Shown here piece after piece: positions 1 to 64,000 of a DNA stretch of 64,000 bases. The notes below the pieces were generated by a model. The model ran no database searches. It worked only from the letters and a program-made list of their open reading frames with translations, and was not told the origin of the DNA. The DNA lies in assembly GCF_026151205.1 (NCBI RefSeq), contig NC_087074.1:2170001-2234000 (forward strand), given 5' to 3'. The stretch comes from Bolinopsis microptera. Lineage: Eukaryota > Ctenophora > Tentaculata > Lobata > Bolinopsidae. Position numbers and translations under genes: made by a program. Within the stretch, counting starts at the first letter, position 1. Each line of letters begins with the position of its first letter.

Positions 1-42
1 AACATACCAACACCACCCTTTATTTTTAGGAAGAATCTAAGT

Positions 43-2191
43 ATGAGATTTCACGTACCCCGCTGCCGTGCACTAGAACTAATTTATCTTTACGCATTGG
101 TATTGATTATCTGTCTGTATTTGTCTCGATTCGGCAAGCGCTCTGAATTCTCCAGATTTTCTAAAAGTTTTGAAGTGAAGACAGTTGGCTCGGTATCGGA
201 AGGGTCCAAGTGGCTCGGGTATTACTCGACACCAGTTATCGGTAAGTCTTTCATCGATCCTAATATTGAACATGGAGGTGGACCAACGTTTTTCTGGCGT
301 GTGACAATGATTTACTAATGAACTTCCAGCTTTTCGTTGACCATTTAAAACCCATAAACTTTATAGTTGATGGGTATCAACAATAAAGTAAACCATATTT
401 GTCTGAAACGTGACAATCAGATCATAATATTATGATGATTAGAATAGTGAATAGCAATGCATTCAATACAAATACTGATATCAGTATTTGTGTTGAATGC
501 ATTGCTATTCCAATCATCATATTTATACTTATACTTTTAATTTTTATAAACTTTTTCTTGAAGCATTACGGGATGAAATACTTTGTTCCGGCCACTGTAT
601 TCAATATGCTTCAATACTGGGACAATAATTAATGTTTATTGCAGGAGTGGTATCACAAGATGTGAAGCTAAAAGAGCTGGTGTCAGTGAGTGAAAGTTCT
701 GCAATATCTGCGGACGACTTGCACGTCATACCCACCTCAGTTGTGAGATGGCTCCAATTATCAGGTAAAGAATTTAATAACCTACCTGTACGCACATTTT
801 AAAAACTTTCACGTTCATTTTAAGAACTTTCGCTTTCACTTTAAAAACTTTGGCTTTGAAAAAGCATAAGGCGTCACCAATTAATTTCCAGCCCTCGGAT
901 TTAATTTAATAATAAACCAGATTTCGTTAACTTTATATAGTAAACCCCCCCCCCCCCCCCCCCCCCCCGTCATGTACAACGCAGTTCAAATCCAATTTTA
1001 TAAAACTTCATTTATATTTAATTTGAAATTACGATATTAAACAATACTTTGAAAGGAGCACAAGTCGTACCGATACCAAGTGACCTACCTCTTGATCGGC
1101 GGAATGAAGTTTTAAACTCAGTCAACGGAATTGTCATTTACAGTCAGGTATGAATTATAAATATATCGCATATCGCATGGCACAGAATTCTTTTCTTTCG
1201 TTGATATTTTATTATTTCGCCAATTGTTTCTTGAAATTGCTATAAAACCACATTAATATTTTCATTGATTTGATTTGATTTGATAAAAGTGGTAGTATAG
1301 TACGATTAAGTCATGTGATTCAAAATGATCGCCTAAATAACTTAATTAGGCGCTTAAACCTACATTTTTGATAAAGAAAATATATTTTAGGATCATTTAC
1401 AAGAATCAAGTTGGATTTTTGAAGCTCTTGATCAAACAGAAAACAAACCAGTATGGATTATTGATGATGTAAAATTAAAGGGTCCACCCACTGCTGATGC
1501 ACGCATGGAACCTAATAACACCAAACTAAATTTGAATGTGGGTATATTTTATTTTAAATAACTGATTAATAAGTTGAGCCATTCAATAAGAAAGCTTGGT
1601 TTTTACTCGATATTAATATTTTTCATTATTACTTTATTACAAATAATAGCCACTAATCTAGTAACATTTACGATTACCATTCTTATTTGAACAAAGTTGT
1701 AAATTTTCATGTTTCAGGCATCAACAGTGAACGACCACTTTAGTCCACCACTCGACCTCCAGGAAATAGAAGCTCTGTCCATTCTATCACAGTCCCTAAA
1801 AGGCAACATACCTTTTGATTTGACATGTCTGGACTCATCCTACCTGGATGCATCCCAGTCCTTCAAAAACTTCATACCTGTCATATCAGACCAAGAATGT
1901 AATTTATTAATGAAACATGTCAATCTCTCTCATTACCTGTCCCCAACCCCACACTATCTGAGCTCCCAGGGTAATGAAAACCATAGGATTGTTCAACAAT
2001 TCGCAGGAAACTTTTTTGTCAATAGATCAAAAACTATTAATACTTACTTCAAGGAATCAGTACAATTCCATTCAAAGAACATCGAAAATTTCCCAACGAT
2101 TGTCGACAGTTTTGGGAATAGTTTTTATGTTGTTAAAAAGCTTTCTTTTGATATTCCCTGCTTAGGAAAAAACTTTAACTACATTTGTTGA
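43..2191 (+). CDS. Membrane-anchored gamma-glutamyl-hydrolase-like protein, probably inactive
   Basis: Five exons join in phase: 43-241, 645-764, 1056-1147, 1391-1537, 1718-2191, each with GT and AG borders, giving 343 residues. An N-terminal hydrophobic segment (residues 12-27, LELIYLYALVLIICLY) is a signal anchor. Residues around 63-70 (STPVIGVVSQ), then HVIPTSVVRWLQLSGAQVVP and NSVNGIVIYSQ, follow the start of gamma-glutamyl hydrolases (peptidase C26, class I glutamine-amidotransferase fold). ENHRIVQQFAGNFFVNRSK resembles that family's C-terminal helix. The length is near the usual 310-320. The family's nucleophile motif GTCLG is replaced by WIIDDVK, and I find no Q-W-H-P catalytic histidine, so a non-enzymatic role is likely (inference). 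An acceptor-like TTTTTAG at 23-29 leaves open an exon further left. The middle third aligns poorly by eye, so the family call is moderate. Confidence 0.6.
432..520. repeat. Near-perfect palindrome (foldback) in intron 1
   Basis: The arms meet at 479/480 with no loop. Positions 449-479 pair with 480-510 with a single mismatch (467/492), and after a short bulge 432-440 pairs with 512-520. A stem of about 40 bp like this suggests a foldback or MITE remnant in the first intron of the hydrolase-like gene. Confidence 0.85.
945..968. repeat. Homopolymer run of 24 C
   Basis: Uninterrupted C run in intron 2 of the hydrolase-like gene. Similar long C or G runs recur at 37.26, 55.63 and 62.45-63.23 kb. 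Their lengths are probably unreliable in the assembly. Confidence 0.9.
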
Positions 2192-3394
2192 TAAGGTATT
2201 GTATAATGTAAAAATCGATCATTGAAATTACGATTTAGATTGTAAATGCACTCAATCAGCTTTAAGCACTTAACTAAGTCGGCTAATATGTAGTATAATA
2301 TACGTCCCAATTCCGTTTCATATTTTCCATACTGATCTCATATAGCTGAGTGACGAGATCACTGACTGAGTGCAGAGATCACGTATCCGGCGGATTTTGA
2401 AGTGTCATAACTCAGCTAAATTTTAAACAATGAACTTGAAACTTTGGGAAAGGTTTTAAATTATCAAGCCAAATGTGTACAACAAATTTTGATTTCCTAG
2501 CCTAAAGCGTTCTCATTTTATGAAGACAGTAGTGAAAAAGAGTGAGACGAATTACGTGAGTTATTAAAGGGTTGCACGTGGGTAGTTACTTTTAGGCCAC
2601 CTGTATATTATTATTACATACAAAATGTGCACTAAACAGAAGACATTTTGAAATTTTCTGATATTTTGTTTTATTTCTCGCTTCTTAGCTTCGAAAGATT
2701 TCGCAAAATTAAAGGTTTCAGTTAAATGAATTAAATTTTCGAGTTAGTAATACTAATGATTAAAAGATATCGCTTTTTTAATACGAATTTGTATAAATAA
2801 AAGTTAGTTCATGTATCAGTATGTCCTTTTTAATTTCTTAGTTGATTTATGCGAGATGAGTCAACAATTGTAAGCCTAATGTTGATCAATTTTACTGTTA
2901 ATATTTGTTGTTATCTTTTAAACAATAATTTTAGATAATGTGCACAAATTACATTTGTTTAATTTGTTCTAAAAGTGAGTGTAGGGTGTTGACTGACGAT
3001 GTAGCTCTGCTTCAGTGGCCCTGCTGACCCCGCCATCATTAGATGTAGCCCACAAGTCGCCTCTGCTCTGCTTACTTTCACAATCTCCCGAAGACTTTAT
3101 TTAATCCAGTAAAAGCTGCGTTTTGCAAGGCACGTCACACTGAGTGGTACAATGTTAGCTTCAAATACGTCAGCCTTCACGACCGTCAGCCCCTCTACAA
3201 TGTTTGTTACATTTAGACTGATCAGAAGTCGTTCAGCATGTTTGTCTTTGGTTCAAAATATTCTAATTCTATGTTAAGGATGACAGAAATAAATTATAGC
3301 TATGTGGAGAGTTTTACGAAATTTGTAATGTAATATAATATATATATATATAAGTTTTAATACTTTCAACACGGCTATATAACAAATAATTTGA
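2192..3394. other. Intergenic sequence, no gene seen
   Basis: AT-rich sequence with many stops on both strands. A candidate polyadenylation hexamer AATAAA lies near 2797, about 600 bases after the hydrolase-like stop codon. No repeat array or domain was recognised. Confidence 0.6.
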
Positions 3395-4164
3395 GGATGA
3401 CTGTAAAGGTATATTTTACCGATATTTGAAGTCAAGGCGTTGTTTTACTGACAGTAGTGGCTGACTATCAATATATATATGGCAGTTTCCACACCAACCA
3501 AGCATTCAGTATCAAAGGACGATTGGACTGTGATACCAAAAATGTTGTGTATATAGTTAATGATAATATTTGTAAGTTAAGTTATATAGGATGTACTTCA
3601 GACTCTCTAAAGGTTAGATTTAGGAACCATAAATCCCACATTAAAACTCAAAGAAGGACTCGTGAACTTTCCTGCCATTTTATAGATAATGAGATTTTGC
3701 ACAATCTTGACCGTACCACCACTAAGTTGTTTACCAGTACTTTAAGTAAGGACATTAATGTTTCTATTATAGAGCAAGTTGACGTTGGGAATTTTGAGCA
3801 ATGTGCCCAGGATAGACTAAGTATATGTAAACAAAGGGAGAACTTTTGGCAAAACCAGCTTAAAACTTTAAAGCACTTTGGAGGGATGAATGTTAGAGAA
3901 GAAAGATGATTTTTTTCTTGCATATTTTATTTTCTCACCTCTACCACTCATTTGGGATTTCCACCCACCATAATTTGAATTGCTGAGTTACATAAATTTC
4001 TAAATTTTAAATTTCTTTTATTTGATTGATTGATGGATTGATATTTTGAATAAATTTACTAACATGTCTTTATATCAGGATGACTGTAAAGGTACATTTT
4101 ACCGACATTTGAAGTCAAGGCGTTGTTTTACTGATAGTTGTGGCTGACTAATAATATATATATA
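3395..4164 (+). mobile_element. Penelope-like retroelement fragment bounded by direct repeats
   Basis: An 85-bp sequence at 3395-3480 is repeated in the same orientation at 4078-4164 with a few mismatches, both copies running into (AT)n. Between them lies an ORF with a GIY-YIG nuclease domain, the C-terminal endonuclease of Penelope-like elements. No reverse transcriptase was found, so this is a 5'-truncated copy. Partial terminal repeats are common in this class, which fits the layout. Confidence 0.6.
3457..3909 (+). CDS. GIY-YIG endonuclease domain, Penelope-like element remnant
   Basis: The 150-residue ORF contains NVVYIVNDNICKLSYIGCTS followed by a conserved arginine and histidine segment (SLKVRFRNHKSHIK), the layout of GIY-YIG nucleases in Penelope-like elements, where this domain makes the nick used for target-primed reverse transcription. 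FWQNQLKTLKHFGGMNVREE near the C-terminus is a typical family ending: the protein stops soon after the last helix. The first residues lie in a frame that is closed just upstream (a stop in the GTGGCTGA context near 3460), so the ATG is arbitrary and the ORF is the tail of a longer, broken polyprotein. Expression is unlikely. It could instead belong to another GIY-YIG-bearing retroelement. Confidence 0.7.
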   Translation: MADYQYIYGSFHTNQAFSIKGRLDCDTKNVVYIVNDNICKLSYIGCTSDSLKVRFRNHKSHIKTQRRTRELSCHFIDNEILHNLDRTTTKLFTSTLSKDINVSIIEQVDVGNFEQCAQDRLSICKQRENFWQNQLKTLKHFGGMNVREER

Positions 4165-4546
4165 TATATATTATGATTGGCTACTGGGACACGTCATACA
4201 CACGGTTGGATTGTTAATTCGGTTGAAGTACCTTTACATCCATTATCACCATAATCTGAACATGATTTATTAAAAATTTGCAATATCGAAAACGAAAAAT
4301 CTGAATAAACTGAAAATTTTGAAACTGAAAGCTGCACTCAATTGATGGAAGGCAAAAATTTACTCATAACTAGCAAGGTAATAACTACAAAAGAACAGCA
4401 GATTTATAAATCTGCTGATAAAAATTAGATAAAAGACATGGTAACTGATAAGAGTTTGAAATTACACGTAAGCAGATAAATTGTCTAAAATTTCTGTCTC
4501 AAATCAAGTTTATAGTGCATCATGAATTTAGGCCTGTTCGATCAAA
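4165..4546. repeat. 380-bp direct repeat, copy 1
   Basis: Virtually identical to 4702-5082; the only difference I saw is C/T in the final GGCCTG/GGCTTG. It contains a perfect 22-bp palindrome near 4393 built on CAGCAGATTTA. With copy 2 it encloses a unique 155-bp segment, as in a truncated element with long terminal direct repeats. Confidence 0.85.
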
Positions 4547-4701
4547 GTTATATTAGGAGATATTAGGAAAATAGTTCGGTCGGCCGGAAGGGAGTCCAGA
4601 CTGAGTGTGGTGTGGAGGCAGGATCACCGAGAGACTCGAGATGCTTGTGAGAGTAGTGTACTCATCTAACCGCCATCCAAGTGTGTCACCGATAGAAATA
4701 C

Positions 4702-5082
4702 ATATATTATGATTGGCTACTGGGACACGTCATACACACGGTTGGATTGTTAATTCGGTTGAAGTACCTTTACATCCATTATCACCATAATCTGAACATG
4801 ATTTATTAAAAATTTGCAATATCGAAAACGAAAAATCTGAATAAACTGAAAATTTTGAAACTGAAAGCTGCACTCAATTGATGGAAGGCAAAAATTTACT
4901 CATAACTAGCAAGGTAATAACTACAAAAGAACAGCAGATTTATAAATCTGCTGATAAAAATTAGATAAAAGACATGGTAACTGATAAGAGTTTGAAATTA
5001 CACGTAAGCAGATAAATTGTCTAAAATTTCTGTCTCAAATCAAGTTTATAGTGCATCATGAATTTAGGCTTGTTCGATCAAA
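4702..5082. repeat. 380-bp direct repeat, copy 2
   Basis: Second copy of the repeat at 4165-4546 in the same orientation. It leads straight into the 74-bp satellite. The near identity implies a recent duplication, gene conversion or recent insertion. Confidence 0.85.
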
Positions 5083-5138
5083 TATATATATATCGTTATA
5101 TAAATATAATGGTATCTAATTAATGCAGCTATAAATGA

Positions 5139-5174
<36 letters not shown>

Positions 5175-5814
5175 TTATATAAATATAATGGTATCTAATT
5201 AATGCAGCTATAAGTGAATTTAAGGAACCTGTACCGATATATATATCGTTATATAAATATAATGGTATCTAATTAATGCAGCTATAAGTGTAGTATAAGT
5301 GAATTTAAGGAACCTGTACCGATATATATATCGTTATATAAATATAATGGTATCTAATTAATGCAGCTATAAGTGAATTTAAGGAACCTGTACCGATATA
5401 TATATCGTTATATAAATATAATGGTATCTAATTAATGCAGCTATAAGTGAATTTAAGGAACCTGTACCGATATATATATCGTTATATAAATATAATGGTA
5501 TCTAATTAATGCAGCTATAAGTGAATTTATATATATATATATATATATATATCGTTATATAAATATAATGGTATCTAATTAATGCAGCTATAAGTGAATT
5601 TAAGGAACCTGTACCGATATATATATCGTTATATAAATATAATGGTATCTAATTAATGCAGCTATAAGTGAATTTATATATATATATATATATATCGTTA
5701 TATAAATATAATGGTATCTAATTAATGCAGCTATAAGTGAATTTAAGGAACCTGTACCGATATATATATCGTTATATAAATATAATGGTATCTAATTAAT
5801 GCAGCTATAAGTGA

Positions 5815-5848
<34 letters not shown>

Positions 5849-7836
5849 TTATATAAATATAATGGTATCTAATTAATGCAGCTATAAGTGAATTTAAGGA
5901 ACCTGTACCGATATATATATCGTTATATAAATATAATGGTATCTAATTAATGCAGCTATAAGTGAATTTATATATATATATATATATATCGTTATATAAA
6001 TATAATGGTATCTAATTAATGCAGCTATAAGTGAATTTAAGGAACCTGTACCGATATATATATCGTTATATAAATATAATGGTATCTAATTAATGCAGCT
6101 ATAAGTGAATTTATATATATATTATATATATATATATATATATCGTTATATAAATATAATGGTATCTAATTAATGTAGCTATAAGTGAATTTAAGGAACC
6201 TGTACCGATATATATATCGTTATATAAATATAATGGTATCTAATTAATGCAGCTATAAGTGAATTTAAGGAACCTGTACCGATATATATATCGTTATATA
6301 AATATAATGGTATCTAATTAATGCAGCTATAAGTGAATTTAAGGAACCTGTACCGATATATATATCGTTATATAAATATAATGGTATCTAATTAATGCAG
6401 CTATAAGTGAATTTATAAATATAATGGTATCTAATTAATGCAGCTATAAGTGAATTTAAGGAACCTGTACCGATATATATATCGTTATATAAATATAATG
6501 GTATCTAATTAATGCAGCTATAAGTGAATTTATAAATATAATGGTATCTAATTAATGCAGCTATAAGTGAATTTAAGGAACCTGTACCGATATATATATC
6601 GTTATATAAATATAATGGTATCTAATTAATGCAGCTATAAGTGAATTTAAGGAACCTGTACCGATATATATATCGTTATATAAATATAATGGTATCTAAT
6701 TAATGCAGCTATAAGTGAATTTAAGGAACCTGTCGGCTAGATACCGTTATATAAATATAATGGTATCTAATTAATGCAGCTATAAGTGAATTTAAGGAAC
6801 CTGTACCGATATATATATCGTTATATAAATATAATGGTATCTAATTAATGCAGCTATAAGTGAATTTAAGGAACCTGTACCGATATATATATCGTTATAT
6901 AAATATAATGGTATCTAATTAATGCAGCTATAAGTGAATTTAAGGAACCTGTACCGATATATATATCGTTATATAAATATAATGGTATCTAATTAATGCA
7001 GCTATAAGTGAATTTAAGGAACCTGTACCGATATATATATCGTTATATAAATATAATGGTATCTAATTAATGCAGCTATAAGTGAATTTAAGGAACCTGT
7101 ACCGATATATATATCGTTATATAAATATAATGGTATCTAATTAATGCAGCTATAAGTGAATTTAAGGAACCTGTACCGATATATATATCGTTATATAAAT
7201 ATAATGGTATCTAATTAATGCAGCTATAAGTGAATTTAAGGAACCTGTACCGATATATATATCGTTATATAAATATAATGGTATCTAATTAATGCAGCTA
7301 TAAGTGAATTTAAGGAACCTGTCGGCTAGATACCGTTATATAAATATAATGGTATCTAATTAATGCAGCTATAAGTGAATTTAAGGAACCTGTACCGATA
7401 TATATATCGTTATATAAATATAATGGTATCTAATTAATGCAGCTATAAGTGAATTTAAGGAACCTGTACCGATATATATATCGTTATATAAATATAATGG
7501 TATCTAATTAATGCAGCTATAAGTGAATTTAAGGAACCTGTACCGATATATATATCGTTATATAAATATAATGGTATCTAATTAATGCAGCTATAAGTGA
7601 ATTTAAGGAACCTGTACCGATATATATATCGTTATATAAATATAATGGTATCTAATTAATGCAGCTATAAGTGAATTTAAGGAACCTGTACCGATATATA
7701 TATCGTTATATAAATATAATGGTATCTAATTAATGCAGCTATAAGTGAATTTAAGGAACCTGTACCGATATATATATCGTTATATAAATATAATGGTATC
7801 TAATTAATGCAGCTATAAGTGAATTTAAGGAACCTG
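5083..7836. repeat. 74-bp AT-rich satellite array, about 37 units
   Basis: Spacing between successive CGTTATATAAATATAATGG blocks is 74 bases in the regular part. Each unit carries TAATTAATGCAGCTATAAG and AAGGAACCTGTACCG. Three unit types occur: the standard unit; units in which the AAGGAACCTGTACC part is replaced by (AT)n of variable length (5140-6150); and units ending CTGTCGGCTAGATACC (near 6731 and 7322). The right edge ends in the CTGTCGGCT form at 7836. Unit identity is very high, so homogenisation is recent. Confidence 0.95.
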
Positions 7837-9500
7837 TCGGCTGTCAGTATAAGAGTGAGTTTTTATTTCTGTTTGACAAGCGGTCTTGTTGTCTGCGATC
7901 CTGACCTTAGCTTAATTACAAAGTTGTATGACGTTACAAACCTTTACATAAATAAGTTTGCACACAACAGAACTCATCTTCGTCGGAGCTCAATGCTTAC
8001 CTTATCTATCAAATGCGAACCTCGTGAGATTGCAACTGTCAGTTTCAATAGAATAAATCGTTACAGAGCCTTTTTTTAATAACCTGTCGATATAAGACAC
8101 CTGATATAGTTTGTATCAGTTATCAAACTGCATTTGAGATTTTGTGAGTTCTAAGTGTGCATTGAATAAAGTAGCACATAACTTTAAAGTAGCACGTAGC
8201 TTTAAAGTAGCACATAACTCTACCTAATCGTAACCTCTCTAAAGGTTAAGTTTGCCATTTCCACCACCTATGTTGACCGCAGATTAATGTTGAAAATTGA
8301 AACGATCGTTTTTAAACGAATAAATGCGATTTTAACCACACGTTGGGTCGATGATTATTATCCTCTATAATGTATGTATTTCATTTAAAGGAGCGTATGA
8401 GTGCTGGCAAGCACAACCAGGTGATAAACATTTTGACTTCAAGGTTTTAAGGTGATAAGAAGGGAAAAAATACTCCTGTTATAAATTGTTCATGAATTTT
8501 TCCCTAAGTAGCCAGGCAGTACACCCTGCCTGTCTGGCTAGGTCGATCCAGATATAGTCTGGAACGAGTTTAATTTCGTGACAGCGCTTTTATCCATTTA
8601 TAGAAAAAATTGCCGGGATTGCGGTTAAGAAGCGTAATTGACAGCTTCTTAAGAAATAATTAGGTTTTTGTTTGTGTAAAATTTAAAAGCTCAGGAAAGT
8701 CACGTGTTCGTAATATCACCATTTTCTATTTCCTTGGGCTTGACTGAGAAACTGCAAGCTTATTTACAGGTTAGTGTAGCACTACTACAAGTATACACTT
8801 ATCTGTACCAGTCTAGTTGTTTGTACAGGACATCAGAATTTTAATTGGTTTACAAAAATGTGACAATTCTGCGTTATATAATATATAAGTATGAAAAGAT
8901 TAATTCATTCATTCATTCATCATGTGTCCCAACATTTTGTGTCTCATTCTCAGCATTTTGTGTCTCATTCTCAGCATTTTTTGTCTCATTCTCAGCATTT
9001 TGTATCTCCACAAATGAAATTCGGGGACCACGTCCAGTGCATTCTGAAACAAACAATAATTATACATAAATATGAGTACAGCTGATAACAATTCCCGTCA
9101 ATTTTTCTTTTCCAAGAAGTACCCATTTGATATCCTTTATTGAAGTTTGATGTTTTTCACTCCGTCAGCGTTTCCGTAAAACTTTCTGCGCTCAAAACAG
9201 TCATAACTCAAAGAGATTAAGTCCGTTTTGGCTCATACTTTTACACAAGATACAAAATAAAATGATTTTGTTGCTTACACATCATAAAGCCCAATATATA
9301 TTTCGAAGCGGATTCCGAATTTTTTTTATATAATTTTATTATGTCCAATGATTTGTTAGGTCGCCAAATCTGTAGCAGAAATGCAGAAATGTGTCCTCTA
9401 CTATTACTAATAATACTCATCGGGCTCTGCGGGTCGTACTGTATACAAACCCACCCAACGGGCTGAAACCCATGTGTGAATATTCAATTAACATCCTAGC
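7837..9500. other. Intergenic, upstream of the TSP1/SRCR receptor gene
   Basis: No convincing coding sequence. A hairpin around TAGCCAGGCAG lies near 8507-8540. A motif GTGCTGGCAAGCACAACC at 8400 recurs at 10740. The only array is the short one at 8926-9006. Confidence 0.5.
8926..9006. repeat. 21-bp repeat, four copies, acceptor-like unit
   Basis: Each unit contains TCTCATTCTCAG followed by CATTTTGTG, which on the plus strand reads as a pyrimidine tract plus AG (3' splice-site form). No exon was identified directly after it. It lies about 500 bases before the first exon of the plus-strand receptor gene. Confidence 0.8.
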
Positions 9501-12500
9501 ATGCTGCGTGGAGAAGTATATATTATATCGTTGCCAGTTGCCAGGGTAAAAAGATTACCGATAAAAATGCATATATTACATAACTTCACTTTACATATCT
9601 TCTTTAGCTTGATGAATCTACTCGTTGGTGCTCTAATGTGTTGGCTGTTTCATCTGACCCACGAAATACCGGAAATAGGTGAGCTTCTTTGCTTCTCAAT
9701 ATTTATATAGTATACACAAAATGTATATCGTTACACTTTATTCGAAATTTTCACTCGAAGATCTTGTTATTGTGTTTATTAGTTTAAGCAAGAGTAATAT
9801 TTTTTCGGAAAAAACATACATTTTTAAACAGCTTGCAATTAATTAAGAGTTTCAGGTGAAAAGAATTTTGTTATCTTATTTAGATAAGTTTAGCTATGAA
9901 TACCTGCTCGCGTCCAGGGGTGTTAACTGTTAAGTATGGAAATATCTCAATCAACGAATATTTTATTAATTATCGCGAACTAAATTTAGCTTCATTTACA
10001 TTATTCAATCAGACCGGAGGTGTCGACAAGAGGGCCACATAAAATGTTCAAATGGTGATGGTTGCATACTAGGATGGTTGTGTGACGGATTTGCAAATTG
10101 CAATGATGAATCAGATGAGGATGGGTGTGACGGTTTGTTTGAACTAAATCTTTTAGTAGAAGGTCTTACGGGCATTTTCTGCACCATACATTATAGGGAC
10201 CCCCGAAACACCTTCCTGTCAGTACGTTTGTCCGTAAAACTCATTAAAAGTGGTCCTGGGATGATTAGACTGAGTTTCCCCGGTTAAAATTAGACAACAG
10301 ACAATCTAAACATATAGCAGAAAACATATTTTTTTGCCCGAACTTGATTTAAAGATAATGCAGTTGATCAACTTGAACTAACTAGGGGCCTTGCCCGAAC
10401 ATTTAAAGAGGGGCCTGTTGGGCAGTCATACCCATATTTGGTCCATTTCTGGCTTAATTATGCTAAATGACCTCAAAAATAACATGCCCACAACCAATTT
10501 TGGGGTGCTCTACTTGTAGTAGTAGCTACTATACTATATATAGCTAGTAGCTATATTGTAACTTGTATTAGTAGCTACTATACTATATATAGCTAGTAGC
10601 TATATTGTAGCTAATATTAGTCTTTAGAATTTGTTAGCAACATTTTTAAAAAGTGCGTAACGAAACAAAACGAAACACAGTTATACTTACTACCCTTACT
10701 ATGCGACAAAGATATTGAATAAAATATATATAAATCACAGTGCTGGCAAGCACAACCGTTGCCCTTATTATTATCAAACTTTACACAATTCCGAAGTGAT
10801 TAACACTTATGATACCTCCTATACTATTAAACCCCCTTACTATTATCTTATTATACGGATACCCCCTTTACTGTTTTTCCAGGAATTAAGAATAAGACTC
10901 ATCGGAAGTAGTTTAGCAGGGTTTATTTTAAGTTCAAAACATTGTAAGCAGGCACTGGTAAAGACTAAAGTTAATCCAGGTCTAGCAAACTGTTTATCAT
11001 TGAGTTTCTTGACGGTTACACTTGTCTATTAACTTTTATCGTAGCGACTGCCCAGTTTGATATGAGCTGTCGTCATGTATCAGTATAATGGTCGTCTAAT
11101 TTGATGATCATTAGTCGACTCCACCTTTTTTGGTTGCCCAGCTGAACTCGACGTCCCTTTTTCATTCAGCGTTCGGATTAAGGAACTACTTAAAAATATA
11201 AGGCCGATTATGATGCAGAAGCAACCAAAGCAGTTGGAGTCGATATCGTCTCTTTTGAACTTAATATAACCTCATCAAAGTACTAAGTAGACGACGATAC
11301 ACGGTGACATATCAAACTGCAGGGCACTCGCTACGACAAAATTTAGCGGATGAGTGTAACCGCGTAAACACAGGTTTTGGAAGTGTGGAACTGGTTCAAG
11401 AAACTCAATAATAAGCAGTGTGCTGGAACTTTGCCAGCACCTGCAACTCTGGTAGTTGGTACGAGCCAACTGTTCAAGAAACTCAATAATAAGCAGTGTG
11501 CTGGAACTTTGCCAGCACCTGCAACTCTGGTAGTTGGTACGTGCCAACTGTTCAAGAAACTCAATAATAAGCAGTGTGCTGGAATTTTGCCAGCACCTGC
11601 AACTCTGGCAGTACGTACCAACTGTTCAAGAAACTCAATAATAGTGTGCTGGAACTTTGCCAGCACCTGCAACTCTGATAGTTGGTACGTACCAACTGTT
11701 AAAGAAACTCAATAATAAGCAGTGTGCTTGAATTGTGCCAGTACCTGCAACTCTGGCAGTTCGTACGTGCCAACTGTTCAAGAAACTCGATAATAGTGTG
11801 CTGAAACTTTACCAGCACCTGCAACTCTGGTAGTTGGTACGAGCCAACTGTTCAAGAAACTTAATAATAAGCAGTGTGCTGTAACTTTACCAGCACCTGC
11901 AACTCTGGTAGTTGGTACGTGCCAACTACCAAGCAGATCTGTATAGTTCTTGCGTAAAGCTATAGTCAAAAGGGAAATATCACTCAACAAACCAAGCCGG
12001 TTAAAGCAAATATGGGGTGGGATTATTAATTAGGCGGAAAAACAGATGATGGGTCAAAATATATATATATTGGTACAAAGCCAATATGATAATGTATCAT
12101 ACCCATTTTTAGTTTAAGCACTTAAATATTTTTAAATACTATTCGCACCTTGCATAGAAGCTGGACATACAATTATTGACTACCCCCAACAGAAGTCAGA
12201 TGTCCTGAAGGATCCAGTAAATGTTTGAATGGTCGTGAATGTATTTATGGTGATCTTGTCTGTGATGGCACTGCATACGACTGCGCTGACGGATCAGACG
12301 AAGTAGACTGTGGTAAAGTATTGAACAACTTAGAAAAACACACACATACCTTTTAGCACGACAATTGTACTACTGCACTAGTACTTAATAATCAGATTAA
12401 ATAAATACTCGAAAATGCAGATTTTCTGGTAATATCCTATCTACAAAACTGTTTCAGATTATGATTACGAACGATTTTCTTGGTCAGATTTTGGCAGCTG

Positions 12501-15500
12501 GTCAAACTGTTCAGCCATCTGTGGAGGAGGCACTCGTTTCAGAGAACGGAATTGTAAAAATACTGTAAATTCGAAATACTATACTGCTAGAGGTATGACA
12601 GTAAACAGTCGGTTTTGTGAAGGGAACATAACTCATGAACACGAGAACTGCAGCACACACTATTGCCCAAGTAACTTTCACAACTTTTCACTGACATAAT
12701 TTCAAATTATAAGTTTTACTTTCACCAACCTTAGTTTTACAAATCTATATGTGACCAGATTTTTTAAACATTTTTGAAGTTATAATTGTGATTGTGTCAA
12801 TAAAAAACTCGTTAAACCGTGCATGTTTTTCGTTTTGCTCCGAGAATCACGGTATAAACGTGACAAAGTTGCATATCAATTTGTGGCCAAACTAGGAAGC
12901 TGTTGGTTTATTTTGCCAAATGGGTCATTCAAACAAAGGGTAAAACATAAATTGTTGAATGACAAACAAATCGAACTGAGGCTGGAAAAATCGAATTTAA
13001 AAACTAAACCCTGTGTATTTGATATTCGTCTAAAACATTGACTTACTATTACAGATGAAGTCCAGTTTGCTCTTTACGGGTCAGATGGGAAACTGAGCAA
13101 TGGAAGCGCTGGAATAGTTTTGGCGAAAGTGCTAAACTGGGTTAGATTATTATTCGTCATTCCGTGAGGAAGGCCTGCAAATTATTGATATTGTATAATT
13201 GCTGTAGTCGTCTTTTTGGAAGCAAGGCCCCAAAAAAAACCTTTTAACTACTAGCTGTTATTGTCCACAGTTTCCCAAATAGGCGACCAAATAACTTTAC
13301 TCAATACGTTGCCTCAGCTTTAACCAACCGGCTAACAATTTTGCAAATCGTGTGTTATGGTACTCCAGAATCTGTATTAAACATTTCGGGAGAAACTCCA
13401 TCAGAAACCTGTTCATTCGGCTCGACGGCTCATACATTTTTCTTCGAAATTGTGAATGATTAAAATGCTTAAAGAGCTTATCAAGCACATGTCATCGTTT
13501 AAATTCAGTGCATTGCATTCATAATGTGAAATAGAGTAGACTCTCAAAGGTCCAATGCTCTAACTACATAATAACGAGGTGATCCACCCTGGCAAGAGCT
13601 GCAGGAGCTAGTCAGCTCGAGGGTGCAGTGACTTACTGATCAGGTCCGTACATCTGATCAAGTGGCACACTTACAGCGATGCAAGTAAGCTACTGATATA
13701 AGGGTAACCGAGATGCACAATGAGAAAATATTTTTCTTAAGAGTTTTCGAGAAAATAAATTGCCGAGCTCAGCATATTCTGATCGTATATTTGAGTATTT
13801 GGGACTGTGCACAATCCGATAGTGTAAATGATGAGACAGATCTTGGAAAATGTTTTTAAACTTCATGACTTAATGAGGCCATCAAGCCCAAATATGTTTT
13901 TTTTGATGTGTTTATGACGTTTAGAGATCAAATCCTGCAGCACTGTACAATAATTAATGATGTTCTCAAACCATTCTTGAGTTATTAACAAATATTTAAT
14001 AATGGATTGGTCGCCTTTTTGGAGACACTGATCGGTATCTATAATATTTCCAAAAGAATACTTGTTTTCTCGATTATAGTTCAAAAATAAAATTTGCACC
14101 CAAAGAAGGAGAAATAAATTGCGAATGAAACTTACGATTATAAACCTTTGTGAAATTTCGGTACAAACTGCTAAGGACTGTAAACCTTTCGTTAAAATGG
14201 AGCATTACCTACAATCAAATTTGTCTACCGTTTTTGTTTTCAGACTGTAACCGTCTCGCTGGCGGATTTTTCAGACCACAAAGCAGATGTCATATGCAGG
14301 GAGCTTGGTTACGACCATTCAGAGGACTGGTTCGGAGCAAAGGTCTCGTTTTTCAGAAAAGCCTGGTAAGTTACGCTTTGTTTAGAATTAGTGCATTCAC
14401 GAATTGTTGGACGATACTAATCTATACATTTCTATGAGAGCGAAGTAAAAGTGATCGTGAAAGCCAATTTTTGATTTAGGCTAATTATTCGTATTTGAAT
14501 TTAATCATCAAACGGTGCGACAGCTATTTAACTAGTAAAAACTATTTTTTAGTATTGTAATTTGTATCCATTAAAGATCAAGGTTTTAGGAGTCATCTTT
14601 GATATATCCTTTGTTATTTCGGTTGATATATCCTTTGTTATAAACATTTACAAGTCTAATGAAAAACGTGTGCTATTGGAACACCAATCAAGAGGCAATA
14701 ACGAGGAAAGGTGGCAAACCTTTTTACTGAATAATATTCCAGGTTTAAGGAAATCTCAACGGTCACAGAATCACACACCTCACAACATAACTTAGTATTA
14801 GTAAACTATCTAAACAACACGAGCGCGCATACCACAAAATAATTAAAAACAAGCCACATTCAACAAATATCTTAGTTACGAAAGCACTTCAAAATTAATA
14901 ATTACCGGCCACTTTTGAAATCAGAAAATTTTCACTGCCGGACCTGCTACTAGTTTACTGATAATACTCCTGGCCATCGCTCAATCAAAGCCTTATCAGC
15001 ACAACACGCACAATCCCATATCATCAACTTGATCTCAGCGCATCATAATAACAACCACGCGCACGGACTGTCACCGCTCACTTCAGACATACACACCCAC
15101 TTACCACTACACAGTAGTCAGTACCACACAGAGCTCAGCAATCAATTCTAAATTAAACGGCTAGCTGATTTTGATAAAATGACATCGTGACCTGGCGTGA
15201 TCAATTATTTTAATTGAAGTTCAACGGCTGCACCCCTTACTTTTTAACTAATGATAAGAGACGTATATATTAGGATATTTGTAATCTGATAAAATTTAAA
15301 GTTTTGGTGTGTGAATTAAAGCTTGGTGTGAGAATTAGTGTGGAAATAAAAGAGATATTTATTTAATTATATCATATATCTTAATACAGTAAGTATTATT
15401 ATTTTAACTACAGATTATATTATTTCAGTTAGTATCGACATGAATGTTACGATTGCAGTTTATTTTTATATTATATTGTACTCAATAAACCGGTTTCAAA

Positions 15501-18500
15501 GCCCTCGGGTCTTTAAAACAAGGTTTCTTGCTTGCAGGCAGGACCTACCACTACTCTTAAGGGTCCAAAATATAGCCCCTGTACCTATAAGCACGTATTA
15601 TAACATCCGAAACAACTGTTATGAATAATAATCTAGATTAAATGGAATAGTTCTAAAATCAAGAAGTTAAACTTAAACTAGTACAAACTTAAAAATTGTC
15701 AAGCAGATTAATCAATTGAACCCTTAAATGTATTTTTGATCATAGGTACGATAAATCGGTTGATGAACAAGAAAAGTTAATTTGGAACACGACGATAAGA
15801 GAGCGATGCGATATAAACAAGGATATGATAAAGCAATGAGTATCCTTAACTGTGATGGAGCTAAAATTTATCTTGGTTTCGAAATCTGTTCCTACTCCTT
15901 GGCGATCAGAGAGAAGAATGATAATAAGTATAACAGGAATACATATTATTCATTGGGACTTTTGTGCAATATACAACCCGGTAAGCATCTTACCGTATTT
16001 CTTTTTATTTGTTGTGTACAATATAATAATTATAAGCTTTAGCTCTATAGGATAGGAACATTGTAAACTTGACAGGTATTTTCATTCATTCTTAATTCAC
16101 TTATTATTGGAAAGGAATTAAAATTGATGTCATAACAAGATCACTTCAGAGAGTTGTACCATTACTGAACATAGGGGATTTCTGAAAAATGTTTGTCAAA
16201 TCGATGCATATTTTGAAGTTTTTGAATGCTTAGACTCTTCGGCATATTACGTATATTTGCCAATGAGGACACCTGATGGAATGTTAGATGTGTCATATCT
16301 GTCACTCAACAGTGTTTCAAAGATCTGTTCTGATGATCCACATGTATACCAAGGTTGTATCGCGATGGATTTGACTCCACCAACTAGACACATTTCGGGA
16401 CCATTTTGTGAGACGAATTTCTCAAAAGATATTAAGGGAAGGGTACCTAACATGTTCGACCTGTATGTCGATGCCATCCCTCCCCAAGATAACATTATCA
16501 TTAAATGTGATGGATTATGTGATGATAATCTGTGTCGTGATGAGGCATTGTGTAATGGCTATCGTTATGATTGGTTTTGTGATGGAAAACTAAGTGAACA
16601 TCATATATATATTTTCAAAACAGCTCACTTCCGTAGTATGTGTGATCGCATACTTCATTGCAAAGATCGTGAGGAAACGAAATCTTTCGATTCAATAATG
16701 GAAACCATGCAGATCACTAATGGACACCATGCAGAACAATGCAATTTTACCAGATGTTCTGCGCTCTTTACTCGTGGTGACTCTGTTGTAATCAATCAAT
16801 TGAGAAGGTATTCGCATGAATCATATTGCAAATTGTATATTGATCAAACCAATTGTACGGACCCAATGAGAGGAGTAGTGTCGTGTATGATTGACGGATA
16901 CCCATCTACGGTGTCTAAATTTGCCACCTGCGTTCAGAACCCAGGTTTGTGCGATGATGGGTTCGACAGCCTATGTTTGAGAACCACTCCCTCCTGTTAT
17001 GTCCATAAGCATCAATTTTGCGATGGAGTTTTGGACTGCTCCGATAAAAGTGATGAAACATCTATGATCTGTGATAGCATGACTTTGTCTAAATGTTCCC
17101 GCAGGTATCGTCATGAAACAGAAATTTCTATACCTATCTCTTGGCTGATGGACGGAATTAAAGACTGTTTAGACGGAGAGGACGAAACAGAGATGTGGCC
17201 AACATGTGGAGTCGGCAGCCTGTCTCGTTATGTGCCTGACAGTAGTAAATGCGAAGATGTTTACATATGCAGCCCTAGATCATACTATTTTGTAACATTC
17301 CAAGACCTATGTAACGGTCATGACATTTGCGATCATGCAAGAGTTTGTGGTCAGACTAGATCATCCGAACATGTTTTTACAAACCCCATTGCCACTGGAA
17401 TATCACAACCATTGGAATTTCTTACGCATTGTGTTGCCGGAGTGATCAAAAGTTTAGGTCACTACATATCACCATGCGTCCAAGAAGATTTCTTGCCTGT
17501 CTCAATTTTCGGACTCAACGGTATACCAACAATAGTTTTACCCAAGGCCATCGTAGACTGCAGAAAGGTTTTTGGAAAAGTTTACGTTTATCTTAGTTGC
17601 TCGGGAAAATGCAGAGATAAACCTTCTTGTCCATTGCGATCACTTAACCATGACTCTTGTTTGACTAATAACCAATACAAAGACAGGGTAATCACGATAG
17701 AGAATAAAAATCGACTAACTTTTTTGAAGAAAAACAGGAAAAGTGGGAAGTATCAAAATAATGTCTTTCTCTGCAAAAATGATAGATGCGTCAGTTATGA
17801 CAAGGTTTGCAACTTGATCGACGATTGTGGTGATAGCTCAGATGAAGATAATTGCATCAATAACTTTTTGTGTAAAACTTCAAAACGATTCATTACACGA
17901 TGCCAGAAATGTGATGGGAAAATAGATTGTGATGACTACACCGACGAGTGCAATGAGGACTGTACGAGAACAATTATTTCAGAACTCTCTCTCAAAGTAT
18001 TCAGTTGGGTTGTTGGTTGTGCAGCAGTTATACTAAACTCTGTCAAACTTTTCAAGAATCTTAAACACCTGGCCACCAGAGATTTCACATCGGCATTGAA
18101 CAATAAAGCTCTGACAACTGTCATCCATGTTGGGGATCTGATAACAGGATTGTACCTGTTAACCATTGCTACTTTGGATTCGCTCGTGTTTGCGAAATCT
18201 TATTGCAAAGAAAGATTTAATTGGTTATCCAGTGATGGGTGTGCTTTGTTGGGAGTGTTTAGTACTTTCGGTGGTCAAATATCCCTCTTTTCGATGACAA
18301 TTCTTAGCATTTTTAGAGCTATTGGAATCATCAAAGTCCAAAAAATGACATCCAAATATACATTTGCAAAAATGGTTGTCATTATCTTCATAATAGCAAT
18401 TGCGTCATTTGCTCTGGCTTATATCCCCTTAATGACCCGCTATGAGGACATATTCGTCAATGGCATGACTTACAATCCGAAAATCACGATATTTCCAGCA

Positions 18501-19517
18501 TTTGTCACCAAAGACACGCACATTAACAAGATAAGCATGTATTATGGAAGAATCGTTGGCTCTGAAATGTTCACTTGGGCAGAAATCAATAACTTGATAA
18601 ACAAAATGTTTTCAAACCAATATGGAGGTATAGGGAGACGTAAAATCCATTTTTATGGCAATGATGGTGTATGTCTCTTCAAATACTTTGTATCACAAGA
18701 AGACCCACAAAAGGCTTATGTATGGTCAAATCTAACCCTAAATTTTCTGTGTTTCACCATCATGTTTATCTGCTACAGTAAAGTTTTACTCTTTAAAAAG
18801 AGCTCAAAGCAACGAGCTAGAATATGCAATTATGAAAATCAAAATAGACGCTCAAGAGACAAAGAGGAGACCGACAATCACATAACCATCATAATTGCGA
18901 CAGACTTCTTTTGTTGGGTCCCTTTTATGTTGGTGTGTGCACTTCACTCTTTTGAATTAATGGATGCTACAGCCTTTTATCCAATATCTTCGATCGTGAT
19001 TCTACCAATAAACTCTGTGATAAACCCCATCCTATATCATAACTACATAACCCTAACAGCCAAGTTGATGCTAAACAAAGTCAGGTATTGGGTGTCTCTA
19101 TTTTACATGTGTTATATCAGAAAATGTGTATTATCCTTAAGGAAAGTAGGTATAACTATAAAACGGAAAAGACATGTAAAAAGAAACGTAGAAATGACTC
19201 CACAATCTGCTCTCAATACAAATGAGCCCCCAGTACAAGAAATGACTCCATTTAACAGAACTGTGAACAGGAAATTACATACTGGTTTGTACGAAAATGA
19301 TGATACTATGGAGTCTGTTTCAAAGTCAGATATCAGTAAAAAGAATGTTGCCACATTGAGTGATACAGAAATAGCAACTGAGTATTTTGAAAGATTCCAA
19401 AGAAAAGAAGATCTCGCAAGTAAATTTATTATTATGCGCAGGACATTAAAAAGTATTCCTGAAGAATGCGAAACATCTCAAAACGAGGATTCAAATTCAA
19501 GGAATATTGGAAATTGA
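9501..19517 (+). CDS. LDLa-TSP1-SRCR-LDLa seven-transmembrane receptor
   Basis: Eight exons: 9501-9678, 10013-10132, 12193-12312, 12458-12670, 13055-13140, 14244-14365, 15746-15980, 16150-19517; about 1,480 residues. Phases match at every junction except after exon 7, where a one-base frame break is needed. The order is an N-terminal hydrophobic segment (HIFFSLMNLLVGALMCWLF), two LDLa repeats, one thrombospondin type 1 repeat, one SRCR domain over three exons, further LDLa-type repeats, a rhodopsin-class 7TM domain and a long Ser/Thr-rich cytoplasmic tail. The role is presumably a plasma-membrane G-protein-coupled receptor with an adhesive or ligand-capturing ectodomain. Translation could start at 9501 or at the ATG at 9567, which sits just before the hydrophobic stretch; I prefer 9567. 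The 7TM part is paralogous to the minus-strand gene at 39778-53399. A possible AATAAA follows near 20074. Confidence 0.75.
10013..10132 (+). CDS. LDLa repeat exon 1 of the plus-strand receptor
   Basis: Reads RRCRQEGHIKCSNGDGC, then WLCDGFANCNDESDEDGCD. It has six cysteines and the calcium-binding D-x-x-D-E pattern (DESDE) of LDL-receptor class A modules. Both borders are phase 1, so the exon is symmetric and can be shuffled without changing frame. Confidence 0.85.
10518..10612. repeat. 49-bp tandem duplication with internal palindromes
   Basis: Two copies starting at 10521 and 10570, each rich in AGTAGCTACT and TAGCTAGTAGCTA palindromic motifs, in intron 2 of the plus-strand receptor gene. 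Confidence 0.8.
11390..11930. repeat. 78-bp minisatellite, about seven copies
   Basis: Copies start near 11391, 11469 and 11548, with some shorter units later. Each has two small inverted repeats, TGCTGGAACTTTGCCAGCA and TTGGTACGTGCCAA, and the direct element TTCAAGAAACTCAATAATA. Open reading frames on both strands here are products of the repetition. It lies in intron 2 of the plus-strand receptor gene. Confidence 0.9.
12193..12312 (+). CDS. LDLa repeat exon 2 of the plus-strand receptor
   Basis: Translates to EVRCPEGSSKCLNGRECIY, then GDLVCDGTAYDCADGSDEVDC, with six cysteines and the DGSDE acidic motif. It has the same length (120 bases) and the same phase-1 borders as the preceding LDLa exon, which suggests duplication of a single exon. 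Confidence 0.85.
12458..12670 (+). CDS. Thrombospondin type 1 repeat exon of the plus-strand receptor
   Basis: Begins DYDYERFSWSDFGSWSNCSA and continues ICGGGTRFRERNC, with the WxxWxxCS core, the CGGGxxxRxRxC strand and two later cysteines (ENCSTHYC), the hallmarks of TSP1 repeats. These modules usually bind glycosaminoglycans or other matrix components and often carry C-mannosyl tryptophan. Symmetric phase-1 exon. Confidence 0.88.
13055..15980 (+). CDS. SRCR domain exons 5-7 of the plus-strand receptor
   Basis: Exon 13055-13140 (FALYGSDGKLSNGSAGIVLAKVLNW) joins in phase 0 to 14244-14365 (TVTVSLADFSDHKADVICRE, then LGYDHSEDWFGAKVSFF), giving the first half of a scavenger-receptor cysteine-rich domain with its CRELGY core. 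Exon 15746-15980 supplies the second half. It starts in phase 2 as WYDKSVDEQEKLIWNTTIRE but reaches a stop at 15837-15839, while the typical ending (SILNCDGAKIYLGFE, later YYSLGLLCN) is in another frame that opens at about 15767. One indel between 15767 and 15839 restores both the domain and the phase-1 match to the next exon. Confidence 0.7.
16150..19517 (+). CDS. LDLa-rich ectodomain and 7TM domain in one exon
   Basis: The acceptor CACTTCAG at 16142-16149 gives phase 1, matching the preceding donor. The frame is then open to 19517 (1,122 residues). The ectodomain has LDLa-type repeats: CYVHKHQFCDGVLDCSDKSDE, CKNDRCVSYDKVCNLIDDCG and CQKCDGKIDCDDYTDEC. The 7TM domain spans about 17980-19080, with TM1 VFSWVVGCAAVILNSVKLF, TM3 ending SMTILSIFRAIGI (no DRY), the loop-2 cysteine motif FYGNDGVCLFKYFV, TM6 TDFFCWVPFMLVCALHS and TM7 PINSVINPILY. 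The cysteine motif and TM6 match the relaxin-receptor/GRL101 (LGR type C) branch, but no leucine-rich repeats are present. The tail of about 145 residues is rich in Ser, Thr and Glu. Confidence 0.85.
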
Positions 19518-20833
19518 AAAAGATAAAGAAAAAGGATCCCAATCATTTGCATCAAAAGATTTAGTATAATTATGTATTGTTTGAAAAGATTTATATAAAA
19601 TAATCTAGCGACTTGTGATAAAAATGAATTTATCAAAGAGCATGATATTGTTGCCGTAAAAAAGAAGAGAGGCGGAGAACGGTAGCACACCAGAGCAATC
19701 AGCAGCATTCTTTCAAAACGGTAGCACACCAGAAAAAAAAGATTTGATGCTGAAGCCTCTACTCTACATCGACAGAATAGGAATTTCAAAAATCGCTTTC
19801 ATCAAAGGAAGGACATATTCCAAATGAATATTCGTCAGCATAAATAGTTTTTAAAAAACATGAACAATTGTGAAACCAGTAGGTCTTTCCTCATTTTATT
19901 TCAACTGAACAAAGCACACAGCTATTTTATTTTAAAAACGGTTTTATGTTTTTTTATTTACTTGCTAAATACAGCTTTTGAGACGCGAAATTCAGAATTA
20001 TTTGATCGATACGATTATGCTAGTGAAACAAAGTTAGAAGAACTACTAATCTGTAATAGACTTGATGAAATTAAATAAAACGATTACTTTTTTGAAAGAT
20101 TATTAAAATTAAATTGAAACAATATCCCTTGTCTAATGACATGTTATTCAATTTGGTACAATTTGCACCGTTATCGTATTAACTTATTAACAATGTGCCA
20201 ACTCAAAGAAGCATATTTGAAATTAAGGAACTGTACTTCACCTTAAAGTGGAAAGTCTATATTTTAGAAACGAATTTTGGCCGTCATATCATACTGCCAT
20301 TCAACTCAAGGTAGATACATTTAACATATTTGAGTGAATAATTTAATGTGGTGTACTCACATAAACAACTTTATGTTAAATGATAAGGTTACTCTTTACT
20401 ATTGAGCTAAGAACTCTTTCAAGAGTATTAGTAATGGTCGTATATCTCATTACCAGGCTATTAGCACTGTTAAACGTTATGATAAAGTGGTTAAGGCGTA
20501 TTTAGTGGAACACTGAATAAACACATTCAGATTACCTGTAAATTTCAATTAATTAACAATTAATCGGAAATAGTTGGAATTTATCTTTAAGTTACAAGTT
20601 ATACACTGCAAACAAATCTCACGAGGATAAGATAAGCATTAACAAAACTAGGATGATGATTAATCACTCTACACTCGACAAAACCAAGGTATCATACACA
20701 AAAATTCTTGAAGCTTGAGGCTTCGTGACAAAAAAGCACTTTACGCGTTGTTTTAAAACACACATATAAAAATATTTCACACAAATAAAAATAGTTAAAA
20801 ACAATTAATTTCTGAACAAAAAAAGACAACTGG
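19518..20833. other. Tail-to-tail intergenic region between receptor and kinase genes
   Basis: The plus-strand receptor and the minus-strand type I receptor kinase converge here. It should hold both 3' untranslated regions. AT-rich, with no further gene or array recognised; AATAAA near 20074 could serve the plus-strand gene. Confidence 0.6.
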
Positions 20834-22541
20834 TTAATCCCAAGACTGAAACCCCTGGTCGCTGGCGTCAGTGAAGTAGCAACCTGAGTCGCGGACCCTC
20901 AGGAGACTGTCCAAGAGTCGCATGAGATCCTTTCTGATTCGCAGACTGGTTAATCTGGTGGTAGGGTCCTTATCCCAGCACTCACTGGTTATCCGGGACA
21001 GTTCGATCAGAGTCTGGTGTTTAGACCACGAGTCTGGAATAGGGGGACGTTTGCCCGTGTCCACTACCACCGCTGACATCTCCTCAATGGTAGGGTCGCA
21101 AGGTACGTCGTGTTGGAAGGGGTACTGGTACGGTTCTGTCCCTGGACTGACCCTCTGTCCAATCTCCCAGGCAACCAGACCGAACATGTAAATATCTGCC
21201 TGCCTCAGGCTCTGAAACGAGCTGAGGTTTATTGAAGAGTCCAAGATTTCAGGTGCCATATACCGCCGTGTCCCCACTTGGAAGTGGAATTTCTTCTTGT
21301 CCGGTAAATTATCGAAGAAGTCTGACCGGGCGGCTAGCCCAAAGTCCGCTATACAGCACTGAGATCCCTGACCAACTGATTTAATGAGAATGTTTTTTGA
21401 CTTGATGTCTCTGTGAGCGATGCTGGGTTTAGCGACGCTGGATCTGATCTCGGTGTGCAGGTAGTCAAGCCCTGCTGCCAGCGACAGGATCATCTGTAAA
21501 CTATCCTGGAAGAGAACACATTTTTAGACATTTAGCAGTATACAAAAATAATAATCACATACTCATAATAAACGATTAAAAAGAGGAAACTAGAAACATC
21601 CCTCATACAAGGAGTGTTTGGGACCACGTGATGCCCAAATAAGGAGCGACTGGTTCAATTGGTGAACCTTACCTGAACTGTTAACTGAGCATCCTGAAGG
21701 AAATCGTAAAGGGAACCTCTAGGGTGGAAATTTAGGACTAAATAGTATTCCATGTTGGCAACACAGTCCCGCTGGTCTGCGCCTGAAACACCAACATTAA
21801 CGTAAAATAATAACCTAGTAAAAATTGTAATATTGTAATACTCCACTTCATTAAATTACGATCGTAATCATACGCCAAGGAATCAGTGTCAATGCATAAG
21901 CTCCGTATCGTAAGTTGAAGTTACCTATGAAGGAGAGGATGTTCTCGTGTCGGAGCCAGTAACTCTGGTACATCTCCGCCTCATGCCACCAGCTCGCCTC
22001 TTCTCTATTGCTAAACACTTTTACTGCTACCTGTACCGAACATGGAAGTGTAAGTTTGAGTGGTTAACTTTACCAAGTAACGGAGTAACATAATATGCAG
22101 TGTCAGTCACAGGCAGCAGATAATCCGTTAAGAGATTTACTTCTCGTCCACCGGTACGGGAACAAAATTGCAAAATTAAGTTAATATTTTACGTTCTTGA
22201 TAATGATAATGATAAATATAATATTAATAATTAATAGTTAATATAATAAGATATGATTAATAATTAATAATTAATATAATAAGATATAATTAAAAATAAA
22301 TAATTAATATGATAAGATATATATTGATAATTAATATAATAAGATATAACTAATAATTAATAATTAATAACTTTTCACGTACTTGCCCACCAGCTCTCCA
22401 ACGTCCACGCCAAACTTCTCCGTATCTGCCCTTCCCTATTCGTTCACAGAATGTAATCTCTCGGATCAGGGTCTTCTCTATAAGTCGGGGGTTACCCGAT
22501 CCACTGGAGCATGAAGTCGTGAAGTCTTGCGAAGGAACACT
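20834..22541 (-). CDS. GS box and kinase domain exons of the type I receptor
   Basis: Exon 22541-22383 holds the GS segment and glycine loop. 22030-21925 carries [15 protein letters not shown] and the alpha-C helix glutamate (HEAEMYQ). 21782-21673 covers the L45 loop and hinge ([18 protein letters not shown]). 21505-20834 has the catalytic loop, DFG, activation segment and whole C-lobe ending DQGFQSWD. All catalytic residues are present. The activation-segment start reads ADFGLAAR where animal type I receptors normally have a DLG tripeptide. Confidence 0.92.
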
Positions 22542-25500
22542 CTGAGGATGAGATGATGTTATACTCTGAGGATGAGATGATGTTATACTCTGAGGATGAG
22601 ATGATGTTATACTCTGAGGATGAGATGATGTTATACTCTGAGGATGAGATGATGTTATACTCTGAGGATGAGATGATGTTATACTCTGAGGATGAGATGA
22701 TGTTATACTCTGAGGATGAGATGATGTTATACTCTGAGGAAGAGATGATGTTATACTCTGAGGATGAGATGATGTTATACTCTGAGGATGAGATGATGTT
22801 ATACTCTGAGGATGAGATGATGTTATACTCTGAGGATGAGATGATGCTATACTCTGAGGATGAGATGATGTTATACTCTGAGGATATCACCGGATGTCAC
22901 ATCAAAATCGCATCAGTGCTGGATCATATGAGAGTTGTATGCAAGGTCACACAAACCTGCCAGTTTTGTGTAGACCCAGGTGTGATGTAGTGAGGTAGAG
23001 TTAAAGGAGTAACTAGAGAGTTGCTGACTAACACCTTCTCTCTATTGACTCTGCAGAACCGCAGCACTAACATCCCTCCCAACGTCATAGCTGAAACAAC
23101 ACGTGTTAGCACATGGTGACGTCATCAGTCATGACGTCATAATCAACAGATTAATTTCTATTCGAGTGTAGGTCTGAGCACTGTACGTGATTCTGCGATT
23201 GCAACTGTTTCATTAGACGAGCACGTGCACACACATGCACGTGCTCACACGATGCATGTATACTCAACACATCTTCATTAACCACAGCGTACGTTCTTCA
23301 GGCTAACTACCCTCAAATTATACACTTATTTTACGGGCTCAGCTGACGGTGTGAGATCCCCATTTAGCAGGGTGTAATAAAACTATCAGAGGTCTAATGA
23401 AGAAGTGGAGGGGCGGGTCGTAATTCGATACAACTCCTTCATAAACTGTTCTTCTGGCAATGGTACAGCTTTCACCAGCTTGTTAATTCGCACTACAATT
23501 ATTCAGCATAAATGTCATGAATATTCGCCCTGACTGCATAACTATGCATAAAATGTCGGCATAATTAGTGCGTTGTATTGAATATTCTTCGCACAAAAAG
23601 TGAGTCAAGACAGCGGACGGAGTACGGACGGACTGTGTAGGGCCAGGCTTGTTCAGGCTGCAAACTTATGGAGTGCCTAAATTTATCGTTGGCGTACTGC
23701 AGAATTGAACGTTAAAATACTGGGGTATTTAAAACACCCCATAATATTGCAGAGTCGTTAACATCCCATTATAAATCATCAGATATCATTTGAATTTGAT
23801 AATAGCCCCCGTGATCAGGCCCTATCATTATAATTTGAGTAGCCAGATGCTAGATTTAAAGGTGCGATGAAACCCGCTTGTTTCTAGTGCTAGGGAAAAA
23901 AGATAAAAATCAAATTGAAAAAATAATCAAAGAAATCGACTGTAGGACGTATTTAAATTGTGGGAACACTTAGCGAAACCGAAGAAAAAGTTTGTATTAT
24001 GATGAACGCAGAAGTAAGATATCAACAATGCAATAATTGTGTACCTATAAGATACAGACTACAGCTAAAACCACTTACCTATGATGAATACGAAGATGCC
24101 GACTATGTAAAGAGGGTAGGTGAGAGAGTTCTGAGGGTTCGGCTCGAACGCAGGGCCCCTCGGTGGGGGCATCTCCGGTCCTTTGGTGGGCGGGAAACTC
24201 TCAGAGGCAGTGGGCTCTTTGGTAAACCAGGTTATGTCGTTACAGAGGGCGAATTGGCAACACTGAGAGGGAAAAATCGTTAGTTTCATCACAGAAAGTT
24301 AAGTAGAACAAAGCACAATTTTTTATTTACAAAAAATGCAGAATTTCGTATATTGTTATGCTACAAGATAACATACCTGGTGTCCAATTTTAGTTACTCA
24401 TTAGTAACCATAGTTACTCACTAGTAACCATAGTTACTCACTAGTAACCATAGTGATAAGATAACATACCTGGTGTCCAATGTTGTTCTCTTGTTCAGCA
24501 CAGAAGAAGAAACTCTCGTTGATGTGAGTGCAGCCTCGAGCGGTGACTTCGTACACTCCTCTTCTGTCCGGGTCACGTGACTCCTCAGCTAGATAGAAAC
24601 AGGAGCCCGACTCTGCAGTGCAGGTCCCGCTGTCATCTGTACAGTACTCTGCAGTACACCTGGACAATGTGTTAATAACTTGTTCTGTAAAGAAACCAAC
24701 AGTTATTGAGTCCTTCATTAGTTACCATAGTTACTCGCTAGTAACCATAGTTACTCGCTAGTAACCATTGTTACTCGCTAGTAACCATAGTTACTCGCTA
24801 GTAACCATAGTTACTCGCTAGTAACCATAGTTACTCACTAGTAACCATAGCTACTCACTAGTAACCATAGCTACTCACTAGTAACCATAGTTACTCACTA
24901 GTAACCATAGTTACTCACTAGTAACCATAGTTACTCACTAGTAACCATAGTTACTCACTAGTAACCATAGCTACTCACTAGTAACCATAGCTACTCACTA
25001 GTAACCATAGCTACTCACTAGTAACCATAGTTACTCACTAGTAACCATAGTTACTCACTAGTAACCATAGTTACTCACTAGTAACCATAGTTACTCACTA
25101 GTAACCATAGTTACTCACAAGTAACCATAGTTACTCACTAGTAACCATAGTTACTCACTAGTAACCATAGTTACTCACTAGTAACCATAGTTACTCACTA
25201 GTAACCATAGTTACTCACTAGTAACCATAGTTACTCACTAGTAACCATAGTTACTCACTAGTAACCATAGTTACTCACTAGTAAAGAAACCAACAGTACC
25301 TTTATTAATTCCTTCATTGAAGTAGTAGTTGTACAGCAATACTAATAATACAATACTAATTGATAATATAGCAATACTAAGGTAATGAAACCTAAACCCT
25401 GTACATTAAAAACATGTTATTACATACATTATACACCTGTATAACCTACACTAGCTTCTCACTCACTTGCATTCAATAGGGACGATCGTGTCTTCATCAG

Positions 25501-25567
25501 AGATGAATCTGGCTAGCACAGAATAGCATAGCAGGGGTAGGAGGTACAGTGGTGCGGATCTAACCAT
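20834..25567 (-). CDS. TGF-beta/activin/BMP-type type I receptor serine/threonine kinase
   Basis: Eight exons on the minus strand join in phase: 25567-25467, 24659-24470, 24262-24079, 23090-23035, 22541-22383, 22030-21925, 21782-21673, 21505-20834. They encode 525 residues, the normal length for type I receptors (about 500-530). Domains: signal peptide ([19 protein letters not shown]), a ten-or-more-cysteine three-finger ectodomain ending CCQFALCND, one membrane span ([19 protein letters not shown]), the GS box TTSCSSGSG, and the kinase with P-loop [18 protein letters not shown] lysine, [12 protein letters not shown] and MAPE. The protein is phosphorylated on the GS box by a type II receptor and then phosphorylates Smads. 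The residue pattern ADQRD at the start of the L45 loop is nearer the Smad2/3 class (ADNKD) than the Smad1/5 class, a weak hint. Introns carry large arrays. Confidence 0.93.
21625..21646. promoter_or_regulatory. E-box plus CArG-like dispersed element
   Basis: CACGTGATGCCCAAATAAGG lies in the last intron of the type I receptor gene. CACGTG is an E-box palindrome and CCAAATAAGG fits the SRF CArG consensus. One of seven related copies in the window. Confidence 0.3.
22542..22886. repeat. 24-bp minisatellite made of the exon 5 acceptor, 14 copies
   Basis: On the minus strand every unit ends CATCTCATCCTCAG followed by AGTATAAC. The last unit is the genuine acceptor of the GS-box exon, where CTCAG is followed by AGTGTTCC. 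One unit differs by GAA for GAT. The open frames on both strands are low-complexity artefacts. Confidence 0.95.
24391..24456. repeat. 20-bp GTAACCATAGTTACTCACTA repeat between duplicated donor segments
   Basis: Three units of the family that fills intron 1. They are flanked on both sides by copies of the exon 2 end with its donor (24366-24390 and 24460-24483, sharing 24 identical bases). Confidence 0.85.
24717..25284. repeat. 20-bp minisatellite in intron 1 of the type I receptor, about 28 copies
   Basis: The unit GTAACCATAGTTACTCACTA recurs without interruption, with a few T/C and C/A variants (GCTACTCACTA, TCGCTA, TCACAA). On the minus strand each unit reads TAGTGAGTAACTATGG, which includes a GTGAGT donor-like string. 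Much of the intron is this array. Confidence 0.95.
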
Positions 25568-25810
25568 TGTCTAAGATCATTATCACTGGAAAATAAATCA
25601 AAGATAATGCTTGCTTCATTATTGAAAATATAATGATGATTTAGTACTGATTATTATAGCTAGCGAAGTGAAATGAAGGAAAATAAACTAGCCTCTTAAT
25701 GAAGCCTGTAAACAATTGGGAAATTGTAAAAAATTCCACCACAATACGTTAAACTGTGTGGTGTTATAGTTCCAACCATGAATTGTCGTTTGATTTTATG
25801 CACAACGTTA

Positions 25811-26505
25811 TAGTACGTACTAGTACGTTATAGTACGTTCTAGTACGTTCTAGTACGTTCTAGTACGTTCCAGTACGTTATAGTACGTTATAGTACGTCC
25901 TAGTACGTTATAGTACGTTATAGTACGTCCTAGTACGTTCTAGTACGTACTAGTACGTTCTAGTAGTTCTAGTACGCTCTAGTACGTACTAGTATACGTT
26001 CTAGTACGATCTAGTACGATCTAGTACGTTCTAGTACGTTATAGTACGTTATAGTACGTTTTAGTACGTTCTAGTACGCTCTAGTACGTTCTAGTATGCT
26101 CTAGTACGTTCTAGTACGCTCTAGTACGTACTAGTACGTCCTAGTACGTTCTAGTACGTTCTAGTACGTTCTAGTACCTTCTAGTACGTTATAGTACATT
26201 ATAGTACGTTCTAGTACATTATAGTACGTTATAGTACGTTCTAGTACGTTCTAGTACGTTCTAGTACGTTCCAGTACGTTCTAGTACGTTAAAGTACGTT
26301 TTAGTACGTTCTAGTACCTTCTAGTACGTTATAGTACATTATAGTACGTTCTAGTACGTTCTAGTATGTTATAGTACGTCCTATTACGTCTTAGTACGTT
26401 CTAGTACGTCATATTACGTTTTAGTACGTTCTAGTACGTCCTATTACGTTTTAGTACGTTCTAGTACTTCCTATTACGTTTTAGTACGTTCTAGTACGTT
26501 AAAAC
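25811..26505. repeat. 10-bp minisatellite (CTAGTACGTT), about 70 copies
   Basis: Units alternate TAGTACGTTC, TAGTACGTTA, TAGTACGCTC and similar. GTAC, TAGTACTA and ACGT are self-complementary, so the array can fold on itself. It lies upstream of the type I receptor start. Confidence 0.95.
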
Positions 26506-27359
26506 GTAACTTCGTGTTCAGTTAAAGAACTATCAAAGTGTCAGAAACAACATAACGTGAGGAATAGATTGACGATCAGCAGCAATGCAGTACTCCCATT
26601 CTGTTGAATTAGTTGGATTTTAGTGGGCAGTGTGTACAAAGTGTCACCAGATGTCGTGCTGGAATCTCCAACACGTAATGCTGGGGGTGTCTCGTAATTA
26701 TTAGTAATATTACTTATAATATTACATCATTAACGGTTACCAGCTGATGGGTCAAAGCGGTTAAAACTCAGCAGCAATTGCTGAATGTTTACAACGGGCA
26801 ACATTTCAGGATGGGAGTATAATACTTGGAGCAGAGTAAATAAATTGTGGAAGTAAACATATTATAGAACTATAACGACTGAACAAGTAGTTAAAGTAAA
26901 CACACAGCAGGTATCAGTATAGACAGGTTGGTATTAATTTTTAGTAACTAACAGTCTCCTCTCCACTCTCAATAAATTGGAGCTAGAAGGTTGAGTGTCG
27001 GTAATGACACATCACAGAGTCGGTCACTTTGTACCAATATTCACCTCCAGCTAGAGAACGCTTCCTAATTAACGTACTGCTCTCCTCAATATGTGGTATG
27101 TTACGAGGCTACTTTTTATTGTTATCTTCCGTTACGAATTGTAGTTATTGTTATTCAAATTAAATAGTGGAGCATCCCGGGTATGGAAACAATAATTGTA
27201 ATCATTTAACACAACTCCAGGAAGAAATAATAATTGTGTGTTACTTTGGCAAAGCTCCCGAAGATAATGAATATGTTGAAAATAATCATAAAACTTATCG
27301 GGCGGTGTTGAAAAGGATTGCCGCCTTACCGTGTCAGATTAAGCGTGTGTATTATTAGT
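26506..27359. other. Intergenic, upstream of the type I receptor gene
   Basis: No domain, array or splice-supported exon recognised. A 63-residue open frame at 27167-27358 has no recognisable family and ordinary AT-rich composition; I do not call it a gene. Confidence 0.5.
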
Positions 27360-27507
27360 TTTACAACTGCAGTCAAATTGAAACAGTATTGAAGCTGTAA
27401 GAAAAGAGTGGTGTATTACAACTGCAGTCAAATTGAAACAGTATTGAAGCTGTAACAGACGAGTGGTGTATTACAACTGCAGTCAAATTGAAACAGTATT
27501 GAAGCTG
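27360..27507. repeat. 55-bp repeat, nearly three copies
   Basis: Copies begin near 27360, 27416 and 27471 with TTACAACTGCAGTCAAATTG and share the following AACAGTATTGAAGCTGT. Confidence 0.85.
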
Positions 27508-27571
27508 TCGACAGGTCAAATTTGATAGCAATCAAGGAAACTTCAGACGGAATACATTTAAAAGAGACAGA

Positions 27572-27746
27572 TCTGGTAACCTTGACAACCTGGTAACCTT
27601 GACAACCTGGTAACCTTGACAACCTGGTAACCTTGACAACCTGGTAACCTTGACAACCTGGTAACCTTGACAACCTGGTAACCTTGACAACCTGGTAACC
27701 TTGACAACCTGGTAACCTTGACAACCTGGTAACCTTGACAACCTGG
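27572..27746. repeat. 17-bp minisatellite (GGTAACCTTGACAACCT), ten copies
   Basis: Perfect tandem units. All three minus-strand frames are open through it because 17 is not a multiple of three, which explains the repetitive ORFs. Confidence 0.95.
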
Positions 27747-28123
27747 CTGATAACAGACCTGTCCTCCATATCAGTGAAGGATATTTGCTCTTATCTGTTG
27801 TAAGGTGTGATCACAGGTGGTGATCACAGCCTGGCTGTGCTTGTCCACATTTGTTAGCAGTGAGTTGTGGTGAGTTGTAGTGAGTTGTGGTGATGTATAG
27901 TGAGTTGTGGCTAGTAACTGAGCTCTCTTCAGAATGTGCACAATGTTGCTGAGGAGTAGAGCTAGCAGTAGTGAGTAGTACAATGCAGCAATGTTGTTGA
28001 GGATGGGGAGGGTAATGGCTCGTTAGTCCAGACTAATTTCACCTCTGTTTTACCCTCGCGTACAATTGCACGGTTACAACGCTGACCATGTAAACTGTGG
28101 TGTTGTTACTGTGAGTACTGTAG

Positions 28124-28370
28124 GTAATACTAATTACTAGTTTACTACGTGTTTACTACGTGATTAGGTAATACTAATAACTAGTTTACTACGTGTTTAC
28201 TACGTGATTAGGTAATACTAATAACTAGTTTACTACGTGTTTACTACGTGATTAGGTAATACTAATAACTAGTTTACTACATGTTTACTACGTGATTAGG
28301 TAATACTAATTACGTGTTTACTTCGTGTTAACTACGTGATTAGGTAATACTAATTACTAGTTTACTAACT
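28124..28370. repeat. 44-bp minisatellite, about five copies
   Basis: The unit starts GGTAATACTAATAACTAG and includes two TTACTACGTG boxes. The fifth copy is shortened. Confidence 0.9.
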
Positions 28371-28483
28371 GTTATTGGCTCAATTCTTTATCCACTTCTT
28401 TATCGTGAAGATATCGAAACAGTCAACAAGTCTCAATATAAACGCCGTGCCCAGGATCTGTGATGTTTTAACTAACGGACCTA

Positions 28484-29150
28484 GTAGTGTAACTATGGTA
28501 ACTAGTAGTGTAACTATGGTAACTAGTAGTGTAACTATGGTAACTAGTAGTGTAACTATGGTAACTAGTAGTGTAACTATGGTAACTAGTAGTGTAACTA
28601 TGGTAACTAGTAGTGTAACTATGGTAACTAGTAGTGTAACTATGGTAACTAGTAGTGTAACTATGGTAACTAGTAGTGTAACTATGGTAACTAGTAGTGT
28701 AACTATGGTAACTAGTAGTGTAACTATAATGGTAACTAGTAGTGTAACTATGGTAACTAGTAGTGTAACTATGGTAACTAGGACGAGAACGCTGCAGCTC
28801 GTAGTAGTATAACTATGGTAACTAGTAGTGTAACTATGGTAACTAGTAGTGTAACTATGGTAACTAGAAGTGTAACTATGGTAACTAGTAGTATAACTAT
28901 GGTAACTAGTAGTGTAACTATGGTAACTAGTAGTGTAACTATGGTAACTAGTAGTGTAACTATGGTAACTAGGACGAGAACGCTGCAGCTCGTAGTAGTA
29001 TAACTTTGGTAACTAGTAGTGTAACTATGGTAACTAGTAGTGTAACTATGGTAACTAGTAGTGTAACTATGGTAACTAGGACGAGAACGCTGCAGCTCGT
29101 AGTAGTATAACTATAGTAACTAGTAGTGTAACTATGGTAACTAGGACGAG
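28484..29150. repeat. 21-bp GTAAC-type minisatellite with higher-order spacer
   Basis: The 21-base unit (GTAACTAGTAGTGTAACTAT plus G) is interrupted by the same 35-base spacer (GGACGAGAACGCTGCAGCTC core) near 28781, 28972 and 29079, with a partial copy near 29142. Blocks of units plus spacer have therefore been duplicated as a whole. Confidence 0.93.
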
Positions 29151-29252
29151 AACCCTGCCAATATGCCAGAGCTGGCTCTAAAAGAAGGAGCTCAAACACC
29201 TTGACCAAAATCTCATCTATAGCAGTAGCAGTACAAGACGCCAAATATAAAA

Positions 29253-29690
29253 GTATAGCGGAGCGGCTAGCCAAATATTAGAGTATAGCGGAGCGGCTAG
29301 CCAAATATTAAAGTATAGCGGAGCGGCTAGCCAAATATTAGAGTATAGCGGAGCGGCTAGGCAAATATTAGAGTATAGCGGAGCGGCTAGCCAAATATTA
29401 GAGTATAGCGGAGCTGCTAGCCAAATATTAGAGTATAGCGGAGCGGCTAGCCAAATATTAAAGTATAGCGGAGCGGCTAGCCAAATATTAGAATATAGCG
29501 GAGCGGCTAGGCAAATATTAGAGTATAGCGGAGCGGCTAGCCAAATATTAGAGTATAGCGGAGCTGCTAGCCAAATATTAGAGTATAGCGGAGCGGCTAG
29601 CCAAATATTAAAGTATAGCGGAGCGGCTAGCCAAATATTAGAATATAGCGGAGCGGCTAGCCAAATATTAGAGTATAGCGGAGCTAGCCT
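29253..29690. repeat. 30-bp minisatellite, about 14 copies
   Basis: The unit contains TATAGCGGAGCGGCTAGCC and AAATATTAGAG. Variant units (AAG for GAG, CTGC for CGGC, GGC for GCC) recur in the same order twice, showing duplication of a multi-unit block. Confidence 0.93.
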
Positions 29691-30092
29691 AATAAAGCAC
29701 GTCAGAGTATAAGTGTGTCGTCGCTAAATGGCTTGTATCGTCCACCTTTCCACCTGCAGTTTGTCCAACTTATCAAATTAGCTAGTTTTACCTTGAAGTA
29801 CTACTTACATACAGGTATCACATGACGTATAGCTTTACCTTGAACCTATAGCTTTTAAGGAAGCACTAACTTACCAGTATATTGTATAATGTATCACATG
29901 ACTAGTTTTACCTTGAACCTATAGCTTTTAAGGAAGGACTACTTACCTCAGTTTTGCCTGTATAATGACATAGGCGGTGTAGTGGTAACACTACCTGCCC
30001 TTGTATCTTGTTGTTCTATAATCTTATAATTACCTGTAAAGCTGACTACTTCAGAGCAACAACCAGAACGCTGGTGCGGGTGGTTGTGGCCA

Positions 30093-30161
30093 GCTGGTGG
30101 TAATAATGTAAAATCATTACATATGTGGCATATGTAATGATTCTACATCATTACCACCAGC
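30093..30161. repeat. 69-bp hairpin with three-base loop
   Basis: The left arm from GCTGGTGGTAATAATGTA pairs with the right arm ending TACATCATTACCACCAGC around a central CATATGTGGCATATG, with two or three mismatches. Outside any gene model. Likely a foldback element or MITE core. Confidence 0.85.
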
Positions 30162-30283
30162 TACATAATATGTTGTATGTAATGACCAGAAAGGTCGGGC
30201 GAGTCACTTTTGTAATGTTATTAGAAGCAGGAGGGTGCTAAATAGGAGATGAGGGCGGTTTCATGTTAGCTTCCAATAGCATG

Positions 30284-30305
30284 TCCTTATATGGGCATCA
30301 CTTGG
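30284..30305. promoter_or_regulatory. E-box/CArG dispersed element, inverted, E-box decayed
   Basis: TCCTTATATGGGCATCACTTG is the reverse orientation of the 61793 copy. The CArG part CCTTATATGG is perfect and the E-box is CACTTG. Related decayed copies sit at 34395-34415 (CATCACATG) and 36388-36405 (CCTTATTTGG). Confidence 0.3.
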
Positions 30306-30368
30306 GTGGCAGTGCGTGGTTTACTTCGAAGTAAGTTTCCACAAAACAGAAGTTTAAGTATCAGTTAT

Positions 30369-30420
30369 ATGACGTCATAACGGTTTGATGACATCATAAC
30401 GGTTTGATGACGTCATAACG
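30369..30420. promoter_or_regulatory. Triplet of CRE-like palindromes (ATGACGTCAT)
   Basis: Three copies of a 17-base unit (TGACGTCATAACGGTTT type) give two perfect TGACGTCA sites and one TGACATCA variant. TGACGTCA is the consensus CREB/ATF site. A second pair occurs at 23117-23138 in the type I receptor gene. It may be only a short tandem repeat; no adjacent promoter was identified. Confidence 0.3.
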
Positions 30421-31339
30421 CTTAGGAGGTACAGCTTCCTCTGCAATTTACTCCGTAAACTTTATGCATGATTGCACTCAGTACTGACGTTCTGGTGTTA
30501 TAATATGCCTTTAGTACCCTGGTACAGGTATATCATTCGACTTAGTGTAAAATACTAAAATAGAGTGCCTTGTACAGAATAACGAGCAAATTTTCACCTC
30601 TTGATGTTTGGATGGAACTAATACTCTAATACAGTTAGTTTTGTAATAATATGGCCAATTTGCTCATCTCTGATATAACTGGAGAAACAACCAAAGTTGA
30701 AGTTAAACAACTGAAAACAATCAGAAAAGACTGAGACAGCCTTCTTGTCATTGGTTCAACCTGGGCTAATCGCTGTTCACTTATTTATCACTTATATATA
30801 GGTATTGTTCACTTAAAAGAACTGAAAGCAAAATGAGAGCAAGAAAACATAATACAAACATAATACGAGTAGTAGAGGACATACACTCGTCCAGTGCTAA
30901 CAGTACTGATGTGCCACAACAACAGGTTAACAGTTATACAGGTTTAGAAGCCCTACTAGGTAGCCAGATTATCAGGGAGGGAAAAAGGGGGCAGTGAGGG
31001 GGAGGAAAACGGATGTAACGAACTCTTACAACCACTATCTTGCTCTCTAGAACGGTGGTGGAAAATGTGAAACCAATTGACTGAAACACGTGAATAAGAC
31101 CGTATAGCACTATATAACCCCAGCAGTTTGGTTGCACTTGACTGGTTGCATTGCTGTGTGTTGTGATCTGTCCACTCAAATTGTTCCAGCGATGGAAGTG
31201 CACTTTGTAAGATTCAGTCTGTCTGAGGGAGTCCCGGGCGGAGTCACAAGCAAGTTAGACTCAAATCTACTCGGCGGAAAATGTTCTTTGAAGAATTTAG
31301 ACAATGGGTAGTTGGCGGATTTAGTCAAAGAAAAGCAAA
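30421..31339. other. Intergenic, no gene seen
   Basis: AT-rich with scattered short open frames lacking recognisable domains or splice support. Confidence 0.5.
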
Positions 31340-33800
31340 TGTACAAATCCAGAAAAATGAAAGAAAGTAACAACAAGAGGGACGGGAGAGACGACAAGGT
31401 AACCAATAAAAAGAGGGACGAGAGAAAGAGGCGACATAGTAACCAATAAAAAGAAGGACTAGAGGATGACAAATTAAGTAATAACAAGAAGGACTAGAGA
31501 GAGACGACAAGTTAAATACCAACAAGAGGGACGAGAGAAAGAGGCGACATAGTAACCAATAAAAAGAAGGATGAGAGAGACGACAAGGTAACCAATAAAA
31601 AGACGGACGAGAGGACGACAAGTTAAATACCAACAAGAGGGACGAGAGAAAGAGGCGAAATAGTAACCAATAAAAAGAAGGACTAGAGAGAGACGACAAG
31701 GTAATCAATAAAAAGAGGGACGAGAGGACGACAAGTTAAATACCAACAAGAGGGACGAGAGAAAGAGGCGACATAGTAACCAATAAAAAGAAGGACTAGG
31801 GGATGACAAGTTAAATAACAACAAGACGGACGAGAGAAAGAGGCGACATAGTAACCAATAAAAAGAAGGACTAGAGAGAGACGACAAGGTAATCAATAAA
31901 AAGAGGGACGAGAGGACGACAAGTTAAATACCAACAAGAGGGACGAGAGAAAGAGGCGACATAGTAACCAATAAAAAGAAGGACTAGAGAGAGACGACAA
32001 GGTAATCAATAAAAAGAGGGACGAGAGGACGACAAGTTAAATACCAACAAGAGGGACGAGAGAAAGAGGCGACATAGTAACCAATAAAAAGAAGGACTAG
32101 AGGATGACAAATTAAGTAATAACAAGAAGGAAGAGAGGACAACAAGTTAAATACCAACAAGAGGGACGAGAGAAAGAGGCGACATAGTAACCAATAAAAA
32201 GAAGGACTAGAGGATGACAAATTAAGTAATAACAAGACGGACGAGAGAGACGACAAAGCAACTAAAAACAAGAGGGACGAGAGAAAGAGGCGACATAGTA
32301 ATCAATAAAAAGAAGGACTAGAGGATGACAAATTAAGTAACAACAAGAAGGACTAGAGAGAGACGACAAGTTAAATACCAACAAGAGGGACGAGAGAAAG
32401 AGGCGACATAGTAACCAATAAAAAGAAGGACTAGAGAGAGACGACAAGGTAACCAATAAAAAGAGGGACGAGAGGACGACAAGTTAAATACCAACAAGAG
32501 GGACGAGAGAAAGAGGCGACATAGTAATCAATAAAAAGAAGGACTAGAGGATGACAAATTAAGTAATAACAAGAAGGACTAGAGAGAGACGACAAGTTAA
32601 ATACCAACAAGAGGGACGAGAGAAAGAGGCGACATAGTAACCAATAAAAAGAAGGACTAGAGGATGACAAATTAAGTAATAACAAGAAGGACGAGAGGAC
32701 GACAAGTTAAATAACAACAAGAGGGACGAGAGAAAGAGGCGACATAGTAATCAATAAAAAGAAGGACTAGAGGATGACAAATTAAGTAACAACAAGAGGG
32801 ACGAGAGAAAGAGACGACATAGTAACCAATAAAAAGAAGGACTAGAGGATGACAAATTAAGTAACAACAAGAAGGACTAGAGAGAGACGACAAGTTAAAT
32901 ACCAACAAGAGGGACGAGAGAAAGAGGCGACATAGTAACCAATAAAAAGAAGGACTAGAGAGAGACGACAAGGTAATCAATAAAAAGAGGGACGAGAGGA
33001 CGACAAGTTAAATACCAACAAGAGGGACGAGAGAAAGAGGCGACATAGTAACCAATAAAAAGAAGGACTAGAGGACGACAAGGTAATCAATAAAAAGAGG
33101 GACGAGAGGACGACAAGTTAAATACCAACAAGAGGGACGAGAGAAAGAGGCGACATAGTAACCAATAAAAAGAAGGACTAGAGGATGACAAATTAAGTAA
33201 CAACAAGAGGGACGAGAGAAAGAGACGACATAGTAACCAATAACAAGACGGACGAGAGAGACGACAAGTTAAATACCAACAAGAGGGACGAGAGAAAGAG
33301 GCGACATAGTAACCAATAAAAAGAAGGACTAGAGGATGACAAATTAAGTAACAACAAGAGGGACGAGAGAAAGAGACGACATAGTAACCAATAACAAGAC
33401 GGACGAGAGAGACGACAAGTTAAATACCAACAAGAGGGACGAGAGAAAGAGGCGACATAGTAACCAATAAAAAGAAGGACTAGAGGATGACAAATTAAGT
33501 AATAACAAGAAGGAAGAGAGGACGACAAGTTAAATAACAACAAGAGGGACGAGAGAAAGAGGCGACATAGTAACCAATAAAAAGAAGGACTAGAGAGAGA
33601 CGACAAGGTAACCAATAAAAAGAGGGACGAGAGAAAGAGGCGACATAGTAACCAATAAAAAGAAGGACTAGAGGATGACAAATTAAGTAATAACAAGAAG
33701 GAAGAGAGGACGACAAGTTAAATAACAACAAGAGGGACGAGAGAAAGAGGCGACATAGTAACCAATAAAAAGAGGGACGAGAGGGACGACAAAGCAACTA
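31340..33800. repeat. 2.5-kb composite minisatellite of interchangeable 25-40 bp blocks
   Basis: Purine-rich array built from a few blocks used in changing order: GACGACAAGTTAAATACCAA, CAAGAGGGACGAGAGAAAG, GGCGACATAGTAACCAATAA, AAAGAAGGACTAGAGGATG and a GACAAATTAAGTAATAACAA variant. The minus strand reads as Ser/Leu/Tyr-rich open frames over nearly the whole length, which I regard as a consequence of composition. Confidence 0.95.
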
Positions 33801-35882
33801 ACAAAAAGAGGACAATCCTCACTAAGAATAACAGCATGGGCCGCACGATACGCAAAGAAGGTACTGATCTATAGTTGATATCGTAACCCGATCCTGCGCA
33901 AAGCAGTAATTATTACCCTCTTTAATTTGGTTTTAATGCGAAACTGGGGGATGTCCTCTTTAGTATATTGTTGTTACAATTGTTGTTTAACTAGAACCAA
34001 ATTAGGGTTAGGACCTGGTGTTTGTTGTTGTGTATGTGACAAAACCAAAAGCTAAAAGTTGCGCACGTTTTAGAAGAGGATTGAAAAAGACAGCATTTTT
34101 TTTAGTGGTTCAGTACATCAGTACCTTGACTGATGGGTATATTAAATTAAGCATTACTCCTTCATATTACTTCTTCAGAATTCAAATATTATCGCGATTA
34201 AATAGTTTAATTTGTGTCATCATACGAACTGATCAAAAGTTAAGGCCTAAACCCACACACTGCATTTACATCTGTCAGAAACCCACAGTTTCTGGCCCTT
34301 CCCTAACCCTCCACATTAGGAAATCGGAGAATGATTGGGCAATTACTGTGAGAAAACTAATGGTCCTGTTAAGCTAATTAAGCTGAACTTTGTGTCCTTA
34401 TATGAGCATCACATGTCAGATGAGGTAATCCTACTCCTGGAACAAAACTTAAACTAATCTCATGTCCAGACGCGACCACCAGACACTAATTAGCATGTAT
34501 ATAGTATATAATACTCGCTTCAATTAACAGGATATCAGAACTGATTAGCTCAACTCGTAATTGACTTAGCAATGTCCGTGAAAAGGGTACAAGATGCACA
34601 GTTGTTTGTTTTCTTACCTGTAGGGAGTAGGGACGTAGCGATCAATTCTCCGTTAGCACAATTTCACTTAATTTCACTTAATTTCACTTAATTTCACTTA
34701 ATTTCACTTAATTTGGCCACATTTTAAGTTGGTCCTGTTCCTTATTAAAGATGGCGTGTTCAGAAGGTATCAGTGCTACTCGATTAGAAATCACCTTGTA
34801 GGTGGTACAACAGTGCTTGATTATTTGAAATCAGATACCAGATTCTTCCAACAGTTTAGCGTTAATCATCGGTTTTCGTCATCGCCGGAAGCGACGGTAA
34901 CAGTTGGACAGTGCATCTATATGTGCACCAGACGTTATAAGCTGCGTAATAAATCATTACGCTAATGCTGTGTCCGACTGTTACCGACTGTTACTAATGA
35001 CCTTGTTTATAAAGGAGTTAACGACCCCTCGCCGGCCACAGAATGTTCTAAAATATGGATGAAGTTGAAATATATAACCTGTAATATGTAAATGAAGTTG
35101 AAAACGGATAGATTTTATGCTGTACAGAACTATTTCAGAGAGGATTTGATTTAGAACGAGAATTGTAGCATAAACCTGAGAGGAGATCGTCAAATGAGTT
35201 GCAAAAAAAGTGTGGAGAGTATAGATTGAAGCTCAAAATTATCAAGAAAATAATTGAATCAAAACTAGCTCCACATGATCCACTACTGACTACACCCTGC
35301 TACTCTAGCACATGATCCAGACTCGCCACATGTACAACAAAAAGGTTCTCAAACTAAACTAAGAAACTGCAGGTCGACGTACAAACTAAACAGCTCAGTA
35401 ACCAGCTAGGTTGAGCGAGCCAGGAGGGTTGTATCATGTTTCAGAGGTGCTCTACAAAGAAAACACCGCTCATTGACCAGGACCCGATCTGGAGACACGT
35501 CACTAGCACTCTCATGTGAACTCTAGTGTGAACTCTCATCTGCATGAAGTGGGGGTTCTGCAACTGACTGGAGTGGTTCTACTGGTGTGTGGTTTTCTGG
35601 AGTTGATTAGGGCTCGATATTATGGGAATTGGGATATTAGATTTAATCTCCTCTCAGAGGAAGAGAAAGAGAGAGAGAGAGAGAGTTGCAGAACAAGTCA
35701 CAGGGCAGGTGGCACGTGTAATTGCTGTGATGAATTGGTTTTCGGGAAGTGGGCTAACCGATACCTCTATTCGTAAAAGAGCTGTTAACCTATAGAACCT
35801 TGGAGTCTTTGCGTATACAATTGATAGTTGAAGATATAGGGACTTATACTGCAAAATTATCAAAAGGAGCAGTTATATCACA
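33801..35882. other. Intergenic, two short arrays only
   Basis: Contains five copies of ATTTCACTTA (34665-34713) and a (GA)n run at 35660-35686. The 119-residue open frame at 34018-34377 has no recognisable domain and no start context; not called. Confidence 0.5.
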
Positions 35883-36247
35883 TAAAAACATAACAACATA
35901 ACAACATAACAACATAACAACATAACAACATAACAACATAACAACATAACAACATAACAACATAACAACATAACAACATAACAACATAACAACATAACAA
36001 CATAACAACATAACAACATAACAACATAACAACATAACAACATAACAACATAACAACATAACAACATAACAACATAACAACATAACAACATAACAACATA
36101 ACAACATAACAACATAACAACATAACAACATAACAACATAACAACATAACAACATAACAACATAACAACATAACAACATAACAACATAACAACATAACAA
36201 CATAACAACATAACAACATAACAACATAACAACATAACAACATAACA
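35883..36247. repeat. 8-bp microsatellite (AACAACAT), about 45 perfect copies
   Basis: Uninterrupted copies with no variants seen. All three minus-strand frames are open with the same LLCCYVVM type translation, the expected artefact of an 8-base period without stops. Confidence 0.97.
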
Positions 36248-37794
36248 TACCTCAATTAACTAGCGTTGCACATTAAGTAATGACTTATAATTCTACACTT
36301 TGTAACCCTAGTTAATTATCACCTTAGTGATCTTATTTGCAGATTTTCCTTCATAAATCAATTGATCTTATTTGAACCTCTGAACACTCCTTATTTGGGC
36401 ATTCTATTTTAACCTCAAAGATTCAATTGTACCGTAAGGCTATAGGCCCCAAATATTTAAAAGACACAGCAGACGACCAAAATTGTTAAGCAGGAGATAA
36501 AAGTTTAACTAAGTTTATCGTCAAGAAAATGGCCGCACTCCCCTCTCGACGCTTTAAAGTAAAATTCTGTCTGTGCAGCTGTAATTGCAAATCAATAAAC
36601 TCTATTCCAATTACACGGCTACCAACACATCATGTGACACACATTTTTGTTTTTCTCGGGCAATTTTCGTCTCGAAGCTTTACAAAAACAATTACTGACG
36701 AGCTAGGCAGGCGGATTCGTTATTAATTTTAGTGTGACCAATCATTGTAGATAACAACAGTATCACGTGTTTATAATCTGTTCAGTAAGTGGAGGGTGGC
36801 GACTGCGGGGTCGCCTGGCGACTGCGGGGTTGTGTTTATTGTCAAATCTGTTGGAAAATAGCGGTTACAGAACAGTTACAGCAATTTAGATTTTGGTTCA
36901 ATACGGTAAAATTTGTTAACGTTAACGTCACTAATTCATAATCATGGTCAGATATAGAGAGAAAAAACCAATCTTAGTATTGACAAAACCATAATTAACG
37001 CTATCGAAAAAAATACACCGATTTAGATCAATTTCATACCCAAAGGGCCTTTTCACAAGAATTTTCTTAAAATTTGGGCGAGCGATTTAGTAGGAGCGCC
37101 CAAGTAAGAGTGGTGTTCCGCCTTTATATAAACCTCACGAAGGTTAATATAATAACATGAACACAAAGCAGTTGAAAACATTTTTTAAACGCCATTCCAG
37201 CAAACGCCATTGGGGTCGTTCACAAATTACGTAATCACTTTTTGGACAATTTTTAACCCCCCCCCCCCTCTGTAATCAGTTTTACACATAGCTATTGTGT
37301 CAAAATTACACTAGCGTAATTATTTGGAAACCCCCCTCCCTCGGCTGATTACGTAATAACGACTACATTCCGACAAAACTAAGACACCTTCTTTAAAATA
37401 AGTAAAATAAATAGTATTAATTAAGTAAAATTAACCGAACTGAAGAATACAGTTTTGAGAGAAATTAACGACTTACAAACTGTACTTCTAAAATAATGAA
37501 ATTATTAGATAATGAACATATCACGAGTTAAAGTGTCAATAGAATGAAGAGTAACACTCCAGTTGAAAAGAATGTGCAGTCACAGTATTACGTTTGTGTG
37601 ATAACTACCCGTGTTACTATGGTTACTGCACGTGTGCTCATTAAGTCATTATTCCCACATCTTGGTAAATAAATACTTAAATACTTAACATAAAACAATC
37701 CTTTGATCATATCGTGATATTAGAGCGTATCGAGATAATATTATGTGTGCTGATCACAACACTATACCTACTCACTTAATGAGATATGTGTGCT
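36248..37794. other. Intergenic containing one MITE
   Basis: Apart from the palindromic element at 37215-37363 and a small duplicated GCGACTGCGGGGT near 36798, nothing was recognised. Confidence 0.5.
37215..37363. mobile_element. 149-bp MITE with GTCGTT...AACGAC ends
   Basis: The left end GTCGTTCACAAATTACGTAATCA and the right end TGATTACGTAATAACGAC are inverted copies (five-base insertion in the left arm). The interior has C-rich stretches on both sides. Elements starting with GGGTCGT(C/T)CACAAATTACG and holding an ACCCCCC run are widespread in invertebrate genomes; this matches that type from memory, not by search. Confidence 0.6.
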
Positions 37795-38975
37795 GATCAA
37801 AATAACCATGGTAACTAGTAGTGTAACCATGGTAACTAGTAGTGTAACCACTGGTATAGTAGTGTAACCATGGTAACTAGCGTATAATGTGTGCTGATCA
37901 AAATAACCATGGTAACTTGTGTGTAACCATGGTAACTAGTAGTGTAAACCTTGGTAAATAGTAGTGTAACACTTGGTAACTCAAGTAGTGTAACAATGGT
38001 AATAGTAGTGTAACCATGGTAATAGTAGTGTACACAATGGTAACTAGTAGTGTAACCATGGTAACTAGTAGTGTACCAAGGTAACTAGTGTGTAACCCAT
38101 GGTAACTAGTAGAGTAACCTAGCGTAACTAGTAGTGTAACCATGGTAACTAGTAGTGTAACCATGGTAACTAGTAGTGTAACCATGGTAACTAGTAGTGT
38201 TAACCATGGTAACTAGTAGTGTAACCATGGTAACTAGAGTGTAACCATGGTAACTAGTAGTGTAACCCTGGTCACTAGTCGTGTAACCACGGTAACTAGT
38301 AGTGTAACCATGGTAACAGTAGTGTAACCATGGTAACTAGTATGTAACCATGGTAACTATAGTGTAACCATGGTAACTAGTAGTGTAACCATGGTAACTA
38401 GTAGTGTAACCATGGTAACTAGTAGTGAACCATGGTAACTAGTGTTAACCATGGAACTAGTAGTGTAACCACGGTAACTAGTAGTGTAACCATGGTAACT
38501 AGTAGTGTAACCATGGTAACTAGTAGTGTAACCATGGTAACTAGTAGTGTAACCATGGTAACTAGTAGTGTAACCATGGTAACTAGTAGTGTAACCATGG
38601 TAACTAGTAGTGTAACCACGGTAACTAGTAGTGTAACCACGGAACTAGTAGTGGTAACCATGGTAACTAGTAGTGTAACCATGGAACTAGTAGTGTAACC
38701 ATGGTAACTAGTAGTGTAACCATGGTAACTAGTAGTGTAACCACGGTAACTAGTAGTGTAACCATGGTAACTAGTAGTGTAACCATGGTAACTAGTAGTG
38801 TAACCATGGTAACTAGTAGTGTAACCATGGTAACTAGTAGTGTAACCATGGTAACTAGTAGTGTAACCACGGTAACTAGTAGTGTAACCACGGTAACTAG
38901 TAGTGTAACCATGGTAACTAGTAGTGTAACCATGGTAACTAGTAGTGTAACCATGGTAACTATAGTTAACCATAC
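37795..38975. repeat. 21-bp GTAAC-type minisatellite, about 55 copies
   Basis: The unit is GTAACTAGTAGTGTAACCAT plus G. Units at 37.8-38.45 kb carry many one- and two-base indels, while those from 38.46 kb on are almost perfect (ATG/ACG alternation only). The indel-rich half may reflect assembly error or older, unhomogenised units. Same family as 28484-29150. Confidence 0.95.
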
Positions 38976-39777
38976 TCTCAAATTGCATGAGTAAGCGCAA
39001 TATTTGTGATTTGGCTGAATAACATTATACTTATAGGCATTTAACTTTAAATTGAGCGAAATAAAAACTTAGAGTCTGTCACTGCACGATCTGACTGTTA
39101 CCAAACAAAATTATAGAACAAAATGAAGAAATCAATTATTAGCATTAATCAGCAAATTATAAAGTTATAAGGGTAGCTCTAAAATGGCCAGGTACACAGC
39201 AAAGCCACTTATCACGTGTAACACAAAGCCACTTATCACGTGTAATTCAGGACTTCCAACTTGAGCGGGTTAATGTAACATTGTAACAACTGCATCTGAC
39301 GAGTCTGACACAGAATTGTCAGCTGACTTAATGACCTCAAGTGGCTTGTTACCATGGTAACTAGTGGTGTAACCATGGTTACCTTGCGGCTGGTAATTTA
39401 TTACAGTTAATTAGTTAGTTTATTACAGTTCATTATACACTGATTTACGTGTGCTGTGTACATTTCTATTGTCCACAAGTTTACTTTAATTTCCAGCACG
39501 TACAAGAAACATGTTCTTTGAAAAAAAAATTATTCACAAATACCGACAAATTGAAGATTCAAATCTTTTAAATTCCTTTCAGTTTTGAAAAAGGCAATAT
39601 AAAAGCATCCCAATCGTTAAATAAAGTAACGTGAAGTTAATATCATAACGCCTAAATTTCATGCAGATGTCTCCTTTTTACAAGGAGGTAGAGAAACTCT
39701 TTCAAAAGGAGGATCATTTGTCTCGGAAGCATCCCCGTGCAGCTCGTTTAGCTCAACCTCGGTTATAGGTTTTACTC
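38976..39777. other. 3' flank of the minus-strand receptor, no gene seen
   Basis: Includes a stray GTAACTAG-type unit near 39355. Otherwise AT-rich non-coding sequence. Confidence 0.5.
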
Positions 39778-42700
39778 TTACTTCTTGAAGCTTTGTCGAA
39801 TCGAACCGACCATGCGCTGCAGAAACGCCAGTCTTCTGCAAGATCTGCGGAGGAACTGCTCGATAGTGTTGTCGTACAGAAGGGGGTTTATAACAGAGTT
39901 TAGAGGCAGCACAGTCATAGCAAAGCTGGCGTACCAACTAGTGGCGTCGATCACCTTCAAGCTGTGGAAAGCACATATCATGATGAACGGGACCCAACAG
40001 AAGAAGTCAGTGGTAATGATGATGAAAACTTTCCGTTGTAGTTTCTTGTTCTGTTGCATGACATCAGCGTTCCTATTCTGGCCTGTTCTCACTGAAGACT
40101 GCTGAGCTGTATTCGTTATTAGAATGTAGGACACTGTGATAACTGCAAAGCACACCAAGTTAAGAGTAAGCATGAACCACACTACAATATTACCTCTGTG
40201 ATCAATAGCATCAGCTCCCTGCTTGATTCGTGTCGGGTCGTTGTTACGCACGAAATACTTGAACAAACAAACTCCGTCGTTCCCATAGAAATGGACCGCT
40301 GTGCGAGTTAAAGTTCCGTAACTATGAGTGAACATGTTGTCTACCTTGCTGCCAATCTCCTTCCACGACATATCAACAGTAATGTTGGAGGTGTCGTTAA
40401 AGTATGCTTGAAGAATGTCCACGTGCTTGGCCTTGTTAGGGAACCCCACAAACATCTTGTATTCAGGATTATAAAACATGCCTTGCACAAAGTAGTCCTC
40501 GAGATACGCTACTAAGGGTACAGCAGCAACCGCAACGGAAACAGTTACAATAGCAAGAACCATGCAGAGTGTTTTGAGGACGACCCTCCTACCTACAGGG
40601 GCTGGAGCAGTGAGGGAGTTCTTAAACACTCCCATCATCCTGATGAAGCTCAGAGTTGTCATTGCAAAAAGGGAGAGTTGGGAAGCAGAAGTGCTGATGA
40701 CACCTAACACTTTACAATCATAACTTGACAGCCACTCAGCTTGGCTCCGACAGAAATCTTTTGCATAAATAAAACTGTCATAAATGGACAGTACAACAAG
40801 ATAAACGCCAATCATTAGGTCTCCCAAGCCTACAAGACCGATGAGAGCTTTAGTGTAGAGCATGCTACCACTCCGGCTATCTTTTAGGGTTACTGCTGCT
40901 TTCAGAACCATTACACTGTTAAACACCACCGCTAACACACCCATCAGCCAGCAAGTACACTTCAAAACTGGATTTCCTAAAATTTCTTTCCCGCAGCTTG
41001 AGTTACATTCGTCAGACAGATCAAAACAGTCGTAAATACCATCGCACTTCTGAGATACAGATATTATCTGCTCGTTGTCATGGTTACTTGGGGTGTTGTC
41101 ACACATCATGTGATTGGAACAGTGTTCCTCGTCCGATAAATCACCACAATCGTTTACAAGGTCGCACACTTGGCTGTATTTTATGCATTTACTGTTCCTA
41201 CATTGGAAGTAGTCGTTTCCGTAATCATAATTCTCCGATTGAGTGACAAAGGAGAGGAAGGAGTTGTTGGCTAGGGTGTAGACACGATCAGGGTACTGAC
41301 CCGGACAGGAATCATACGTTAGAGGAGCTGTGTTGAGAGGGCAGGTGGACTTGGAGTCAAACACACAGGTCCATACAGCTCAGATACACGTAGTATTCTC
41401 CAAACAGTTCATTGCAATTAATTTTAGAATTAGGGACCTTAACAAGGGTGGTGACCCCGAACACATCACCATAAGGTTTCTCGAAATTTCTAACTCTACA
41501 ATCCAGATCACTGAAGGCTTGGCATATATCACGAACCGTGCCATCCAGCGGAATAGTAGTATTTTTGCTAGGAAACCCTCTTGAGATCTGACACACTTCA
41601 TTCTCCATCATTCCACACGACTCAACTCCATCACATAGCAGATCAAATATCACATATGGTTTGTCTGACGAACTTCCTTCAGGGCACAAGAACACGTTCT
41701 CACAAGCCTCCTCCCCTAGTTTCACGCGATATGTTCTATCAGTCTTGTTCCCACAAAACTCCCAATTCCCAAATAGCTCATCTTTCCCGTTAACACAGTC
41801 AGTCTGATTATCCATTATCCAAGATATGGGAATACCCATCACATCTCCATTACCAAAGGAGCGTGCACACTGATCTGTCTTCCTTGTTGTCATGGTGTTA
41901 CACACGTCGTGAAACTCATCACTCCCATCAGGACAGTTGTACACTCCGTCACACCATTTGTGTTTGTGCACCTGACAACTAGCTGATGGAGACCGACACT
42001 CATCTTCTAGATGGTCATCACACAGGTTAACTGATTGGAGGGTTTTCCGTTGAGGATCATCACATACAACGTATTTTGACAAACTAGACACGAACCCACG
42101 AACCTTGCAATATCCGCCTATACGAGCTGGGTCTGAACAGTTTGTTTGGTCTCGATAGTCGAGGCAATATGGAAAATTGCGGGCCGTTAGATCGAAAACA
42201 CTACATCTCGTATAATTGAAGATTCTAGCTCTCGTCTCCTCATCACGCCAGAGTTTAGGGGAGTAGAGGATACAGCTGGAGGAAGCAGGCTCACTGTCCG
42301 TCACATTGCAGTTCAGTTCGTCTTGTTTACCAACACAATTGGTAGAACCGCCGCATATATTGTCCACTGAAACATACCTTGTTCTATTTTTTCCACTTAT
42401 GCACCACACTCCGTAGTAATATCCGTTACAGTAACTCTCGTCCACACACGTGGTTATGTTTCCGCAGTCTCCGTCACACAGCGAGTGTGTGGTATTCATC
42501 ATTATTTCACGGCTTTCTTGAGACAGAGTTTCCAAGTCTTGCTCACTGTTGCTTGTGTTGAATCTAACGAAGGTGTACTTATCAAAGTGTCCCCCACAGA
42601 GACTTCCGGAGTCTGCAGAGATATCTGTGCTGAACCCGCACGGCCTGATATACACCAGGATCATTCGCACACACCTTGGAGACACTTCGTAGCGAGTATA

Positions 42701-43033
42701 GCTCATTTTCATACACACCGTGTTGCTTATAAAACATCTCTGAGTGAAGACAACCGTAATAATAGTTTTTCTCGCTTTCATCAAAGCAAATATTTTTCAA
42801 AAACCCTCTTATTTTTGTTATGGTGCAATCTTCAGTTGGTTTCCTCCATTTCTCACTGTAGTCAACACAGGCTGAACAGGAGCAAGACTCAGTTGAATTC
42901 TCACAAACCCCAATATCACTGCAACAGGTTCTGTCTCCGTCAGGATCGCACCCAGTTAGATCAATATCAGTGTCAGAAAGAGGATAAAGGTCGCCACATT
43001 TTCCATCGTCTCTCCAACCCTTGCTTTGCTCTC
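39778..43033 (-). CDS. Hevein-like, LDLa and 7TM exon of the giant receptor
   Basis: Starts in phase 1 after CATCAATAG as EQSKGWRDDGKCGDLYPL, continues CDPDGDRTCCSDIGVCENST and CSCSACVDY (hevein/chitin-binding type 1 cysteine layout), then EDCTITKIRGFLKNICF, which is collinear with ESCTITEHRGFLKNVC of the plus-strand paralogue. LDLa-type repeats include CQVHKHKWCDGVYNCPDGSD and CRNSKCIKYSQVCDLVNDCG. The 7TM core has FYGNDGVCLFKYFV, TDFFCWVPFIMICAFHSLKV and PLNSVINPLLYDN. The tail ends soon after TM7 (MVGSIRQSFKK), unlike the long tail of the paralogue. The frame changes at about 42640-42645 (one extra base in GCCG) and about 41357-41370 (TGTGTGTTTGAC); homology continues across both. Confidence 0.8.
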
Positions 43034-46000
43034 CTATTGATGAGAGCTGTTGAATTTAATCAACTAACCAACGTTTAAGATAAAATTGATAAATGTAGGT
43101 TGGAATTGACATGAAGTTTTGTCCAAAATTTGTATCAATTTTAACTTTTAAGGTCAGTAAGCTTAAAGTTTTTTTACTCTTAGCTCGATTATACAATTTT
43201 TGCATTGAATTGAAGTGTTTCAGATGCAGTCGTCGCTGATTCAAGAACTTGAACAAGGCCGTAGCACCCAAGGTTGCAGTTTTTACCTGATCGATTGGTG
43301 CAGTGCAGCCAAACAACGTCCCTATTCCCACAGCTGGTTTCTACTGTCGTAGCATCACAGATGGATATTTCGGCATCATCCTCCGTGCATCTCACTTTGT
43401 CCATTAGTACGGGTAAACTACTGTTCCACTTACTGGAGGGGAAAAGGTATTACTTATACTGAAACGATAGGGTCTATCATCAAGTAATACACTTCCTGTT
43501 GAGATACGAATTTGTTCAGGAGCTACAGTTTTTCTAATAGACATGGTGGGAAGAATCTGTTGGAAAATAACTAGATGAAAAGATGAAGCTCACTTGATGG
43601 TGTGACTCGGTTCCATTCTCCGAATTCGTATCCAAGACGTCGACAAAATATATTTGCCGACAACCAGTTCAATTGATCTTTACATACAGTCCCAAACTGC
43701 TTCACTCCGTGCTGTTTGTGAACAAAAGTCACAGTTAATTGGCCTTGAAGTTCTGGCCGACTTGGTTTAACCTTTCCTCCGTGAGCTGGATTGGAAATTC
43801 CAACTCTTTCTAGGTCCCAAACATACTCTGAAATGTATATTATTTATACACAAAATGCACAAAATGCACAAAATGCACACAACGCACACAACGCACACAA
43901 TGCACACAGTGCACACAATGCACACAATGCACACAATGCACACAGTGCGAGAGTGTCTGTTTTGCATACAGTTTACAAAAAACATCACAGCTGGATAATG
44001 GATATTTCCATAATGTCTACTGCAGCTGTAACAGTCACAACTGTTTCTAACTACCTTATCGGACCTTATTTGGACGGACATTACTTGAACGCTGGAGGCC
44101 CTAGCGTTTATCTTAATGTCCGTTCAAATAAAGTCCGTTCAATTAATGTCCGTCCAAGTTAAAGTCCGTTGAAATTTTTTCAAATATTTTTCCATTTCGA
44201 ACTTTTTGTCCAGAATATGACAACTATGATAACTTTATTGTGCCGTAAGTTAACGACGGAAAGGTTCTCCTTGGTCTGCCGGAGGCACAGAAAACTCTAC
44301 TAGTATATGATGTTTTCAAGGGTCACTTGGCGGAAAAAGTCCACAAAATTATGGCACTCAACAACATAGTTCATGAGGTAGTCCCCGCCAACATGACAAA
44401 CTTGTTCCAGCCTCTAGATATTACGGTAAATCGTGTTGCCAAGGACATTGTCCGACATTGTTATAGTTCATATTACTGAGGGGAGGTAATGAAACAGTGC
44501 TAGGAAAGCTCCACGTGATGTTAAGGTTAACCTAATGTTGTCTAAGATAAAACCACTTCACGCCGAATGGCTTGTAAAAGTTAACACTGAAATGCAGGAC
44601 CGGGGTAGTTTGATAAAAAAGGTTTCCATAAAGCTAGAAATCACTGATGCTTGTTTAAGCATGGACTATTTCATGCACGAAAACTCATTTAATGAAGATG
44701 ATGTGATATTAGACACTGATCATGTACACATATTTTAACATGTTTACTGCTTAATTACTGCTTTTCTTACTTACTGTATAAAAAATGGATTTAAAAATAA
44801 TTTGCTGAAATGAAAAAACGTCAAAAATTTGAAAAAAATTCGGATTTTTGATGGTTTTGAATGCCTTCGAGCGTTCATATTAATGTCCGTTCATAATTAT
44901 GTCTGTTCATGTAATGTCCGTCCAAATAAGGTCCGATAAAGTATTCACGGTTCATATACACATCATTAGCTTAGAGACAAAGTGGGGACAAATTAGAAAA
45001 ATAGGAACTGTACCTATATAGTAGAAAAGTGGTGTTTTGCTCTTTTTTGGCACGAAATAGAACTTGTCTACTTGGCGCTTCCAGTATAAGCTTTCCCAGA
45101 TTTCACTGTATTGGGGATCATCGCAAATATGAGAGGAAACTGTGACATTGAGAACCACCTTACCGTTACAAAACACAACTATCCTGTAACCTCTCTTCTG
45201 TATCGTCCACACCTTATCACTTGTAGTAGGTACACTAACCGGGAAAGCCGTTAGGTTGCTACAATATGCGAGTTGATACTCCAGGCCTCTCCCTGCGAAC
45301 TTAATCATGATCCCGCCTGAGAACCTATTCATCTCCGGATCCTCGAATTTTATTACTGTTTTATCACCGCTCCCTAGTTTAGAAGAGGTCTTCAAGTGGA
45401 GGTTGATGGTATCTAGGTACACGTAAACGTAATCCTTAGCCTCTTCTTTCCTCACCGGTATCCAAAGGTCTGTTTAAAAGTGACGTTCAGATTCTTAAAA
45501 GCAAATCAAATTAAAGCACACGGAAAAACAGTCCATCAACAGTCCAGCAATTCGGACGAACCGTAAACGGACAGACTTTATTTGAACGAACACAAAAATA
45601 AACGCTATGGTCACCAGCGTCCACATAATGTCCGTTGAAGTAAAATCAGATAAAGTACATAAAAAAGTCATCATCTACCTGACTTATACAGCATATCATT
45701 TGAAAATAAACAAAGAAAGAGAAAAAATTATTACCGGATGAATTGTGCGTGCACGACAGCCAAACTGTGCTTTTGTGAGAGCAACTTTCTTTCGTTATTA
45801 TTGCATCACACTCAGACATGCTACGGGTATCATCCTTGCAGTTGTAGTGAAGTGTAGTAGGAACCACATTGGTTTCCAGCCATGTCCTGTATTAAAAACG
45901 CTGGTCAGGTTTTGTAGCAATCTAGCAAAGGGGAATTTGTTTCTCACGGTTGGAGATTACTAGGTTATACGTGTAGAGTTAACTAAATAAAGAATTCATC

Positions 46001-49000
46001 AATTAAGACTCTTACTCAGGAGCATGCTTGAAGGTGCCGTTCCGGTAACTACCCCATTTCCCAGTTTCGTATCCAAGGTAGCGACAGAAGAGGTGAGCTT
46101 TCCACCAGTCGAAACTGTTCGCACAGATGCTTCCAATCCATGTGTAACCATGTTCGTTAACAAATCTAACAATAAGCAACCCTTCATTCGAACTTATCAT
46201 CTCTGCACTATTATTCATTCTGATCAGTGAAGCATTCGCTGGAAAATGTGATGATTTATGAGATTGCTTTTAGTTTTACTCTAGATAAGTCAACGTTTGG
46301 CTGACACGTAAACAAACAAAACAAAATAAACAAAGTTTATTGGTCATCTTTTTTATTCTTCTGGAGGGGTGAAAATATCAAAAAATCTTTATTCGTTTCT
46401 CAAACATAATAAAATCTGACTCTTACGAAAATCATAGCAATGGAGCCATGATATGCTACTATGTTCACACTTCTTTTCCTGTACTCCATAGTTGCAATCA
46501 AATATGGTTCCATCGTCAGTTTTGCATCCTATTCCATCCATTTGAATAGGTTCTGTATTTTTATCCAGCCATATCCTGAGTTTTACATGGTGAATATGAT
46601 AAAACTTCATTGGTATCAATCAGAAACCTATCGCTTTTGGTATGCTAGGTTGAATTATATTATATTCTGGGTTATGCTAGGTTGAATTATATTATATTCT
46701 GGGTTATGTTAGGTTATATTATATTATATTCTGGATTATGCTAGGTTGAATTATATTATATTCTGGGTTATGCTAGGTTGAATTATATTATAATTATATA
46801 TTCAAATCATACCTGTAGTCGTATGTTGTGTTTTTTGGTTCTTTAATCCATTGTCCAGATTTGTATCCAAAATGCAGACAAAGCAACTCTGAAGCTTTTT
46901 CGTTAGAGCCACTGTTGCAAGCAGTCCCCATCTGCCTTATCCCACTTTTCTTATTGACAAAAGTTACAGTAAAGAAAATGTCAGGTCCAGTTTGAATGAT
47001 TGTTGAGTTGGGAGAAGGAGAGGGAGAGGGAGAAGGAGAGGAGAGAGGAGTTGAGGATTGTGTAGATCGATCCTATAAACCTCCCAGATGTTTTCTAAAA
47101 TGGTAGAAATGCTTTCGATTAGATATTTTTTGTTACAATATATTCAGTATTCATAATGAACAAATCGACGGAAAATTCTGAAAAACTTGCAAAACATAGT
47201 TTACTTACCTAAAAAATAATAAGTTTCTTCTTTGTTGTTTTTTGATCGATCAAATGACATTTTGACTGCTTTCCTTCCCCAAGACTCAGTGAAACTAACA
47301 TCAGTACATGTTTCAGAAGACGTAGTGAAGTCAAGGACTTGTTTACCATTACACGATACTTTCATTCTGTGCCCTCGCTTCTCTATACTCCAAAATATGC
47401 TATCTTCAATAATAGGTGTATATTGGTCAAAAGAGCGAGACTTTTCCATGCAATTGAAGAGTTTGTACGAAGGCTGTGACTTGAAATATATCGTAATACC
47501 ACCTGCAGCCTCATCTTCTTCATCAAAGTACCGATTTTCCAGTTTTTGGCCGTTGTATACTACAGTACCATTTCCATTGTTGAAGTGCAAAAAAGACGAT
47601 TCTAAATAAACGGGTACTCCTGAGTTTACACCGTAATCGTATCTGGTCCAGATCTCTGAAATTATTCGTCAAGATACTAATTACCTGGGACCCTAGGCTT
47701 ACTGTTTATAAAGATGTGTCGGAGCTCAGTCTGTCATTTGCGGAGTGACAGGCTGAGCTCCGCCCTGTAAGATACTAATTATATATTGGTAGGTTTGGTA
47801 ATGGTATTGATAAATGTCTACTGTTTCGCTGTACTGGATTTTGCACGAGCGTTCAATTGAGGATCAATTTCGGGGGATAAAATGCCTGAAAAAAGTAAGT
47901 TATAAAGTTTATAAGGCTGAAGGTTACCTGCTGAGTTCTCTTTGTCACAAAAGAGCCAAACATTTCTGCTATGATTACGGTTTTCTTTCACTATCACGAT
48001 GTCGCATTCAGAAATTGTACGTGCATTTACATTGCAATTGTAATCCAGGTCCATGGTGACCACGCTGTTCTTTAATAACCAAGACCTGAACCAAAGCAGT
48101 CATTTTCAAATCCCAAAGGAAAATCTGTTGGAAGGAATTTCTAATCCGGGAATTTCTATTCCGGAAATCGTGGCAAAAAATTGGCGTGAATTACAAATCG
48201 TGGCACTCACTCTTGCACGTATTTAAAGTTTTTCGGGTAACTGCCCCATTTCCCAGTTTTGTATCCAAGGTAACGACAAAAGAGGTTAGCTTTCCACCAG
48301 TCAAAACTGTTCGCAGAAATGCTCCCGTTCCTTTTGTCTCTATGCTCGTCGAGGAATGTAAGAATTAGCAAACCCTCGTTTCCTGTTCTCACTTCCGTTC
48401 TATCCCTCATACTTATCAGTGTGGCATTTGCTGAAATGTTATAGTCATACTCATCAGTGTGGCATTTGCTGAAATGTTATAGTCATACTTATCAGTGTGG
48501 CATTTGCTGAAATGTTATAGTCATACTCATCAGTGTGGCATTTGCTGAAATGTTTTATCTCTCATACTTATCAGTGTGACATTTGCTGAAATGTTAAAGT
48601 CATACTCATCAGTGTGGCATTTGCTGAAATGTTATAGTCATACTCATCAGTGTGGCATTTGCTGAAATGTTTTATCTCTCATACTTATCAGTGTGGCATT
48701 TGCTGAAATGTTAAAGTCATACTCATCAGTGTGACATTTGCTGAAATGTTATAGTCATACTTATCAGTGTGGCATTTGCTGAAATGTTATAGTCATACTC
48801 ATCAGTGTGGCATTTGCTGAAATGTTATAGTCATACTCATCAGTGTGGCATTTGCTGAAATGTTTTATCTCTCATACTTATCAGTGTGACATTTGCTGAA
48901 ATGTTTTATCTCTCATACTTATCAGTGTGACATTTGCTGAAATGTTCTATCCCTCATACTTATCAGTGTGGCATTTGCTGAAATGTTAAAGTCATACTCA

Positions 49001-52000
49001 TCAGTGTGACATTTGCTGAAATGTTATAGTCATACTTATCAGTGTGGCATTTGCTGAAATGTTATAGTCATACTCATCAGTGTGGCATTTGCTGAAATGT
49101 TATAGTCATACTTATCAGTGTGGCATTTGCTGAAATGTTCTATCCCTCATACTTATCAGTGTGGCATTTGCTGAAATGTTAAAGTCATACTCATCAGTGT
49201 GACATTTGCTGAAATGTTATAGTCATACTTATCAGTGTGGCATTTGCTGAAATGTTATAGTCATACTCATCAGTGTGGCATTTGCTGAAATGTTATAGTC
49301 ATACTTATCAGTGTGGCATTTGCTGAAATGTTATAGTCATACTCATCAGTGTGACATTTGCTGAAATGTTATAGTCATACTTATCAGTGTGGCATTTGCT
49401 GAAATGTTATAGTCATACTTATCAGTGTGGCATTTGCTGAAATGTTATAGTCATACTCATCAGTGTGGCATTTGCTGAAATGTTTTATCTCTCATACTTA
49501 TCAGTGTGACATTTGCTGAAATGTTTTTTTGCTGGCGGATTTTATTTTTGTTTAGTTTTGAATTCATCACAATTGTAAGATTGCATAATTTTGAAAATGC
49601 ACTTTTATGTTATTAAACTATTACAGAAAGTGATGCATAGAATTTTTAAATACTGGCGAAGTTTTTTTCCTACTTTATAGTTGTATATGCAACTCATAAA
49701 TTATTATAAAAAACAAATCTTACGAAAGTCATTGCAACGGAGCCACGTGATGATATCATAGTCGCATCTCTGCTCTCGTACCCCGTATTCACATTCAGAT
49801 ATGGTCTGATCGTCTGGCCGACACCTCATTCCGTCCATTTGAATAGGTCCTGTGTTGTTTTCCAGCCACAATCTACGGGTTTTATATTATATAAAGGCAA
49901 ACAAATTTTACTGGTAAAGTGATATTGGACTTAGCTGGATGTTAAGAAGGGTCGGAAAGGGTTACCCAGGAATGCCCGGTAGGGGTCTGTGGAGTGTTAC
50001 CTAGGGGTGCTGGTAAGTAGGGTAACTTAGTTACCAACACCCCTAGTTACCAGCACCCCTAGTTACCAGCACCTCTAGTTACCAGGTACATTAGTTACCA
50101 ACACCCCTAGTTACCAGGTAACTAGCATGACTGACGGATAACCTTCAAAGCTTTATTATAATCATTAAAATATATCACCTGATGTTATAGTCTATTTTTT
50201 CTGGCTTTCTTTCCCATTGACCAGATTGGTATCCGAAATGCTTGCAGAGCAAGTTTGCAGCTTCTCCATTTAGATCGTTGATACAGGCAGTTCCTACTTG
50301 ATCCATTCCACTGTGTCTATTAATAAACGTAACTGTGATAAGGCCATTAGCTCCAGGTCGGATTTTTGTGGAGTTTACTGGATAGAGATTTTGTAGTTCA
50401 AATTCTTTAAATTCCCAGACATCTTCTGAAAGTTTGAAATAGCGAAAAGTCTAATATTGGATTATAATATAATAAATATAATCTATTACGTATTACTTAT
50501 TATTAAAATGTTCATAACATTGATCCAGTTAACGACTTAGGAGCTACAAAATAAAAACCATTTATGCACCAAAATGATATAAATTTGGTACCAAAATGAT
50601 ATATAGTTGGTAACAAAATGATATATATGGTTGGTAACAAAATGATATAAAGTTGGTACCAAAATGATATAAAGTTGGTTCTTCGTTTTTCTTGGACCGA
50701 TCAAATTTCATCTCGACGACGTTGCTCCCCCAGGAAAGGGCATTCCACTTTTTATCATTGCATGTTTTAGAAGACGCTGTGACGTCAAGTACTGCCACCC
50801 CGTTGCAGGACACAGCAATTCTCATTCCTCGTTTCTCAATACTCCACAGTCTGTGTAACTCCGTGGGTACACGCGTATCGAAAGGGCGTGACTTTTTCAT
50901 ACACTTGTCCAACTTATATTTGCTTTTAGACTCAAAGAATATAGTGATTCCACTAACAAATTCGTTACTTTCATTAAAGAATCGAATTTCTAGTTTTTTC
51001 CCACTGTCCACTGCGATGCTTGTTTTTACGTGTAAGTAACATGCTTCCAGAAAAACAGGAATGAAAGGTTTTTTCTTGAAATCGTAGCTCGTCCAGATCT
51101 CTGTAAAATACAGTACTATTGCTGTTGTGTTGTAAAATGTAAGGTACTACTGTAAGGTACTACTGTAAGGTACTACTGTAAGGTACTACTGTAAGGTACT
51201 ACTGTAAGGTACTACTGTAAAGTGTAAGGTACTACTGTAAGATACTACTGTAAGGTACTACTGTAAGGTACTACTGTAAGGTACTACTGTAAGGTACTAC
51301 TGTAAGGTACTACTGTAAGGTTCTACTGTAAGGTACTACTGTAAGGTACTACTGTAAGGTACTACTGTAAGGTACTACTGTAAGGTACTACTGTAAGGTA
51401 CTACTGTAAGGTACTACTGTAAGGTACTACTGCAAGGTACTACTGTAAGGTACTACTGTAAGGTACTACTGTAAGGTACTACTGCAAGGTACTACTGTAA
51501 GGTACTACTGCAAGGTACTACTGTAAGGTACTACTGTAAGGTACTACTGTAAGGTACTACTGTAAGGTACTACTGTAAGGTACTACTGTAAGGTACTACT
51601 GTAAGGTACTACTGTAAGGTACTACTGTAAGGTACTACTGTAAGGTACTACTGTAAGGTACTACTGTAAGGTACTACTGTAAGGTACTACTGCAAGGTAC
51701 TACTGTAAGGTACTACTGTAAGGTACTACTGTAAGGTACTACTGCAAGGTACTACTGTAAGGTACTACTGCAAGGTACTACTGTAAGGTACTACTGTAAG
51801 GTACTACTGTAAGGTACTACTGTAAGGTACTACTGTAAGGTACTACTGTAAGGTACTACTGTAAGGTACTACTGTAAGGTACTACTGTAAGGTACTACTG
51901 TAAGGTACTACTGTAAGGTACTACTGTAAGGTACTACTGTAAGGTACTACTGTAAAGTGTAAGGTACTACTGTAAGGTACTACTGTAAGGTACTACTGTA

Positions 52001-53399
52001 AGGTACTACTGTAAGGTACTACTGTAAGGTACTACTGTAAGGTACTACTGTAAGGTACTACTGTAAGGTACTACTGTAAGGTACTACTGTAAGGTACTAC
52101 TGTAAGGTACTACTGTAAGGTACTACTGTAAGGTACTACTGTAAGGTACTACTGTAAGGTACTACTGTAAGGTACTACTGTAAGGAACTACTGTAAGGTA
52201 CTACTGTAAGGTACTACTGTAAGGTACTACTGTAAGGTTCTACTGTAAGGTACTACTGTAAGGTACTACTGTAAGGTAGGACTTGGCTCTACGAACTCAA
52301 ATTATCCTTTTCATGTGTTTCTCTACTAGATAAAAAGAGCCTCACGCCGACAAACAAAGAGTTAAATAATTTATTAAAAAGGATTACAGACCCTGATCAT
52401 TAGTAAAGATATAAAAACAACCTGAACTGTTTTTGGAGCAAGCCAGCCAGACATTGTTGCGGTGAGAGCAATTCTCTCTCGCCATCTTAAAGTTACACTT
52501 AAACAAACTCTCGGCACTCTTTATACAATCGTCCAGCTTCGTAGGAAACAAGTTGTTTTTCAACCATGTTCTGGAGGAAATTCAAACATTACGTGTTTAT
52601 AGTAAACGATATCACTGTAAGCATCACACTGTAAGCATTATACTGTAAGCATTACACTGTTAGAACTGTAAGCATCACACTGAGTATTATACTGTAAGCA
52701 CTGTAAGCACTGTAAGCATTATACTGTAAGCATTACACTGTAAGCACTGTAAGCATTACGCTATTGTCGCAACGAATACTAACTTACTAAACTTAAATCA
52801 GATTTGAGTTGGAAGACACTTAGTGACTTACTCAGAAACATATTTGAAGTTTCCAGGGTAACTGCCCCATTTGCCGGTTTCGTATCCAAGATGGTGACAA
52901 AAGAGGTTCGCTTTCCACCAGCTGAAATTACTCGCACAAATGCTGCCATTCTTTTTGTCACCATTTTCACTAGAGAGGCTGATCATCAATACGCCTTTAT
53001 TTCCTTTCACTATCTCATGGTCGCCAGACTCCTCAATCAATGCAACTTCGGTCAACTTCCAATCTGGAAATCAATTTTTTAATTAAATACTTTTAAAATT
53101 TTACAGAGTACAACAATAAATGATGGATATACAATATACATTGAATATATTATATTGAAACTATGTGCTTTTCAATCTTCAGAGTTCAACTGGTCACAGT
53201 AACAGATGCTTATAAAAACGTATCGTATAATTTATGTTTTAAGAATATAAGTAATATTGATGTTTTGATTCATTAAAAACTGAACCACTAACAACTATCA
53301 ATCTGAAGTTAACTCACCCACATCCACCCACTCGCCCCTAACAGCATGGCAGCATAGAAACAGAAGTTTGAAAATCAGGAGGCTTGTAGCGAATCCCAT
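39778..53399 (-). CDS. Giant SRCR-module / LDLa seven-transmembrane receptor
   Basis: Seventeen exons on the minus strand: 53399-53318, 53063-52832, 52570-52422, 51100-50660, 50425-50179, 49872-49724, 48430-48211, 48085-47928, 47655-47209, 47094-46813, 46575-46427, 46238-46016, 45886-45735, 45469-45014, 43827-43594, 43432-43287, 43033-39778. Together they make about 2,340 residues. Phases agree at every junction except after exons 10 and 15, each off by one base. The layout is a signal peptide (MGFATSLLIFKLLFLCCHAV), three tandem modules of SRCR type A / unidentified domain / SRCR type B, a hevein-like segment, LDLa repeats, then 7TM. Every module border is phase 1. A surface receptor is implied; ligands are unknown. 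Two frame breaks also lie in the last exon. The alternative is two adjacent genes, but the phase-1 junction 43287/43033 (S-G-E-Q-S-K-G-W) argues for one. Confidence 0.7.
43287..46238 (-). CDS. Module 3 (SRCR-A, domain D, SRCR-B) of the giant receptor
   Basis: SRCR-A: exons 46238-46016 (NSFDWWKAHLFCRYLGYETG) and 45886-45735 (SMSECDAIITKESCSHKSTV, WLSC). Domain D: exon 45469-45014 (KVWTIQKRGYRIVVFCNGKV). SRCR-B: 43827-43594 (FVHKQHGVKQFGTVC, FCRRLGYEFGEWN) and 43432-43287 (KVRCTEDDAEISICD, VVWLHC). The junction 43594/43432 is one base short, which an extra G at the CAAGTGAGC donor would cure. The intron between 45014 and 43827 holds a transposon relic. Confidence 0.72.
43856..43948. repeat. 9-bp microsatellite (CACACAATG)
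   Basis: About ten imperfect copies with G/A changes, immediately upstream (minus-strand sense) of the SRCR-B acceptor at 43828. Confidence 0.9.
44059..44936 (+). mobile_element. Pogo-like (Tc1/mariner superfamily) transposon relic with TA target duplication
   Basis: Inverted ends TCGGACCTTATTTGGACGGA at 44059 and its complement ending at 44936 are flanked on both sides by TA, the target duplication of Tc1/mariner-type elements. The inside retains a transposase fragment: EVVPANMTNLFQPLDITVNR (near 44380-44440), typical of the last catalytic part of DDE_1 (pogo/Tigger/jerky) transposases, followed by an interrupted tail ORF at 44535-44738. At 878 bp it is internally deleted and cannot be autonomous. 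Confidence 0.75.
45555..45660. mobile_element. Fragment related to the pogo-like element
   Basis: Contains ATGTCCGTTGAAGTAAAATC and CAGATAAAGTA, matching the right end of the 44059-44936 element (ATGTCCGTCCAAATAAGG, CGATAAAGTA) with substitutions. It lies in intron 13. Confidence 0.5.
46427..48430 (-). CDS. Module 2 (SRCR-A, domain D, SRCR-B) of the giant receptor
   Basis: SRCR-A: exons 48430-48211 (NSFDWWKANLFCRYLGYKTG) and 48085-47928 (ISECDIVIVKENRNHSRNV, WLFC). Domain D: 47655-47209 (FWSIEKRGHRMKVSCNGKQV). SRCR-B: 47094-46813 (FVNKKSGIRQMGTACNSGS, LCLHFGYKSGQW) and 46575-46427 (IQMDGIGCKTDDGTIFDC). Exon 47094-46813 begins ENIWEVYR in one frame but carries the SRCR-B body in another; the shift lies near a CTCCCTCTCC-rich tract (47000-47060) coding a Ser-Pro linker absent from modules 1 and 3. 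Confidence 0.75.
46650..46800. repeat. 34-bp AT-rich repeat, about four copies
   Basis: The unit carries TTGAATTATATTATATTCTG and GGTTATGCTAGG. It lies in the intron just 5' (minus-strand sense) of exon 11. Confidence 0.85.
48421..49520. repeat. 38-bp minisatellite made of the exon 7 acceptor, about 29 copies
   Basis: On the minus strand each unit reads AACATTTCAG, then CAAATGCCACACTGAT and AAGTATGA or GAGTATGA. The lowest-coordinate unit is the real acceptor and first 22 bases of SRCR-A exon 7 (coding NATLISM). Variants ATAGTC, AAAGTC, TTATCTCTC and CTATCCCTC between units show block duplications. Confidence 0.95.
49724..53063 (-). CDS. Module 1 (SRCR-A, domain D, SRCR-B) of the giant receptor
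   Basis: SRCR-A: exons 53063-52832 (NFSWWKANLFCHHLGYETGK) and 52570-52422 (FKMARENCSHRNNVWLAC). Domain D: 51100-50660 (LWSIEKRGMRIAVSCNGVAV, later VVEMKFDRSKKNEEPTLYHF). SRCR-B: 50425-50179 (FINRHSGMDQVGTACINDL, LCKHFGYQSGQW) and 49872-49724 (IQMDGMRCRPDDQTISECEY). All five junctions are in phase with no frame break. This is the cleanest copy of the module and the best reference for modules 2 and 3. Confidence 0.8.
50025..50115. repeat. 16-bp repeat (AGTTACCAGCACCCCT)
   Basis: Five to six imperfect copies (CAGCACC / CAACACC / CAGGTA variants) in the intron between the two SRCR-B exons of module 1. Confidence 0.8.
50571..50685. repeat. 22-bp repeat made of the exon 4 donor, five copies
   Basis: On the minus strand TTTATATCATTTTG followed by GTACCAA is the end of domain D exon 4 and its donor. 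The same junction then repeats downstream as TATATCATTTTG with GTACC, TTACC or GTGCA. Two of the extra copies keep a GT. Confidence 0.88.
51130..52276. repeat. 13-bp minisatellite (GTAAGGTACTACT), about 87 copies
   Basis: Near-perfect array filling intron 3. Variants are GCAAGG, TTCTACT and two longer GTAAAGTGTAAGG units (near 51219 and 51955). Read on the minus strand, the gene's strand, each unit is AGTAGTACCTTACAG, i.e. pyrimidine-poor but ending in an AG acceptor form just upstream of the true TATTTTACAG acceptor. Confidence 0.95.
52610..52755. repeat. CACTGTAAGCATTA-type repeat in intron 2
   Basis: Irregular copies of ACTGTAAGCATTACACTGTA with 7-, 14- and 15-base spacing. On the minus strand they read TGCTTACAGTG. 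Confidence 0.8.
53318..53399 (-). CDS. Signal-peptide exon of the giant receptor
   Basis: ATG at 53399 starts MGFATSLLIFKLLFLCCHAV, then RGEWVDVG: a short n-region, a hydrophobic core with leucines and a plausible cleavage after HAVRG. It ends in a GTGAGT donor in phase 1, matching exon 2. No other ATG-led hydrophobic segment lies within the frame. Confidence 0.8.
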
Positions 53400-53506
53400 T
53401 CCTTTCAATTTTCAAACTGAACTTGGCAATTTTATCAAATGATGCTGAGTATAACTGAGTAACTGACTAACTTCCTACTTTTTATAACTACCACCACGTA
53501 CTTAAC

Positions 53507-54436
53507 TACACAGTTAGTACACTGTAGTACTAAGTACACTATAGTACTAAGTACACTGTAGTACTACGTACACTGTAGTACTAAGTACACTGTAGTACTA
53601 CGTACACTGTAGTACTACGTACACTGTAGTACTAAGTACACTGTAGTACTAAGTACACTGTAGTACTAAGTACACTGTAGTACTACGTACACTGTAGTAC
53701 TAAATACACTGTAGTACTAAGTACACTGTAGTACTACGTACACTGTAGTACTAAGTACACTGTAGCACTAAGTACACTGTAGTACTAAGTACACTGTAGT
53801 ACTAAGTACACTGTAGTACTAAGTGCACTGTATTACTAAGTACACTGTAGTACTAAGTGCACTGTACTTGTAGTACTAAGTACACTGTAGTACTAAGTAC
53901 ACTGTAGTACTAAGTACACTATAGTACTAAGTACACTGTAGTACTAAGTACACTGTAGTACTAAGTACACTGTAGTACTAAGTACACTGTAGTACTAAGT
54001 ACACTGTAGTACTACGTACACTGTAGTACTAAGTACACTGTAGTACTACGTACACTGTAGTACTAAGTACACTGTAGTACTAAGTACACTGTAGTACTAA
54101 GTACACTGTAGTACTAAGTACACTGTAGTACTAAGTACACTGTAGTACTACGTACACTGTAGTACTAAGTACACTGTAGTACTACGTACACTGTAGTACT
54201 AAGTACACTGTAGTACTAAGTACACTGTAGTACTAAGTACACTGTAGTACTAAGTACACTGTAGTACTAAGTGCACTGTAGTACTAAGTACACTGTAGTA
54301 CTAAGTACACTGTAGTACTAAGTACACTGTAGTACTAAGTACACTGTAGTACTACGTACACTGTAGTACTAAGTACACTGTCGTTATAAGTACACTGTAG
54401 CACTAAGTACACTGTAGCACTAAGTACACTGTAGTA
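53507..54436. repeat. 17-bp minisatellite (GTAGTACTAAGTACACT), about 54 copies
   Basis: Begins about 110 bases upstream of the giant receptor's ATG, so it occupies its likely promoter or 5' untranslated region. Variants ACGTACACT and AAGTGCACT alternate. AGTACT and GTAC are palindromic. Confidence 0.95.
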
Positions 54437-55649
54437 GTGTCAAGATGCACAATGACTTGGCACCTTAGTTAAGAAATTTGGCCTGAAGCTTAGTCTCTAG
54501 ATATGAACGACTCTGAGCAGTACAGGTACTTAAAATTTGACGAAGGAATTGGCTTGCAATAATTTGCTCTAAATTCTCAAAAGTGTATTATATATAATAT
54601 ACAGTGTATAATAGTGTTTAGAGTCTTGAATAACAAGTAAAAGCTGACTATCATAATTAAATAAATAATCAAATAAAAGTTCTAAACAAGGGGTATAGTA
54701 GTTAAAAACGACGCGGCCAAGTCTAATCTTTCCTTAATCTTAATATTAGGAAATTTATTTAATAAAACAAATTACCCTAATATATAAAACAAATAACTTA
54801 ATCATTAATGTCAAAACTTCACTGTAGTTTTTGCCAATATTTCTTGTCATAATGATAAACTAAATTACGGAAATAGTAGAGAAAAAGAGAAATAAATGAA
54901 AGTCCAGCTAAACTAGTTCAATTTGTACCCCCTCCACAGCCACATTACTTATTAATTATTAAGCTCCCCCATTGTTTTATCAAGTGTTTTTTCAGCCTGC
55001 TGAACGTTAGCTGACTAAGTCTCACGGTACGTAATAACTGAACCATTTCCCTTTATTGTTGAAATCATTATATAACTGTAACGACAAATGATTTGCCTGA
55101 ATTGAGGTGTTTAGAATTACAGTCCTATATATTTCTTTTTTAAATCTCTAATCTATGTATCATCAAATTACACTTTACCAACGCGACTCGATCATTATTA
55201 TGATGCCAAAACAATATTTTTTGTTTTATAATTCAATTCAAAATTTTGAATTATGAACGTAAATTTTATGTAGAAAAATGACGAGAAGATTCGACGCTAA
55301 GAAAAAAAATTATGGCCCTAGCTATAGATGATTGGTAACCAACAAAAATGGTTGGTATAAATTGTAACGTCGCTAACATTAACAGATGGTTGGTGATGCA
55401 CTGATTACAGTTCTCCAGCCTCTTAGCCTCATATTGAGTCTCGCTTGAAGTTAAATCGTGAAACAGCCGCGTTTTTTTCTTTGTGCAATATACTAAAACA
55501 GCTAATAATTTTATACTTTTTCATCGTTTTTCCGTTCCTTTAAGCGACGCCATGTGCTGGCTTTTAGCGGGAGCGCCATGTACTGGAACGATCACGGATC
55601 AGTGGTGAGACAAATGACTACACAATACGGGGGGGGGGGGGGGGGGGGG
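54437..55649. other. Intergenic, upstream of the giant receptor gene
   Basis: AT-rich non-coding sequence ending in a 21-base G run (about 55629-55649). No gene recognised. Confidence 0.5.
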
Positions 55650-56100
55650 ATCATACACTTAGTACCGGACATCACGTTGGTGGGTGGGTCGTTTTTTCTT
55701 CTAAAAAGACAGTGAGTACATGGTACTAACTGGTGGGTCTACTGCCCATTTTCCAGAAAAACAGTTAGTACATTGCATGGTACTAAAGGGGGTGTCTAAC
55801 CCCAAAAAACCCAATTTACCTCTAATTTCAATTTTGGGAATGGGTTTTGAGGTTTTTTAAAGTTTTTTTTTGGGTTTTTTTTTTATTTTTAAAATTTTGT
55901 TAAGTCTTCCTTTAAAGTTTAAATGAGCAAAAAACAGTTAGATTTTTCGACAGTTAGTACCGCAAAAGGCGGCAAAAGGGGTGGGTGTCTTACGTATTAT
56001 CCAAAAAAACAGTTAGTACCGCAAAGGGGGTGGGTGGGTCTAGTGAAAAATATCCAAAACTACACTTAGTCGACGTGATGTCCGGCACTTGGTACCTGAT
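55650..56100. mobile_element. Possible foldback element with inverted ends
   Basis: CACTTAGTACCGGACATCACGT near 55656 is inverted at about 56069-56096 (ACGTGATGTCCGG, ACTTGGTACC). Between them four copies of AAAACAGTTAGTAC and G-rich GGGTGGGT boxes recur. It could be a MITE; ends and target duplication are not clear. Confidence 0.35.
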
Positions 56101-57838
56101 CAAACTGAGGTGGACGTCAGTTCATGAGATTGTGAATTTGAAACTGACAATTACTTGTCGATTACCAAAATGCACGATGATCATCAAAGTTGTGGTTGGT
56201 ACACCTGTTTTCTAAGTCAGTTAAGTATAACGATAAAGGTGTAGTGAATCTTTGTATAGTGTGGTTCATGTCGATCGGCGTTTGCACGATAAATTAGACA
56301 TGATCTGAGATCTCACTAACAGTAACAGTAATCTGCCACACATACTGTTTATATAACATTTATATACTGTTTATATAATATTTATATTTAATACAGTAGT
56401 GTAACATTTTTAAGTGGATATGCCAATAAGACACAGACATATTGTTTGAGAAGCTTAGGTAGAGTCTTTACAAGTCAGGTGCACTGTTACACAGGTAGTG
56501 CAGTCAATTCATTTGCATTTATTTGTAAGCAGATTTACATTTATCGAAGGATATGGTCTGGATGAAGAAGTAAATAAGCTTTGTTACAATGATTTATCAA
56601 TAATATCAAATGTTTATCCATTTACAACAGTGCAACCAAAATACTAGATAAAATTAACTATTGAGAGTCAAGCAAAATAATATTACAACAACTAAACGCC
56701 CGCCTAACTTCATTATGGTAACCAGGTAACCATGGTAACCAGGTAACCAGGTAACCATGGTAACCAGGTAACCAGGTAACCAGGTAACCAGGTAACCAGG
56801 TAACCAGGTAACCAGGTAACCATAGTAACTATACTTTAACAATAATATAACACTTTCTATTCTGAAATAATCTAGCTACCGTGATTAATATAAACAATAC
56901 ATAAGATTGAAACTCATAGCTGAAACTACCCACTATCTAAATCCCTTAATATCATGATATACTAACTCCTGTGGCCGGCAGTTATTAGGTGCAGGATTAC
57001 TTCTCACGTTAACGTGACGAAAGAAAAATTAATTTTTAAATCTCAATCTATTAATTTCAATTCACTAAACAAAAAATATCAAAACTGACTTCCAGTCCTT
57101 ACAAATAAACTCTCTAATGATAGCACGAGCCGATTGAAGCCAGCTAACCAAACATTTGCAATAATTATATCAGATTTTAACTTTGCTGAGCATTAACGAG
57201 ATAAGAACTTAAGAAATGTGCCCATTAACATTTCCCATATATTACAAGAATGTATTATCATAATAAATATATATTTAATAATTATAATTCAAATTACGAT
57301 TTACTGAGTGCTGTAAAATAATAACACCCATTCAAAGATTTCTTGAACTTCTTAAACTACCAGTATTGCTAGAAATTATAATAGATTACATTACATTGTA
57401 AGCACTGTAATAGATTCATCATAATTTCTATAGAGCAAAAAAGGACTAATTTATTGAAGAAAATTGCATTATATAATTTAGAAACATTGCCCAAGCCTTC
57501 ATTATAAACAATAACAATAACAAAAACTACATTTAAGTTCAATAACACTTAGTATTTACTAAAATCGTACAAACTTCTATATTCTTGGAGAGCACCATCA
57601 CATGCAAAATTAATTATTTAATTAATTAACTAATTATTTAATTAATTAACTAATAATTGTCTCTTATTGATACGTGCTTTAGTGTGATTACCACAGCAAA
57701 CTCTCCAGGGGTATTAATAGGAACTCTCAGTATATAAGTTCCCTCCAGTTACCATGGTTAAACAATACCATTTAGTTACTTTCAATATTTCAGTATTTTC
57801 CTCCCAGCTGCTTCAATTCTAGCTGCTCTGCAAATCCT
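56101..57838. other. Intergenic with two short arrays
   Basis: Contains a GTAACCAG 8-bp array (56713-56823) and AATTAATTATTTAATTAATT duplications (57605-57655). Nothing else recognised. Confidence 0.55.
56713..56823. repeat. 8-bp GTAACCAG microsatellite
   Basis: About 13 copies, some with GTAACCATG. Shares the GTAAC core of the 20- and 21-bp minisatellites elsewhere in the window. Confidence 0.93.
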
Positions 57839-60800
57839 TCATCGACTGTCCATATGTAAGTCAATTATCTGAAAAATTGCATATTTAAGAGCAGGAACTA
57901 AAAATGAGAAAATGATTAATATTAAAATTTCGTTTGTATAACGATCAAATCATGTCTCACCTGACAGACTGCCATATCTCACCTGACTGACTGCCATGTC
58001 TCACCTGACTGACTGCCATATCTCACCTGACTGACTGCCATGTCTCACCTGACTGACTGCCATATCTCACCTGACTGACTGCCATGTCTCACCTGACTGA
58101 CTGCCATGTCTCACCTGACTGACTGCCATGTCTCAACTAACTGACTGCCATATCTCACCTGACTGACTGCCATATCTCACCTGACTGACTGCCATGTCTC
58201 ACCTGACTGACCGCAGTGTCTCAACTGACTGACTGCCATATCTCACCTGACTGACTGCCATATCTCACCTGACTGACTGCCATGTCTCACCTGACTGACT
58301 GCCATGTCTCACCTGACTGACTGCCATGTCTCACCTGACTGACTGCCATGTCTCACCTGACTGACTGCCATATCTCACCTGACTGACTGCCATATCTCAC
58401 CTGACTGACTGCCATATCTCACCTGACTGACTGCCATGTCTCACCTGACTGACTGCCATGTCTCACCTGACTGACTGCCATGTCTCACCTGACTGACTGC
58501 CATGTCTCACCTGACTGACTGCCATGTCTCACCTGACTGACTGCCATGTCTCACCTGACTGACTGCCATGTCTCACCTGACTGACTGCCATGTCTCACCT
58601 GACTGACTGCCATGTCTCACCTGACTGACTGCCATGTCTCACCTGACTGACTGCCATGTCTCACCTGACTGACTGCCATATCTCACCTGACTGACTGCCA
58701 TGTCTCACCTGACTGACTGCCATGTCTCACCTGACTGACTGCCATATCTCACCTGACTGACTGCCATGTCTCACCTGACTGACTGCCATGTCTCACCTGA
58801 CTGACTGCCATGTCTCACCTGACTGACTGCCATGTCTCACCTGACTGACTGCCATGTCTCACCTGACTGACTGCCATGTCTCACCTGACTGACTGCCATA
58901 TCTCACCTGACTGACTGCCATGTCTCACCTGACTGACTGCCATGTCTCACCTGACTGACTGCCATATCTCACCTGACTGACTGCCATATCTCACCTGACT
59001 GACTGCCATATCTCACCTGACTGACTGCCATGTCTCACCTGACTGACTGCCATGTCTCACCTGACTGACTGCCATGTCTCACCTGACTGACTGCCATGTC
59101 TCAACTAACTGACTGCCATGTCTCAACTAACTGACTGCCATGTCTCACCTGACTGACTGCCATATCTCACCTGACTGACTGCCATGTCTCACCTGACTGA
59201 CTGCCATGTCTCACCTGACTGACTGCCATGTCTCACCTGACTGACTGCCATGTCTCACCTGACTGACTGCCATGTCTCACCTGACTGACTGCCATGTCTC
59301 ACCTGACTGACTGCCATATCTCACCTGACTGACTGCCATGTCTCACCTGACTGACTGCCATGTCTCACCTGACTGACTGCCATGTCTCACCTGACTGACT
59401 GCCATGTCTCACCTGACTGACTGCCATGTCTCACCTGACTGACTGCCATGTCTCACCTGACTGACTGCCATGTCTCACCTGACTGACTGCCATGTCTCAC
59501 CTGACTGACTGCCATGTCTCACCTGACTGACTGCCATGTCTCACCTGACTGACTGCCATGTCTCACCTGACTGACTGCCATGTCTCACCTGACTGACTGC
59601 CATGTCTCACCTGACTGACTGCCATATCTCACCTGACTGACTGCCATGTCTCACCTGACTGACTGCCATATCTCACCTGACTGACTGCCATGTCTCACCT
59701 GACTGACTGCCATGTCTCACCTGACTGACTGCCATGTCTCACCTGACTGACTGCCATGTCTCACCTGACTGACTGCCATGTCTCACCTGACTGACTGCCA
59801 TGTCTCACCTGACTGACTGCCATGTCTCACCTGACTGACTGCCATGTCTCACCTGACTGACTGCCATGTCTCACCTGACTGACTGCCATGTCTCACCTGA
59901 CTGACTGCCATATCTCACCTGACTGACTGCCATGTCTCACCTGACTGCCATGTCTCACCTGACTGACTGCCATGTCTCACCTGACTGACTGCCATGTCTC
60001 ACCTGACTGACTGCCATGTCTCACCTGACTGACTGCCATGTCTCACCTAACTGACTGCCATGTCTCACCTGACTGACTGCCATGTCTCACCTGACTGACT
60101 GCCATGTCTCACCTGACTGACTGCCATGTCTCACCTGACTGACTGCCATGTCTCACCTGACTGACTGCCATGTCTCACCTGACTGACTGCCATGTCTCAC
60201 CTGACTGACTGCCATATCTCACCTGACTGACTGCCATGTCTCACCTGACTGACTGCCATGTCTCACCTGACTGACTGCCATGTCTCACCTGACTGACTGC
60301 CATGTCTCACCTGACTGACTGCCATATCTCACCTGACTGACTGCCATGTCTCACCTGACTGACTGCCATGTCTCACCTGACTGACTGCCATGTCTCACCT
60401 GACTGACTGCCATGTCTCACCTGACTGACTGCCATGTCTCACCTGACTGACTGCCATGTCTCACCTGACTGACTGCCATGTCTCACCTGACTGACTGCCA
60501 TGTCTCACCTGACTGACTGCCATGTCTCACCTGACTGACTGCCATGTCTCACCTGACTGACTGCCATGTCTCACCTGACTGACTGCCATGTCTCACCTGA
60601 CTGACTGCCATGTCTCACCTGACTGACTGCCATGTCTCACCTGACTGACTGCCATGTCTCACCTGACTGACTGCCATGTCTCACCTGACTGACTGCCATG
60701 TCTCACCTGACTGACTGCCATATCTCACCTGACTGACTGCCATGTCTCACCTGACTGACTGCCATGTCTCACCTGACTGACTGCCATGTCTCACCTGACT

Positions 60801-63455
60801 GACTGCCATGTCTCACCTGACTGACTGCCATGTCTCACCTGACTGACTGCCATGTCTCACCTGACTGACTGCCATGTCTCACCTGACTGACTGCCATGTC
60901 TCACCTGACTGACTGCCATGTCTCACCTGACTGACTGCCATGTCTCACCTGACTGACTGCCATGTCTCACCTGACTGACTGCCATGTCTCACCTGACTGA
61001 CTGCCATGTCTCACCTGACTGACTGCCATGTCTCACCTGACTGACTGCCATGTCTCACCTGACTGACTGCCATGTCTCACCTGACTGACTGCCATGTCTC
61101 ACCTGACTGACTGCCATGTCTCACCTGACTGACTGCCATGTCTCACCTGACTGACTGCCATATCTCACCTGACTGCCATGTCTCACCTGACTGACTGCCA
61201 TGTCTCACCTGACTGACTGCCATGTCTCACCTGACTGACTGCCATGTCTCACCTGACTGACTGCCATGTCTCACCTGACTGACTGCCATGTCTCACCTGA
61301 CTGACTGCCATGTCTCACCTGACTGACTGCCATGTCTCACCTAACTGACTGCCATATCTCACCTGACTGACTGCCATATCTCACCTGACTGACTGCCATG
61401 TCTCACCTGACTGACTGCCATGTCTCACCTGACTGACTGCCATGTCTCACCTGACTGACTGCATGTCTCACCTGACTGCCATATCTCACCTGACTGACTG
61501 CCATGTCTCACCTGACTGACTGCCATGTCGTCTTCATAGTCGGGGGCTCTGGTTTTGATGGCGACGTCCTGCATCGCATCAGTAATAGTCTCCAGTAAGA
61601 GATCATCTTTTTTATAGCACGGGTCAACAGACATGTTGAGCTGAAGATGGTTGTATCAGCTGTTTTAGTATTACTTACTTGTTACTTGTTAGTTACGCAT
61701 AAACAAAGCAATTTTTTAAGTGTAAACCAATTCTAAAAACAAAACATAACCCATTAAAAAGAAACCTCGAGAGTAGGTTTCCTAAGTAGAGACACGTGAT
61801 GCCCATATAAGGAGAAAACAAACCTCGAGAGCTGAAGGTTGCTCGACGGAACCTTGTCCGCTCTCAATGACACACAAACCGTTGATAGCCTCACTGTTGT
61901 GTATAGTGTCGGTTCTGAGGGGCGTGCTGTGCAATTCCATATCATCGTATATATTGTCTGCGTGGTGGGAATCCTCCGACACAACTGAGTGCGATACAGG
62001 GTGAGAGACACGTGATGCACATATAAGGAGAGGGATACAAACTGCAGAACTAGTAGAGACACGTGATGCCCATATAAGGAGAGGGATACAAACTGAGAGG
62101 TGGAGATATAAACCTGTTTGATTAGCTAGTCACCATAGTTACACTGCTAGTTACCTGTTTGATCAGCAAGTATAGAAGAACTAGCGTTGTTGAGAGAAGA
62201 GGGTAGCACGTGAACAGTTCTAAAACAGAACTGCGGTCCCATCCATAGGCATCTGTGGGGTGCTTCGTAAGTCTGTATCTCCACATAGCTCACCCAACCC
62301 TCATCCTTCTTACAAAGTTCTTCATCTTCCGCTTCTATCTCTGAAATAGTGCGGATTTGATATAACAGGTCAAATTCAGAAGGTTTGATGTATTATGATT
62401 ATTCTGAGATTTAGTAAGACTCTTTTCCTGACTTTGTATTATCGCTAACTTGAGAGCCCCCCCCCCCCCCTTAACTTGAGAGTAGAGTTACCCTGTTAGA
62501 GAGAAGATGAGAGCCCCCCCCCCACTATTAACTTGAGAGTAGAGTTACCCTGTTCAGAGTGAAGATGAGAGCCCCCCCCCCCCTACTTGAGACTTGAGAG
62601 TAGAGTTACCCTGTTCAGAGAGAAGATGAGAGCCCCCCCCCCCCCCCCTTAACTTGAGAGTAGAGTTACCCTGTTCAGAGAGAAGATGAGAGCCCCCCCC
62701 CCCTTAACTTGAGAGTAGAGTTACCCTGTTCAGAGTGAAGATGAGAGCCCCCCCCCCCTCTCTTAACTTGAGAGTAGAGTTACCCTGTTCAGAGAGAAGA
62801 TGAGAGCCCCCCCCCCCCCACTATTAACTTGAGAGTAGAGTTACCCTGTTCAGAGAGAAGATGAGAGCCCCCCCCCCTTAACTTGAGAGTAGAGTTACCC
62901 TGTTCAGAGAGAAGATGAGAGCCCCCTACCCTTAACTTGAGACTTTGAGAGTAGAGTTACCCTGTTGAGAGAGAAGATGAGAGCCCCCCCCCTCCCCCTT
63001 AACTTGAGAGTAGAGTTACCCTGTTCAGAGAGAAGATGAGAGCCCCCCCCCCTTAACTTGAGAGTAGAGTTACCCTGTTGAGAGAGAAGATGAGAGCCCC
63101 CCCCCCCCCCCTTTAACTTGAGAGTAGAGTTACCCTGTCGAGAGAGAAGATGGGAGCCCCCCCCCCCCCCCCTTAACTTGAGAGTAGAGTTACCCTGTTG
63201 AGAGAGAAGATGAGAGCCCCCCCCCCCCTAACTTGAGAGTAGAGTTACCCTGTTCAGAGAGAAGATGAATGTCCTTGAACTGAAGAACAGGCTCACTCCG
63301 AGTGCTCCTCCCTAAGTTCCACTGTATAGAGGGGGTGGCTGTAAGCTGTATCGGAGCATCGTCAGCCGGGATCACTCCCGTCAAAACACAGCAGTCGAAC
63401 TTATACTCCACCAACACACCTCCAGGTCCCAACACGAACAAGGACTCACTCCTCA
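57839..63455 (-). CDS. Unidentified gene, 3' part, acidic tyrosine-containing C-terminus
   Basis: Four exons join in phase on the minus strand: 63455-63249, 62340-62155, 61984-61824, 61640-61512. A tentative terminal exon at 57868-57839 (IIDLHMDSR, stop) comes after the 3.6-kb array intron. The gene must continue past the right edge, since the first exon begins in phase 1. The protein starts VRSESLFVLGPGGVLVEYKF and has no recognised domain; QLTATPSIQWNLGRS and WVSYVEIQTYEAPHRCLWMG look globular. The end is acidic with NIYDDMEL and APDYEDDMA; YDDM fits the YxxM SH2-binding form, so a cytoplasmic signalling tail is possible (inference). Three of its splice junctions lie inside tandem repeats and a fourth is duplicated. 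Confidence 0.6.
57958..61512. repeat. 22-bp minisatellite of a consensus 5' splice site, about 160 copies
   Basis: On the minus strand each unit is GCAGTCAGTCAG, GTGAGACATG. The copy at the right edge is the real donor of exon 61640-61512, where the CAG codes the final Gln of DDMAVSQ and GTGAGA starts the intron. Almost all units keep CAG/GTGAGA; common variation is GACATG/GATATG and a few GTTGAGA or GTTAGTTGAG units. A few units are 18 bases, lacking one GACT. Confidence 0.97.
61793..62081. promoter_or_regulatory. Cluster of three E-box/CArG elements
   Basis: Copies at 61793-61814, 62009-62030 and 62060-62081, each CACGTGATGCCCATATAAGG (one with GCA for GCC), in two introns of the unidentified gene. 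The last two are preceded by the same GAGA and followed by AGGGATACAAACTG, so the repeated piece is longer than the binding motifs. Confidence 0.35.
62440..63265. repeat. 55-60 bp minisatellite with C runs and the exon donor, about 14 copies
   Basis: On the minus strand each unit reads CATCTTCTCTCTGAACAG, GGTAACTCTACTCTCAAG, then a G run of 7-17. The first 18 bases are the 3' end of exon 63455-63249 with its donor. Unit lengths differ mainly through the C runs, some broken by T or A. Confidence 0.95.
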
Positions 63456-63469
63456 CTGGGGGAGATATG

Positions 63470-64000
63470 AGTTATTATATAGTTACTATGGTTACTATAT
63501 TTACTATTATATTTACTATGGTTACTATGGTTACTATGGTTACTATGGAACTTATACTCCACCAACACACCTCCAGGTCCCAACACGAACAAGGACTCAC
63601 TCCTCACTGGGGGAGATGTGAGTTATTATATAGTTACTATGGTTACTATGGTTACTATGGTTACTATGGAACTTATACTCCACCAACACACCTCCGGGTC
63701 CCAACACGAACAAGGACTCACTTCTCACTGGGGGAGATGTGAGTTATTATATAGTTACTATGGTTACTATATTTACTATTATATTTACTATGGTTACTAT
63801 GGTTACTATGGTTACTATGGAACTTATACTCCACCAACACACCTCCAGGTCCCAACACGAACAAGGACTCACTCCTCACTGGGGGAGATGTGAGTTATTA
63901 TATAGTTACTATGGTTATTATGGTTACTATGGTTACTATGGAACTTATACTCCACCAACACCCCCCGGGTCCTAACACGAACAAGGACTCACTCCTTACT
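63470..64000. repeat. Tandem duplications of acceptor plus 60 bases of exon, at least four extra copies
   Basis: The block from GAACTTATACTCCACCAACA through GGACTCACTCCTCACTGGGG is the start of exon 63455-63249 and its acceptor. It recurs near 63548-63618, 63668-63738, 63818-63888 and 63938-64000, separated by TTACTATGG repeats. The last copy runs off the window. Confidence 0.93.

What the first reader, a model, noticed from the sequence alone, without database searches (positions are those of the whole stretch)
22542..64000. Minisatellites grown out of exon-intron junctions in several genes
Seen directly: in three genes the tandem unit that fills an intron is the splice site of the adjacent exon, with part of the exon included. 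Acceptors are repeated at 22.54, 48.43 and 63.46 kb. Donors are repeated at 24.4, 50.66, 61.51, 62.16 and 63.25 kb. The other introns of these genes have ordinary borders. A recurrent process that duplicates sequence exactly at splice junctions is not a standard feature of minisatellites. Candidate causes are junction-linked strand breaks, microhomology (CAG/GT) slippage, R-loops at donors, or selection that tolerates expansion only where a spare splice site keeps the message intact.
Basis: partly seen in the sequence, partly recalled or inferred. Interest (0 to 1): 0.85.

Follow-up and report, generated by a model that had tools for sequence, protein, structure and literature searches.

The report
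Tandem repeats spanning splice junctions
In this comb-jelly-like genome, some short tandem repeats inside genes have grown out of an exon-intron border, so one splice site is copied up to about 160 times; the same oddity is known from amphioxus as 'mirages', and it looks like ordinary repeat growth tolerated by splicing rather than a process aimed at splice sites.

Summary
The other two (24.4, 62.16 kb) are two-copy direct repeats of a donor around other DNA. BCAS3 continues beyond the window with three more junction arrays. In 206 introns defined by homology elsewhere, arrays spanning a junction are no more frequent than random placement predicts (6 of 90, 7.6 expected). Array edges at or within 10 nt of donors show a modest excess (12 of 90, 5.9 expected, p 0.01, post hoc; not significant in the replicate alone). 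Paralogous exons have the same junctions without an array on them. In 10 of 12 arrays whose frame could be resolved, only the exon-proximal copy gives an open message; the others must be ignored by the spliceosome, as exon definition predicts. The class is already described: amphioxus 'mirages' and the human CBS 31-bp VNTR. Here it is found and counted in what is probably the ctenophore Bolinopsis microptera. New member of a known kind; a useful natural test of splice-site choice.

The parts
22539..22885 (-). 24-bp x14.5 array carrying the 3' splice site (ATAACATCATCTCATCCTCAG|AGT) of the GS/kinase exon of a TGF-beta-type receptor gene; open in frame through all copies
24458..24481 (-). true donor of the extracellular-domain exon (ATTGGACACCAG|GTATGTTATCTT), first copy of a 24-bp exact direct repeat
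   Evidence: exon matches Pfam Activin_recp
24391..24454 (-). 3-copy 20-bp array of the dispersed GTAACTATGG-type family lying between the two donor copies
24365..24388 (-). second copy of the 24-bp donor repeat, intronic; target-duplication-like
24715..25284 (-). 28-copy array of the same 20-bp unit upstream of the same exon, flanked by a direct repeat of the intron's 3' end (17 nt exact core GTAAAGAAACCAACAGT on the + strand)
48407..49525 (-). 38-bp x29 acceptor array: 14 intron nt ending CATTTCAG plus 24 exon nt, SRCR-like gene
46190..46300 (-). paralogous exon start with the same acceptor (CACATTTTCCAG|CGAATGC) and no array on it: comparison state
50568..50679 (-). 22-bp x5 donor array (..ATATCATTTTG|GTACC..), 3 of 5 copies keep GT
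47130..47290 (-). paralogous exon end with donor TTTTTTAG|GTAAGT and no array on it; a third such donor near 45.01 kb (a short 16-bp array, 44872-44935, lies about 80 nt inside that intron)
57951..61529 (-). 22-bp x163 donor array in BCAS3: GACATGGCAGTCAGTCAG|GTGA, 18 exon nt per unit
62112..62166 (-). BCAS3 donor CTGATCAAACAG|GT and an imperfect second copy 41 nt on, separated by a GTAACTATGG-type stretch
62451..63268 (-). about 57-bp x14 donor array in BCAS3, unit ..CTCTCTGAACAGG|GTAACT.. with a poly-G run; intron phase agrees with the next exon by eye
63397..64000 (-). 121/151-bp repeat = acceptor TCTCCCCCAG + first 60 nt of a BCAS3 exon + short array; 6 acceptor copies counting L001

Best explanation
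These are 'mirage'-type minisatellites. In a genome that makes short tandem duplications very often, some duplications happen to include a pre-existing exon-intron junction. Duplications inside coding exons are mostly lost; those in introns or straddling a junction survive, because the copy next to the exon still marks the exon and the further copies become intron. The array then grows by the usual copy-number turnover, multiplying a splice site that is not needed. I infer that the spliceosome picks the exon-proximal copy by exon definition. Shown: anatomy, paralogous junctions without an array on them, no excess of junction-spanning arrays over random placement, loss of the open frame in most arrays if another copy were used. 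By eye: intron phases in BCAS3. Inferred: loss of purely exonic duplications, the duplication mechanism (fill-in repair of staggered breaks is my preferred cause), and which copy is used in RNA.
For: Junction inside the unit at six sites in the window and three in L001. Same class in genes not chosen for it: L028 5485-7230 (33 bp x52, 26 exon nt + GTAAGTG), L066 251-1126 (35 bp x25, 30 exon nt + GTAAG), L028 2105-5015 (26 bp x112, acceptor), L036 5318-5851 (acceptor), L020 4063-4169 and L036 1376-1452 (two-copy, donor), L064 132-553 (two-copy, donor), L066 7392-7628 (acceptor). Random-placement test: 6 of 90 arrays of score >=50 span a junction, 7.6 expected; assuming 150-bp ancestral introns the expectation is higher, 18.4 of 75 against 6 seen in the first sample. 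Paralogous exons keep the junction with no array on it. Splice dinucleotides in copies are neither purged nor specially kept: 7 letter changes in 510 copies, Monte Carlo P 0.21. Of 15 arrays tried, 12 could be resolved; in 10 of these every other copy gives a stop or frameshift. Known precedent with normal splicing in amphioxus.
Against: Array edges do crowd donors: 12 of 90 at or within 10 nt, 5.9 expected, p 0.01; score >=100: 10 of 38 vs 3.4, p 0.0007. Arrays that stop just inside the intron show no homology to the exon, so they are not decayed mirages. Exon pairs dropped by my gap rule (39) held at least three further junction arrays seen by eye, so the rule is biased against them. BCAS3 carries six junction arrays, far above the sample rate. 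Two of 12 resolved arrays do not need the exon-proximal copy: the receptor's 24-bp array is open through all copies, and in the BCAS3 22-bp array the fourth donor would be in frame and open. No RNA, second haplotype or related genome was available.
Confidence: 0.72

Rival explanations
1. A donor-linked process (R-loops, transcription-coupled breaks or nicking near 5' splice sites) seeds tandem duplications at intron starts, and junction arrays are its product.
For: Donor-side excess 12 of 90 vs 5.9 (p 0.01), none at acceptors 3 of 90 vs 5.9.
Against: Test chosen after looking; replicate alone 2 of 15 vs 1.0, p 0.26. Among the nine junction arrays of the window and L001, five are at acceptors and four at donors. 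Selection on the branch point and polypyrimidine tract could also push arrays towards the donor side.
Confidence: 0.15
2. For the 24.4, 24.7-25.3 and 62.16 kb sites only: insertion with target duplication. Units of a dispersed minisatellite family are inserted as filler DNA at staggered breaks, duplicating 10-24 bp of target, here including a splice site.
For: 24.4 kb: 24-bp exact repeat 2-3 nt from either edge of a 3-copy array; direct repeats in array flanks (score >=10) in 9 of 257 arrays vs 1.3 in shuffled pairs, four or five of the nine in this family. The 21-mer has 706 + 642 exact copies in the genome, reversed control 0.
Against: Some of the nine flank repeats lie 20-34 nt from the array or inside its unit, so they are not clean target duplications. 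Does not explain the six sites where the unit is exon plus splice site. 62.16 kb holds no array found by the repeat finder; the likeness of its insert to the family is by eye.
Confidence: 0.7
3. The introns themselves were born by tandem duplication of exon sequence containing AGGT.
For: Some units hold both a fair acceptor and a donor, e.g. CTTCTCTCTGAACAGG|GTAACT.
Against: Paralogous exons have the same junctions with no array on them; apart from BCAS3 intron 10, which has different arrays at its two ends, only one end of the intron is in a unit.
Confidence: 0.05
4. The arrays are selected as spare splice sites or as length regulators of splicing.
For: Copies keep their splice letters (7 letter changes in 510 copies); the receptor unit is 24 bp and open through all copies.
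Against: Splice letters are no better kept than other letters of the same units (P 0.21); read-through hits a stop or frameshift in 10 of 12 resolved arrays.
Confidence: 0.06

Closest known systems
Amphioxus 'mirages' (Adh3, TnC, globin BflGb6/BflGb9, PGBD5)
   Different: Different phylum; up to 163 copies here; no RNA or haplotype data here, whereas amphioxus RT-PCR suggested regular splicing and BflGb6 alleles differed in copy number.
Human CBS 31-bp VNTR, c.1444_1467+7(16_21)
   Same: Its nomenclature implies a unit of 24 exon nt + 7 intron nt repeated 16-21 times (passages of PMC2630376; the reading of the name is mine), the same layout as L028 (26+7) and L066 (30+5).
   Different: A single polymorphic human locus; here many loci.
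Intron gain by tandem genomic duplication
   Same: Local tandem duplication that creates extra splice signals (start of the abstract of PMC4974935; theory summarised in a passage of PMC3087553).
   Different: Here the introns pre-exist and usually one end is ordinary.
Patch-mediated repair with filler DNA (plants; recalled, no paper read)
   Same: Short insertions flanked by duplicated target, as at 24.4 kb.
   Different: Mechanism not tested here.

Membership tests
Mirage (exon-intron boundary minisatellite) | Tandem unit spans a real exon-intron boundary | tested here: met
   Six sites in window, three in L001, more in L020, L028, L036, L064, L066 by homology-defined exons
Mirage (exon-intron boundary minisatellite) | Both 5' and 3' boundaries can be involved | tested here: met
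   Donor and acceptor arrays both found
Mirage (exon-intron boundary minisatellite) | Copies carry splice signals | tested here: met
   7 letter changes at the splice dinucleotide in 510 copies of 14 arrays
Mirage (exon-intron boundary minisatellite) | mRNA spliced normally from the authentic copy | not testable with these tools
   No RNA; frame analysis predicts it for 10 of 12 resolved arrays
Mirage (exon-intron boundary minisatellite) | Copy-number instability between alleles | not testable with these tools
   One assembly only
Intron gain by tandem duplication | Both splice sites of the intron derive from the duplicated unit; intron absent in relatives | tested here: not met
   First half: same junction with no array on it in paralogous exons. 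Second half not testable, no relatives
Introner | One dispersed element makes many introns | tested here: not met
   By eye, the 14 junction units differ and each consists of its own local exon and intron sequence
Insertion with target duplication (24.4, 62.16 kb) | Direct repeat of target on both sides of foreign DNA | tested here: met
   24-bp exact repeat at 24.4; 14-nt repeat with 1 mismatch at 62.16; 9 of 257 arrays vs 1.3 control. No empty site seen
Ctenophore (Bolinopsis microptera) genome | About 265 Mb, 13 chromosomes holding about 97% of bases | tested here: met
   C1-C13 lengths as printed sum to 258.07 of 264.65 Mb (97.5%); published 265 Mb and 97.23%. Circumstantial; scaffold numbers differ (232 vs 346)

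The most novel reading that the evidence does not exclude
Junction-spanning minisatellites are a genome-wide class in this ctenophore (about 3% of introns in conserved genes: 6 of 206), seeded preferentially near 5' splice sites by a donor-linked break or repair process, and tolerated because ctenophore splicing chooses the exon-proximal site by exon definition even against 50-160 near-identical competitors.
Probability: 0.2. Interest if true: 0.65.

Novelty: new member of a known kind. Interest (0 to 1): 0.42.

Why it matters
Arrays of dozens of near-identical splice sites next to one exon are a natural experiment on how the spliceosome picks a site: exon definition predicts the exon-proximal copy, intron definition the distal one. 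They also suggest how tandem duplication near exons is filtered by selection, and they warn gene annotators: homology searches and splice predictors can misplace borders in such genes, as mine did once (L073). Finding the class in a probable ctenophore as well as in amphioxus and a human gene suggests that it follows from general mutation plus tolerance, not from a lineage-specific machine.

Tried and rejected
Conservation of decoy splice sites: a first tally looked like strong conservation (7 changes vs 20.7 expected), but most variation sits in a few columns; drawing random dinucleotides from the same units gives P 0.21, so I dropped it. Decayed mirages: arrays that end within 25 nt of a junction without reaching it do not extend into the exon. 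Intron gain by duplication: disfavoured by paralogous junctions without an array on them. L018 versus L019 (intron 1062 vs 122 nt): a before/after pair, but the difference is an insertion with inverted array ends, not a junction array. L073 was counted as a junction array; its paralogue L072 shows that the donor was mis-set, and repeats the test with the donor moved. One search (PF12777) gave mostly single-exon matches and was not used. Papers on ctenophores plus minisatellites: 2 hits, both irrelevant by title; the introner paper holds no ctenophore or tandem passages. A first CBS search found nothing, a second did.

Limits: introns were defined by Pfam exon matches and my own splice scoring, not by transcripts; 39 consecutive exon pairs were skipped in the first sample and 3 in the replicate. 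When I copied the myosin rows I left out one duplicated exon (C3:9154255-9154485) and matches that I did not fetch; kinesin, UCH, ABC and G-alpha matches outside the fetched pieces were likewise left out, and pieces were chosen by me, without introns longer than about 6 kb. In one search the BCAS3 57-bp array failed (anchor not found) and the frames of L066 41 bp and L036 21 bp were not resolved.
Full report
What is there. The window is C3:2170001-2234000 of a 264.65-Mb, 232-contig animal genome. Thirteen contigs hold 258.07 Mb (97.5%, my sum of lengths printed), which fits the published Bolinopsis microptera assembly (265 Mb, 13 chromosomes, 97.23% of bases; passages of PMC10232365 and PMC11797021). 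I treat the species as probable only. Tandem arrays are abundant: 61,903 of 345,834 bases of all DNA held (window plus 86 loci) lie in them.

All lie in minus-strand genes: a TGF-beta-type receptor (Activin_recp and kinase matches), a gene with SRCR-like exons (matches well below the curated cut-off), and BCAS3 (PF12490). At 22.54, 48.43, 50.66, 61.51, 63.25 and 63.46 kb the repeat unit itself contains the splice site and some exon. In BCAS3 the intron phases fit by eye: for example CAGG|GTAACT joins G to AG at the next exon, and CTACAG|A follows a phase-2 exon end. At 24.4 and 62.16 kb the donor is present twice, but as a direct repeat on either side of other DNA.

Comparison states. The SRCR-like gene has repeated exons. 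The acceptor that is arrayed at 48.4 kb is present with no array on it at 46.2 kb; the donor that is arrayed at 50.6 kb is present with no array on it at 47.2 and about 45.0 kb (a short 16-bp array lies about 80 nt inside the last intron). So the junctions most likely came first and the arrays grew on them.

Is it more than chance? The window was picked because of the pattern, so I built a sample that did not depend on it. Pfam searches for Cpn60_TCP1, myosin head, kinesin, DHC_N2 and SNF2 gave exon positions; I fetched 65 pieces and defined 175 introns by frame, query continuity and splice score (39 exon pairs skipped). Introns with an array of score 100 or more: 24, median 1330 nt; the other 151 have median 206 nt. 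For each array I computed the chance that a unit of that length, placed at random over the intron after collapsing the array, would span a junction. First sample, score >=150: 5 of 25 against 3.5 expected, p 0.25; score >=50: 6 of 75 against 6.4. If all arrays had been born in 150-bp introns the expectation rises to 10.1 of 25 and 18.4 of 75. A replicate from UCH, ABC_membrane and G-alpha genes gave 31 introns (3 pairs skipped). After moving one mis-set donor the two samples together give 6 of 90 spanning a junction, 7.6 expected. So no excess of junction-spanning arrays is shown.

What does stand out is the donor side: 12 of 90 arrays overlap or start within 10 nt of a donor, 5.9 expected (p 0.01; score >=100: 10 of 38 vs 3.4, p 0.0007); at acceptors 3 of 90, 5.9 expected. 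I chose this test after seeing the data; the replicate alone is 2 of 15 against 1.0 (p 0.26). Arrays just inside the intron do not extend into the exon. Constraint on the branch point and polypyrimidine tract could give part of this asymmetry; not tested. The pairs skipped by my rule held at least three more junction arrays seen by eye, L028 2105-5015, L066 7392-7628 and L023 1141-1256, so the sample understates them somewhat.

How it works. I read the frame of 15 arrays. Three were not resolved (BCAS3 57 bp, anchor not found; L066 41 bp and L036 21 bp, phase uncertain). In 10 of the other 12 every copy but the one next to the exon leads to a stop or frameshift: L028 33 and 26 bp, L066 35 bp, L020 53 bp, L036 38 bp, L064 207 bp, BCAS3 63, 68 and 69 bp, and the 38-bp array at 48.4 kb. 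Two are exceptions: the receptor's 24-bp array is open through all copies and could add 8-residue blocks, and in the BCAS3 22-bp array the second and third donors shift the frame but the fourth would be in frame and open. The splice dinucleotides of the copies are intact in nearly all cases (7 letter changes in 510 copies of 14 arrays) but no more so than other letters (P 0.21); nothing shows that decoys are purged or kept. I conclude that duplications spanning a junction survive because the exon-proximal copy still serves, and that this copy is chosen by exon definition; the latter is inferred.

How duplications start. Among 56 two-copy duplications the number of extra matching bases at the ends has median 1, with 18 of 56 at 4 or more, which speaks against a general need for microhomology but does not exclude it in some. 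A separate path exists: a dispersed family (21-mer TTACCATAGTTACACTACTAG, 706 + 642 exact copies, reversed control 0). The 24.4, 24.7-25.3 and, by eye, 62.16 kb sites are of this kind.

Compared with what is known. [quoted passage not shown] the original Adh3 paper is cited there and was not read). The human CBS 31-bp VNTR has the layout 24 exon + 7 intron nt (PMC2630376, passages; the reading of its name is mine). In the library searched I found no report of such repeats in ctenophores (passages of three ctenophore genome papers), which is weak evidence of absence. Verdict: new member of a known kind, in a lineage where I found none reported, with a count against random placement.

Noticed in passing
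window 24391-24454, 24715-25284, 28481-29144, 37803-38973; L034; C1 at several places: A dispersed minisatellite family with core GTAACTATGGTAACTAG: one 21-mer version has 706 + 642 exact copies genome-wide (listing shows the first 100, all on C1), and some of its arrays are flanked by 10-24 bp direct repeats, as if inserted.
   Followed up: partly
L018 about 865-1800 (absent from the near-identical L019); L066 2497-3838: Insertions whose two ends are tandem arrays in inverted orientation (foldback-like); L018/L019 is an insertion/empty pair in duplicated kinesin genes.
   Followed up: partly
window 16128-19517 (+) and 39778-42796 (-): Two long open stretches in opposite orientation that look like related LDL-receptor-A plus 7-transmembrane genes; Pfam confirms this for 39778-41379 only.
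   Followed up: no
window 3430-3909 (+): ORF with a GIY-YIG-like motif, perhaps a Penelope-like element fragment (recalled motif, not searched).
   Followed up: no
window 5084-7837: 2.75-kb AT-rich array of a 74-bp unit with higher-order periods.
   Followed up: no
G000 C3:9154012-9154203 and 9154255-9154485: A myosin-head exon present twice in tandem (query 105-167 and 102-167), possibly mutually exclusive exons.
   Followed up: no
L001 about 1-1500: A larger, decayed duplication inside a BCAS3 intron that carries a degenerate copy of the 60-nt exon piece and a second block of the 63-bp array.
   Followed up: no
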